From Mytilus galloprovincialis (taxonomy: Eukaryota > Mollusca > Bivalvia > Mytilida > Mytilidae): 64,000 nucleotides of DNA. The stretch spans positions 39,150,458 to 39,214,457 of the forward strand of contig NC_134842.1 of NCBI RefSeq assembly GCF_965363235.1, written 5' to 3'. Within the stretch, counting starts at the first letter, position 1; each line of letters opens with the position of its first letter. The notes beneath the pieces are model-generated. The model did no database searches, had not been told where the DNA came from, and saw only the letters and a program-made list of their open reading frames with translations. The position numbers and the translations under genes are program-made. Shown here in pieces: positions 1 through 64,000 of the stretch.

Positions 1-25
1 CAGACAACAGACATTGAATTACTGG

Positions 26-125
26 CCCTGAACTGAACAGACATATAAAGAATGTGGTATGTGGTACACTGAACACATCCCCCAATCTGGTTAACTGGGA
101 CAGTGGTGAAACAACAAAGAACAAC
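26..125 (+). repeat. M1 repeat, 3' tail fragment
   Basis: The stretch matches the 3' third of the M1 family seen at 21597-21955 and 33630-33965: a 'gaatgtgg' block followed by 'ctgggacagtggtg' and 'acaacaaagaacaac'. It is diverged and ends about 20 bases before the first visible BRE1 exon. Confidence 0.6.
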
Positions 126-145
126 TTTTTTTTTTCATCTTGTAG

Positions 146-267
146 GACCTATTAATCAGGAGATGAGGAATCTAATTCAAAGTTTACAGAAACATAACCA
201 ACAGTTAAAAGCAGAATCAAGTAGGAATAGAAGAAGATATAAGGAAACATTATCTGAACTCAACAAG
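146..267 (+). CDS. BRE1: BRE1 exon (first visible)
   Basis: Acceptor AG at 144-145, donor GT at 268-269. Starts in phase 1 and ends in phase 0. Encodes GPINQEMRN...LSELNK, predicted coiled coil. Confidence 0.85.
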
Positions 268-3200
268 GTATATAACATCTTGAGTAAAAAAATCTGGTGG
301 CAATTAAGTTTAGACTTCTTGTCTGGTAATCATGCATTAAACTTGCAAACATTTTTGAGTAGAAGATTTTATTTGAGTTCTTTAAATGTTCTTACTCTAA
401 CATTTGTACAAAGAAAAGATACTCATGAATTTGATTATAGCTGTAAAAAGGCTATTTTGCTTTCACCTCGTTCAGCTGTGTCTTTCCATTCATTTTTCCT
501 TCTATGTCTTTAGTCCAGTAAAATTTCTGTCTCTCTTCTCATTTAATAGTATTAATCTTTTTAAAATATTAAATGAACTTAAGCAATTTGTCATACATAT
601 CTCCGGTACTCCTCAACAGAACAACTTTATATTTTGTCAGTACCTTGGCAGTAATGACTTGTAATGTGGGAACGCTGTTTTTTTGTTGTTTTTTTTTTAC
701 TGTAATAGAAACAAAACTGGGAATTCTGAGCTTTGGGAATTTTTTAAAACTGATTAAGTTTGTAAAAATATTTTCACACTCACAGTGATATTTATATAAT
801 TGTTTAAATAAGTTTTGATTTCTCATTGTCTAGTTAAAGGCAGAAGTTGCAGCAGCTGAACAAAAATCAGCAGAAAACAGTGCTAAAAATACCCAGAATG
901 CACCTGGTAGTAAGGAAGTAGAAGGAATAACAGCAACGCCATCTGTACCAAAAACACCAGGAACTCCAACCAAAACAGATACTCCTGAACTGACCTCCTC
1001 CTCATCTCAAGATAAAGAGGATGATAAAGATGAATTTGAATATAGAGAGAAAGGCAAAACTGATATAGAAGTTATAAAAGAATTGAGAGCTCAACTAAAG
1101 TATGATTTGTTCTTGTATTTGGTTGTCTTTTAAAGAGTTGATGATTAACACGTAAACTTATTAAGATACATATTCATGATGATTGGTATGTGGGTTTTAC
1201 ATTATCACAGCTTGTTGCTAATTTCTCATCCAATTTTATAAAAATTTTCAATATGCAAATTGCCAATTTTAGGTATACCTGTATTAATCTTAAGAGGTAT
1301 AACCTTTATGTTACTTTTTAATTCAGTTTGAAATTAGGAAGTAAACAAATGTATTTATAGATCATTTGTGTAAGTTCAATGGTTGGATCCTTGTTTCTAA
1401 GTCAGAAATGAGAGAATTATTTGAAGATTTTTTTTAGATTTTCCTTACAGCAAAAGTTTATTTATGAGTAGTTGGAAATTAAAATCATGAATAGTTTTAA
1501 ACTAAGAAAGTCTGCGAAAAATTTCAAAATAGATATAACTAAAAATTGTGTTGCTCTCTAAATTATCAATTAACTTTTTCAGAATATCCCAAGCTAGCCA
1601 AAGAGAACTGAAATTGTTGTTAGACATGTATAAGAGTGCTCCGAAGGAACAGAGAGATAAAACACAGGTAAGTTTATAATAATATATATAATCAGCTTTT
1701 TAGCTCACCTGGCCCTTCCAAGTGAGCTTTTCCCATCACTTTGCGTCCATTATTTGTCGTCCATTGTTGTTAACTTTTACAAAAATCTTCTCCTCTGAAA
1801 CTGCTGGGCCAATTTAAACCAAACTTGGCCACAATCATCATTGAAGTAATTAGTTTAAAAAATGTGTTCGGTGACCCCGCCAACCAACCAAGATGGTCAC
1901 CATGGCTAAAAATAGAACATAGGGGTAAAATTCAGTTTTTGGGTTATATCTCAAAAATCAAAGCATTTAGAGCAAATCTGTCATGGGGTAAAACTGTTTA
2001 TTAGTTTAAGATCTATCTTCCCTGAAATTTTCAGATGATTCGAACAACCCGTTGTTAGGTTGCTGCCCCTGAATTGGTAATTGTAAGGAAATTTTACTGG
2101 TTTTGGTTATTATCTTGAATATTATTATAGATAGAGATAAACTGTAAACAGCAATAATGTTCAGCAAAGTAAGATTTACAAATAAGTCAACATGACCAAA
2201 ATGGTCAGTTGACCCCTTAAGGAGTTTTTGCCCATTATATTAAAAAAAAAATTCTCGTAAATCTTAGTAATCTTAACAAAAATCTTCTCCTCTGAAACTA
2301 CTGGGCCAAATAAAACCAAACTTGGCTACAATCATCATTCAGGTATTTAGTTATAAAAATGTGTCGGTTGACCCGGCCAACCAACCAAGATGGCCGCCAT
2401 GGCTAATAATAGAACATAGGGGTAAATGCAGTTTTTGGCTTATATCTCAAAAACCAAAGCATTTACCCGGTAGAGCAAATCTGACATGGGATAAAATTGT
2501 TAATCAGATCAAGATCTATCTGCCCTTCAATTTTAAGATGGTTACTGTCCCTGAATTGGTAATTTTAAGGAAATTTTGCCGTTTTTGGTTATTATCTTGA
2601 ATATTATTATAGATGGGGATAAACTGTAAACAGCAATAATGTACAGCAAAGTAAGACCTAAGGAGTTATTGCCCTTTATAGTCAATTTTTAACAATTTTC
2701 ATAAAATTTGTAAGTTTTTACTAACTTTTTCAACTGACACTGTAACTACTGGGTTAAGTTTATTATAAACATTGATAAATATCGATAATTGTAAGCAGCA
2801 AGAATGTTCAGTAAAGTGAGATCTACAAACACATCACCATCACCAAAACCCATTTTCGTCATGAATCCATCCGTGTCCTTTGTTTAATATTCACATAGAC
2901 CAAGTGAGCGACACAGGCTCTTTAGAGCCTCTAGTTTTACGACCCCATTGTTTGAACATTTCTCTTAACATGTTTTGAATGGAAAAAATCTAAAACAAAA
3001 TAAAGTGAAACCTGTCTAAACTGAACACGGGACTTAATTTTCATTTCAATCAGGTTCACTAAGCATTTTAAAAGTTTAATATGACGGGACAGGTTTTTCG
3101 ATTTATGCAAGATTCAGTTAAGACAGGTTTCACTTTACAAATCTATTTTAAGAACTGTGTTTTATGGGACATTCCTGTGACAGCATTGCTGCACATTTCT

Positions 3201-6200
3201 GATTAACATCTGACTATAAATGGTAGATTTTGACTATTGAAGACTTCTGTTGGTTTTAAATTATTTGTAATATCTATTCAGTTATCTATATTTGTAATGA
3301 ATTAAAAAATCTTTTTCATGTAAATGAAACTATAAGGAAAGATAAAAACAAATTAAGCACCCAGGGAGGGTAATTAAGGAAAGTGGTATATAGCTAGATG
3401 TTGTTAATTCTGAAAAGTAGTCAAATATCATAGATGAAAAGTGGACTTAGATAAAATATAATTTATCTGTCTGTTCAATAATTGCAAAACAATAAGTCCA
3501 CAGAAAAATACCTGAATTTATAATATATATATGTCATTGAGCCTGAGATAATATATATATATTCTCTGTATGATTTTAGCTTATGGGTGCTGAGAAAAAG
3601 TTACGCCATGAAAATGAGGATCTTAAAGTACAGTTAAAAAGGATGCAGGAAAATGAAAAGAGAGACAGAAGGAAGCTGGCTGAGGATGAGGCTATAACAA
3701 AAATTATTAAAATGGAGAAAACGATCTCTGAACTATCCAAGAATTTGTCTACACAAAAACAGGTAGGACATAATTACAGTAATACCTCAGCAAGGTGAAG
3801 ACAAAGTGACACTCACAGAACATATTTACTCCTCTTAAAAATAGTTTGAATCTTTCAAGGTGTTAGTTGGATCATGTTTTATGATTTCAGATTTTCTGTA
3901 TAGTATCTTGTATTTTTCAGCCTTGTATGTTTATGTTGATAAGTTTGTTTATTTTCCACTTCATCAGCTTCGAATATATTGTAATCATATTAGTATTTTA
4001 TTTAAATTTGATTGAGAAGTGTGTACAATTTTTTTCTATTTACAAAGACAAGTAAATTATTCATTAAAAAGAACTTAAGTTTGGTCTATTGTTATTATGT
4101 TGATAATTGATGAATCCATTACTTCTTCAGAGAGAGGAAGCATTATTGAATGAGATGGAAGTTACAGGACAGGCTTTTGAAGATATGCAGGAACAGAACT
4201 TGAGACTGATGCAACAACTGAAAGAAAAAGATGATGCCAACTTCAAACTTATGTCTGAGGTATGTCGATCAATGTGACATTGAAAATGCAAAAAGTTCGC
4301 TTCTGTCAAGTCAAGAAAATCTGATGATTTTAAAAATCTAGAAGCCCAAACAGATTATTAATGTGCCTCAGATTTTACTCTGCTAATTTACCAAAATTCA
4401 GAAATTGATTTTACTTTAGATTAATGTTTCATGAACTTAAATAGATTTCTTGTTACAATTTCAGGAAATGTTGATTTAAAATTCCAGTTAAGATTATAAA
4501 GATTTAATTAATCTAGATTCATTTTTGTAACATTACAATTTATTTTAGAAATGAGATTTGTATTTATAAGAGTAAGAATATTTCTTTGAAGAAAGAGTTA
4601 ACATGTTAGTTGTTATATTTTCCAGCGAATTAAGTCTAATCAGATACAAAAGTTATTAAGAGAAGAAAAAGAAGTTCTTGCAGAACAGGTAGCAACCCTA
4701 CAGACTCAAGTTGAGGCTCAAATGTTGGTTGTACGTAATCTAGAAGAGAAAGAACAAGTTTTACAAAATGCTTTATCAACAGCAGAAAAAGAGTTGGGGT
4801 AGGTTTACCATGGACTGAAAGGAGAGGCGAAAGATACCAAATGGACATTCCAACTCAGTAAAACAAACTGATAAAGCCATGGCTTAAATGGTTAAACGAC
4901 TAAAAGACAGATAACAGTACAAAAAACACAACATAGAAAACTTAAGACTGGGCAATATAAACCCCACCAAAAATCAGGGTAAAATGGACAAATTTTTTTT
5001 GGAGATTGAATTTCACTATTTCAAAGGCATTATCTGTTCACACAGGTTTTCTTTTTGTTTTTATTCTGGTTCTGACTCTTATCATCCTTACAAATAAAAT
5101 TTACATTGGGGGAACCAGAACACAAAAAATTCTCACTATACCGTCTTTCAAAAATTAAGTTTGCTTGTACATGAGATTGACCATTTTAAATCTTATAGGA
5201 GTACTTTACGAAAGGTCACCAAAATGCAAGTTCATTTGGATGATCGTTAAACCTTTCTTTCTTTCGTTTACAATGCCACCTACGAGACCATGCTATTTTA
5301 TTAGACACTGACAACTTCCATTAAATCGTAAGATTGTATGTTTGTTTCAGCTTTACCCAACAATCAATGGAAATGCACAAGAGGAAGGCAGTAGAAAGTT
5401 CACAGACAGCAGCTGATTTAAAGTTACATTTAGATAAATATCAAGCACAGCTTAAGGAGGCTCAGGTATCTGTGGCAGAGAAAACAGGTGCCCTAGAACA
5501 ACAGTCATTTAAACGTAATAGGCTACAGGTAAACATTATTGTATGATAGGAATGAAATCTATGAAAAATAAAGCTATAAAAATGAACTTAAATAATTTAT
5601 AGCCATCCACATTTTTTTATTTCACTAATATATTTATGTTAGGGACCATATCTTGTTAATAAACTTTTTTAATTTATTGATGGTGGCAAAACAAGCTGTT
5701 ATAATTTTGTCTTGATTTGTATATACATTGACACATGATCATGAAGTTCTTAAAACATTCCATTCAGCATGTTCAGAAAATCTGCCTATTTAGATTTTAT
5801 TTTGATATATAGATCCTATTAAAGTAACACAATACAAAGATTATTTTACTTCCAATCACTAACCTTTAAAATGCTGTATTTTTCTTATGAATGCATAGAA
5901 AATAATAAAAGAGGTATATATAGATAGCTAAAAGATTAATCTTTTAAATGGTTGCAATATTTTAATTATTCAATCATTATATAATCATTATATAATCAAT
6001 TATTATGTAATTAGTGGCAAAATCTGGGTCAGTTCACTTCAACGAATTTAGCTCTATCATCTCTTTAACTAAACAGAAAATTTTAACGAAATCTTAATCA
6101 ACACGTCATGGGCTTCAAAAGGGTGTCTCAAATTGTCCTTATGGTATTCCTTTCTCTCATAAATCTCTTATTAGTGTAAACATCCTAACCACATAAAAGA

Positions 6201-9200
6201 AGATAATGTTTGATTAGGTTTAATATTTGTTCTATACATTCTATCTGAAATGTGAGACACCCTTTTGTAGATAATGGCCATAGGAACAACATATAATAAA
6301 ATCAATCCTCTAGGGATACCTAATACAGAAGCTAATTTCATTTGAAAGTGGAAATTTGGTGAATAATATTTTAGTCACAGTTAACATAATTGGTTACACA
6401 ATTCTTGCATAGTACTAACATTGCATTAATTTGAAAGAGTAATCTCTTAGCTATCCAAAACTACCACTTTTATAAATTTTTAAGCATTATTAGGAAAGTT
6501 ACAGCATTTTAAAACTTAGGAGTTGGAGTTATAAAATCTTTGTATTGTGCTATTTTAAATAAAACCTCTTTTTAACATATTTTTATGCATGCAAGCAAAA
6601 TCAAATGAAACATAATTAATAATAAATAAAACTCAGGAATAAGTGAATATATGGTTAATTAATTTGTATTAAAAGGTCCTTGTAAGTATGCAATGCATGA
6701 CACTTTTATTGTTTATATTTATATGTGCTTTACATATGTTTTTATTCTTTAAAATTTTAAAGTTATGGTCAAACTCCATATGGAGGTGCTCTTAATTAAA
6801 GGAAACTTATACTAGAAAGAAGAAGAAATCACTTTCGTATGTGCTGTTTTGCACTGTAATGGTTTATTTGTATGTTTTTTTTTAATTCTATATTTGATTT
6901 AATATAATGATTTGAAGAAAGTTATCAAACAGACTAATGTTTCCAACCTTGTGTACTTCATGTATGACATCCACAAGCAATCTGTGTTTTTGGATTTTGA
7001 TAAGCTAGAACTAGAAGGTCTAATATATTCTCATTTGAAACCAAAATAATAATGTATTGAATGCCCTGATGAAAGTTCCTTAAAGCTTCTAACTACCATT
7101 GTAAAGAATAATATTACTACAATGTGTAGTTATTGGCAGTAGTTGAAAATCAACATTATAACAACAAGGATATAAATCAAGTAGTAAAAATTTTAAGGTG
7201 CAGATTTTCAATTGAATTCCATTATCTTGTGTCTATATACTTGTAACTGATCTGCTTTTTAGCTCACCTGTCCCGAAGGGACAAGTGAGCTTATGCCATC
7301 ACTTGGCGTCCGTCGTCGTCCGTCGTCTGTCGTCTGTCGTCGTAAACTATTTCAAGAATCTTCTCCTCTGAAACTACTGGGCCAAATACTTTCAAACTTT
7401 AACTGAATGTTCCTTAGGGTATCTAATTTATAAATTGTATCCGAAGTTTTGATCTATCAACAAACATGGTCGCCATTGCTAAAAATAGAACATAGGGGTC
7501 AAATGCAGTTTTTGGCTTATAACTCAAAAACCAAAGCATTTAGAGCAAATCTGACATGGGGTTATATTGTTTATCAGGTCAAGATCTATCTGCCCTGAAA
7601 TTTTCAGATGAATCAGACAACCCGTTGTTGGGTTGCTGCCCCTGAATTGGTAATTTTAAGGAAATTTTGCTGTTTTTGGTTATTATCTTGAATATTATTA
7701 TAGACAGAGATAAACTGTAACAGCAATAATGTTCAGCAAAGTAAGATTTACAAATAAGTCAACATGACGGAAATGGTCAGTTGACCCCTTTAGGAGTTAT
7801 TGCCATTTATAGTCAATTTTTAACCATTTTTCGTAAATCTTAGTAATCTTTTACAAAAATCTTCTCCTCTGAAACTACTGGGCCAAATACTTCCAAACTT
7901 TAATTAAATGTTCCTTAGGGTATCTAGTTTGTAAATTGTATCCGAAGTTATGATCTATCAACAAACATGGTCGCCATTGCTAAAAATAGAACATAGGGGT
8001 CAAATGCAGTTTTTGGCTTATAACTCAAAAACCAAAGCATTTAGAGCAAATCTGACATGGGGTAATATTGTTTATCAGGTCAAGATCTATCTGCCCTGAA
8101 ATTTTCAGATGAATCAGACAACCTGTTGTTGGGTTGCTGCCCCTGAATTGGTAATTTTAAGGAAATTTTGCTGTTTTTGGTTATTATCTTGAATATTATT
8201 ATAGATAGAGATAAACTGTAAACAGGAATAATGTTCAGCAAAGTAAGATTTACAAATAAGTCAACATGACGGAAATGGTCAGTTGACCCCTTTAGGAGTT
8301 ATTGCCCTTTATAGTCAATTTTTAACCATTTTTCGTAAATCTTAGTATTCTTTTACAAAAATCTTCTCCTCTTAAACTACTGGGCCAAATACTTCCAAAC
8401 TGTAACTGAATGTTCCTTAGGGTATCTAGTTTGTAAATTGTATCCGAAGTTGTGATCTATCAACAAACATGGTCGCCATTGCTAAAAATAGAACATAGGG
8501 GTCAAATGCAGTTTTTGGCTTATAACTCAAAAACCAAAGCATTTAGAGCAAATCTGACAGGGATAATATTGTTTATCAGGTCAAGATCTATCTGCCCTGA
8601 AATTTTCAGATGAATCAGACAACCTGTTGTTGGGTTACTGCCCCTGAATTGATAATTTTAAAGAAATTTTTCTGTTTTTGGTTATTATCTTGAATATTAT
8701 TATAGATAGAGATAAACTGTAAACAGCAATAATGTTAAGCAAAGTAAGATTTACAAATAAGTCAACATGACGGAAATGGTCAGTTGACCCCTTTAGGAGT
8801 TATTGCCCTTTATAGTCAATTTTAACCATTTTTCGTAAATCTTAGTAATCTTTTACAAAAATCTTCTCTGAAACTACTGGGCCAAATACTTCCAAACTTT
8901 AACTTAATGTTCCTTAGGGTATCTAGTTTGTAAATTGTATCCGAAGTTATGATCTATCAACAAACATGGTCGCCATTGCTAAAAATAGAACATAGGGGTC
9001 AAATGCAGTTTTTGGCTTATAACTCAAAAAACCAAAGCATTTAGAGCAATCTGACGTTGGGTAATATTGTTTATCAGGTCAAGATCTATCTGCCCTGAAA
9101 TTTTCAGATGAATCAGACAACCTGTTGTTGGGTTGCTGCCCCTGAATTGATAATTTTAAGGAAATTTTGCTGTTTTTGTTTATTATCTTGAATATAATTA

Positions 9201-11041
9201 TAGATAGAAATAAACTGTAAACAGCAATAATGTTCAGCAAAGTAAGATCTTCAATTAAGTCAATTTGACCAAAATTGTCAATTGACCCCTTAAGGAGTTA
9301 TTGCCCTTTAAAGACTTTTTTCACAATTTGTTCATCATGTTGACTTACTTTAAAAAATCTTCTCCTTTGAAACTGCTGTATCAATTTCAGCCAAACTTAG
9401 GCTAAATGAGTTTCAGAGTATCTAGTATAAATTTTATATTTTATTTCCTTGTATGTCAAGAAACATAGCTCCTATGGCTAAAATAGAACATAGGAGAAAA
9501 TGATTATTTTTTTTGGCTTTTGAAGAAAATAGGACGATCCAAAAAACATTTAAATAAATTGAAAAGCCAAAATAATCATTGATGAGAGATTTAACCAAAA
9601 GAATTAAGGTGAGCGATTCAGGCTCTTAAGAGCCTCTTGTTCATAACCACAAAACAAATCAAGTGTCAGCTTATCATAGATACTAATTTAGCATCACACA
9701 AAAGATTTATTGATTAAATGTTACTAACTGAGTTATACACTACATCTGTTTGTATTCATTATAGCCCATTTGTCCATCCATCAAATGCCAGGGATGTAAG
9801 CAACTAGAGTTATACACTATATCTGTTTGTATTCATTATAGCCCATTTGTCTATCGATCAAATGCCAGGGATGTAAGCAACTATAGACCATTGTATGGCC
9901 TTTAACAATGAGCAATACTGAATGTATGTTATAAGCTAAAAGAGGCCAAGACATGACCAACTGTGAAACAATTTAAACGACAATGCCAAGGGCTTGTTTG
10001 CTATTAGTATTTCATTGAAAATATGTAAAAAGGAAAATATAGTCTTACCAAATAAAAATTCAGTTAATAATGATAATGATAATTTATATGTAATTAATAT
10101 ACAATTATTCATATATTTTGTGTCTAATAGGAGGAGATTGCTAAACTGCAACGTAAACTAGAGAGAAGTAAGAAGATTGAGATGGCAGGGGCAGCAGATG
10201 AAGTTTTAATGGCTGAGATTGCAGAGTATAAGGTATTTTATAGATTGGTCTACATCAAGTAAAGGTACACCTGAAGTATTTGTACACCTCAAAATTATAT
10301 TTGATATTTCATCGACTTTTTCTTTGATAAAAGGTTTTTGAAGTAATATTTTTGTAAGTTTTAATGATGGAAGTGGCTATAAAACTCTGGATTGAAGTAT
10401 TATATTGTTAGTTTTTTAAAGATTTGCCAAAACATAAAAAAATTGACTTTATTTTAATAACATGTTTTTTTAAATGGCTTGATGTAAATTTAACTTAATT
10501 ACAGGAATGTTCCTTTAAACGAAATGATACATATAAATAAATGGCTGCTATTACTATAGAAAAAAAAGAGTAAAATCACAGAACTACTGAACTTCGAGGA
10601 AAATTCAAAACAGAAAGTCCCCAACCAATGGCAAAACCAAAAGCTCAAACACACCAAAACGAATGGACAACAACTGTCACACTCCTGACCCTTTTTTCAT
10701 TTGAAAATTTAGAAAATGGTTGATTAAACCTTGTTTTATAGCTAGCTAAACCTCTCACTTGTATGACAAAACTTAATGCTTTTCAAAATGTTCCAGCAAA
10801 ATAAGTTATTCATCTAGTTTGAAAAAAGCTCATTGCAAACTTTACAATTGACCTCTAATTCCAGGAACAATTGACATGTCCATCATGTAAAGTAAACAGG
10901 AAAGACGCTGTATTGACAAAATGTTTCCATGTGTTCTGTTTGGAATGTCTGAAAACCAGATATGAAACAAGACAGAGAAAGTGCCCAAAATGTAATGCAG
11001 GGTTTGGTGCAAACGATTATCATAGACTTTATATAAGCTGA
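146..11041 (+). CDS. BRE1: BRE1 (RNF20/RNF40) E3 ubiquitin ligase, nine 3' exons
   Basis: This E3 ligase monoubiquitinates histone H2B during transcription elongation; it acts in the nucleus as a coiled-coil dimer with the RAD6-type E2. Nine exons can be joined in phase: 146-267, 834-1099, 1583-1667, 3580-3762, 4131-4259, 4626-4798, 5351-5528, 10131-10232 and 10865-11041, each with AG/GT borders. The joined protein is mostly coiled coil and carries stretches close to human RNF20/40, such as [29 protein letters not shown] and [20 protein letters not shown]. It ends in a C3HC4 RING ([17 protein letters not shown]) with the family tail [12 protein letters not shown]. The N-terminal part lies left of the window. 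The first visible exon begins in phase 1, so at least one upstream exon is missing. The second exon holds an acidic Ser/Thr/Pro-rich insert typical of the variable middle of this family. No sign of decay. Confidence 0.96.
834..1099 (+). CDS. BRE1: BRE1 exon with Ser/Thr/Pro-rich acidic linker
   Basis: Acceptor AG at 832-833, donor GT at 1100-1101. Encodes [10 protein letters not shown], then a low-complexity stretch rich in Thr, Pro, Asp and Glu, then [10 protein letters not shown]. Ends two bases into a Lys codon that the next exon completes. Confidence 0.88.
1583..1667 (+). CDS. BRE1: BRE1 exon
   Basis: Acceptor AG 1581-1582, donor GTAAGT at 1668. Encodes [20 protein letters not shown] and KEQRDKTQ, a strongly conserved block of RNF20/40. 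Confidence 0.92.
1702..2935 (+). repeat. R1 repeat, copy 1 (in BRE1 intron)
   Basis: Begins with AGCTCACCTGGCCC and its near-complement (a short 5' hairpin) and ends with a hairpin GGCTCTTTAGAGCC followed by TCTAG. Holds two core units of ~500 bp starting at the 'cttctcctctgaaactrctg' motif (about 1787 and 2285) and a degenerate third. A short reading frame inside (2322-2600) is just repeat. The end hairpins are somewhat Helitron-like, but the class is not settled. Confidence 0.85.
3001..3137. mobile_element. Short foldback MITE
   Basis: TAAAGTGAAACCTGTCTAAA at the left and its near-complement at 3113-3137 form ~25-bp terminal inverted repeats around ~90 bp. The outermost TA and small size suit a Tc1/mariner-type MITE. 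In a BRE1 intron. Confidence 0.75.
3580..3762 (+). CDS. BRE1: BRE1 exon
   Basis: Acceptor AG 3578-3579, donor GTAGGA at 3763. Encodes [15 protein letters not shown]...LSTQKQ, 61 residues of charged coiled coil. Confidence 0.92.
4131..4259 (+). CDS. BRE1: BRE1 exon
   Basis: Acceptor AG 4129-4130, donor GTATGT at 4260. Encodes [19 protein letters not shown]...NFKLMSE, 43 residues, among the most conserved blocks of the family. Confidence 0.94.
4626..4798 (+). CDS. BRE1: BRE1 exon
   Basis: Acceptor AG 4624-4625, donor GTAGGT at 4799. Encodes [20 protein letters not shown]...TAEKEL plus two bases of a Gly codon. Confidence 0.92.
4808..4985 (+). repeat. M3 repeat fragment
   Basis: 'gaggcgaaagataccaaatg' followed by 'aacacaacatagaaaactta' and 'aaccccaccaaaaatcaggg', in the same order as M3 copies at 12795, 25800 and (reversed) 31470. 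Sits directly behind a BRE1 exon. Confidence 0.7.
5351..5528 (+). CDS. BRE1: BRE1 exon
   Basis: Acceptor AG 5349-5350, donor GTAAAC at 5529. Encodes [20 protein letters not shown]...KRNRLQ. Confidence 0.9.
5529..7260. other. BRE1 intron, no gene seen
   Basis: AT-rich intron with no coding or RNA signal. A short inverted pair (CAAAAGGGTGTCTCA at ~6116 and its complement at ~6255) is the only structure noted. Confidence 0.6.
7261..9640 (+). repeat. R1 repeat, copy 2, five ~500-bp core units
   Basis: Starts with a near-perfect hairpin (AGCTCACCTGTCCC-GAA-GGGACAAGTGAGCT) and ends with GGTGAGCGATT, the hairpin GGCTCTTAAGAGCC and TCTTGTT. Core units begin at 7360, 7861, 8363, 8863 and 9359, so the period is 496-502 bp; the first four are nearly identical and the last is diverged. 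The outer GCTCACC/GGTGAGC pair is inverted. Lies in the largest BRE1 intron. Confidence 0.9.
9730..9883 (+). repeat. 77-bp tandem duplication
   Basis: 'gagttatacactacatctg' at 9730 recurs at 9807 with only a few differences over 77 bp, ending 'gggatgtaagcaact' in both. Confidence 0.85.
9884..9995 (+). repeat. M1 repeat, diverged fragment
   Basis: 'atggcctttaacaatgagca', then 'gaggccaagacatgacc' and 'gtgaaacaatttaaacgac' follow the order of the M1 5' half, with many changes. Confidence 0.6.
10131..10232 (+). CDS. BRE1: BRE1 exon
   Basis: Acceptor AG 10129-10130, donor GTATTT at 10233. Encodes [18 protein letters not shown]...MAEIAEYK, 34 residues just upstream of the RING. Preceded by a 4.6-kb intron that is about half R1 repeat. 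Confidence 0.92.
10567..10775 (+). repeat. M4 repeat in BRE1 intron
   Basis: 'ctgaacttcgaggaaaattc', 'aaagctcaaacacaccaaaa', 'atggacaacaactgtcacac' and 'aaacctctcacttgtatgac' in order. I recognise this as an abundant mussel interspersed repeat; it has no other copy in the window. Confidence 0.6.
10865..11041 (+). CDS. BRE1: BRE1 terminal exon: RING finger
   Basis: Acceptor AG 10863-10864; TGA stop at 11039-11041. 58 residues holding the whole C3HC4 RING: CPSC, then C-F-H-V-F-C-x-x-C, then CPKC, all eight zinc ligands present. The tail [12 protein letters not shown] is diagnostic for RNF20/RNF40/Bre1. Confidence 0.97.
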
Positions 11042-12667
11042 TAAATTGTAATAATTAAAACCAAAAACGTTTGATGGTACATTTGTTATAGTATGTACAG
11101 AATGGAGAGGAGAAATCCTTTGTAGATGAGTTGGACTCAATGGATCACCACATTTTATGGCTGCATAATTGAGAAGTGCACATTGTTCTGTTGATCTACA
11201 GAAGATATGTTCTGCATTGTACTAAGGATATTATATTATCTTTTGGATTGAAGAACTTGTATGCTGCATATTCAAGAGAAGACATTTTTGAGTGCTAGAT
11301 ACAAGTGTATGCATTAACGCTGTTCCATAAAAACATACATGTACCCAGGGAAGGCACCGAAAGCAATTAGGCCATATAGAGGCAAGTTTTCACAATGTAT
11401 ACACCTTTCCATAGTTGAGATTTTAATTTGGGTACCATGATTGCTTTTATGGATCAGCCCTTAGCAGAAAAAGAGAACAAAATATTTATTTTTTTATGTT
11501 GATAGATGTATTGTATATTAGATTAGTATTAGCCTTGTGTAGCTATATTTTATTTGAATAAAAAATTGTTTTCAAGATTTTTATGTGAATTTAAATTAAA
11601 ACTTTTATAGATTAGAATGTTTTTGCCTTGTCTGTTAAATTATTTCTATAGGTTTTGAATTATTAAAAATAGTACAAATATAGGTGGGAATAGGTTATTC
11701 ACAACATGAATTTGTATTAAAATTTAAGGAAAATAAACTAATCATATGAACCTTTAACTGCTCAGTCTTCAACTGTAGAATCTAGATTTCAGCAATAATA
11801 ACATAGTTTAAACGAATTTTCATTAAACAGAATTATTTCTACCAAATAAACTAGAAAATCATCAATATTTGTAAAAAGGTGATATTATGGGCATGCATAA
11901 GTAGTGAGCTGGTCTTTATTAATGGATACAGCACATGTGATTCAACTGTGCTTTTAAGGGAATCTGTTGTACTCTGATATTTTGTATATTTAAGAAAGTG
12001 ATTTCTGTAAGTCAAAGTCAAAATATGAGAGATTTTCATCTTCTAATGTCTTTTATAGCTCCCTAAGAGAAATTCATGGAACATATTTTTGTTCCTCATG
12101 ATAAGTGCTTGTCTCATTATTTTGATTGTAATATGTATTAAGTTAGTTTTATTGTGTGACTTGTTAAATTTCTCATTACAAGAACAATGTAAATTAATTC
12201 ATTGAACACCCATCACACATTCATTTCACCATTTACTTTCAATATTCTGAAACATGTCAGAAATCTTCATAAAATTCAATGATCAAATGCATAAATTTTC
12301 AAGCATGCAAGCAACACATATTTTTTTCATTCTGATAATCAGTGTGTTTTTGTTTCATTTATGTCTGTTGTTAAGAGTTTTTATATCTGTACAAGAGTTT
12401 AGATGAATTAAAGAAAAGTGTAGAACCAATACTGTAGATAGGGATTTGTGAAAGGTAGAAAAGATTAGAGAGTAAAAATGAGTGATATAATTGAAATATG
12501 ATGATAACTTTTGTATGAATCATTCATTGTACCATTTTCATTAATCTCATACTGTTTGTAAAACAGTATCAGTTTAAACTCAAATAAGCATTGTACTGTT
12601 TATATTCATAATATTGTTTGTGAAATAACATTGAGCAATGTAATCATAAATAAACTTTTAGAATAAA
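11042..12667 (+). other. BRE1: BRE1 3' untranslated region
   Basis: No reading frame or RNA gene is seen between the BRE1 stop and the first downstream repeats. AATAAA signals at 11557-11562 and at 12649-12654/12662-12667 would give 3'UTRs of about 0.5 or 1.6 kb. The stretch is free of the interspersed repeats that crowd both sides, as expected for transcribed exon. Confidence 0.6.
12649..12667 (+). terminator. Doubled AATAAA polyadenylation signal
   Basis: Two AATAAA hexamers 13 bases apart, followed by a T-rich 'cttgtccttttgtattg' downstream element. Likely distal poly(A) site of BRE1; an earlier AATAAA lies at 11557. Confidence 0.5.
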
Positions 12668-12794
12668 TCTTGTCCTTTTGTATTGATATAAAATAGAATA
12701 TGTGTCCATAGGACTCTTTACCCCATTCACACTATCATATCTTCATGTTCTGTGAATGGTTTAATGGGGTCAAAACTGTAAATTGACATACAAT

Positions 12795-13620
12795 TTAAAA
12801 GGATCTGCCATAATGAAAAAGTTTCCAAAAAAGAATGGGAAGATACCAAGGGAACATTTCAAACTTATTTAAGTCAAAGAAAGTAAAACTCACAATGGCA
12901 TATAAAGACAATGATAAGTCAAAGAAAGTAAAACTCACAATGGCATATAAAGACAATGATAAGTCAAAGTAAGTAAAACTCACAATGGCATATAAAGACA
13001 ATGATAAGTCAAAGAAAGTAAAACTCACAATGGCATATAAAGACAATGATAAGTCAAAGAAAGTAAAACTCACAATGGCATATAAAGACAATGATAAGTC
13101 AAAGAAAGTAAAACTCACAATGGCATATAAAGACAATGATAAGTCAAAGTAAGTAAAACTCACAATGGCATATAAAGACAATGATAAGTCAAAGAAAGTA
13201 AAACTCACAATGGCATATAAAGACAATGATAAGTCAAAGAAAGTAAAACTCACAATGGCATATAAAGACTGATAAGTCAAAGAAAGTAAAACTCACAATG
13301 GCATATAAAGACAATGATAAGTCAAAGAAAGTAAAACTCACAATGGCATATAAAGACAATGAAAAACAAAAAAAAGACAAGTCCACAAAACACTACTTAG
13401 AAAACTAAAGATAGAGCAATCCCATTAAAGACTTTGGGTTTTAGGAAGAGTAGGGGGTTCCTGCTCCATATGTGGCACCTATCATGTTGCTCATGTCAGT
13501 AAAATCTGCTTATAAGTCGCATTTAGGATTGTAGTAATGACAATTGGAACATATCTGTGGTCATCTTTGCTGAGATCTGTGGTCATCTATACTATGGTGA
13601 GCACAACTTTGTAGGTATTG
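12795..13620 (+). repeat. M3 repeat with internal minisatellite
   Basis: 'gggaagataccaagggaaca' at the left and 'gttcctgctccatatgtggc' plus 'gtggtcatctttgctgag' at the right are the 5' and 3' parts of M3. Between them an internal M3 segment has expanded into a 45-bp array. Confidence 0.75.
12871..13363 (+). repeat. 45-bp minisatellite, about 11 copies
   Basis: Unit 'aagtcaaagaaagtaaaact'...'gacaatgat', 45 bp, starts at 12871, 12916, 12961, 13006 and so on; one unit is shortened near 13270. Because 45 is a multiple of three, the - strand stays open for 161 codons with a 15-residue repeat; this is an artefact and not a gene. Confidence 0.97.
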
Positions 13621-13659
13621 AAATGCAAAAATCTTTAACCTGCTACAGCACATACTAAC

Positions 13660-15050
13660 AGATAGAATAAAGAAATGACACAAACACAGAACCTAAATAT
13701 GATGATTCAATACTATCCTAGGCAGGGTATTAAAACAAATCTTTTTGATCAAATATCTGTTAACTAAACCCAAATTCTATTTACTGTATTTCAGGATATT
13801 TTGTGTAGTCATTTTTTGAGAATTTACTAAAAAAAAAAAAAAAGTTACATTTTCGTTGGTGTTTAATTTTCTCCTTTTGCAAGGATCTGCATTACTACAT
13901 AAGGCATTATTTTTTCAATGTGAAAAAGGTAGGGCTATTTTCCCCTGATTTTATTTTTCATTTGGTTTAATAGGTAGGTAAATCGTGTTTTTAAAAAGCG
14001 CAATAGAGGCTAATTATAGTACATGAAAATATGTCGCATCATCTATTTTCATATCTTGAACAGATATTCCTACAATTGACAAGGCCAATGCTATTGATTT
14101 CTTGGTTTATCAAAACTAATCTTGATTTTCTCTGTTAATGCACCTGAGGAGCATTATAATATGAATTATCAACTAATAGATTTTCGAAATTATGTTTGTA
14201 TTAAAAAAAGCATGTTGCTTCAGTTAGTGTACTAGAACACCTTGTGCTAGAAACACATGTAATCTGGCCTTTTTACCATTGTAACAAATGGACCCTTTGT
14301 TGTGATATAGATGCGACACTTTCTTGATGTTTTACCTACAGTAACGATTGGAAGTGTAATTGATTTGTTCTGTGGTTCTGTTTTCTGCATGATGACTTGG
14401 GTATTGCTGCAGGTACAGTAGTATCACTGTCATTACTAGTATCTACATAGTTGGTGGATAGGCGATATAATTGCTGTCTGCGTTTGTTACAAATAATACC
14501 ATTTTCTAAAACGTTCTTGTTTAAGATTTCGAAAAAACGTTTTTTGTTGTTTAGAATTTTTTCTGATATGGCCTGTTTTCGTTATGTGTATATTACACAC
14601 ACACTTGAGCTTCATTGCTGTACAATCAGTTTTTGTGTTATTGTTTTTTTAATAGCACAAAAAAGACAGGATGAGACACTTTGCAACAACAAAAAAGGCT
14701 GGATGACAATATACGTAAAAAGCAGGACAAATATTACAAGTAAACAAAAAAAAGGCAGGGTAAATATCATCCTAACCCCAGTCCCCCTTTAAAAATCAAA
14801 AGGTAGCTCCTTTAAACAAACATCCAAAAATAAATATGATAGAATCATTACAATTTAATATTTTAACACAAAAAAATACAAAACATCTGCAGGAGATTTG
14901 AATCCCTTCTTAAAAACAATCTATTATTACTCCCAGGTCTATGCACAACAGATGGAGCCACATCGACTTTTTGAAACATCATTGTTATATAGCAGGTATA
15001 TAGGTACAATTTAGTACAACATTTTATAATCCTAGAGGTGGCGTGGATAC
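13660..15050. other. No gene seen
   Basis: AT-rich unique-looking DNA. The open frame at 14451-14792 (+) has no domain, biased composition and no splice or start context that would support it. Confidence 0.5.
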
Positions 15051-15057
15051 TAAAAAA

Positions 15058-15660
15058 TTAATTCCAAAGACCTTTTAGAGTACATACAATCTAAGACTCA
15101 TCTTACAACATTATTAAAATATTTGACTTTTCAACACTTTACACAAGTATTCCCCATTCAAAACTAAACGACAAATTGAAAGAGTTGATATTACTTTGTT
15201 ACATAAAAAATGGCCAACGTAGATACAAGTATCGTGTATTAGGGAGGGATAAATCCTTCTTTGTAAAGGATCACACTAATTCAAACCAAAAATTATCTGA
15301 AACTGACATTATCAAGATGTTTGACAGCTTAATTGACAACCTATATGTTATGTTTTGAGGACGTGATTTTCAACAGACGGTCGGCATTCCAATGGGAATC
15401 AATAGTGCCCCTCTTCTTGACGACTTGTTTCTTTATCATTATGAGACTGACTTCATACAGGAACTTCTTAGGATGAAAAATAAGTTAGCAATATCCTTTA
15501 ACACATTCCGCTATATAGATGATGTTCTCTCACTAAATAATTAAAAATTTGGTTACTATGTTGACGCATCTATCCCATCGTACCAGAGATAAAGGATACA
15601 ACAGATACAGTTAAGTATGTCTCATATCTTGACTACAAGTACCCGGCAACTTGTAGTTTT
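15058..15660 (+). mobile_element. Broken Penelope-like reverse transcriptase fragment
   Basis: The + strand encodes reverse-transcriptase pieces: FSTLYTSIPH near the start, VGIPMG with SAPLL at ~15380-15410, DLFLYHYETDFIQ, and the catalytic RYIDDVLS at ~15510-15535. This order and wording fit Penelope-like elements better than LINEs. The element is broken in several places and only the RT core remains; no endonuclease or ends are visible. M1/M2 repeats follow directly. Confidence 0.75.
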
Positions 15661-15689
15661 GTCCACCTGATGAGTTCAACCTTTTTCAA

Positions 15690-16075
15690 CTAATTTTTAT
15701 AGTTCGTTCTTATGTTGTACTGTTATACCACTGTCCCAGGTTAGGGAAGGGTTGGGATCCCGCTAACATGTTTAACCCCGCCACATTATAATAAAATTGA
15801 AAATGGAAATGGGGAATGTGTCAAAGAGACAACAACCCGACCACAGAACTGACAACAGCAGAAGGTCACAAACAGGTCTTCAATGCAGCGAGAAATTCCC
15901 GCACCCGGAGGCGTCCTTCAGCTGGACCCTAAATAAATAAATATTTTATAGCTGACTATGCGATATGGGCTTTGCTCATTGTTGAAGGCCGTACGGTGAC
16001 CTATAGTTGGTAATGTCATTTTGGTGTCTTGTAGACAGTTGTCTCATTGACAATCATACCACATCTTTTTTTTTT
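15690..16075 (-). repeat. M1 repeat, minus, middle replaced by M2
   Basis: The M1 3' part (complement of 'cctgggacagtggtataaca') lies at 15690-15785 and the M1 5' part (complement of 'gatgtggtatgattg') at 15953-16068. The ~150 bp expected between them is missing, and 165 bp of M2 takes its place. A T20 run follows the M1 start. Confidence 0.8.
15786..15952 (+). repeat. M2 repeat, 5' half
   Basis: 'ggaaatggggaatgtgtcaa', 'agacaacaacccgaccacag', 'aacaggtcttcaatgcagcg' and 'ggaggcgtccttcagctg', matching in complement the fuller copy at 16612-16966. Confidence 0.85.
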
Positions 16076-16084
16076 TTTTTTTTT

Positions 16085-16232
16085 TTTTATAGTTCAGTGA
16101 TAATGAACGCCATACTAAACTCCAAATTGTACACAAGAAACTCTAATTAAAAATAATGCAAGGCTTACAAAGGCCAGAGGCTCCTGATTTGGGACAGGCG
16201 CAAAAATGCGGCGGGGTTAAACTTGTTTATGA
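16085..16232 (+). repeat. M2 repeat, 3' half
   Basis: Continues M2 from 'agttcagtgataatgaacgc' through 'ggctcctgatttgggacagg' and 'cggcggggttaaac' to 'gagatctc', where the minisatellite begins. Separated from the M2 5' half by the M1 5' segment. Confidence 0.85.
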
Positions 16233-16235
16233 GAT

Positions 16236-16612
16236 CTCTAGAGAAAAAGCTCATCATATTAAAGAAAACACTCATCATAATAAAGAAAAACCTATGCATA
16301 ATACAGAATAAGCTCATCATACATGTCATAACGAGGAAAACACTCATCATAATAAAGAAAACTCTTATCATAATAGAGAAAAAGCTCATCGTAATAGAGA
16401 AAAAGCTCATCATAATAGAGAAAACACTCATCATAATAGAGAAAAACCTCATCTTAATAAAGAAAAACCTCATATTAATAGAGAAAAAACTAATCATAAT
16501 AAAGAAAGAGCTCGTCATAATAGAGAAAACTCTATCATAATAGAGAAAAAACGTATCATAAAAGAGTAAAAGCTCATCACAATAGAGAAAAAGCTCATTT
16601 AATGTGCGTATT
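16236..16612 (+). repeat. ~22-bp minisatellite, left block
   Basis: About 17 variable copies of 'gctcatcataataaagaaaa' and similar. Open frames on both strands here (repeats of SIMMSFF or IIIEKTL) are artefacts of the array. Confidence 0.93.
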
Positions 16613-16966
16613 GTTATGCGTTTACTTTCTACATTGGCTAGAGGTATAGGGGGAGGGTTGAGATCTCACAAACACGTTTAACCTCGCCGCATTTTTGCAC
16701 CTGTCCCAAGTCAAGAGCCTCTGGCCTTTGTTAGTCTTGTTTTATTTTAATTTTAGTTTCTTGTGTACAATTTGGAAATTAGTATGGCGTTCATTATCAC
16801 TGAACTAGTATATATTTGTTTAGGGGTCAGCTGAAGGACGCCTCCGGTTGCAGGAATTTCTCGCTACATTGAAGACCTGTTGGTGACCTTCTGCTGTTGT
16901 TTTTTTCTATGGTCGGGTTGTTGTCTCTTTGGCACATTCCCCATTTCCATTCTCAATTTTATTTCA
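16613..16966 (-). repeat. M2 repeat, inverted copy
   Basis: Reads in complement from 'aatgtgcgtattgttatgcg' (3' part) to 'ccccatttccattctcaatt' (5' end), with 'gggagggttgagatctcaca' and 'aggacgcctccggttgcagg' between. Inverted relative to 15786-16232; minisatellite lies on both sides. Confidence 0.88.
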
Positions 16967-17175
16967 TCATAATAAAGAAAAACCTCATTATAATAGAGAA
17001 AAACCTTATCATAATAGAGAATAAGCTCGTCAAAATCGAGAAAAACATCATCATAATAAAGAAATACCTTATCACAATAAAGAAATACCTTATCACAATA
17101 AAGAAATACCATATCGCAATAAAGAAAAACCTCATCATGATAAAGAAGAAAAAAAAAACATCATGATAAAGAAGG
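16967..17175 (+). repeat. ~22-bp minisatellite, right block
   Basis: Same unit as 16236-16612 resuming after the inverted M2 copy, which suggests M2 entered or was copied into an existing array. Confidence 0.9.
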
Positions 17176-17247
17176 AAGTACCATAATGAAGTTACGACGT
17201 TCCAAAGATAAATGTTCAACAATAGTCAGAGAACAATCTAAATCATT

Positions 17248-17407
17248 TACTGTGGATACATTTATTTTCGTGAATACCAATTTTCGTGAATTAAATATCT
17301 AATTTCGTGGTTTTTGGCAAGTCCTTGACCATTTGAATTCGTGGTTCTCTTGTTACCACGAAATGCACGAAAATTGATACCGAACAAATATTAATTAATT
17401 TACAGTA
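17248..17407. mobile_element. 160-bp MITE with TACTGT ends
   Basis: TACTGTGGATACATTTATTT with TTTTCGTG motifs at the left and the complement of TACTGTAAATTAATTAATAT at the right form imperfect ~40-bp inverted ends. Repeated 'tttcgtg' words face inward. I know this type as a common mollusc MITE. Confidence 0.75.
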
Positions 17408-17797
17408 GATGTTAGTTAAACTCTAATGCTAAAATATAAAACCCCAATAGCAATAATTATACGGTAATTTTTTTTTAATGCAATGAAAGTAAGAACACTA
17501 TTTTACTCTGCATACAAAAGTGAAGTTACAATTTCCTTTTGTTAGATTTCGAAATTTGGCCAGCACAGTAGAATCAGATATGAATATTTACGTTTTCAAC
17601 GAGCTAATACAAATAATACTAATTTTAAATGCTTGTGGTAACACAGGATTTCAAAGCATTCGTTCTGATAACTACATTTATTCAAGGTCACAGTTCCTAC
17701 ACATACTCAGTATGAACACAAAATCACAAAATCTCGTTTGTATTGTCTTATCGTCTTTCAACCAATACCATAAAACATTTGAAGGATGATCCATCGT

Positions 17798-18580
17798 TTA
17801 TGCATCAGAGTATTCAGAGTTGACAATATTAGGGAAATCTTTAAAAAACTGGTTACATTTGGACGGCCATGTTCTTGCCCTTCGGTATTTTCTACAACAG
17901 ACGACTCCATGAACAACTCTATTCGTATTCCAATAGCTCCGTCTTCTTCTACCATTACAATTATCGTTGTCTTTAGAGTTGATTCTGCTACGCTTCACTT
18001 TATTTCTAATGTGTTTTGTTTCCTGTAAAACTTCAATGGCTACAATGCAAAAACAAAGCATAAAACAGTATACATAATCTATAACTGTTGTAGTTTAAAC
18101 GCTTTGCATTACACAATGGTTTATCGTAACAATGTTAATTTCTTTTATGATAGGCTTAGTAGCATAAGATATTATATACTAATATGCCTTTTTGAATATC
18201 ATACCTGACTGTTGAATTGTTATATCTGAAACGCTTGATGCACAGAACTGGTAGCCGTTAGTCTAAAGGAAATTTGTTGTTGCAGATAGTCTAAAGAAAG
18301 CTTTTTGTAGTAGCATATAGCAAAAAAAAACGGCAATGTGTTGTTGGTTTCTTTTTTTTTTTGTCCGTCAAATTGAACGACATTGAATGACAGCACATTA
18401 TCTAATAAAAATCTTAATTATCTTTATTTTTTTTAAGTACAAACCATCATCTATTTCTGCTTCCACGGGTGTCTCTTTATTTTCCAAATCTGGAGGTGAA
18501 ATAACGGACCTAGATTTCACCAGAGTTTGAGTGATGAAAACCAACAAATACAAACATAATGTATTTCTATACACATCCAT
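17798..18580 (-). CDS. Candidate small secreted peptide precursor, 2-3 exons
   Basis: Not a recognised gene. Exon 1 starts at ATG 18580 and gives a good signal peptide (MDVYRNTLCLYLLVFITQTL, then VKS) and an acidic stretch VISPPDLENKETPVEAEIDD. A middle exon fits 18262-18205 (AG before, GTATGA after), encoding TNGYQFCASSVSDITIQQS. It joins in phase to a last exon at 18039-17798 (AG at 18041-18040, TAA stop) encoding a very basic tail with possible KR and RRRR cleavage sites and then VVHGVVCCRKYRRARTWPSK followed by C-N. The layout (signal, acidic pro-part, basic Cys-bearing end) suits a peptide hormone or antimicrobial precursor. The CC-x3-R-x8-C-N spacing equals an insulin/relaxin A chain with one Cys replaced. 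The exon 1 donor is unresolved: no good phase-0 GT is present, so an exon may be missing. Confidence 0.35.
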
Positions 18581-18589
18581 CGTATGCTA

Positions 18590-19235
18590 AAAAGAACACA
18601 AATGGTGGGTGTTATGTAACTAGCAGACTTTGTTGTAAAAACATAGAATTTTAATTTAATATTACGGATTAAATACTGACTCATAATTATTAAAGAAAAT
18701 ATCATAGATATCAAAGTGCTTTGTCCTTCTGTGTTTATAATTAAGTGTTTTCAACTAATAATAAACAAACATAGTAAAAAAACACCAGTTAACCTAAATT
18801 AAAGGGCACTTAAACAAATTTAATAGTAGTATATTTACAGACATTGTATTTCAAAGTGATGTTAGTATTAAAAAGAGTGCCGAAGAGAAAGAGGACAATT
18901 GCCCGAAGTTATTTCATTTTAAAGCACCTTTAAAAAGCTTTACAATCAAAATTCACTGCAACACAGCCTATTGTGTACTTTGAGCTCTAACAATATTATG
19001 AACTATTTCTGGAAGAATTTTGTCAATGAAGCCAACAAGTTACATATAAGTATATTTACATAGTCGGAAAAGATAATATTTATTTGTATAAGCTTTAAAA
19101 AAAAGGACGAAAAGAGAGGCTGGCCGATCTTTTCTCCTCTTTCGTAACTAGTAGAATTTATTTTTTTAAATTTCCGACAATGTAATTAATTGGAAAGTTA
19201 ACACTAGTCCATCGAAAGATGGATATTTAGTTCAA
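18590..19235. other. No gene seen
   Basis: AT-rich, no coding signal. It would be the upstream region of the candidate peptide gene at 17798-18580. Confidence 0.5.
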
Positions 19236-19237
19236 TC

Positions 19238-19330
19238 TAGGTGGCCGAGTGGTCTAGAGTGCTGGATACAGTACAGGCGATATTGTATCCCAATGGCATG
19301 AGTTCGAATCCCGCGGGGGAAGAACACAAA
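19238..19330 (+). repeat. tRNA-like SINE head
   Basis: 'ggtggccgagtggtctagag' is an intact Pol III A box of the Leu/Ser tRNA type, and 'gagttcgaatcccgcg' is a B box 60 bases on. The T stem does not pair well and the two acceptor arms do not match, so this is not a working tRNA. The AT-rich body after it (to ~19390) is probably SINE tail. Confidence 0.6.
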
Positions 19331-19734
19331 TTTGCAGATTTAACATTGTTGAGCTGATATTTAGAGTAATTATGTATATTTTTTTATATAAAATGTTTAT
19401 ATGGAGGACTCTATATATGGTCTACGCAAAAATACGATGGTGTCTCGCGCTCAGATGCGATGGTTGTTTGTTTGCTAAAGTACGTGCTAGGTATATCACG
19501 CTAAAGTGCGATGAACCAATAGGGTAAGGTTCGAGGGCTTAAACGTTGAAGGACATAGATGTAAAAAAAATAAACTTTTTAAAAGCTAGTATGCTAATGT
19601 ACCTTATATGTGACAGGATCTTTTTTCTAAATTTAGAAGAACGATTACGTAAAAATTTGCTAAAAAGGTAATTTAGAGTTCACAAAATACTAAATTTCCT
19701 GTAAAATTAAGGCAACAGTAGTATACCGCTGTTC

Positions 19735-19965
19735 GAAAGTCATAAATCGAATGAGAGAAAACAAATCCGGATTACTAACTTAAACTGAGGGAAACACATC
19801 AATCATAAGAGGAAAACAACGAAACAACAGAAACATTCAAGTGAACAAAAACTAAACGACCATGCAACACACGCTGAAACGAACTATAAGATAACAACTT
19901 GCATTTTCCTGACTTAGTAAAACGGTGGGTTGAACCTGGTTTTGTTAATGATTTTTTTTTAACAA
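19735..19965 (+). repeat. Interspersed repeat fragment
   Basis: 'aagtcataaatcgaatgaga', 'ctgagggaaacacatcaatc', 'catgcaacacacgctgaaac' and 'gtgggttgaacctggttttg' in order; I recognise this as an abundant mussel repeat related in layout to M4. Only copy here. Confidence 0.55.
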
Positions 19966-20215
19966 TTTGGGCGTATTAAATATTTTGATAATTGGTATAG
20001 CTTGCCGTTCACACAGTGTATCAATAATCTGAGCACATTCCCTTACAGTCGTCATTGTAAATAACAAATACAAAATTTGTTCATTGTCGGATAATAAGGA
20101 ACATCTTTTTGTACAAGCTTAAATCAAAATTCAAATAAAGATACACACAGATTAAAACGATTTTAAGTATGGTTTTCAAAATTATGTGTTAATGTTTAAT
20201 AATTTAAATTAATTA

Positions 20216-20455
20216 AATTAAAATAAATATACTCACTTTTTATGTGAATACAATGTGGCATACCATACAGTAACATAGTTTTAATGAAATGTAAAACAGC
20301 ATGAACAGTTGATCATATAGATCTTATAATTTCAAATTAAAATAAATATACTCACTTTTTATTGAAATACAGTTTCGCAACCATACAGTAACACAGTTTT
20401 GATGAAATGTAAAACAGCACGAACAGTTGATCACATATATATACATATGATATAT
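20216..20455 (+). repeat. 120-bp tandem duplication
   Basis: 'aaataaatatactcactttt' at 20221 recurs at 20341, and 'aatgaaatgtaaaacagca' and 'gaacagttgatca' follow in both units with about 10% differences. Confidence 0.9.
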
Positions 20456-20604
20456 TCATATTAAGTTTAAAGTTTAAAGTTTTAAGTTTCAAGTGACCTT
20501 GATGGACTGTATCATTCATTGTTTCCTTAGAATATCATTAACTAGTCATCAACGATTAGGCGACATTTTATTCAATGATGGTTAATCATTTCATAAATGT
20601 GTTA

Positions 20605-20965
20605 TCACACCACTGGATCGATGCCACTACTTCGGCCCCGAGGGTATCACCAGCCCTGTAGTCAGCAATTCGGTTTTGACGTGAATATTAATTATATGGT
20701 CATTTTATAAATACTGTTTAAAAATGTTTGAATTTTTCGAAATTCTAAGGATTTTCTTATCCCAGACATAGATTACCTTAACCAAATTTGGCACAACTTT
20801 TTGGAATTTTGGGTCCTCAATGCTCTTCAATTCGGTACTTGTTTTGGCTTTCTAACTATTTTGATCACTGATAAATTGTATGTGAACATAACGCACGTAC
20901 CGTCTGGCGTATTGAATTATAAGCCTGGAACCTTTGATAACTATAACTGTCATTGTATTAATAGA
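20605..20965 (-). repeat. M5 repeat
   Basis: Shares 'ggcacaactttttggaattt' and 'tcctcaatgctcttcaa' with copies at 60190 and (reversed) 46860, and 'gagggtatcaccagccc' in complement with the tandem pair at 58148-58848. Ends 'cctggaacctttgataacta'. Confidence 0.7.
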
Positions 20966-20969
20966 TAAT

Positions 20970-21595
20970 GTAAAACCATTCTAAATTTGTAGCCTGAAAC
21001 GACTTTTTGATCTGTTGACAATTATGATAGTATTGTTAATAATTTGCTAGATTGATCATAGGCGGCGGACTTGGGGCCCGGCCCTCCCCTTTACTTTTGG
21101 AAAAATTAGGTTAATATATAGGTAATCACTGAACTATGCCTGGATCCGCCACTGTTGATTGCATGGTAAGAAAGATTGAATCATCTGTGTATTTAATTTA
21201 TGATATAAGAACAACGAAGTGTCCGTTGACACTACGAAATAATGTTTAAACTTGAAGTAGAATATTTTCAATGTAGTACTTCTTAGTATTTGATAAAACT
21301 ATGTCAAATCATTTGGAAAGTCATATATTTTCTATTTAATGAGTTTATTCTTTTAGGAAATGACCTGTTGTGAATGAAAAAAGAGTTTTCCATTCATCTT
21401 CATAAACTTGGCCTTTGTTTCGCTTTGAAAAATTACATGGACTTAAAATTAAAGACATTTTCGAAAGACAATTTGAAAGATTAAAGAATAAAAGAGCTAT
21501 TGCATTGTCTTTACCCTATACATGCGTGTGTCCCATTTTCCAAAACATTTAGCGTATATAGTCTTTTATTAATGAAATTTTAACATAATATAAAA
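20970..21595. other. No gene seen
   Basis: AT-rich DNA; a short 'gcggcggacttggggcccgg' patch at ~21061 is the only GC-rich spot. Confidence 0.45.
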
Positions 21596-21596
21596 A

Positions 21597-21955
21597 AGAA
21601 TATGTGTAATGAATGCCAATGAGACAACTTTCCACAAGAGACCAAATAACATAGAAATTAACAACTATAGGTCACCATACGGCATTCAACAATGAGTCAG
21701 AGCATAAAAGGCCCCGAAATGACAAATGTAAAACAATTCAAACGAGAAAGCTAAGGCCAAATGTATGTACACAAAATGAACGAAAAACAAATATGTAACA
21801 CACCAACAAACGATTACTATTGAATTACAGGCTCCTGACTTGGGACAGACACATACATACAGAATGTGGCGGGGTTAAACATGATAGCGGGATCCAAATT
21901 ATCCTCTATAACCTGGAACAGTGATATAACAGTACAACATAAAAAAAAACCACGG
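21597..21955 (+). repeat. M1 repeat, nearly full copy
   Basis: Runs from 'gaatgccaatgagacaac' through 'ataggtcaccatacggcatt', 'aaaaggccccgaaatgacaa', 'caggctcctgacttgggaca', 'gtggcggggttaaacatg' to 'gtgatataacagtacaacat'. Best reference copy of M1 in the window. Confidence 0.88.
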
Positions 21956-21989
21956 TTACTATATCCAATAAAAGGCTTTCTAACAAAAT

Positions 21990-22430
21990 CGTGTTTTGAG
22001 AATTCATTTGCATATCCAAAAACTAATTTGCACACAAAATTGATTTTTGTGACACAAAATTGACTTCTGTGACAAAAAAAATACTTTTGTGACTTTTGTG
22101 AAATTTTCACTTTTGTTTAAACAAAATTCAATTTTGTCTACACAGAAATACACAAAAAAATGATTTTTTGTATGCAAATTAGTTCATGTAATCCAAACTA
22201 AACTAATTTGCATACACAATTGACCTTGTCGCCCAATTTTAAAAATTAGGTAACGGAAGTAAAGTCTGTGATACAAAACTTAATTTTGTCATGACAAAGG
22301 TAACTTTTGTCCACTAATAGTATACAAAATTCAAATTTGTAGTTTGTTACGCATTTTGTTAAACTGAACTCATTTTTGTTGAACACCACTCATTTTTGGT
22401 CCGTACAAAATTGAATTTCGAGTACAAAAC
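21990..22430. repeat. Array of short ACAAAATT...AATTTTGT palindromes
   Basis: At least ten words of the form (A)CAAAATTGA and TTTTGTG(A) alternate at irregular 15-40 bp spacing, e.g. 'cacaaaattgatttttgtga' at 22032. An inverted pair 'gcaaattagtt' (22164) and 'aactaatttgca' (22202) also occurs. It follows M1 directly. Confidence 0.6.
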
Positions 22431-22439
22431 CACAAGAGT

Positions 22440-23200
22440 CCCGTTCGGCGCCCCGTAATAACATCCAGTTACAAATAAAATTGCATGTTGTTAAATGTTC
22501 GTACCGTTCAATTTCTGACAAATAAGCTCTAAGATATTTATGTTTTGTATAATAATAAAACCAATGAAACATATAAGTTTTTTTCATTGAATTTATGTAA
22601 CATTGTAATGTTTTATCTTGTTATTTGTCATTAATAAATACTGTTTAAACTAATGAAAGATGAAAAAATTGAAAACAAGGTATAAAATTCCCTTACTAAA
22701 GCTTGTTTAATATCAATTGCATATTTTAAGACTTACAGTACATAAATTACCGTTAAAGTAATAAACATTGTTTGAATGAAAGCCTAAGAAAATTGTTACT
22801 CGATTTGATTGGATTGTGAATTACCAGGAGGCAGATAAAGATCCCTTCTTTACGCGTCATCAATTAATTAATTACGACATTTTTTGTATATTGAAACATA
22901 CAAAAATAAAAGCTCATACGGTTGTTAAAAATATCCAAATACCCAAATAGAAATCTCGTTGTTGTTCTATGTTAAACAAAACTTGTGAATGTGAATATTA
23001 GGTTTTAAAACATGCTGAATTTTATAAATTATTGTTGATCATCTCAAAGAGATTGATTTTCTCGCTTGAGCTTGGTCGGCGAAGTGAGGAAAGCAACCGA
23101 GTTAATATAACCAATGATTATCTGTTTATTGCTATTTTACCTATCACGAAGTTGTCAATTTCATGTCAACTTCATTGACAACGCAACGTGCCCCTTAGTT
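22440..23200. other. No gene seen
   Basis: AT-rich; no coding or RNA signal noted. Confidence 0.45.
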
Positions 23201-23204
23201 TTAG

Positions 23205-23583
23205 CGATATAAGATCTATAAAAAAGTTTATATGACCAAAATTGTCAATCTCCTAAATTGTTAAGGAGTTACTGTCCTTTAAAGAAAAAAATTCTGAATT
23301 TGTTCATCAATTTCAGCAAAACTCAGGCTGAATGAGTTTCAGAATATCTTGTATGAATTTTGTATTTCATTTTCTTGTACATCAAGAAACATAGCCACTG
23401 TAACTAAAACTAAACATAGGGACAAAATGCATTTATTCCGCTTTTGAAGAAAATATGACAGAAACAAAGAACGCTTAAATGGAAATTTTAAGACACTCAT
23501 TAATATATATTAAAAAGCAAAATTATCAATGTGGAAACATTTTAAGCAAACAATAACAGGTGAGCTATTCAGGCTCTTGTTCA
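23205..23583 (+). repeat. R1 repeat, truncated 3' end
   Basis: Matches the last unit of the 7261-9640 copy ('ctcaggctgaatgagtttca', 'tcaagaaacatagcc') and ends with 'aggtgagctattcaggctct', having lost the second half of the end hairpin. Confidence 0.75.
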
Positions 23584-23614
23584 AGGTTGCCTTTCGTGTG
23601 CTAGAAAATATGAC

Positions 23615-23690
23615 TGCTCGACGTCTATGACGTCAGATGTCCAACAACGACGTCGTTCGATATATGACGTCACGTTTTAATGACCGTTAC
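23615..23690. promoter_or_regulatory. Cluster of CRE-like TGACGTCA sites
   Basis: Two perfect TGACGTCA octamers (23629-23636 and 23665-23672) plus GACGTC words between them, within 60 bp. CREB/ATF family proteins bind such sites. No gene start is visible nearby, so the role is unproved. Confidence 0.3.
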
Positions 23691-25440
23691 ATTTGAGACC
23701 AATTGAAGAAAAAATATAACACTATTTAATCTTTGGTCTTTTATTTGGAAAAAACATAACAATGAGGAGAAGCTTGCATAAATTAAAACAAAGACATATG
23801 TGTCCCTCCGCCAAAGTCAGTGTGGACTCATATGTCCCTCCGGCAGCAAGAGGGTTGAGTGGTGAAAAGTCTAGGTTACTTTCAAAATGATGTGTCTATT
23901 GGATACAATAGAAATCAGAAAAATCCTCTGTCATAGCAATGGTTAAACATGAGGTTGTCATAGAAATATGTAAATATGTACCGTATTGATTTTAAAAGAA
24001 AAATATTAATAGCAAAGTAATGATTTAACGAAATAATATCTCGCATTCATATTTGAGTTGAATAACATGCTTTCATATATAACACGTGTTTTTTAAAAGG
24101 TGCGATGATTCAGATTTATGATTTTTTGTTGATCTTCGTACTTTTGTATTATATTTTATTGAGGTTAAATGATAGAGACACATTCCTCTTGTATGTTTCA
24201 TTTCCAGCTACTTCAATCAAAATACAGTTTTTCTCAAACCAGACTTTGAAACATAGCAATTCTTGATCTATCTGATTTACTAACCATAAAATGGTCATGG
24301 CCGAGACAAAAGAAATCTCGAATGCATTGAAGTACTGAAAAGACATCTTATTAGAAACTATTTTAAGGGTTTTAATGTGGGCCGTTTTACATAATAAAAA
24401 AAACCACGACATTTTTTGGTCCTTTTTAAATCCTCATTTTAAGTTCATCTCGTGGTACCTTTTCGAAAATAGCATGTATTCAATTTCTAAATAATAATAA
24501 CGAAACAGACATAACCAGTGGCACCTACTTTTAGGACAAACGTCACCGATAAAAATCATTATAATATAGCTATTATCTCAAGGATAATTGTTCTGTAATT
24601 TATACACGGAAGTGAAGAACAAATCGTTGAGAAATATCAAGTATTCACATCATCATATGCTTACCTTATAAGTGTTTACATCATCAGGTTCTAACTTTAT
24701 AAGTATCGACACCAAGGTCATGTTTGAATAGTTTGACTTAATTAATATACTACAAGGACTCAAATTGACCTTCAATATCGCCTTTGTGTGTCCGCAATTC
24801 ACTTTGAGAAAATCAAAATTGTTTCTTCAATACCTTCTTCAGTGAAAAGATAACAATCTTAAAGTTACTCATATTTCAATCACTAATTAGTATTCTTTTA
24901 AATATGACAGCAATCTATGGTAACTTGTTATAATTTGAAATTGAAAAAGAAAAATTAAATGAGAAAATATTTTAACTTTATTTGAAGGCCATAGAGGTTC
25001 ATGTAATTTATAAAAGAAAATGGGATCAGTATTCCGTCATCTACAACCAAGACAAAACATATCGACACAATCTATTCATCAAAGTAGTTAATACTTAAAA
25101 CAATTTCGATATTTCTCATACATGTCATATTAAATGATGTTTTGTCGTCAGTTAATAGTTCGTGTTATGCAATATCTATTTCGCCACCTATATACATTTT
25201 GGTCTTAAAACTCTCATTTTCAGATGAAAGATTAATAAAAAATTTAAAAAAGAAATGTCAAATGTTCAAGCTATAAGTGAAACGTCCTTCGCAAAGCTTA
25301 TAAAACCCTTGAAATAAGGTAATAAGTTCAAGGTTTAAACTTCACCTTTTTTATAAATCAAAACGATGTAAAAAGAGTTAATGAATTCACTGAACGCATT
25401 GCTGATACATATAAGGAGATCTACGGTGGATTATGGCGTG
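23690..25440. other. No gene seen
   Basis: AT-rich DNA without recognisable repeats, RNAs or supported coding frames. Confidence 0.45.
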
Positions 25441-25454
25441 TGAAACAATGCAAT

Positions 25455-25765
25455 ATTCTCCCAAAAAAAATATGTTCATAAAAATTAAATAATTGTTCTT
25501 AAAAACGAATATTTGTTCATGAAAATAAAATGTATATTCAATAAATCAAAATATGTGTTCATTATATGAATTATATATGCATAAGATATAAAGATATGTT
25601 CATAAATTAGTTTTTGTTCACAAATAATTGATATATGTTCATATAAATAAATAAAGAGTTAAAGCTAAGTAGTTTAAACGAGTTATCTAAGTTGTTATCA
25701 CGAGTTAAATAAAGTTAACTAAGTCGTTATAACAATTTAGCTTAACCGTTATAACGACTTAAAAA
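25455..25765. repeat. TTCATAAA-rich and TAACGA-palindromic stretch
   Basis: 'tatgttcataaa' and variants recur about eight times to 25640, followed by short partly palindromic words around 'aagtcgttataac' and 'ccgttataacgactta' (25680-25765). Confidence 0.55.
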
Positions 25766-25799
25766 ATAACTCCACACTGACACTAACCGGCGTCCACAC

Positions 25800-25955
25800 A
25801 AAAGAATCCCATGATACAAAAGAGGTGCGAAAGATACCAGAGGAACAGTCTAACTCATAGATAGAAAATAAACCGACAACACAATGGCTAACAAATAAAA
25901 AAAAACCAGACAAATAATAGTACACAAGACACAACATAGAAAACTAAGGAGTAAA
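25800..25955 (+). repeat. M3 repeat fragment
   Basis: 'gaggtgcgaaagataccaga', 'ccgacaacacaatggctaac' and 'agacacaacatagaaaacta' in M3 order; truncated at the 3' side. Confidence 0.75.
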
Positions 25956-26065
25956 TAATTGAACGTATTTATAAATTTAAGAATATCATTTAATTTTTTA
26001 ATGAATATTTAGATTTTATGAATGAATATTTTGATACAAGAATGAATATTATATGCTATTTGTTA
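25912..26065 (+). repeat. Segment duplicated at 26363-26478
   Basis: 'caaataatagtacacaagac' through 'gtaaataattgaacgtattt' and 'atgaatgaatattttgatac' recurs at 26363-26478 with a ~20-bp length difference. The copy carries the 3' end of the M3 fragment plus its unique flank, so it is a local duplication and not a second M3 insertion. Confidence 0.8.
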
Positions 26066-26727
26066 TTATATAAATTGCTGTTACACCTTATTTAAACCAT
26101 AACAATTTTTTTTTACTAAATTTATCCGTTTTATAAAAGTTTTTCAAAAAGTTTAAAACAACGAATATTTTGCAATTAAAAGAGTGCGTTTCAATTCAAT
26201 TACATAGTTAGTTTTTACGCTAAATGTAAAATAATCGACAAAAATATAATATTTCATACCTTAATTGAACAACAGTTTCAAATTCATTTACCTCAGAGGC
26301 ATTGTTTTTGACTTGGAATCCTTTCTTATAATTTCACAGGGGTATTTTATATCAATTTTGGTTAAATAATAGTACACAAGACACAACATAGAAAACTAAG
26401 GAGTAAATAATTGAACGTATTTATACATTTTAAGAATATCATTTAAATTTTATGAATGAATATTTTGATACAAGACTTATAATTTCATTCGTTTAAACGG
26501 GCAGTGCATTAGAGTGAAATTATTTTTTCCTGGGTGTTTCATCATATGTAGCATAGAGGGCGTAATGTTTTCCCGCTTCAAAATTATTTTCGCGGTATTT
26601 TATTGCCTATGTAATCATTCAGCACGACATCGTCAATCTGAGCAGTCGAATTTTCTTGGTACGCTGCCTATCTTGAATTTGACAATGGACCCAGATTCTC
26701 CATCATTACTCGAGGAATCGCCTTCAT

Positions 26728-27110
26728 CACTGGGGTAAAGCTGATGACCGTAACTGCATTCACGGTCATCCCAAGATGTCGGATGAAAAATTAGGTCAGT
26801 TTTTTTATTGTCTGTTAAGGTGTTTCTACATCATTTTCTTTACAAAGCATACTTTGATACGATGTAAATTTATAAAAGATTCACACGGAAGTCACAAATC
26901 TCTACCGAGGAACGTGTATAAAACGGGAATTTGGATTTGAAAAATTCGCTAGGATGACCGTAAATCGTAATCGAGATGACCGTAACAGGATTAGCGATTC
27001 ATAACAAGGCTGACCGTAATTGGTTAAAAGATGACCGTAAATTGTTAAGGATGACCGTAACTTTTAAAGGATGACCGTCAATTCTAAGAAATATTCATAT
27101 TTGTATTCAT
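26728..27110 (+). repeat. Left inverted end of the 26728-30332 transposon
   Basis: GATGACCGT motifs at 26743, 26953, 26975, ~27009, 27028, 27048 and 27068, with an inverted ACGGTCATC at ~26762. Matches 29950-30332 in complement. Confidence 0.9.
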
Positions 27111-27257
27111 AACTGTTTGTCGAGTTTGTCTCAATATAATAGGGGTTCGTTTAGCGGTTATAAATATGTTTTATCAATTTCTTTTCAACTATTTGCCGTA
27201 TTTAGAGTTTATGACAATGATAGTAAATTGCATATTTCTCGTAAATAATTAAATATT

Positions 27258-27556
27258 TAAGGAAGGACTGAAATATTTTTTTCTGTCTATGAAGAAATAA
27301 CATAAAAAAATTGGTGCACACTGAATAACGCGGGTTATTTAACAGTGTGCATCCCATTTTTTATGTTATTTAGAATAGACAGAAAAAGTATTACAGTCAT
27401 TTCTTATAATTCAATTCTAAATTCCATTTTAAACCATAGAAAACCATGAAAAAACGTTGATGACGTCACGGTCACATGACTAAATTATGTCTATGGGCTC
27501 ATAACAAAATAACGTCAGCCAATCAGAAGACGCGTTACATCCAAAATTAAATTATT
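27258..27556 (+). mobile_element. Foldback element, copy 1
   Basis: A long hairpin (27270-27415: 'ctgtctatgaagaaataaca' pairs with 'tgttatttagaatagacag', loop near GTGCACACTG/CAGTGTGCAT), then 'gatgacgtcacggtcac' and 'cagccaatcagaagacgcgt', ending 'aaaattaaattatt'. The same order is found in complement at 41481-41900. Lies inside the transposon. Confidence 0.82.
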
Positions 27557-27959
27557 TATTGATAACAACGTTAAAATTTGAATACAAATCAAATATTTTA
27601 TTTTTCCAATCAGGGTCCCAAAGCGGGTATTTATACAATTACCAATAATGAAAGTATATGCAACAAACATTGAAAACTATATAACGTGACAGATATTATA
27701 ATAGACAAATGACAATAAATGTGTTCATCTGTATAGGAGACACCAAGGGACGGTGCTGTAGGATAAATTGTTGATTGCGATAGGCAATAACAGCAATCAA
27801 TCCTCCTCGTGTCTGAAGCAGATGAACAAAAATAAATAGAGAAACTGAATCCTGTCACTTAAAAACTTTTTTTTTTTTTAATAACAACAATAACTAATTT
27901 TGCTAAACATGGAATATAAATCTGCTATTTGCAGTGTTTAACCAAGAATATACACAACT

Positions 27960-29020
27960 CTTTTCATACAGTTGAGTTCTCACAAGACAGCAGCCGTAGC
28001 AATTTTTCTTGGGAATTTAAGTTAATGAAATTGGAACATGATTCAGATGTGATATAAATAGTGTCTGTCTTCGTTATATTTTGTGCAATAAAAGAGAAAA
28101 TGAACTTCATTTTCAACATTACCAGAATTACATTGCTGACATACGGTCTAAGGTTTGGAGGAGTACCCTGGTATCGTTCTATTTTAATCTGCAAATGGTG
28201 AGATGACACCCTCAATTTTGTTAATGATCTCCTACGCTAAAATTTTGTTATGATATTTATATAGATACTTTTCGAAACCATAATTATCCTTAACTGTCAC
28301 ATAAGTGCGGAGCTCTCCTTCTGATTTCTTGGTCAGTTGATCCTTCCAAAATTTGTATGCACGTCTCTTTCAATATTTTCCTGATGGTATTATTTGAAAT
28401 ATTTTCCCCATCATTTAGATTTGCAAAACCAGAAAGTATTTAAAATGTGTTGGAGAAAGCTATACCATGACGATTTATACTGAGAATATAGAGATTTGAA
28501 TGCTGGTATGCATCTTGTAATAAAGGAAATTATTCTTATTTTTTAGTCTAAGCCAATAATTCAAAACAGACCTCACTAATTAAAAGTACAGTGGAAACCG
28601 ACCAAGTTAAAAATAAGGCTGCACAATTTGTGTTTTTATTTGTGCCGACCAGAATGAATTTACAAAATTTACTGTGTAGCTTTTCACAAGTTAAATTTGA
28701 ATACATTTTATCCATGCAAATTAGTTGGTTTCCATATCTAAATTTTGCTATCAAGGGATCGAATGAGCTCCAAATTTCACTTCCATATAGAGGAATAAGC
28801 TTAATAGCATGCTCAAAAACATGCATACAGTACTAGTTTTTAAGGATTTAGAGATAATATGCCTATTAATATTTACATGGTCTAGAGATTTTTCCAAATA
28901 GTTGGGAAGGTCATTGATGAAAATCTTAAACAGGTTAGGACTTATGTTATCTCCTTGTATAACTCCAAACTGTGTAGGGAAGAATATAATACAAATTGAC
29001 AGCGATGCGACGAAAAGTTG
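27960..29020 (-). mobile_element. LINE (non-LTR) reverse-transcriptase fragment
   Basis: On the minus strand: FGVIQGDNISPNLFKIFIND (RT motif region, ~28970-28890), then LYGSEIW and KLHSKFCKFILVGTNKNTN (RT thumb, ~28800-28630), then HHLQIKIERYQGTPPNLRPY and the C-terminal part (28215-27964). Order and wording fit Jockey/CR1-type LINEs of molluscs. The segment with the catalytic FADD box is missing between the first two blocks, and the frame shifts at least twice, so it is dead. Confidence 0.78.
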
Positions 29021-29172
29021 AAGAAAAAAAAACATTGATTAAGCATGAGATTATCCAGCGGAATCAGATTAAAATATTAACATTTGCATTGAAATATACA
29101 AACAGTCCATTGACAACACCGGATCCGATGGAACTGCAAAATGTATTCGGCATTCAGTTGGTTTGACTGAGA

Positions 29173-29660
29173 TTAAAGCTTCCGTAACAAATGAAAAGCA
29201 ATATGTTCAGTAAATATTCCATTAGATAAGGATTTCAATACGGAAATGAAGTCTTCGTATCGCCCTATCTCTTTTAGTTTTGCTTCAATATTTGGCAATA
29301 GTTCATAAAAAAAAGATGTGGTATAATTGCTAATTAGACAACTCTCCAAAAGACAATTCTCCACTGGAGACCAAAATGACACAAAAATCAACAACTATTG
29401 TTCACCGGACGGTCTTCATCAATGAGCAAAGTACATACCGCATAGTCAGTATAAAAGGCCCCCTAAATAACAATGTAAAAGAAATTCAAACGAGAAAACT
29501 AACGACCTAATAAAGTTCATTTTTAATTCCGTTGGACACCCTTCTTGGACATAATCGCCACTGACTTTAAAATTGGAGGAACATCTTTTGAATGCTATAG
29601 TTAGTTCTTCTAAATTTATAATTTGGTTTTCACTTGTATAATTTAGATTTTTTACAGGTG
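29173..29660 (-). pseudogene. Fragment of an unidentified protein family, split by M1
   Basis: Two minus-strand pieces, NQIINLEELTIAFKRCSSNF...YVQEGCPTELKM (29640-29515) and YELLPNIEAKLKEIGRYEDF...FTEHIAFHLL (29310-29180), read as ordinary protein on either side of an M1 copy. They resemble a family I have seen widely in mollusc genomes but cannot name. It may be a captured host exon or an old gene of the surrounding transposon. Confidence 0.35.
29306..29513 (+). repeat. M1 repeat, 5' part
   Basis: 'agatgtggtataattgctaa', 'gacaactctccaaaagacaa', 'gagcaaagtacataccgcat' and 'attcaaacgagaaaactaac' in M1 order; inserted into the protein-family fragment. Confidence 0.85.
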
Positions 29661-29949
29661 CCCTCCAATAATATATATGCAACACTATCGTGCAAAGCAG
29701 GTGCAACATATATACACCTGTTTCCTTGGGTTATAAGTTACAGGCAGGTTAAAATGTTTACATAGTAAGCACATTGTCTACAAGATAGCTCATGTTCAAA
29801 GCTAGCATGATTCCTCTTTCGTTCGGATACGATTTAATACAGTTGGTGAACTATGTGTTTGAAGCAAGTCTTATTTTCTTCTACCTATAGGATAATGCAG
29901 TCTTGTAAATACGTTTTATACCAACACAATTAATTATTTGATACAAAAA

Positions 29950-30332
29950 AGGTAATAAAAATACGGATATCTGTTAGAATCGATGGTCATCCTTTATAAA
30001 TTACGGTCATCCTTTACAAATTACGGTCATCTTTTTACCAATCACGGTCATCCTTGTTTTATGTTACGGTCATCTTGAAAATATTTTACTTACGATTTAC
30101 GGTCATCTTAGCGATTTTTTCAAATCCAATTTCCTGTTTCATACACATTTCTCGGTAGTAATATGTGATATCCATGTGATTTTTTTATACATTTACATCG
30201 TACCAATGTATGCTTTGTAAAGAAAATGCTTTAGAAACACTTAAACAGACAATACAAATACTGACCTAATTTTTCATCCGACATCTTGGGATGACCGTGA
30301 ATGCAGTTACGGTCATCAGCTTTACCCCAGTG
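29950..30332 (-). repeat. Right inverted end of the 26728-30332 transposon
   Basis: ACGGTCATC motifs at ~29983 (one change), 30003, 30023, 30046, 30065 and 30102, and the paired tip motifs at 30290-30318. Confidence 0.9.
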
Positions 30333-30344
30333 TTCATGGTGTTT

Positions 30345-31465
30345 CACAACAGGACATTTTCAGCACCTGTAAAAAACATTTTAAAATTTCAACAGCAGCC
30401 CTTTCGATAACCTCATCCCGGTTGTTATGCCTTTTTCCCGTTAAATTGCAACGTCCAGCACGAGCGGAAGTCAGTCTGAGTTTCAGGAGCCTGCTATGGT
30501 TGTGGCTAACCAATATCTGAGGAATAGATGCCTATTCAACCCGAAAGCAGTCGATAGGCAAAATACGGAATTAATGATTTATATAAGATGAGTATTTAAA
30601 TATTTCTATTGGTAGTCAATCGAGTGCACACTTACTCACACCAGACTATTTTCATTTTGAATATGAACAAGGTCAGTCTAAAATTATCGTCAGAGATTGA
30701 TTATAGAGACATATTGATTTTTGGTAAAACATTGGTTGTCACGATTTTATTACCGATACCATTTTACACGCTTATAAAAATACATTTTTATACTACACGG
30801 CTGTCCGTTTGTTTACAAAACAATTGTTCTGCTATTACATACAGTTATTTGTTTTTAGAAGCTATTGAAGATCTTTTGTTTAGAGGACTTATTATTGAAT
30901 GCACTGATGCTAAACCATTGGTTTGCAAACTCACTTGCTACCTCTGTTCTAAAAAATGGTAATGAAAGTTTAAATTTAGATATAGGTCAATAGGTCAAGT
31001 CAATTTACATCTATGGAAAACACCTTTGTGAAATTTGAAGATATCATGGTATATATACAATCTATTAAATAGATTTGTTATTGTTTTAAGTTTGACATTC
31101 AGCTTATCACCATATAGGCATATACGATCTGCATTCTGATTATCTTAGTTTTACTGGACATATGACAAGGTATACATAATAGTTGAGACTACAAATCCTT
31201 GGATGAAAGTTCATATATTTTTATTCTCGTTCCCCCTTTTTGGATAAAGTTCTGCTTATTGTATATTTACTTAAGTTACTTGACCACTAATTAAATTGAG
31301 GTGGATGAAAAGAAATTTTCATGTATATAGATTATGGATTTGACACCGATTCTGATATTAGCGTGTGTACAGATATTGCCACCTGAGTTAAACAAGACTT
31401 TATTGACCAAAGTGGTTGTGTCCATATGGTCTCCCAGTTATACATTGATATATTTGGTTATTTTG
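30345..31465. other. No supported gene
   Basis: Includes an open frame (30609-30962, +) that begins only at a TTG, has no domain and no splice context. Otherwise AT-rich unique DNA. Confidence 0.45.
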
Positions 31466-31469
31466 GATT

Positions 31470-31712
31470 AGTTATCACATAAGCAACACGACGGGTGCCA
31501 CATGTGGAGCAGGATCTGCTTACCCTTTCTGAGCACCTGAGATCAACCCTAGTTTTGGTTGGGTTCGTGTTGCTTATTCTTTAGTTTTCTATGTGTCATG
31601 TGAACTATTGTTTGTGTTTTTGTCTTTTTCATTTTTAGCCATGACGTTGTCAGTTTATTTTCGACTTATGAGTTTGATTATCCCTCTGGTATCTTTCCTC
31701 CCTCTTTTATAA
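31470..31712 (-). repeat. M3 repeat, minus
   Basis: 'gggtgccacatgtggagcag', 'tgagcacctgagatcaaccc', 'agttttctatgtgtcatgtg' and 'ctctggtatctttcctccct': the complement of M3, fairly complete. Confidence 0.85.
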
Positions 31713-32350
31713 CACCGATATAAAATAAGACAAAAGCAGAAGTACAGGCATAACAATGATAATCAATACTATGTAAAAAAAATCCTTCCAATTACTTATA
31801 TCCAGCTCAAAGTATTTAACCTGCTGATATTAAAGTGTGCCTCATACGCTCCTATCAATGGTTGTACAGTAGGACATAATCTTATACAGTGATCAAATTT
31901 AATCTATCTAAAACCAAACAAAAACCTACAGATATAGTTCTCGTTTTAAAAAAACTGAATGGGAAAACAAAACAAACAGAATTGTTTAACCGGATAGACG
32001 AAGGCAACATCCTAGAAATTGATATTTTATAAATCTATTATATGAAATATGGGAAAATACATGTTTTTTTTATATAAACAAAGCAACATAACTATCAATG
32101 GATTTTTAAGAAAATCTAACCGAAATTGATGAAAATACCACTGTGAAACTATAAGAAAGGATTCAAAGTAAAATACAACTTCACCATTTGGAACTCTTGG
32201 TTAAGTAGCTTCCTTGTGAGCAGCAACCCTGTTTCAAGCAAATCATGATAGGAAATGAAAGCACGTGAATATCGTATCAATTGGGAGATATATACCCCGT
32301 ATGCAGGTGCTGCTGGAATGTTAAAGTTAAGTGTTTTTACTTTCCGTACG

Positions 32351-32845
32351 AATGTGTATTCTGTATTCTTTGTATGCATATTTCATTATTTGAGTGATCG
32401 TGAACAAGGTTCAGTGGCGGAACTAAGGGGGGATCGGTGGTGGTGGAACCCCCCTTGTTTACGATCAATGCATTTGAATGGGAATGTATAGTTGGAAACC
32501 CCCTTTATCAGGGTTGGGAGCCTTTTTTCAAATTGTTGGATACTGCCCCTTGGGTTATATCAGTAACCTTGTTTAATGTTGTGGTTTGATAGTCAAAAAT
32601 GTGTATTCTGTATTCTTTGTATGCATATTTCATTATTTGAGTGATCGTGAACAAGGTTCAGTGGCGGAACTAAGGGGGGATCGGTGGTGGTGGAACCCCC
32701 CCTTGTTTACGATCAATGCATTTGAATGGGAATGTATAGTTGGAAACCCCCTTTATCAGGGTTGGGAGCCTTTTTTCAAATTGTTGGATACTGCCCCTTG
32801 GGTTATATCAGTAACCTTGTTTAATGTTGTGGTTTGATAGTCAAA
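32351..32845 (+). repeat. 247-bp tandem duplication, nearly identical
   Basis: 'aatgtgtattctgtattctt' at 32351 recurs at 32598; both units run through 'cagtggcggaactaaggggg' to 'gtggtttgatagtcaaaaat'. The only difference seen is one extra C in a C run, so the duplication is very recent or an assembly artefact. Confidence 0.95.
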
Positions 32846-32849
32846 AATC

Positions 32850-33625
32850 TTTTCTAGACTGGGCACAAATAAGAGATTTATATATTGTATCGACGCTTTT
32901 TAACTGTTAAAGACTAATTGCTACTGATAGAATTCTTTTCATTTTTTGGTTTCTCTGTTTGCAGTCTCATTGATATTTTCCAAATCTCCATTTATTCATA
33001 ATTAAATAGACGAAAACTAACAACCACGTATGAAATGACTTTTTTTGAAACATAATGTAGGCTCTTTTAACATACTTGTCAAATAATTAGATCAACTTCA
33101 GATAATTACCTCTGGTGATATTTTCATACGATACTAACATAAATAATGATATATAGTGTGAGGTTGAAACAAAGACAACATCCGATTCAGAAAACAAAGG
33201 TACACATATATAGATGGCAATTAATATGACCTGTCATAACTCGTAAAATTTTTGGTTTCTCATTAAAATTCACAAACATCTTTGTCCTTGCAACTCGACC
33301 ATTTTATAGTAAACGATACTTTGTACATTTCATTTAAACCCACCCGTGCTAAATCGTACATTAATTGAAACACATGCACCCATTTATAATTTTACCTGTA
33401 GAAATAAAATACAAAAATGTTTATGAAATTTATGTAAAAAAATGTTTTTTTGTTGTTGTTTGAAAACATATATCAAATATTATAATTAAGTGTATGTATA
33501 ATATGGAATTTATTAAAAAATTGAATTAATTAAAAGAAAAGGTAGTAAAAAATTAGTATTCTGGAAAAAAATATTTCATGAAAAATTAGTAAAAGCATTT
33601 TAAAGTCTGAGAAAAAATCTTACAC
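32850..33625. other. No gene seen
   Basis: AT-rich, no recognisable repeat or coding signal. Confidence 0.45.
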
Positions 33626-33629
33626 CGCA

Positions 33630-33965
33630 CAATTCCAATGACACGGGAATTAACAACTATATGTCACCACACGGCCTTCACCAATGAGCAAAGCCCATAC
33701 CACATAGCCAGCTTTAAAAGGCCCCAAAATGACAAATGTAAAACGAAAAAACTAACAGCCTAATATATGTACCAAATTATAAGCCAAAAAAACCAACAAA
33801 AATGTTACACAGAAGCAAACGACAACACCTGAATAACAGGTTCCTGACTTGGGATAGGCACATACAAAATCTGACGAGGTTAATGTCGTTTGAAGGCGCC
33901 AGTCATCCATAACCTTGGGACAGTGGTGTAACAGTACAACAAAAGAACAAACTATTAAAATTAGT
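33630..33965 (+). repeat. M1 repeat
   Basis: 'attaacaactatatgtcacc', 'caatgagcaaagcccatacc', 'aaaaggccccaaaatgacaa', 'aacaggttcctgacttggga' and 'gggacagtggtgtaacagta'. Confidence 0.87.
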
Positions 33966-33969
33966 CATA

Positions 33970-34880
33970 AAGTCTGTCATCTTTTTCCTTGTATTTTCTC
34001 TTTATTGGAACAGGTTTGTCACCGGCTCTGTATTGATAAGATTGAGAACAAGGAAGACTTCTTCTTGCATCAACAACTTAATCATGCTGAAGATGTTTGG
34101 GTGATGTGCTTTGAATAACTTCCTCAGCTTTCTATTCCAACCTTCCAAATGATTTGTTGTTCTAGGACATTCTGTTTTTAATTACAATGAATGATACATT
34201 TTCAAATAATGAATTGAATAAAATATTTGAAGCTCAAGTTGAAAGTGTTGGTTACTATTAAATGTTTGAACTACCTTTTCTTTTTTTTCAGACTTAGAAT
34301 GCTTTGTTACAGTTTCACATTTGTTTTTTTTTCAATAATTTTGCTTAGATTTTCTTATAAATCCATTGATGGGTATGTTGCTCTGGTTTTTGTTAAACAT
34401 GTATCTTCCCATATGCATATGAAAGTTTTATAAAATGTCGTCTGTTTTTATAAGCATTTTATTGTCTTTGGTTTCCCTTTTTCGTATTATCCTTCAATAT
34501 GATATTTTAAGTTCATCTTTGAAATCTGAGTTTTCAAAATATTAAGCTTTAATGAACGCTTAATGAGAAATATATTTTCTAAATGAAAATATGTATGGTA
34601 AGTGTAATCATCGTAAGTTTCTGGTAATTTTATTTCGGTTTATCTAATTAAAATCTACAGTTTGCAAATAACCTGAACAAACAATTATCAGCAACAATGA
34701 ATAAGATAATATCAAAGACATATACATATATTTAACAGAACTAAAAAATCGTATTTGAAGATCACCTTTTTGTGAACATTGAAGTCATATATAGATCTCC
34801 CTTGTCAGCAAATGACTGATATGTTGATAGCTTGTTATGTTTAAAAGTGGTTTAACTTTATCAGATATAAGCAGGGTGAT
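33970..34880. other. No gene seen
   Basis: AT-rich; open frames at 33915-34118 and 34227-34433 are partly repeat and partly low-complexity Phe/Leu runs. Confidence 0.45.
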
Positions 34881-34884
34881 ATAT

Positions 34885-35190
34885 TTCAGAACTAAGTAAA
34901 CTGATCGAGTATTACAAAGGCGTAATTTCTGAAAATAATCGTTGATTATTGCCGTTAGTCATGACAATCTGAATGTCAGGCACATACAAAGACATTTTGT
35001 TAGAACTTACAAGAAAAACATACATACATTTCTATTTTTTAATCACCGAGGTAGCAAACTGTCTGATGTCACCAAAATGATCAGGAATGTTAGGTTGGCT
35101 TTCTTCTTAATCAGAAGATTCTGTGCTGACGCTGGCAAACTTGTCATCTTATGATTAATCTGTTAATAAAGAGATGACTGAAATTTTACT
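34885..35190 (-). pseudogene. Relic of orphan gene U (third copy)
   Basis: 'aataatcgttgattattgcc' with 'gttagtcatgacaatctga' matches the + strand of U1 near 46196-46235, and 'gattctgtgctgacgctgg' with 'aaagagatgactga' matches U1/U2 near 46381-46445 and 57451-57513. The spacing in between is kept. Much more decayed than U1 or U2; no coding remains. It suggests an older unit of the TLR/U array left of unit I. Confidence 0.65.
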
Positions 35191-35477
35191 AGGTTCATGG
35201 ACCATATATGTCCTAGATGAAGTGTGCTGAAATTTTCTACCGGTTGTGATTTGAATGATGGCTAGTTTTGGGACATGCTTGCTGAGGTCTTTGTCCTACT
35301 GATGTTTTTGTATGATAATGAGAGTTTAATGGAGAGAAACATCGAACGTATTGTTAATTGTGGAATAACACGCGTAACCTGTTTGCTTTCTTCGTTTTTC
35401 ATAGGGCACGTATGGTTTCCCTCTTCCAGTTCGTTCGATCCCGTCTCTTTAGTTTGGTCCATTCCATCTCTATCCTT

Positions 35478-35481
35478 TTAT

Positions 35482-35524
<43 letters not shown>

Positions 35525-35545
35525 TGCTCTCTTTCTCACTTTTTC
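35478..35545. repeat. CT microsatellite
   Basis: About 20 CT dinucleotides with a few interruptions. A purine-rich GAGA/AGAT stretch on the same strand follows at 35620-35825, so the two could pair or form triplex-type structures. Confidence 0.9.
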
Positions 35546-35835
35546 ATTATATGTCATCTATTTCTTTCAATTGCTTACTCTCTGTTTGTCTTTTTTTTTC
35601 GAATAGTCGAGAGTTAGAATGACAGTTAGTAGACGACAAAGTTAGAGATAGAGCGAGTTGAGTGGGAGATGATTAGAGAGGAAGAATAGACGAGAGATTG
35701 AGAGTAGACGAGAGTGAGGAAGAGTAGTTGAGTGTGAGAAATAGATGAAGATAATGTGACCAGGAGAAGAGAGAGAATGAGAAGATGAGATTGAGAGAAA
35801 GTAGTGGAGTGTGTGAGAGAGATCATTCATCATCA

Positions 35836-36590
35836 ATGTATACTACCCTATATTTCCCGAACACGGAATTCCTAACCCGAATTTGTTACTCCGTTTCACA
35901 CGTAATAAAAATCAACTCAACTTTCCCCGCTCAACAACAATATACACACACATATGATCAACAATTGATACTCGCATCTGTTAATTGGAGTTTTATACAT
36001 TCTCTGCATTACAGTTACATTTTTTCAAACTTTGAAAGTATTCCGCATTCCTGGCCATTTGGGAGGAAAATTGTGTCGTCCAATGTCGTTCTCGTGTTTA
36101 GGAATAACTGCTTGACTTATTTGGATAGAGGAGTCAAGCTCGTCCTATGTCTTGCGATCTCTCCCAGTATTGTAGGCTAACTTGAGAGGAAAATAATTAC
36201 TCTTATATGACACAAATTTAACCCGAATGAATTATTTTACCCAGATTAAAACGACTAAGTGTGAACGGATTAAAAGAAATGAATTAACGTAAGGTAACGA
36301 TCATAACCAATATATATATATATAAACAGAATTATCATCTTTTTTTTTAATATTGTATGCGTCTTGCAAATCTCCTCAAATATTTGAATTGCATAAAATA
36401 CCTATGTTTTATTTTTTGGTGTCTTTTTATTGTAAAATTATGAACGTCCAAAAAAATTGAGAGTGTTTCTATTTACATTGAAAAAGACTAGCCAATGTCA
36501 AAATTACTGCATTCAAATGTGCAGCCTGCTTTAAGCAAATGCAGTTTGTATATAATATAGATAAATCAATCTAGTATCATTCGGTGATCA
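35836..36590. other. No supported gene
   Basis: 35836-36180 stays open on the + strand and is less AT-rich than its surroundings, but no domain or start is convincing; it may be part of an unrecognised repeat. Confidence 0.35.
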
Positions 36591-36594
36591 GTGT

Positions 36595-36712
36595 GGGCCA
36601 TGACTCCGTGTTGAGGGTCGTACTTTGACCTATAATGGTTTACTTTTACAAATTGTGACTTGGATGAAGAGTTATCTCATTGGCAATCTTACCACATCTT
36701 TGTATATCTAAA
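36595..36712 (-). repeat. M1 repeat, 5' fragment, minus
   Basis: Complement of M1: 'gttgagggtcgtactttgac', 'agagttatctcattggcaat' and 'cttaccacatct'. Diverged. Confidence 0.7.
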
Positions 36713-36861
36713 TAATAGTTAAGTTTGTTAATTTTAGTGTTTTATTAACGGTCTTAGTTTTAATTATTTGATTTCAATAAATTTGTTTTACATATTTTCT
36801 GTTTGAAATAATCACAAAAATGTGAGTGCAATAGAGAAACGTTCACACGACAATTATTCCG

Positions 36862-38057
36862 AAGGTGACCTGTTTTCTAACACTTCAAACACATAATTGA
36901 CCTGTTTTCTAACACTTAAAACACATATTGTTATTCTAATTACTTCCCTGTGAAAATTTAGATTACTCCAATTTCTGGTTATTACGATAACCTCATGTCC
37001 ATGACTTTTGACTTGTGTATCTTTTGCCCGACCTATAATGTTCTCCTTCCATACAATTGTATGTTCATTCGTTTCAAAAATTATTCAAAATGCATTCTTA
37101 AATTTCAATTAGTTATGGAAAGTATTACACAAGTTGAATATGATCGGTGATATCTTCCATTAACCAAATCTAATTCAAATAAAGATAGTCCTTTTTTTTT
37201 GGGGGGGGGGGGGGGTTCAGCCGAATGATTACGTTATCTCTTCATTGCAGGTAAAGAGACATGGGCCTCCTTTACACAATTCCATCCTCCGTTTTTGTCA
37301 TTGAATTTCATTATATATGTATCTGTTTTAGTACAACAACAGTATGACAGATGACTGATAAAGGGTATGATTGTTTTTGAAGATATAAGTTATTTGTTGG
37401 CTCGGCATTTGATTTAAAATAGTGATTATATCAAAATCTTATATGCAGATAGAGACCCAGAATACATAGTTGAACCATCAAAATGCATATATGAGAATAG
37501 AAATAACCGAATTAAATTGCTTATTTCTTTGTAAATGTTACAGACTTATATTCTACGGTTGAATGTAGCTGCTGTAAATTAATTAACAGAAGAGACTTTT
37601 ATCAGTGGTATCAATTATGTTGTACATTTGTTCAAGGGTTCATCAATTGCATGAATAATTAGGATTACATGTTCCATCACACAATCTATTATTACTTTTG
37701 TCAAATTATATAAACTTGCATATGCTGAAATTCTTATCTTTGGTTTCTTTATAAGCAGTGAAATACACATGATAGATGTTGCATCGTTCTGATAATGCTA
37801 TGCCACTCTGGATGGATTTAAAAAAAAAATTTCATCAAGCATCAGATTAAACTGTATATAAAAAAAATTACCAAAGGTACCAGGCTTGTGATACACATGA
37901 CTCATCATAGACGAACGAATCAAAACAGTTGTAAGGCCAAATTTATCTAAACATAGTATATCAAGGAAGTATTTCAAAATAATTATACATTAGGAAATAA
38001 TTCTCTGGTTTCGACGTCCTTTCCGTTTTGAAATAGCACATTTCACAAAATGTTCAG
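36862..38057 (+). repeat. Upstream flank of TLR1, duplicated at 49349-50794
   Basis: Starts at 'gaaggtgacctgttttctaa' (36862) and matches 49349 onward at roughly 90% or better up to the TLR-A start codon. Holds an internal 32-bp tandem duplication and a T8G14 run near 37195. Common upstream sequence of the TLR-A copies, so it likely carries their promoter and 5'UTR. Confidence 0.9.
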
Positions 38058-40784
38058 ATGTCGGTTTTATTGATAAAATGTATTTGTATTATACTGTGCA
38101 TGGCATATGGATATAATGTCTTCTGCCTTACGAAAGAAATACGATGTGGAAAATATAAAGAATGCATATGTAAAGGGGAAAATGCAACGTGTTCATTATT
38201 GCATTATATTCCGTCGTTGCCACGAAAAATAGCCAAATTAACATTGAAAAATAACACTCTAACGTTGATCAATCAGAGTGCTTTTAGGAATATTTCTTCA
38301 ATCAAACTCAAGACACTATGGTTTGAGAACAATTCAATTGAAACAATACAAGATGATGCATTTTATGATTTCAAAGTTTTAACTAATCTAAATATAACGA
38401 ACGAAAAGTTTTTGAATGTAACATCATTAAAATTTTCGTTCAAGAGTTTGAATAGTACCACCATTCAAAAGTAAACTTTAGAGAACAACGATTGGAATGC
38501 GATTCCGGATGATATGTTTTCTTATTTATTGGTAGATATTATCTGTATGTCGCTAAACAACAATTTATTCCAAGAACTAAATTCAAGTGTTTTTCTACCT
38601 ATACGAAGCCTACGTAAACTGTTTATCCAGAAAAATGAAATTGTGTTTGTCGATCTTAACGGTCTAATCACAACTGAGATTCTGGATTTATCAAATAATA
38701 ACATTTATGCAATACCTAATTTTTGTAAAGAAAACAATAGAACGTTTGTTTCGCAGCTGAAAAACTTGTCACTTGCATACAATAGTATACGGCAATTTTC
38801 TAAAGAATCCTTTAGATGCCTAGACAATCTTTTATTATTCATCTGATTGTTAATCTGAATTTTGGTGAAAATTGACAATTTTTGACTAAATTTTTTTTTT
38901 AAAGAAAAAAAAAAAAACACACGACTTTCTTTTTATTTTCTGAATATATAGAATGTGGTCTTTCAAAATTTGTCAATGACATGTCATGGTATTGTTGGTC
39001 TTGGGAGATAAACAGATTTAAAATTTTAAAGTTTTTGAAATTTTTCATTTTCGAATTTTAACACATTTTAAATGGTTGCTATGGAAACAAACTATTTAGT
39101 AAATTCACAATTTTAACGTTTTTGTATAGTTTGGGGTTTTGTTTGTCAATACTGTAAATATACATATCCTTTGTATTGATTAACTTTATTTCTATGGGAC
39201 TTTAAATTCCCTTATTTTATATTTTCAAAAAGGGTCTTTTTTCACATATTCAGGCAAAATGTTGATTTGATGGTTACCATGGCAACGGGCATAATACAGG
39301 GAAAATAAAGACAGAATTTTGACCATCTACCAAAGTTCTTATGATATAGGGCAAAAAAAATTACTTCTGTGACATGCCATGAATCACCTTCTGCATGATT
39401 TTTACAAAGACCGGTACTTAAGTATCTGAATCTGGACGGAAACCGTGTCCGACGCTTAGGTGATAATGTCTTTGGATTATTAAATAGTATAAGAAGACTT
39501 TCAATAGGAGTTAACCAGCAGCTGGAACATATTGCCTCATTTGCATTTAATAGTTCATCGCTACAAGTTCTACGTTTGCATCGAAATCATTTCCGATTTA
39601 GTAAAAGAAAACTCAAGAGAGAGGATTTTAATCCGTTATTGACTTTTGGAACTATTCCAAATTTGAAAGAATTAGATTTATCTAACAACCATTTAAAGGA
39701 TTATGTGATACTGGGAAAACTTTTTTTATCTACAAGAAATATTAGAAAACTTAATTTAGCCTCGACACTTGTAAAAACAATCCCAGACGGATTTTTACAA
39801 AACATGCCATACATTAAATTGTTGAATTTACATGGCAATGAACTAGAAACGTGAAATGCATCAATTTTTAAAAATTTGTCTTCCATGCGTGAGTTGTATC
39901 TTGACGGAAATAATATACATGTTATAAACGAAAAGTCTTTCCCATCATACTTATTAAAATCTGTAAAAGTACTTGAATTATCCGGTAATCAAAATCGATG
40001 TACATGTGAGATTAAATGGTTTTTAGATACAATTCGATCAACAAACTTATCAATTAAAATGCACAAAAATTGGCCAAAGTATTACACATGCCACTATCCA
40101 GATGATCTACGAAAATCACTACTTGCAGATTATTTTCCAACGACAGCAGAATGTAATCCTTTGAACATTGTGTCAATTATAATAATAGCTGCATGTTCGT
40201 CTGTTTTGATTTTACTTTTCTGTGTCCTAATGACCTTCAATTGCCAGATAAACCTTGAAAATGTGCTTTACCTGTTTCGTTTAAAAAAGCGCATGAAAAG
40301 TGGGAACTTTAGTCTTGAATCGTCAGATGATTTTGAGTTTGACGCGTTCGTTGTTTATTGCGATGCCGATCGCCTATGGGTCCATGGCGTTCTACTGAAA
40401 CGATTGGAAAATGCTCACCTTAATATTTGTGTACATCATAGGGATTTTGATGTCGGTGACACAATCATCAACAATATTGGAAAATATATGGAGAAAAGTT
40501 GGAAGATAATAGTTGTTTTGTCTAATAACTTTGCTAAAAGCGAATGGAGTCAATGGGAGGTTGATCTTGTACAAGAGCGGAGGCGCCGACAGGGAAAAGA
40601 GGTTTTGATATTAATCATGTACCAACAGATTGATTCGAAACACATGATTACACCACTAAAGACATTACTCGACACAACGCCTTATTTATCATATAAGGAA
40701 GGGTTTGGCGAGTATTTGTTTTGGAATGCTGTCATTAAAGACATTAACAAACCTTTGAATATTCCACCAACTTCTATTTTCTAA
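38058..40784 (+). pseudogene. TLR1: broken Toll-like receptor, A type
   Basis: Type I membrane receptor of innate immunity. ATG 38058 gives a signal peptide (MSVLLIKCICIILCMAYGYN), a Cys-rich N cap and leucine-rich repeats, then LRRCT (RCTCEIKWFLDTIRS at ~40000), one membrane helix (IVSIIIIAACSSVLILLFCV, ~40170) and a TIR domain (~40335-40760) with box 1 FDAFVVYC, box 2 RDFDVGD and an FW near the end. TLR3 is its closest relative. Broken by an in-frame TAA at 38472-38474, a ~588-bp insertion (38832-39419), and a TGA at 39852-39854. The 3' piece from 39876 stays open for 302 codons and could still make a membrane-TIR protein if transcribed. Stop TAA at 40782-40784. Confidence 0.92.
38832..39419. 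mobile_element. 588-bp insertion within TLR1, two RFX X-box motifs
   Basis: Absent from TLR3, TLR2 and TLR4 at the same codon; CTT stands on both sides. Lacks GT..AG ends, so it is not an obvious intron. Contains GTTGCTATGGAAAC (39075-39088) and GTTACCATGGCAAC (39273-39286), both fitting the RFX X-box consensus. Class unknown. Confidence 0.75.
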
Positions 40785-41087
40785 AAAAATAAATGGATTA
40801 ATATTAAGCTTTGTTGTTTTGTAATCAGAAAACGAGTCACAAATTCGCTTTTGGTTTTCTGAAACACGTTTCAAGATCTATCCTCACATATCGTATCTTT
40901 AAAGTCTATCTTTTATTCTTTTTAAATTGGTGTTTTATTTCTGCGTCTTTGTCAAATTTATTTGTCTTTTGGTTGGATTTTATGGTCAGATGTGTTATAT
41001 GTCTGTTTACACGGTTTTGGCTTATTGGTCCCATTCATTGCCCCATTTACTAATAATGTCTGTTTGGGCAGTTTACCCATTATTGCC

Positions 41088-41093
41088 AATAAA
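41088..41093 (+). terminator. AATAAA, likely TLR1 poly(A) signal
   Basis: In 'ccaataaaacgataaac', ~300 bases after the stop; the TLR3 counterpart is at 53113-53118. Another AATAAA at 40788 is almost on the stop codon and less likely. Confidence 0.45.
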
Positions 41094-41480
41094 ACGATAA
41101 ACACCTGTCATTCATTCAAGTGGGATGTTTACCTTACTTTAAAACCAATGGCATACTAAATGAAATAAAATAAAGAACAGTTAACATGTGTGAGTACATC
41201 AGAGAAACAATGAATATTTTTATACTGTCAATCAAAAAAATCTAATGTTTTGAAAAGTAATATTGAATAATTACATTTTCAAAAGAATGTAATTAATTGC
41301 TTTCAAGAAGCTCAATTACACATTATTTCAAATATTTTGGAATTTTTAATTAGTTACATATAATTACTATAATAGCAATTTGAATAATACCAGCCCTGCT
41401 CATTTCATTAAATAATTCTATGAAAGGCCTATTTGTTTGAAGTATTCCCGTTGGTTTCCATTCGGTTGTAATAACATTCA

Positions 41481-41900
41481 ATAATTTAATTTTGGATGTA
41501 ACGCGTCTTCTGATTGGCTGACGTTGTTTAGTTTATCAGCTCATAGACATAATTTTGTCATGTGATCGTGACGTCATCAAAGTTTTTTCTTGATTTACTC
41601 CGGTTTTAAATTGATTTGATTTTTGGTGTTTTAACGGCACTATTAAGCACCGCATTTAGGCTATTTCGTGGTGGTCAGTTTTTATTGGTGGAGGAAGTCA
41701 TAGTGTTCGGACCGGTTTCAAATGGAATTAAGAATTTAAATATAAGAAATAACTGTAATGTTTTTTTTATGTCTTTACGAAATAACATCAGAAATGTGAT
41801 GCACGCTGAATAAACCGCGTAGCGTGTTATTTTAAAGTGTGCACCATATTTTTTATGTTATTTCGAATAGACAGAAAAAATATTGCAGTCATTCCTTAAT
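41481..41900 (-). mobile_element. Foldback element, copy 2, with nested insert
   Basis: Complement of the 27258-27556 element: 'ggatgtaacgcgtcttctga', 'gatcgtgacgtcatc' and the hairpin half 'tgttatttcgaatagacaga'. The middle (~41620-41735) carries an extra ~115 bp not in copy 1. Unit II shows the empty site near 53505 ('cattcaata' joined to 'gtcctttccgta'), so the insertion followed or escaped the segmental duplication. Confidence 0.83.
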
Positions 41901-41961
41901 TGGTATCCTTTCCGTATTCTCTTTGCTTTTTGTAGTTTTTTGCAATTCTACCGTTTTAATG

Positions 41962-44396
41962 AAAACTTACCAAGAAAAATGTGGTGCACACTTTAAAATA
42001 ACAGCTTTCTACAGTGTCTGTTTTTTTTTAATTGCCTTCTTTCCATTTCCAAGAAATCTTACATACATGTATGTGTATACAATTTTATTTTGAAACAAAA
42101 CAACAATGAAATATATAATAACAAAAATAATAATAATTCTTATTGTACTAAACACTACATCAGATAATTTTTGAGGATCAACTTATATGGTTTACACCCG
42201 AGTCAAACATAAGTTATCTCCCTTGAAATCAGATCACATTGTAGATGTCTGTATTGTTAGCCTACAATTATTGAAATCAGTAATCAAGAGTGTGTAATTT
42301 CACTTATTATAAAAAATATTTACCATGTACAGTCAATTACAAAAATTAGTTTTCAGAAATTGCAAACTTCTGTATCCCTTTCGGTATAAGGCTTTATTCC
42401 ATCAAAATAACAAAAATATTCGTATCTGGACATCAATGCAATGTTTTGTATGCAAATTTTTCAAAGACAGTATGTCGTTTTTGATCAGATTTTGAAATTA
42501 CTTTCCAACCCTACCACATCCTAATAAAAGGAGTAAAACTGTAAAAGAGAAATAGCTTTCTCATCTTTAAAATAGCAAACCAGAATTAAAACATGCGCTG
42601 CTAAATAGATTGAATCTTAATTAAGATTACATAAAAAAACTTTTGAATTTAAGTATTAGGACCTCTATATAACCTTTTAAGCGTATCAAACCAAAATCAT
42701 ACACCAGAACATTACTTAAAGTAAGTGTATTGTAATATATCAGATTGTATCACTAGTGCAAAATAAAGTTTCAAAACTTACCAAGAAAAATGTGGTGCAC
42801 ACTTTAAAATAACAGCTTTCTACAGTGTCTGGTTTTTTTTAATTGCCTTCTCTCCATTTCCAAGAAATCTTACATACATGTATGTGTATACAATTTTATT
42901 TTGAAACAAAACAACAATGAAATATATAATAACAAAAATAATAATAAGTCTTATTGTACTAAACACTACATCAGATAATTTTTGAGGATCAACTTATATG
43001 GTTTACATCCGAGTCAAACATGAGTTATCTCCCTTGAAATCAGATCACATTGTAGATGTCTGTATTGTTAGCCTACAATTATTGAAATCAGTAATCAAGA
43101 GTTTGTAATTTCACTTATTATAAAAAATATTTACCATGTACAGTCAATTACAAAAATTAGTTTTCAGAAATTGCAAACTTCTGTATCCCTTTCGGTATAA
43201 GGCTTTATTCCATCAAAATAACAAAAATATTCGTATCTGGACATCAATGCAATGTTTTGTATGCAAATTTTTCAAAGACAGTATGTCGTTTTTGATCAGA
43301 TTTTGAAATTACTTTCCAACCCTACCACATCCTAATAAAAGGAGTAAAACTGTAAAAGAGAAATAGCTTTCTCATCTTTAAAATAGCAAACCAGAATTAA
43401 AACATGCGCTGCTAAATAGATTGAATCTTAATTAAGATTACATAAAAAAACTTTTGAATTTAAGTATTAGGACCTCTATATAACCTTTTAAGCGTATCAA
43501 ACCAAAATCATACACCAGAACATTACTTAAAGTAAGTGTATTGTAATATATCAGATTGTATCACTAGTGCAAAATAAAGTTTCAAAACTTACCAAGAAAA
43601 ATGTGGTGCACACTTTAAAATAACAGCTTTCTACAGTGTCTGGTTTTTTTTAATTGCCTTCTCTCCATTTCCAAGAAATCTTACATACATGTATGTGTAT
43701 ACAATTTTATTTTGAAACAAAACAACAATGAAATATATAATAACAAAAATAATAATAAGTCTTATTGTACTAAACACTACATCAGATAATTTTTGAGGAT
43801 CAACTTATATGGTTTACATCCGAGTCAAACATGAGTTATCTCCCTTGAAATCAGATCACATTGTAGATGTCTGTATTGTTAGCCTACAATTATTGAAATC
43901 AGTAATCAAGAGTTTGTAATTTCACTTATTATAAAAAATATTTACCATGTACAGTCAATTACAAAAATTAGTTTTCAGAAATTGCAAACTTCTGTATCCC
44001 TTTCGGTATAAGGCTTTATTCCATCAAAATAACAAAAATATTCGTATCTGGACATCAATGCAATGTTTTGTATGCAAATTTGTCAAAGACAGTATGTCGT
44101 TTTTGAGCAGATTTTGAAATTACTTTCCTACCTTACCACATCCTAATAAAAGGAGTAAAACTGTAAAAGAGAAATAGCTTTCTCATCTTGAAAATAGCAA
44201 ACCAGAATTAAAACATGCGCTGCTAAATAGATTGAATCTTAATTAAGATTACATAAAAAAACTTTTGAATTTAAGTATTAGGACCTCTATATAACCTTTT
44301 AAGCGTATCAAACCAAAATCATACACCCAGAACATTACTTAAAGTAAGTGTATTGTAATATATCAGATTGTATCACTAGTGCAAAATAAAGTTTCA
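41962..44396 (+). repeat. 811-bp tandem repeat, three nearly identical copies
   Basis: Units 41962-42772, 42773-43583 and 43584-44396, each starting 'aaaacttaccaagaaaaatg' and ending 'gcaaaataaagtttc'. Units differ by only a handful of bases. A single diverged copy stands at the same place in unit II (53560-53808 continuing at 55284), so the triplication happened in unit I only. No coding. Confidence 0.97.
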
Positions 44397-44399
44397 AAT

Positions 44400-45300
44400 G
44401 GGTGGCATCATTGGTGACAATTATATTGTTATCAAGCTTTGCTATACAATAACAGACTTATTGTGTGTATGCTTGTATAAGTGTCTCTCTTAGAAGAAAT
44501 ATGGCAGTTTTCAGATTGATGCATGGTTTAGTTTAAATGTGTAATTAAGAAATATAAGATCAATGCCTGTATAAAAAATTGAAATTATTCCAACAATATA
44601 TAGGTTGTTGGAATTGTTCCAACTTTTTCAACAGGCTTTGCACGAAAAAAAGGATGTCAAAAATTTATAATAAAAGCAGCATATTTCGAAGAATTTTAAA
44701 GATATATAAAGCTGAAGATATATATGCTAATTACACTTGACCTATGTGCGCAAAAAAAGTTTTATCTCCTAGTCTCGATGCCGATGGTTGATAAACATTA
44801 AATCATAAATGAATCCATCCTCTTATTCAATATTGGAATATCAATTTTCCTTTGAATAGACGACTTTTGTTCTGTATAATAAATAACATTTAAAACTAAA
44901 TAGGAGTTCAAGGTACCATACTTCTTAATCAGTAAAGAACCAATATTTAATTGCACAAACATCTAAAATATTGGTTACAATTTACCGAGAGTATAGACGA
45001 GGATTTACAGAATAGAGAAAAATAGGCATAAAAAATAGAGCTCAAAGATATGGTGAAATCTTAAGAATACGGGAAAACAGGTAAACGAATTAAGGATAGG
45101 GAACACGCCATTAAGAGTTAAAAATTCACTTCAACTCCGTTCCTCAATCCAGACCATTGATTTAGTAAAAACACTTTTGATATATACTGCATGTAAAACT
45201 TTTAAATAGATCAATAACGTAAATGTCGCAAATTGAAATAAATATAATTTACGACGAAAAGACTTTATAATTTAAAAAAAAAATATCACATAAGTCATAT
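44400..45300. other. No gene seen
   Basis: AT-rich spacer between the 811-bp array and U1. Its right part (44930-45300) matches 55620-56000 in unit II. Confidence 0.5.
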
Positions 45301-45354
45301 TACTGACCATAACATTACTTCATCAGAGGCAATAATTATTGTATGTTGTTTGTT

Positions 45355-45612
45355 TTGTTTTACAAGCGAAGTCAATTCTTTTCTATAATCACAGTCTTGT
45401 TACCACCAATGTATATCACTGATTGTCCTGGCTTAAATTAATATTAGATTTCTGCACGAGTTTTCTATGTTCCTTGTTCTGTTTTTTACAAGCGAAGTCA
45501 ATTCTTGCCTATTATCACAGACTTATTACCGCCCATGTATATCAGTGATTGTCTTGGTTTAGATTAATTTTAGATTTATTCAGACTAATTCCTTTGTTCT
45601 TTAGAACAATCC
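45355..45612 (-). repeat. 126-bp tandem copies of the U gene 3' end
   Basis: 'tacaagcgaagtcaattct' at 45361 and 45487 head two units that each include the complement of the last ~10 U codons, the stop and adjoining 3'UTR. The right-hand unit is the real end of U1. Confidence 0.85.
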
Positions 45613-46720
45613 TTAGTTGGAATTTAGGTTTCTTTTTCATTGGTTCGTTAAAGTCATTTTCAAGTTCAAAATTATCAGGCATGTCTGATTTAAGTTTCTG
45701 ATTTGTGCTTTTCTTTGTTCTGAGCGTATCCATTTGTTTAATAGCATTGTTGATCATCTGTAGAAAAATTTTGTCATGTCTTGCAGGACTTGTCTGTTCA
45801 AGTAGTGTCTGGGTTTGGTCTTGTTCAAGCAATTCAAGTTTTGTTGTTAATGACTGATGTGTGGATATCATTTTAAATTTCAATGGTTGCTTGTGAAATG
45901 ATCCCAATTTTAAAATCTGTGAGTCTCTCTGATAATCATCGGTAACAGATCCATTGAACTTTGAAACAGTTGCTTTACTTACAGTAACATTTTTCAAATC
46001 TTTATCAGTAACAACCTTCTCGTGCATGACCTTGACCTTTTTACCAAACTTTTTTAGAATGTATTGCCCAGGCTCTATTTTGTCAATCAGGATACATATA
46101 ATCTTGTTTGATTTAAACAGGACATAGGCAGGTTGAATTTTAGCAGATTCAAGTGAACTCTCCAGATCATCATAATATTGAGGCATATTTTCTCTTAATA
46201 ATCGTTTATCACTACCGTCAGTCATGAAGACCTGAATATCAGTCACTGTAGATGATGTTTTATCGGAACTTCCAGAAAGAACAGTTAGTCCTTGACAATA
46301 CCTAACAACAGATGGATGAAAATTTCTGTGATCAATGAACTGATTTGGAGTGCTGGTTGTGCTTGTATCTGAATCTGAAGGTTCTGTACTGACATTGTTA
46401 AACATGTCATCTTCAGATTGTTCCGTTGATAAAGAGATGACTGATGTCTGACTGTTTGTTTGGGAGATAGAGGTGGTAGATAATGAAATTACAGACTTTT
46501 GACTCTCAGTGTATTCAGTCGAAGAGCACAACTCCTGAGATTGAGATGGTTCTACTGACTGTGAGTAAGGTGTCTGGTTTTGAGACATTTTCTTTTCTGT
46601 TGGGCTTTTTGCCCCACTCACGCTTTGGTCAACAGATGAGTTACTCTTCCCTATGATGTGTTGGTCAGCTATAATTTGTGATTTATTGAAAAATTGTAAT
46701 TGTGTATGCAGTAGATCCAT
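45542..46720 (-). CDS. U1: orphan gene, 392 aa, between TLR-A and TLR-B
   Basis: Not recognised. ATG at 46720, TGA at 45542. No signal peptide and no membrane segment, so likely intracellular. Residues 1-130 are low-complexity, rich in Ser, Thr and Gln, with a doubled VISLST (77-82 and 93-98) and an acidic QSEDDMFNN. Residues ~136-290 look ordered (PSVVRYCQGLTVLSGSS, YVLFKSNKIICILIDKIEPG, KVKVMHEKVVTDKDLKNV). The C-terminus is basic, with MKKKPK resembling a nuclear import signal. A conserved AG (46755-46754) 33 bases upstream of the ATG, with a pyrimidine tract, suggests a spliced 5'UTR; U2 has the same. It runs against the TLR genes and is duplicated with them. Intact frame against a broken U2 suggests selection in at least one copy. 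Confidence 0.75.
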   Translation of the reverse strand: MDLLHTQLQFFNKSQIIADQHIIGKSNSSVDQSVSGAKSPTEKKMSQNQTPYSQSVEPSQSQELCSSTEYTESQKSVISLSTTSISQTNSQTSVISLSTEQSEDDMFNNVSTEPSDSDTSTTSTPNQFIDHRNFHPSVVRYCQGLTVLSGSSDKTSSTVTDIQVFMTDGSDKRLLRENMPQYYDDLESSLESAKIQPAYVLFKSNKIICILIDKIEPGQYILKKFGKKVKVMHEKVVTDKDLKNVTVSKATVSKFNGSVTDDYQRDSQILKLGSFHKQPLKFKMISTHQSLTTKLELLEQDQTQTLLEQTSPARHDKIFLQMINNAIKQMDTLRTKKSTNQKLKSDMPDNFELENDFNEPMKKKPKFQLRIVLKNKGISLNKSKINLNQDNH

Positions 46721-46859
46721 ATCTTCCTACTTTTAAATCAGCTCTCTTGAGTTCTGAAAATAAACCTTATATTTGCAGAGATTATACATATGGTGCTACA
46801 CTTTAATTTCATTGTGCTAAATATTCACTTGGGGTGTAATTTCTATTTGATAATGATGG

Positions 46860-46965
46860 AACTAAATAAAAACAAGTATAACGTTGAAGAGCATTGAGGA
46901 CCCAAAGTTCCAAAAAGTTGTACCAAATACGGCTAAGGTAATCCATGCCTGGGATAAAAAAAAAA
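46860..46965 (-). repeat. M5 repeat fragment, minus
   Basis: 'ttgaagagcattgaggaccc', 'ttccaaaaagttgtaccaaa' and 'taatccatgcctgggat' are the complement of 60220-60300. Confidence 0.8.
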
Positions 46966-47104
46966 ATCCTCAGTATCACGAATAAATCATAATTTTGCAA
47001 ACAGTTAATTTATAAAAATGACAGATGTACGTAATTATGAAGAGATCAACTATCACAGGTACGAATATATATAAAAAAAACCTGAAGTATCAAGGAAGTT
47101 TTAT

Positions 47105-48934
47105 GATTTTGAATATATTGCCGAGCTTAGAATAACAAATGAGAAGTTATTAAACATTACATCGTTGAAATCTTCGTTTCAAAGTTTGACTATTGGAACT
47201 ATTCGAAGATTGTATTTAGAAAAAAAACGATTGGTTTGGTCTTGCGGATGACATGTTTTATCATTTGGTAGGAGCTAATATCGCTTTGTCGCTTAGAAAA
47301 AATTTATTACACAAACTAAATTCAAGTATATTTCTACCAATAGCAAATCTAAAGAAATTACAGGTTGAAGAAAACGAAATTGTGAATGTAGATTTAAACG
47401 GTCTTACGACAACTGGGTTTTTGGATTTATCAAATAATAATATTTATGCAATACCTAATTTTTGTAATAACAGCGACGAAACATTTGTTCCGAAACTGAG
47501 AAATTTGTCACTTGCATGCAATGCTATAAGGAAAATTTCAAAAGAATCTTTCAAATGCCTGGATTCTTTAGAGTCTCTAAATTTGGATGGGAATCGTTTT
47601 CGAAGCTTGGATAATAATATCCTCGCATCACTACATAACTTGGCGAAACTTATCATAGGGGATAATCAGCAATTGAAAGACATTGCTCCGTTCGCATTTA
47701 ACAGTTCGTCATTACAGAAGCTACATTTGTACCGGAATAATTTTCGATTTAGTAAGAAAAAAATAAAGGATAAACAATTCAATCCGCAAACGATTTTTCA
47801 AACAATACCAAATTTGAAAGAATTGGATTTATCTCACAACCATTTAAATGACTTTTTTATATTTCGAGAACTGTTTGCGTCTACACGGAATATTCAAAAA
47901 CTTACTTTAGTTTCGTCAGATATAACGACAATTCCAGATGATTTGTTCCGAAATATGCCGCACATTAAATCGTTGAATTTAGAAGGAAATGAAATAGAAC
48001 GGTGGAGGGAATCACTCTTCGATAATTTGCCGTCAATGCGTGAATTATATCTTGATGGAAACAATATTCACGTTATTAACGAAACGTCGTTTCCATCAAA
48101 TTTATTAAAAACTTTAAAAGTACTAGAATTATCTGGTAATCAATTTCGATGTACGTGTGAAATAAAATGGTTTTTGGACACAATTCGATCAACGAATCTT
48201 TCAACAAAAATGCGGAAAAATTGGCCGAGTCGTTATACTTGCTACTATCCGGAACATCTCCGATTAACCCTTCTTGCAGATTACTTTCCAACAATTGCAG
48301 AGTGTAATACGTTAAACATTGTCTATCTGATAATAATTACTGCATGTTCGTCTGTTTTGATTTTGCTTTTCTTTGTCATAATAACGTTCCAATGTCAGAT
48401 AAATTTTAAGAATGCACTGTACTTATTTCGGTTAAAGCAACGTATGAAACGTGGGTACTTAAGTCTTGAATCTTCAGATGATTATGAGTTTGACGCGTTC
48501 GTTGTTTATTGCGATGCCGATCGCCTATGGGTCCATGGCGTCCTGCTTAAACATCTAGAAAATTGTAACCTTAATATTTGTGTACATCATAGGGATTTTG
48601 ATATCGGAGAGCCAGTCCTTAACAATATTGGAAAATATATGAAGAAGAGTTGGAAGATCATCGTTGTTTTGTCTAATAACTTTGCTAAAAGCGAATGGTG
48701 TCAATGGGAAATTGCCCTTGTACAAGAACGGAGGCGCCGACAGGGACAAGAGGTTTTGGTATTAGTTATGTACCAACAAATTGATTCGAAACACATGATA
48801 ACTCCACTAAAGGATTACTCGACACAACGCCTTATTTGTCATATAAGGAAGGGTTTGGGGAGTCTTTGTTCTGGAATGCCGTTGTTAAAGACATTAACAA
48901 ACCTTTGGATATACCTCCAACATCTATTTTCTAA
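47105..48934 (+). pseudogene. TLR2: decayed Toll-like receptor, B type
   Basis: Closest to TLR4. The promoter-side flank 'ctgaagtatcaaggaagttt' runs straight into codon ~100 of the receptor: 391 bp holding the start codon, signal peptide and first repeats are missing relative to TLR4. One extra A in an A run near 47220 shifts the frame, and one base lost near 48813 shifts it again within the TIR domain, so the last ~45 residues, including the FW of box 3, are replaced. Between the shifts 47253-48938 is open for 561 codons: ~12 leucine-rich repeats, LRRCT, membrane helix and TIR boxes 1 (FDAFVVYC) and 2 (RDFDIGEP). The in-frame stop of the family is at ~48932-48934. Confidence 0.9.
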
Positions 48935-49014
48935 ATAATAGAATCGATGTTATATGTTTCTGTTTCTTTCTATTATTGCAACCCAGCAATGCTGCGATAT
49001 CAACTTCATCAAAA

Positions 49015-49125
49015 ACTCCTTTGATCAAAAACTTTTACCTGAACCGGGACAGAAACGGACGGTCGAACGAACGGACGGACAGACCAAAAAACATAATGCA
49101 CCTAGATGGGGCATAACGAAAATAG
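49015..49125 (-). repeat. Microsatellite-bearing repeat fragment, minus
   Basis: 'acttttacctgaaccgg', ACGG/ACGA tetranucleotides, then 'aatgcacctagatggggcat': complement of the family at 54305-54680. Confidence 0.65.
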
Positions 49126-49137
49126 ATTGCAGTATAA

Positions 49138-49274
49138 AGACAATAATAGTTCATTGACTTGACATATCAACGATATAAGGATTCGGCCCGAAACGGGGAA
49201 ATAGCTCGACACAGCTGTTTCTAAGCCTCATCCTTATATCGTTGATATGTCAAGTCAATGCACTATTATTGTCT
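49138..49274. mobile_element. Foldback element with 45-bp arms
   Basis: Arm 49138-49182 ('agacaataatagttcattga'...) is complementary to 49230-49274 with one or two mismatches, around a 47-bp loop containing 'cccgaaacggggaaatagct'. No coding. Confidence 0.92.
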
Positions 49275-49348
49275 ATTTATTTTCTAGATTAAAGTTTAAC
49301 ATATAATTACGCTAAACAAAGTGAATTACCAGACGTCAATTTGGCTGA

Positions 49349-50794
49349 AGGTGACCTGTTTTCTAACACTTCAAACACATAATTGACCTGTTTTCTAACA
49401 CTTAAAACACATATTGTTATTCTAATAAATGGGAAAATTTAGATTACTCCAATTTCCGGTAATGACGATAACCTCATGTCCATGACTTTTGACTTGTGTA
49501 TCTTTTGTCCGACCTTTAATGTTCTCTTTCCATACAATCGTATGTTCATCCGTTTCAATAATTATTTAAAATGCATTCTTAAATTTCAATTAGTTATCGA
49601 AAGTATTACCTCAAGTTGAATATGATCGGTAATATCTTCCATTAACCAAATCTAATTCAAATAAATATAGTCCTTTTTTGGGGGTGTCCAGCCGAATGAT
49701 TTCATTGCAGGTAAAGAGACATGGGCCTCCTTTACATAATTCCATCCTCCATTTTTGTCATTGAATTTCATTATATATATATGTATCTGTTTTAGTACAC
49801 TAACAGTATGACAGATGACTGATAAGTATAGATTATCGGGTTGTCTACACATTGATATCGTAAAATATCAGCCGCGAGCCACAATGTGAACCTTTTTGGC
49901 GAGTGAGCGTAGCAATTATTAATGGTCTTTTTTCCTCTCCCTAAGACAGTTTTACGCTGGACGAAAGCAAGCTTGATAACGTCTCCTCTCGCATTGTGAC
50001 GTCGCTGATAACTTCTCCTCTCACATTGTGACGTCGCTGATAATGCCTGGTCTCGTTTTGAAGTCTTGATACGAGAATTACTGAGCGACAGAGCAGGGTG
50101 ATAAAGGGTATGATTGTTTTTGAGGATATAAGTTATTTGTTGGCTCGGCATTTGATTTATAGTAGTGATTATATCGAAATCTTAGATGCAGAAAGAGACC
50201 CAGAATACATCAAAATGCATATATGAAAATAGAAATAACCGAATGAAATTGCTTATTTCTTCGTTAATGTTATAGCCTTATATTCTACGGTTGAATGTAG
50301 CTGCTGTTCATTGATTAACAGAAGCGATTTTTTTCAGTGGTATCAATTATGCTGTCCATTTATTCAAGGGTTCATCAATTGCATGAATAATTAGGATTAC
50401 ATGTTTAATCACTCCACCCGATTCTTACTTTTGTCAAATTATATAAACTTGGATATGCTGAAATTCTTATCTTTGGTTTCTTTATAAGCAGTGAAATACA
50501 CATGATAGGTGTTGCATCGTTCTGATTATGCTATGCCACTCTGGATGGATTTAAATAAAAAAAAAACTTTCATTAAGCATCAGATTAAACTGTGTATAAA
50601 AAACTCACCAAAGGTACCACGCTTGTGATACACATGACTCATCATAGACGAACGAATCAAAACAGTTGTAAGGCCAAATTTATCTAAACATAGTATATCA
50701 AGGAAGTATTTCAAAATAATTATACATTAGGAAATATTTATCTGGTTTCGACGTCCTTTCCGTTTTTAAAATAGCACATTTTAAAAGTGTTCAG
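49349..50794 (+). repeat. Upstream flank of TLR3, paralogous to 36862-38057
   Basis: Same order of unique words as the TLR1 flank up to the start codon. Longer by ~250 bp, chiefly because of the 279-bp insertion at 49825-50103. Confidence 0.9.
49825..50103. mobile_element. 279-bp insertion with TGATA target duplication
   Basis: TGATA at 49820-49824 and 50099-50103 bracket sequence that is absent at the paralogous point in unit I (~37362). Contains a doubled 32-bp word ('gataacgtctcctctcgcat'... at 49975 and 50008). Ends show no clear inverted repeat; class unknown. Confidence 0.8.
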
Positions 50795-52974
50795 ATGTCT
50801 GTTGCCATGATAAAATGTAGTTGGATTATACTGTGCATGGCATATGGATATAATGTTTTCTGCCTTACGAAAGAAATACGATGTGGAAAACATCAAGAAT
50901 GTATATTTAAAGGGGAAAATGCCACCTGTTGTAATTTTCATTATATTCCGTCGTTACCACGAAACATAACCAAATTAACAATTATATTCCGTCGTTACCA
51001 CGAAACATAACCAAATTAACATTGAAAAATAACACTCTAACGTTGATCAATCAGAGTGCATTTAGGAATATTTCTTCAATCAAACTCAAGACACTATGGT
51101 TTGAGAACAATTCAATTGAAACAGTTCAAGAAGATGCATTTTATGATTTCAAAGTTTTAACCGAACTAAATATAACGAACGAGAAGCTATTGAATAAAAC
51201 AGCATTGAAATATTCATTCAAGAGTTTGCCTTTTAACACCATTAAAAAGTTGTGTTTAGAGAACAACGGCTGGAATAAACTTCCGCGGGACATGTTCGAA
51301 GTTTTATCAAAAGCTAATATTTCCATTTCGCTTAAAAACAATTTATTGACAGAACTATCTTCAAGTGTTTTTTTACCAATTAGGAACCTACAGACACTAC
51401 TTATTGAAGGAAATGAAATTTTATTTGTCGATCTAAATGGTCTTAGTACAACTGAATATCTGGATTTATCAAACAATAACATTTATTCAATACCGGTTTT
51501 TTGTAAAAACACCAACGAAACACTTGTCCCGAAGTTGAAATACTTGTCACTTGCATACAATAGTATACGGAAATTTTCAAAAGAATCCTTTAGATGCTTA
51601 GGCAATTTAAAGGATCTTAATCTTGATGGAAACCGTATTCGAAGCTTGGGTGATAATGTTTTTGGGTTATTGAATGGTATCAGAAGACTTTCAATAGGAG
51701 TTAACCAGCAGCTAAAACATATTTCTCCGTCTGCATTCAATAGTTCATCGTTACAGATTCTACGATTGCATCGAAATCAATTTCGTTTTAGTAAAGGACA
51801 AATCAAGAAAAGAAGTTTCGATCCGTTTAGGATTTTTCGAACTATTCCAAATCTGAAAGAATTGGATTTATCTAACAACCATTTAACAGATTTTGATATA
51901 ATGAAAAAATTGTTTTTATCCACACGGAATATACGAAAACTTTATCTAGCATCGACAGGTATAAAAACAATCCCAGATGGATTTTTGCAAAAAATGCCAA
52001 ATATTGAATTGTTGACATTACATGGGAATGAACTAGAACTGTGGAAGGCATCAATCTTCGAAAACGTGTCTTCATTGCGCGAGTTGTATCTTGACGGAAA
52101 CAATATTCATGTTATAAACGAAAAGTCTTTCCCATCACAATTATTGAAATCTTTAAAAGTTCTAGAATTATCCGGTAATCAATATCGATGCACATGCGAA
52201 ATAAAATGGTTTTTAGATACAATTCGATCAACAAATTTATCAAGTAAAATGCACAAAAATTGGCCAAAGTATTACAAATGCCATTATCCAGATAATCTTC
52301 GAAAATCACTACTTGCAGATTATTTTCCAACCACAGCAGAATGTAATCCTTTGAACATTGTGTCAATAATAATAATAGCTGCATGTTCGTCTGTTTTGGT
52401 TTTGCTTTTCTGTGTCCTAATGACCTTCAATTGCCAGATAAACTTTAAAAATGCGCTTTATCTGCTTCGTTTAAAGAAACGCATGAAAAGTGGGAACTTT
52501 AGTCTTGAATCGTCAGATGATTATGAGTTTGATGCGTTCGTTGTTTATTGCGATGCCGATCGCCTATGGGTCCATGGCGTTCTTCTGAAACAATTGGAAA
52601 ATTCTCACCTTAATATTTGTGTACATCATAGGGATTTTGATGTCGGAGACACAATCATCAACAATATTGGGAAATACATGGCGAAAAGTTGGAAGATCAT
52701 AGTTGTTTTGTCTAACAATTTTGCTAAAAGTGAATGGTGTCAATGGGAGATTGACCTTGTACAAGAGCGGAGGCGCCGACAGGGAAAAGAGGTTTTGGTT
52801 TTAGTAATGTACCAACAGATTGATTCAAAACACATGATAACTCCACTAAAGGCATTACTCGACACAACGCCTTATTTGTCATATAAAGAAGGGTTTGGCG
52901 AGAATTTGTTCTGGACTGCTGTAGATAAAGACATACACAAACCTTTGAATATTCCACCAACTTCTATTTTCTAA
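50795..52974 (+). CDS. TLR3: Toll-like receptor, A type, split by a 41-bp duplication
   Basis: ATG 50795; stop TAA 52972-52974. The first 72 codons give signal peptide and N-cap Cys cluster; the remaining 650 codons, open from 51022, give ~16 leucine-rich repeats, the LRRCT (RCTCEIKWFLDTIRSTNLSS, ~52190), a membrane helix (IVSIIIIAACSSVLVLLFCV, ~52360) and a TIR domain (~52515-52940) with FDAFVVYC, RDFDVGD and LFWTAVDKDI. The two parts are out of frame because 50940-50980 is repeated exactly at 50981-51021. With only one 41-bp copy the receptor would be continuous at ~708 residues, ordinary for a TLR with a single LRRCT. Could be a null allele, a new pseudogene or an assembly slip; everything else looks under selection. 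Single exon. Confidence 0.85.
50940..51021 (+). repeat. Perfect 41-bp tandem duplication inside TLR3
   Basis: 'attatattccgtcgttacca'... at 50940-50980 and again, identical, at 50981-51021. TLR1 has a single copy at the same codon. Confidence 0.97.
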
Positions 52975-53112
52975 AAATAAATGTTTGGTGTTTTTTTGTT
53001 TGTTGGATTTTTATTGTCAGATGTGTTGTATGTCTGTGATGTTGTTAACACGGTTTTGACTTATTGCCCTATTATCTAATAATGTCTGTTTGGGGTGCTT
53101 ACCCTTGTTGTC

Positions 53113-53118
53113 AATAAA
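53113..53118 (+). terminator. AATAAA, likely TLR3 poly(A) signal
   Basis: In 'gtcaataaaacgg', ~140 bases past the stop, in a 3' flank shared with TLR1 (signal at 41088). Confidence 0.45.
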
Positions 53119-53808
53119 ACGGAGCTATAAACAACTGTCATAAAAGTGTGCTATTTACCTAGATTTAAACCGAAGGACATACGTAATGAAATAGAATAAA
53201 GACCCAGTTTACATGTGTATATGAGTACATCAGAAAAACAATGAATATTTTATACTGTCAATCAAATACTTTATTTTTTTTTAAATTTTTGAATAATTAC
53301 ATTTTAAAAGTAATGTAATTCATTGCTTTCAAAGAAGCTTAATAACATATTGATTTCAATTATTTTGGAATTAGTAACTAGTTATATTATAGCTATTTGA
53401 ATAATCCCAAATCTGCTCAATTCTTTAAATAATTCTATGAAAGGCGTATAACTTTGAAGTAACTTGTTATTCCCGTTGGATTCCAATTGTGTATTATCAT
53501 TCAATAGTGTCCTTTCCGTACTCTCTTTATTTCTTGTAATTTTTGCAATTTTACCGTTTTAATGAACACTTATCAAGAAAGAATTCTTTTAAATGAAAAT
53601 TAAAGGTACATGACATTTTCTGCAGTGTCGGGTAAATTTATTATGCCTTCATTTTATTGCTTTAAAAAATCTAACACACATGCATTTGTGTACAATTTTA
53701 TTGTGAGACAAAACAACAATGAAATAGATAATAACAAAAACAACAACATTTCCTAATAAACTTAAACCTAATTCAGATCATACTTGAAGATCAACTTCTA
53801 TGGTTGAC

Positions 53809-55283
53809 GGTGTCTTCAACCTATGCCAACATTTGATAAAAATATATTCAACCTATGCCTACAAACAAAATACAATAGGTGTTGTTATAACAATTATTAC
53901 TTAATGAAAGGTAAAACACAGTCAGTATATTTAAGCATTAAATGTTACTCTTTAAAAATTCAGAAAACAAAAATAAAGTATTTGTAAATTTGTGTTGAAT
54001 TAAAAATGGAATTATTAAAAAGATTCTACATAGACAAAAATTGAAAAATAGAAATTTTTATAATTTTTTTTTTCTTCATTATTTTGTTAAATTCAATATG
54101 AAGCAAATTTCAACAAGCAACAACATATACAAATATAACATACTTCAACAGAAACTTTTTTTAAATCATATTAATTTTGCAATATAGAAATTAAAATAAA
54201 TATAGTAAAAAAAAAATTTGGTCCATTTATACATGTTATAGGCAGCAACTTTCCAGTGGGAAAGTGCACTATTCATATACTTGATTTTAGTTTAGAAAAT
54301 TCATGTACTCCGTGTTTGTTTTAATGCCCCATTTAAGGGCTTTATGTGTCTGGTCTGTGCGTCCGTCCGTCAGTCCTTTCGTTTGTTCGTTTGTCCGTTT
54401 GTTCGTCCTTCCGTCCGTCCGTTTGTTCGTTCGTTCGTCGGTTCGTTCGTTCGTTCGTTCGTTCGTTCGTTCGTTCGATCGTTCGTTCGTTCGTCCGTCT
54501 GTTCGTCTGTTCCGCTTCAGGTTAAAGTTTTTGGTCAAGGTAAATTTTAATGAAGTTGAAGTCCTATCAACTTGAAGCTTAGTACACATATGTTCCCTAT
54601 GATATGATCATTCTAATTTTTCTGCCAAATTACAGATTTTATCTCTTTTTCACGGTCCACTGAACATAGAAACAGAGACTCAATAATAACATGCCACCAG
54701 TTGATTGTGCAGATGCAGTATCATATCGCACAGTGTGACTTTTGAGGGTCTTATTCTCTGTAGGTGTTGAAATTATTTGTGAACATTTAAACAAGATATT
54801 TAACATGAGTCAGAATTTATGAAATACATGAGTTTCAATAGTGTTGTATGTCATTGTATCTGAAGGAATCTATTTTACTTAAAATTTAATATTTTTATCA
54901 TATATTTTTATATTAGTAATGAGAATGACACTGATAGATATTTAATATGTCTAGATGATTGTTCCTTAAATAAAAAAAAATCATGAAATCTTTTTTCACC
55001 CATTATTTCATTATATTAATTTTAAACTAATTCCTTTATGAAATAGAGATCATCAACACATTCAATTACCTACATTTTCACTAGTACTTGTAAAAAAAAT
55101 TGCATATCAAGTATACTTTAACGATAGATTTAAACTGGTTGTATATTAATTAGCCCCTAATCAATTTATGTTTTTAAAACACTTAATCTGTAACAAATTA
55201 TTCAATCTATGCCAACATTTTTTCACACAATTTTATACCCAATTTTCAAAATGTTGGCATAGGTTGAATGAACCAAAATAACC
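53809..55283. mobile_element. 1.5-kb insertion with TTCAACCTATGCC inverted ends, 8-bp TSD
   Basis: TGGTTGAC at 53801-53808 and 55284-55291; the paralogous sequence in unit I (near 42190) runs through uninterrupted. TTCAACCTATGCCAACAT near the left edge is complementary to ATGTTGGCATAGGTTGAA near the right edge; the outermost ~10-20 bp match poorly. An 8-bp duplication suits hAT-like elements, but no transposase is seen. A microsatellite repeat is nested inside. Confidence 0.72.
54305..54680 (+). repeat. Repeat with TTCG/TCCG tetranucleotide array
   Basis: 'aatgccccatttaagggctt', then ~35 units of TTCG or TCCG (54359-54510), then 'ttcaggttaaagtttttgg' and 'cttagtacacatatgttccc'. The Arg/Thr/Asn/Glu- and Val/Arg/Ser-repeat frames on the two strands are artefacts. 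Confidence 0.9.
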
Positions 55284-56081
55284 TGGTTGACATCTGAGTC
55301 AAAAATGAGTTATCTCCCGTGACGTCAGAACACATTGTAGAAGTCTGTATTGTTCGCCTAAAATTTGCAATCGCATGCTCTTGCAATATAAAATTCTAAT
55401 CGGGACAATATTCCCCAATATTCATGCAATAACCCTATAATATTAAACTTTTGAAACTATCATGCCTTATGCAAAGGACACTTCACAGGAAAACAAATGT
55501 GTTACTTATATAAATTAAGAAATTATTGCGTGCATTTCAAATTGCGATTTTGTCATGTTTGACTAAATGCGATTTTATTTTTTTACGATAATGAGAAAAT
55601 CCTGTTTAATTCAAACTAAATTGCACAAACATGTAAAATATTGGTACCACTACAACTAGTCAATTTATTGAGAGCATAGACGAGGGTTTTTAATACAGAA
55701 AAATAGGCATAAAGAAATAGAGCATAAAGAGATGGTGAAATCTAAAGAATACAAGAAAACTAGTCAACGCTTAAAGGACAGGGAACACGCCATTAAGAAT
55801 TTAAAATACATAAATGAAGACATCCCACTACTTCAACCCCGCACCTCAACCAAGACCCTTGATATAAGTAAAAAAAACAAATTGGATATATACTGTATGT
55901 AAAACTTTTAGATATATCAATAAGGTAAATGTTGCAAATTAAACTAAATATAAATTACGGTGGAAAGACTTCAGAAATTTATAAAAGAAATATCACATGA
56001 GTCATATTGCTGACCATAACATTACTTCATCAGATGTAAGAACTTTGTATGTGCCGTGTTCTGTTTAACAAGCGAATATAA

Positions 56082-56326
56082 AAAAGAAGATGTGGTATGA
56101 TTGCCAATGATACAACTGTCTACACGAGACCAAAATGACACAGACATTAACAACTATAGGTCACCGTACGGCCTTCAACAATGATCACAGCCCATACCGC
56201 ATAGTCAGCTATAAAAGACAATGTAAAACAATTCAAACGAGAAAACTAACGGCCTTATTTATATAAAAAAAATGAACGAAAAACAAATATGTAACACATA
56301 AACAAACGACAACCACTGAATTAAAT
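56082..56326 (+). repeat. M1 repeat inserted in the U2 3' repeats
   Basis: 'gaagatgtggtatgattgcc', 'ctataggtcaccgtacggcc', 'ccataccgcatagtcagcta', 'aattcaaacgagaaaactaa' and 'aaatatgtaacacataaaca'. Sits between 'caagcgaa' and 'attcttttctgtaatcac', words that adjoin in the undisturbed unit. Confidence 0.9.
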
Positions 56327-56650
56327 TCTTTTCTGTAATCACAGTCTTGTTACCACCAATGAATGTCACAGATTTTCCTGTTTTTAATTAATTTTAGACT
56401 TCTGCACGAGTATTGTATGTTCCTTGCTCTATTTTACAAGCGAAGTCAATTCTTGTCTATAATCACAGTCTTGTTACCACTAATGTATATCACTGATTGT
56501 CCTGGCTTAAATTAATTTTAGATTTCTGCACGAGTTTTCTATGTTCCTTGTTCTGTTTTACAAGCGGAGTCAATTCTTGTCTATTATCAAAGTATTGTTA
56601 CCAACAATGTATATCACTGATTGTCCTGGCTTAAATTAGTTTTAGATATC
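56326..56650 (-). repeat. ~125-bp tandem copies of the U2 3' end
   Basis: Units headed by 'caagcgaagtcaattct' or variants near 56437 and 56563, plus one broken by M1 at 56066/56326. Each carries the complement of the U stop region ('tatatcactgattgtcctgg'). Confidence 0.82.
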
Positions 56651-57786
56651 TTCTGACTATTTCCTCTATTCTTTAAAACAATCCTCAGTTGGAATTTAGG
56701 TTTCCTTTTCACTGGTTCATTAAAGTCATTTTAAAATTCATCCAAATTGTCATTCATGTCTGATTTAAGTTTCTGCTTTCTGCCTTTCTTTGTTGTGACA
56801 GTTTGCATTTGTTTTACAGCGCTGTTGATCATCTGTAGAAATATTTGGTCATGTTTTGCAGGACTTGTCTGTTCAAGTAGTGTCTGTGTTTCTTCTTGTT
56901 CAAGCAATGCAAGTTTTGCTGACAATGACTGATGTGTGGATATCATTTTAAGTTTCAGTTGTTGCTTGTGAAATGATCCCAATATCAAAATCTGTGATTC
57001 CTTCTGATTATCATCGGTAACACATCCGCTGAAGTTTGAAACAATTGCTTTACTAACAGTAACATTTTTCAAATCTTTATCAGTAACAACCTTCTCGTGC
57101 ATGACTTTCACTTTCTTACCAATTTTCTTCAGAATATATTGACCAGGCTCTATTTTATCAACCAGTATACATATAACCTTGTTTGACTTCAACAGGACAT
57201 AGGAAGGTTAATTTTTAGCAAATTCAAGTGAACTCTCCGGATCATATTGAGGCATATTTTCTGTTGATAATCGTTTATCACTACCGTCAGTCTTTAGGAT
57301 CTGGATATCAGTCACCGTGGATGATGTTTTTTTGGAACTCCCAGTAAGAACAGTAAGTTCTTGGCAATATCTAACAACAGATGGATAATAATTTCTGTGA
57401 TCAACGAACTGATTCGGAGTATTGGCTGTGCTAGTTTCTGAATTTGAGGATTCTGTGCTGACGTTGTTAAACATGTCATCTTCAGATTGTTCTGTTGATA
57501 AAGAGATGACTGATGTCAGACTGTTTGTTTGGGATATAGAGGTGGTAGATAGTGAAATTACAGACTTTTGACTATCAGTGTATTCAGTCGAAGAGCACAA
57601 CTCCTGAGATTGAGATGATTCTACTGACTGTACGGATGGTGTCTGGTTTTGAGACATTATCTTTTCTGTTGGGCTTCTTGTCGCACTCACGCTTTGGTCA
57701 ACATATGAGCTACTCTTCCCACTGATGTTTTGGTCAGCTGTTGGTGATTGATCGAAGAACTGTGAGTGTGCAAGTAGTAGATTCAT
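56614..57786 (-). pseudogene. U2: decayed paralogue of U1
   Basis: ATG at 57786. Aligns with U1 from end to end (MNLLLAHSQFFDQSPTADQN at the start, VISLSTTSISQTNS, PSVVRYCQELTVLTGSS, ICILVDKIEPGQYILKK, KVKVMHEKVVTDKDLKNV). One in-frame TAA stands after ~192 codons (57208-57210, CAA in U1) and another near 56731 before the basic tail; the sequence beyond still matches to a TGA at 56614. The upstream splice acceptor is kept. Decay is mild, so loss is recent. Confidence 0.82.
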
Positions 57787-57859
57787 ATCTTTCTATTTTT
57801 GAATCAGCTGTTTGAGTTCTGGAAATAAACATTATTTTGCAAAGATTATACATATGGTA

Positions 57860-58140
57860 CTACAAATTAATTTCACTGTGCCCAATATTCACTTGGGATG
57901 AACTTTCTATTTGATAATGGTAAAACTATTTTTCTTATCGATAGAAATATGGAATCATCTGAGTTAGCCTTACAGAAACCTGTAACAGAAGAGAGAGTCT
58001 GAAAGTAAGACAAATATGTAGGAACAATTTTCTCTGTATAATTTTTATTCGTTTTATAAGAGGGGTCAAAAGCATATATATTGTTTTTGAATATAGTAGA
58101 CCATAAACATATGATATATTAAAATTTGCATTAAATTTCC
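57860..58140. other. No gene seen
   Basis: AT-rich. Open frames on the minus strand between 57935 and 58730 are repeat-derived. Confidence 0.45.
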
Positions 58141-58147
58141 TTAATAT

Positions 58148-58848
58148 AATAAAATTAATGGTACCAATTTTCTTGCACCAGATGCGCATTTCGACAACAC
58201 ATGTCTCTTCAGTGATGCTCGTGGCCAAAATATTTGAAATCCAAAGCTTATATAAAAGATGAAGAGCTTTAATCCAAAAGGTCCAAAAAGTATAGCCAAA
58301 TCCGTGAAAGGAATCAGAGCTTTGCATGAGGGAGATACATTCCTTAATTTAAAATAATTTCTAATATTTTGTAACAGCAAATTTTAATAACACAAAAAAT
58401 CCGTATTTTCATGCCAGTACCGAAGTACTGGCTACTGGGCTGGTGATACCCTCGGGGACTAATAGTCCACCAGCAGAGGCATCGAGCCAGTGGTAGTAAT
58501 AAAATTAACGGTACCAATTTTCTTGCACCAGATGCGCATTTCGACAATACATGTCTCTTCAGTGATGCTCGTGGCCAAAATATTTGAAATCCAAAGCTTA
58601 TATAAAAGATGAAGAGCTTTAATCCAAAAGGTCCAAAAAGTATAGCCAAATCCGTGAAAGGAATCAGAGCTTTGCATGAGGGAGATACATCCCTTAATTT
58701 AAAATAATTTCTAATATTTTGTAACAGCAAATTTTAATAACACAAAAAATCCGTATTTTCATGCCAGTACCGAAGTACTGGCTACTGGGCTGGTGATACC
58801 CTCGGGGACTAATAGTCCACCAGCAGAGGCATCGACCCAGTGGTAGTA
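58148..58848 (+). repeat. M5 repeat, 350-bp tandem pair
   Basis: 'ggtaccaattttcttgcacc' at 58160 and 58510; both units contain 'agatgcgcatttcgacaa', 'ggtccaaaaagtatagccaa', 'gtaccgaagtactggctact' and end 'gaggcatcgagccagtgg'. Under ten differences in 350 bp. Confidence 0.95.
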
Positions 58849-58944
58849 ATATAAATTACGTTTCAATTTGCAAAGATACCGTTGTCAGACCAATGATCAA
58901 TAGATTTCACGTGTTTCCCTTTTTGTATACATTATTATTTTTAG

Positions 58945-59070
58945 GAGAGGCCATCTGAAGCCCGCCTGCAGGTGCAGGATTTTCTCGCTATGTTGAAAAC
59001 CAATTGGTGACCTTGGGCTGTTTTCCGCTCTCTGACAAATTCCTCGTTTCCATATTCAATTTCTATCATT
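58945..59070 (-). repeat. M2-like repeat fragment, minus
   Basis: 'ctgcaggtgcaggattttct', 'ttggtgaccttgggctg' and 'cctcgtttccatattcaatt' are a diverged complement of the M2 5' half. Confidence 0.65.
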
Positions 59071-59079
59071 TCGTTCAAA

Positions 59080-60185
59080 ACTCGGGTTTCCCCATCTGAT
59101 ATGTGTATGACGACTGACGTATTCAATAAATAGTTCCACAACATTACAGAATTATTTTAAAGTTTGATGTTCGGTACAAGGGGGACAGAAAAATATTTTA
59201 GTGATTGTACGGGTTTGGTTTTATGGTGCTTTATTAAGTTCGAAATTTGAATGTATCAGTGCCAGATGTGCTCGCGTTGACAACGACACGAAGTTGTTCA
59301 CAATTTTTTCAGTTAATGCTAAGTTCATTCATTCTTTGGACCTATATGTATATATAATTTTGAATGGTAGAATTGGGTCTACACAATTAAATAAAAAGGT
59401 GTATCGCAAAATAAAATGAGACGATATTACGACCTGTCCATGTTATTTCTGTTTATAAATTTTGTTTATAGCCAATTAAATTAACATTTGAAATACTTTA
59501 AATTCAAACGACAAGGGAAAATCATTTGTTGATAAATGTATCCAAGGGCTTTCGGCATCCTGTTTAAAAATGTTTTTTCTTCTTCAATAAATGATAAATT
59601 ATAGATATGAAAGAAAAAAGTCCACAAATAGAGTCATTTCAAGTGCTCAAGGGCATACGATACAGTTTTGATGCCATATTGAAACTATGCTGAGAATTTG
59701 CATATATGCTATTTTTGCCTGATTAAATCAAATATGAAAAAAGAATACCTTCATGTGCTACTTCTTGAGTAAAATGGTCCAAATTTTAGATATTTGCTCA
59801 AAATGGGATTTGTGAACGTATTTTTCCTGCCGACAGAAATACATAACTTTTTTGTTTTAAAAGATAAACACAAGCTGTTTTTTGTTAAATAATTTGTAAA
59901 TTCTTGTTTATATAATTAATTTATATTTATCAAATGTACACGAATGTAGTACAAATAAATCTTTTAAAAGAGGGACGAAATAATAATAAAAAAAAGCCAT
60001 TTGGTTTGATTACGTAAGAAGATTATGTGTACCAATTTTCATGAAACTGTTAATAGTGCAATTTTTTAAAATTTGATAAATATTCAGTAAAAAATGACTT
60101 TTACTCGTTTTCAAGTCAGATAAGTTTGAAAGATAAATAACAGCCGAAAACTGAATCTTTTCACGATAAGTCATCGTTTCCTGTT
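59080..60185. other. No gene seen
   Basis: AT-rich, no supported frame or RNA. Confidence 0.45.
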
Positions 60186-60189
60186 TACA

Positions 60190-61135
60190 AAACTTTGAAT
60201 TTTTCGAAAAAATAAGGATTTTCTAATCCCAGGCATAGATTACCTTAGCCGTATTTGGCACAACTTTTTGGAATTTTGGATCCTCAATGCTCTTCAACTT
60301 TGTATTGTTTTTTTATAATTCTTTATTTTGTATTTCTTCACCTCATACAATATTTTTATGCATTTTATCAAAGAAAAATACAAAACATGTTTATTCATTT
60401 TGACCTGTCAGTGTCAGTGCTTATATGATTATCCCCCTCCCCATACAAAAAAAAAAAAAAAAAAAACGAAAAAAACAAAAACAAAAAACAAAACAAAAAA
60501 CAAAACAAAAAACAAAAAACAAAAAACAAAAAACAAAACAAAAAGTACAAAAAACAAACAAACAAAAAATAAATAAAATAAATATAAAAAATCATTGACT
60601 TATATTCATATCCGATTAAATTGATATTAAACGATTATAATTATTATCAATGCAACCTAATTATTCTATTCATACATGTACTTATAATAAAAAAAAAAGA
60701 AGAATAAAATATATATATATAGTGACATACATTTATATTCTGTTGTTATTTTCTCTCCCAAAAATATCTGGAAATCATATATATAAAAAAAACAGTATTT
60801 TAACTCCTATTATCATAACATAGTAACACATATTTAAATCTTCCATACATACATATATATAATATCTATAGGATGCACACTAACCACTGTCCAATTGTGA
60901 TGTGCATCCAGTTGTGTTAAACATTTATTTTCAGTCAAATATGAGTTATCTTTCTTGTATCATAAAATTAGTTGTTGAAATGGTTCCCATTTTTTTCTAT
61001 TTTTTCACCTATTACAACTTTGTACTTGCTTGGCTTCATAAATATTTTGATATGAGCGTCACTGATGAGTCTTGTGTAGTTGCGCGTCTGGCGTACTACA
61101 TGATAATCCTGGTACCTTTGATAACTATTTGAAAA
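60190..61135 (+). repeat. M5 repeat split by a later insertion
   Basis: Left part to 60304 ('ggcacaactttttggaattt', 'cctcaatgctcttcaacttt') continues at 61015 ('caactttgtacttgcttggc', 'gatatgagcgtcactgatga', 'cctggtacctttgataacta'). Confidence 0.82.
60305..61024. mobile_element. 720-bp insertion with 10-bp target duplication
   Basis: CAACTTTGTA at 60295-60304 and 61015-61024 brackets the insert within M5. Begins T-rich and contains a long A/C low-complexity tract (60447-60590). A 10-bp duplication and a homopolymer end suit retroposition, but no family is recognised. Confidence 0.6.
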
Positions 61136-61139
61136 TAAT

Positions 61140-62143
61140 AGTTTACGTTAGCAACGTCACTACCTCCCCTGTACCTGTATCGTACGCCCTTAAACAGTCT
61201 TTTACTGATTGTGACTATTTTCATCACATTTAAAATTGAATAATGTTATTGTATTTACTTCCGTGAGAAAAATATATTATTCTACTTTTCTGTAAGCAAT
61301 GGTTAACTTAATTTCCTTATACAAAACATTTCGAGCCGGAAAATAAATCAGTCACATTTGGACATCTCTTATTTGAAACTATGACCATCATCTTCTTATA
61401 TACATGATCGTCCTGAAATACCGACAAGTATAGATTTACTCCTTCAGTCTAGTATACAGTATGCTCATTATTAGTATCATTCAATTCAAATTAATAAAAG
61501 AAATAAAAGTTCGATTTAAAAGCAGAACATTTACACGCATAAAATTACAATATTAGGTCAATGTAAGAAACTCATCTTTTTTTATAGAATGTGTAGAAAA
61601 TGGGCTCGGGAAATGCAAGTATCTTTATTTTATAAAGAAGTTTAAGCTTAATTTGAATGCAAAACGTTCACGCGCATACAATTACAACATATATATAAGG
61701 TCAATGTAAAAAGCTCATCTTTTTATATGCGGTTTAGAGGCTAGGCTTGGAAAAGGCGAGGTCACCAAGCCCTTAAACAGTTTTAAATCAAAGAAATATA
61801 CTTTTTGCCAGTTTAGATTTTTTTTTTGGTATACAAGTGCTTATTTTTGCAAACTGCAGAAGTATGTATAAACATGCATTGCTTGGGTTTGCTGATAGAA
61901 ATCAGTGTTAATAGAATTCAAAAGAATATTTATATTCATGTAGCCAATGAAATAGAAGGTCACCAAGTATTCAAAAGAGTTGAAACATGTATGTAGTTAT
62001 GAAGAGATCAACTATCACAGGTCCGAATATATAAAAAACTGAAGTATCAAGGAAGTTTTTTCCAATACTAATGTACCGGGAAGAACTGTTTTGGTTTCAT
62101 TATCCTTTCCATTGTTATATAGCACTTTGTAATGTAAAAAACA
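61140..62143. other. Upstream region of TLR4
   Basis: No gene seen. The last ~140 bases share 'atgaagagatcaactatcac' and 'ctgaagtatcaaggaagttt' with the TLR2 flank at 47037-47104, so this is the B-type 5' flank. Confidence 0.5.
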
Positions 62144-64000
62144 ATGTCAAATGTAAAGTTAAACTATGTTTGCATTTTAATCTGTTTTACCGTTGGATAT
62201 AATGACTTCTGCTGTGCGAATGAAAATTCACGGAAAAAATATACTGAATGCAAGTGTATAAAAGCAACAGCTACCTGCTCTGGTTTGAAGTATATCCCGA
62301 AGCTGCCACCAAACATTACGAAATTAATATTGAAAAATAACATTCTTACGGTGATCAATCGGAGTAGTTTTAGAAATATTTCCTCAGTCAACATCAAGAA
62401 ATTATGGTTCGAGAATAATTCAATGGAGATAATTCAAGTTGATGCGTTTTATGATTTTGAATATATTGCCGAGCTAAGAATAACAAATGAGAAGTTATTA
62501 AACATAACAGCGTTGAAATCTTCGTTTCAAAGTTTGACTATTGGAACTATTCGAAGTTTGTATTTAGAGAAAAACGATTGGTATGGACTTGCGGATGACA
62601 TGTTTTATCATTTGGTAGGAGCTAATATCGCTTTGTCGCTTAGAAGAAATTTATTACACAAACTAAATTCAAGTATATTTCTTCCAATAGCAAAACTTAA
62701 GAAATTACAGGTTGAAGAAAACGAAATTGTGAATGTAGATTTAAACGGTCTCACAACAACTGGGTTTCTGGATTTATCAAATAATAATATTTATGCAATA
62801 CCTAATTTTTGTAATAACAGTGATGAAACGTTTGTTCCGAAACTGAGAATTTTGTCACTTGCATACAATGCTATAAGGAAAATTTCAAAAGAATCTTTCA
62901 AATGCCTGGAAACTTTAGAGTCTCTAAATTTGGATGGGAATCGTTTTCGAAGGTTGGATAATAATATCCTCGCCTCACTTCATAACTTGGCGAAACTTAT
63001 CATAGGGGATAATCAGCAGTTGAAAGACATTGCTCCGTTCGCATTTAACAGTTCGTCTTTACAGAAGCTACATTTGTACGGGAATAATTTTCGATTTAGT
63101 AAGAAAAAAATAATCGAAAAAAAATTCAATCCGCAAACGATTTTTCAAACAATACCAAATTTAAAAGAATTGGATTTATCTCACAACAATTTAAATGACT
63201 TTTTTATATTTCAAGAACTTTTTGCGTCTACACGGAATATACAAAAACTTACTATAGTTTCGTCAGATATAACGACAATTCCAGATGGTTCGTTCCGTAA
63301 TATGCCGCACATCAAATCGTTGAATTTAGAAGGAAATGAAATAGAACGATGGAACGAATCACTCTTCGATAATTTGCCGTCCATGCGTGAATTGTATCTT
63401 GATGGAAACAATATTCATATTATTAACGAAACGTCGTTTCCATCCGACTTATTTAAATCACTAGAGGTACTAGAATTATCCGGTAATCAATATCGATGTA
63501 CTTGTGAAATAAAATGGTTTTTGGACACAATTCGATCAACAAATCTTTCAACAAAAATGCAGAAAAATTGGCCGAGTCGTTATACTTGCTACTATCCGGA
63601 ACATCTGCGATTGACCCTTCTTGCAAATTACTTTCCAACAAATGCAGAGTGTAATTCGTTAAACATTGTCTATCTGATAATAATAACTGCATGTTCGTCT
63701 GTTTTGATTTTGCTTTTCTTTGTCATAATGACGTTCCAATGTCAGATAAATTTTAAGAATGCACTGTACTTATTTCGGTTAAAGCAACGTATGAAACGTG
63801 GGTACTTTAGTCTTGAATCGTCAGATGATTACGAGTTTGACGCGTTCGTTGTTTATTGCGACGCCGATCGCCTATGGGTCCATGGCGTTTTGCTAAAACA
63901 TCTAGAAAATTGTAACCTTAATATTTGTGTACATGATAGGGATTTTGATGTTGGAGAGCCAATCCTTAACAGTGTTGGAAAATACATGGCGAAAAGTTGG
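62144..64000 (+). CDS. TLR4: intact Toll-like receptor, B type, cut by window end
   Basis: Open for 619 codons from ATG 62144 to the last base; no stop. Order: signal peptide (MSNVKLNYVCILICFTVGYN), N cap with Cys residues (CKCIKATATC), ~16 leucine-rich repeats from ~62300 (LWFENNSM, LYLEKNDW, LDLSNNNI, LNLDGNRF, LDLSHNNL, LNLEGNEI, LYLDGNNI, LELSGNQY), a single LRRCT (RCTCEIKWFLDTIRSTNLST, ~63490), membrane helix (YLIIITACSSVLILLFFVIM, ~63668-63727) and the first ~65 residues of a TIR domain with FDAFVVYC (~63837) and RDFDVGEP (63938-63961). BB loop lacks the usual Pro. One exon. Many NxS/T sites in the ectodomain. The only undamaged TLR in the window, so it is the best template for the family; the last ~80 residues lie beyond the edge. 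Confidence 0.95.
   Translation, partial: MSNVKLNYVCILICFTVGYNDFCCANENSRKKYTECKCIKATATCSGLKYIPKLPPNITKLILKNNILTVINRSSFRNISSVNIKKLWFENNSMEIIQVDAFYDFEYIAELRITNEKLLNITALKSSFQSLTIGTIRSLYLEKNDWYGLADDMFYHLVGANIALSLRRNLLHKLNSSIFLPIAKLKKLQVEENEIVNVDLNGLTTTGFLDLSNNNIYAIPNFCNNSDETFVPKLRILSLAYNAIRKISKESFKCLETLESLNLDGNRFRRLDNNILASLHNLAKLIIGDNQQLKDIAPFAFNSSSLQKLHLYGNNFRFSKKKIIEKKFNPQTIFQTIPNLKELDLSHNNLNDFFIFQELFASTRNIQKLTIVSSDITTIPDGSFRNMPHIKSLNLEGNEIERWNESLFDNLPSMRELYLDGNNIHIINETSFPSDLFKSLEVLELSGNQYRCTCEIKWFLDTIRSTNLSTKMQKNWPSRYTCYYPEHLRLTLLANYFPTNAECNSLNIVYLIIITACSSVLILLFFVIMTFQCQINFKNALYLFRLKQRMKRGYFSLESSDDYEFDAFVVYCDADRLWVHGVLLKHLENCNLNICVHDRDFDVGEPILNSVGKYMAKSW

Follow-up and report, generated by a model that had tools for sequence, protein, structure and literature searches.

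The window, a 64,000-nucleotide stretch of mussel DNA (C5:39150458-39214457, from a searched genome of 1.385 Gb in 331 contigs), carries from position 36844 onward an array of Toll-like receptor (TLR) genes of two types, A and B, together with copies of an orphan gene, U. The gene order is TLR1-U1-TLR2 followed by TLR3-U2-TLR4-U3-TLR5, in which U and A are convergent and U and B head-to-head, the latter arrangement occurring in three units. A third U and a fifth TLR lie beyond the window and are given in window-equivalent positions. The features of the locus are as follows:

34459..34634, possible trace of the 3' flank of an A-type TLR, from an older fourth unit (68% to 64762-64938, E 1.3e-5, 4 kb against 25 kb)
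34850..35181, minus strand, U relic (DNA 69% to U3; protein match to U3 at E 4.8e-14 in a 3-kb search; one TGA, one TAG, six TAA)
36844..38057, unit 1 A-type 5' flank (88-92% to 49330-50736)
38058..40784, plus strand, TLR1 (A type), pseudogene (TAA at 38472, 591-bp insert at 38829-39419, TGA at 39852)
41962..44394, 811-bp segment in three tandem copies, 98.6-99.4% identical, in the TLR1-U1 interval of unit 1
45542..46720, minus strand, U1, orphan, open frame of 392 aa
47019..47102, remnant of the B-type 5' flank and junction of the deletion that removed the TLR2 start (87% to 61981-62059, then a jump to 62446)
47098..48938, plus strand, TLR2 (B type), pseudogene (lacks its start and the first ~100 codons; one TAG; altered frame close to the C-terminus)
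49330..50794, unit 2 A-type 5' flank (BLASTN between units)
50795..52974, plus strand, TLR3 (A type), ATG present, frame broken (perfect 41-bp tandem duplication at 50940-51021)
53809..55283, sequence inserted in unit 2, as judged against units 1 and 3 (unit-by-unit BLASTN)
56731..57786, minus strand, U2, pseudogene (in-frame TAA at 57208-57210 and 56731-56733; homology to U1 runs on to 56411)
62144..64000 in the window, plus strand, TLR4, full length, 712 aa, with a B-type body and an A-type tail (stop at 64280-64282, outside the window)
66857-68032 (window-equivalent), U3, open for 392 codons without the start codon of U1
71579-73717 (window-equivalent), TLR5, full length, 712 codons, following U3

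Tandem duplication of a TLR segment carrying U

We compared the window with itself and then the last 94 kb of a joined 164-kb sequence, to which 40 kb upstream and 60 kb downstream had been added. Segments 36844-48940 and 49330-64287 are collinear on matching strands, non-coding flanks included (window self-BLASTN and unit-by-unit BLASTN), with the following blocks and BLASTN identities:

36844-37361 / 49330-49825, 88%
37356-38828 / 50099-51606, 85% (upstream part 37356-37999, 92%)
39420-40795 / 51610-52983, 89%
40961-41483 / 52991-53506, 75%
41903-42195 / 53507-53808, 75%
44949-45370 / 55619-56076, 78%
45337-46864 / 56411-57928, 87%
47098-48653 / 62446-64000, 94%

The blocks take in the TLR 5' flank, the interval between TLR and U, U and the sequence on either side of it, and a portion of the U-TLR spacer; between units, flank identity is 88-92% upstream of the first TLR and 75% downstream. 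Collinear head-to-tail copies that extend into non-coding sequence mark a tandem segmental duplication, and we regard the duplication of a TLR segment with the orphan gene aboard as confirmed. The earlier note had read the same three genes twice, in the same order and on the same strands with shared flanks, and the alignment outside the TLR coding parts bears this out. Its spacing of ~12.7 kb from TLR start to TLR start agrees with unit starts at 36844 and 49330, 12.5 kb apart. Its count of two units falls, as three U copies and five TLRs are present once sequence past 64 kb is included; the two-unit reading was an effect of the window edge, beyond which U3 and TLR5 follow. In the U1-TLR2 spacer the U 5' flank extends to 46864 and the B 5' flank survives as 84 bp, the two being separated by sequence that is repeated elsewhere in the window, and A-U-B order is therefore common to both units.

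The U protein also matches 34828-35235 with eight stops (E 2.7e-14, genome-wide search), which bears out the U relic that the note had placed at ~34.9 kb, the mark of an older unit. The similarity at 34459-34634, which lies in the same order relative to the U relic as in the units, is suggestive only of an A-type 3' flank. A tblastn search (E ≤ 1) of the 78 kb preceding position 38000 turned up no TLR match, and hence no TLR relic beside that of U; on this side U was sought by the genome-wide search only, and that search returned the relic. On the other side, the stretch from 74.0 to 124.0 kb window-equivalent yielded neither another TLR nor another U. About 38 kb beyond TLR5, at window-equivalent 111.5-123.2 kb, lie three tandem copies of a TRIM-like gene (73-74% identical) with weak B-box and NHL matches, one of each above cut-off.

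The sequence examined contains several other repeats. Unit 3 has a single stretch homologous to the 811-bp segment of unit 1. Tandem two-copy duplications occur at 32351-32848 (248 bp, 99%) and 58147-58858 (350 bp, 98%). A 45-bp unit repeated 11 times at 12870-13362 carries on its minus strand a 161-aa open frame built of 15-residue repeats, and a repeat family of ~500 bp is present at 1691-2656 and at 7250-9494, in tandem at the second place.

TLR copies and the mosaic TLR4

No intact A-type TLR is present at the locus: TLR1 has stops and an insert, and TLR3, which retains a hydrophobic stretch after its ATG, has a frame-breaking duplication. TLR4 and TLR5 combine the LRR ectodomain and intracellular TIR domain of a Toll-like receptor, with matches to LRR_8 (E 6e-43 and 4e-38, respectively) and TIR (E 3e-16 and 2e-17) above the Pfam cut-offs. 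A hydrophobic stretch between LRR and TIR was seen in the translations by eye, as was one cysteine-containing cap ahead of it in both proteins; the LRRCT model is absent from their Pfam matches at E ≤ 0.01. According to the available part of its description, the single-cysteine-cluster TLR type has an LRR ectodomain, a TIR domain, one transmembrane region and one LRRCT next to the membrane (PMC8609888). TLR4 and TLR5 are likely working receptors, and by analogy with other TLRs would detect a microbial or damage ligand with their LRRs and signal through TIR-adaptor contacts.

A genome-wide search with the window's part of TLR4 returned at least 73 TLR rows, a lower bound for a large family, of which six fall at this locus and represent its five genes. 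None of the 67 rows listed elsewhere in the genome exceeds 44% identity to the query. In vertebrate TLRs, a proline usually precedes the glycine of the TIR BB-loop. Among 30 loci taken from these rows, a pattern search found the BB-loop in 23 and missed it in seven; 22 of the 23 read RDFxxG without a proline before the glycine, the exception being L025 (RDFEPG), and in L030 the proline stands one place earlier.

The earlier note had labeled the fourth TLR as B type, which fits its body and fails at its 3' end. Diagnostic sites were those with one letter common to TLR2 and TLR5 and another in TLR3 (TLR1 not used). Up to 64108, TLR4 shows the B letter at 259 of 287 such sites (15 A, 13 neither), and from 64195 to the stop it shows the A letter at nine of nine. 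With stricter sites, at which TLR1 also agrees with TLR3, the counts are 154 of 168 B (eight A, six other) and then five of five A. TLR4 is thus a B/A mosaic with a switch between 64109 and 64194, the pattern of a chimeric TLR formed by ectopic exchange, and its A-type part takes in the final 29-57 codons together with the 3' flank next to them. The switch is slightly blurred: four A letters (63962, 63985, 63990 and 63994) precede the last B letters. Only nine coding sites carry the A-type call, and the remaining evidence is the 3' flank, where 57 of 62 sites are A, two B and three other. Because the corresponding flank of TLR2 and TLR5 is unrelated sequence (40-46% in alignment), identity is the better measure there than site counts. 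Over the TLR4 tail (64150-65104), 924 of 952 positions are identical to TLR3 (97.1%), compared with 88.2% between U2 and U3 (Fisher p 6e-14) and 88.4% between TLR4 and TLR5 up to the junction (p 3e-16).

Protein-level constraint on the orphan gene

A protein search of the genome with U1 gave four matches at E ≤ 0.001, all at this locus (U1, U2, U3 and the relic). Small indels upstream of a methionine that all three copies share (codon 45 of U1, 44 of U3) suggest that translation may start there. U3, which has lost the start codon of U1, is at most a candidate working gene. Across 346 codons from the common methionine, U1 and U3 show 49 synonymous differences (217 sites) and 71 non-synonymous ones (821 sites; dS 0.27, dN 0.092; dN/dS 0.34, Fisher p 1.3e-7), and comparisons with U2, in two pieces, gave dN/dS of ~0.27-0.51. 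When 120 substitutions were placed on one copy in a neutral simulation, stops averaged 4.9 and the frame stayed open in 0.6% of 5,000 runs. Together, the substitution ratios and the simulation indicate that U, a fast-evolving gene, was protein-coding for much of the period since duplication; it was under protein-level constraint, and 'junk' is not the right label.

No profile match above cut-off places U in a known family. The best Pfam match had E 0.6 for U1, with none for U3; the best NCBIfam match had E 0.015 for U1 (14.6 bits against a cut-off of 275), again with none for U3; and the best match in a PDB profile search had E 0.68. From a shallow alignment, AlphaFold2 produced no usable model (mean pLDDT 33 over the full length, 35 over residues 125-340). 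The first 125 residues are rich in serine, threonine and glutamine (59 in U1 and 62 in U3). U1 and U3 each contain two VISLS motifs, which we take to resemble SUMO-interacting motifs. A 124-bp tandem repeat at 56324-56651 consists of U C-terminal codons and 3' sequence, and similar repeats follow U1 and U3.

Several other ideas about U were set aside. A viral or phage origin was rejected, there being no match in a phage collection and no relative in IMG/VR, where one pattern match was not confirmed. SQ/TQ sites are not enriched: the 11 in U1 and nine in U3 were reached by 417 and 1,288 of 5,000 shuffles, respectively. A stop-containing match at C9:46814851 (E 0.04), 17.6 kb from a TLR row, was considered as an ancient second U-TLR pair; it was rejected because U1 scored 34.7 bits (tblastn) and U3 gave nothing there at E ≤ 10, whereas a true relative would be equidistant from both. 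The reversed U1 core used as a control gave one hit (E 5.9), and the C9 match is better than that single control; matches on C3 (E 3.2) and C2 (E 9) are at about control level.

History of the array and the place of U

Synonymous divergence by the Nei-Gojobori method is 0.23-0.36 between TLRs of the same type (T1b/T3 0.27, T1a/T3 0.30, T4/T2 0.23, T4/T5 0.34, T2/T5 0.36) and 0.20-0.35 between U copies. Between A and B TLRs it is 0.57-0.77 over eight pairs, of which T4/T3 and T4/T1b are underestimates because they include the A-type tail. This excess indicates that the split between A and B predates the duplication of the segment. U1, U2 and U3 are equidistant (88.2-88.7%), and the U 3' flank of unit 2 matches that of unit 3 at 94.5%, with 84% identity to unit 1. 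Such non-uniform divergence requires more than one exchange, whose order is not fixed.

The locus is very probably a birth-and-death TLR array, in which a segment of A-TLR, U and B-TLR, present in three units and one old relic, was reshaped by ectopic exchange. In the simplest history A-U-B was present three times, and a fusion linked the unit 2 B gene with the unit 3 A gene. The segment, ~11-12 kb long, multiplied by segmental duplication, and we infer that those two genes joined near their 3' ends to give the hybrid TLR4. To its left TLR4 occupies the place of a B gene and to its right that of an A gene, and unequal exchange producing a B/A fusion would explain both. The higher identity of its tail calls for units 2 and 3 to have exchanged sequence again later, which would have homogenized the interval from the junction towards U. 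Most TLR copies have since decayed.

A distinctly less probable history takes the ancestral unit to be TLR-U only, with TLR2 as an extra truncated B copy and the TLR4 tail as a conversion by TLR3. It would account for the position of TLR1, TLR3 and TLR4, each preceding a U and sharing homologous 3' flanks, and for the fading of high identity from the tail (97.1%) through the U 3' flank (94.5%) to U (88.2%). However, B-type 5' flank sequence is common to the U1-TLR2, U2-TLR4 and U3-TLR5 spacers, which places the B gene within the duplicated segment, and ~60 bp past the stop that TLR2 and TLR5 share are missing from TLR4.

Within the three-gene segment, U was probably a passenger with a function of its own; it would have been copied most likely for its position, and its function is not known to involve TLRs. 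The suggestion of a functional three-gene module finds no support, with no intact A TLR, the 5' end of TLR2 lost and two stops in U2. We consider it unlikely that U works with these TLRs as a functional partner and has stayed next to B through co-regulation or interaction. The head-to-head arrangement of U and B in three units, the constraint on U as a protein and its confinement to this locus in this genome (E ≤ 0.001) speak for a partnership, but at the same threshold U accompanies none of the at least 67 TLR rows elsewhere, which make up 67 of the 73 listed. The U2-TLR4 spacer measures 4.4 kb and the U3-TLR5 spacer 3.5 kb, with patchy homology of 72-81%, which gives no sign of a compact shared promoter; the Pfam, NCBIfam and PDB profile searches found no domain tying U to TLR signaling; and a broken U2 stands beside an intact TLR4 at a locus without an intact A gene. 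More doubtful still is that U is a lineage-restricted protein acting together with the adjacent B-type TLR, perhaps as a nuclear or cytoplasmic regulator of its output; if so, the array would be a co-inherited receptor/regulator module in which B/A fusion re-assorts the receptor half.

A haplotype duplication or assembly artefact, to which the near-identical tracts might point (the 41-bp perfect repeat, the 811-bp triplication at 99% and the 97% tail), is highly improbable, as the array lies inside a 103-Mb contig and divergence between the blocks of the first two units is 6-25%, more than alleles differ in mussels, with different insertions and stops.

Expansion of bivalve TLRs by tandem duplication has been described, and the birth-and-death array shares with those families, in the available part of the source, a lineage-specific tandem growth; the segment here differs in carrying a non-TLR gene and a B/A mosaic receptor (PMC12521104). 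The mammalian TLR1/TLR6 tandem pair, as far as the available text describes it, likewise shows adjacent TLR paralogs swapping sequence by gene conversion (PMC2077338). Unlike that case, the exchange here, near the C-terminus, carried along a 3' flank that has no relation to those of the other B copies, so that TLR4 looks more like a fusion than the product of conversion alone. Sea urchin Sp185/333 clusters, in the parts available, are immune clusters with segmental duplications, deletions and repeats, but of a different protein family (PMC5103432, PMC3091723). Neither the locus nor U was recognizable from titles and abstract openings in the open-access literature, a scope that cannot establish novelty; the locus, the mosaic TLR4 and gene U may be unreported so far.

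The array is an example of known TLR family evolution, not a new kind of system. It offers a clear case of how an invertebrate TLR cluster evolves, in which a three-gene segment was duplicated, most copies decayed and a mosaic receptor was created. The orphan gene carried and constrained inside it now has a name, and its linkage to these TLRs is directly testable in other mussels.
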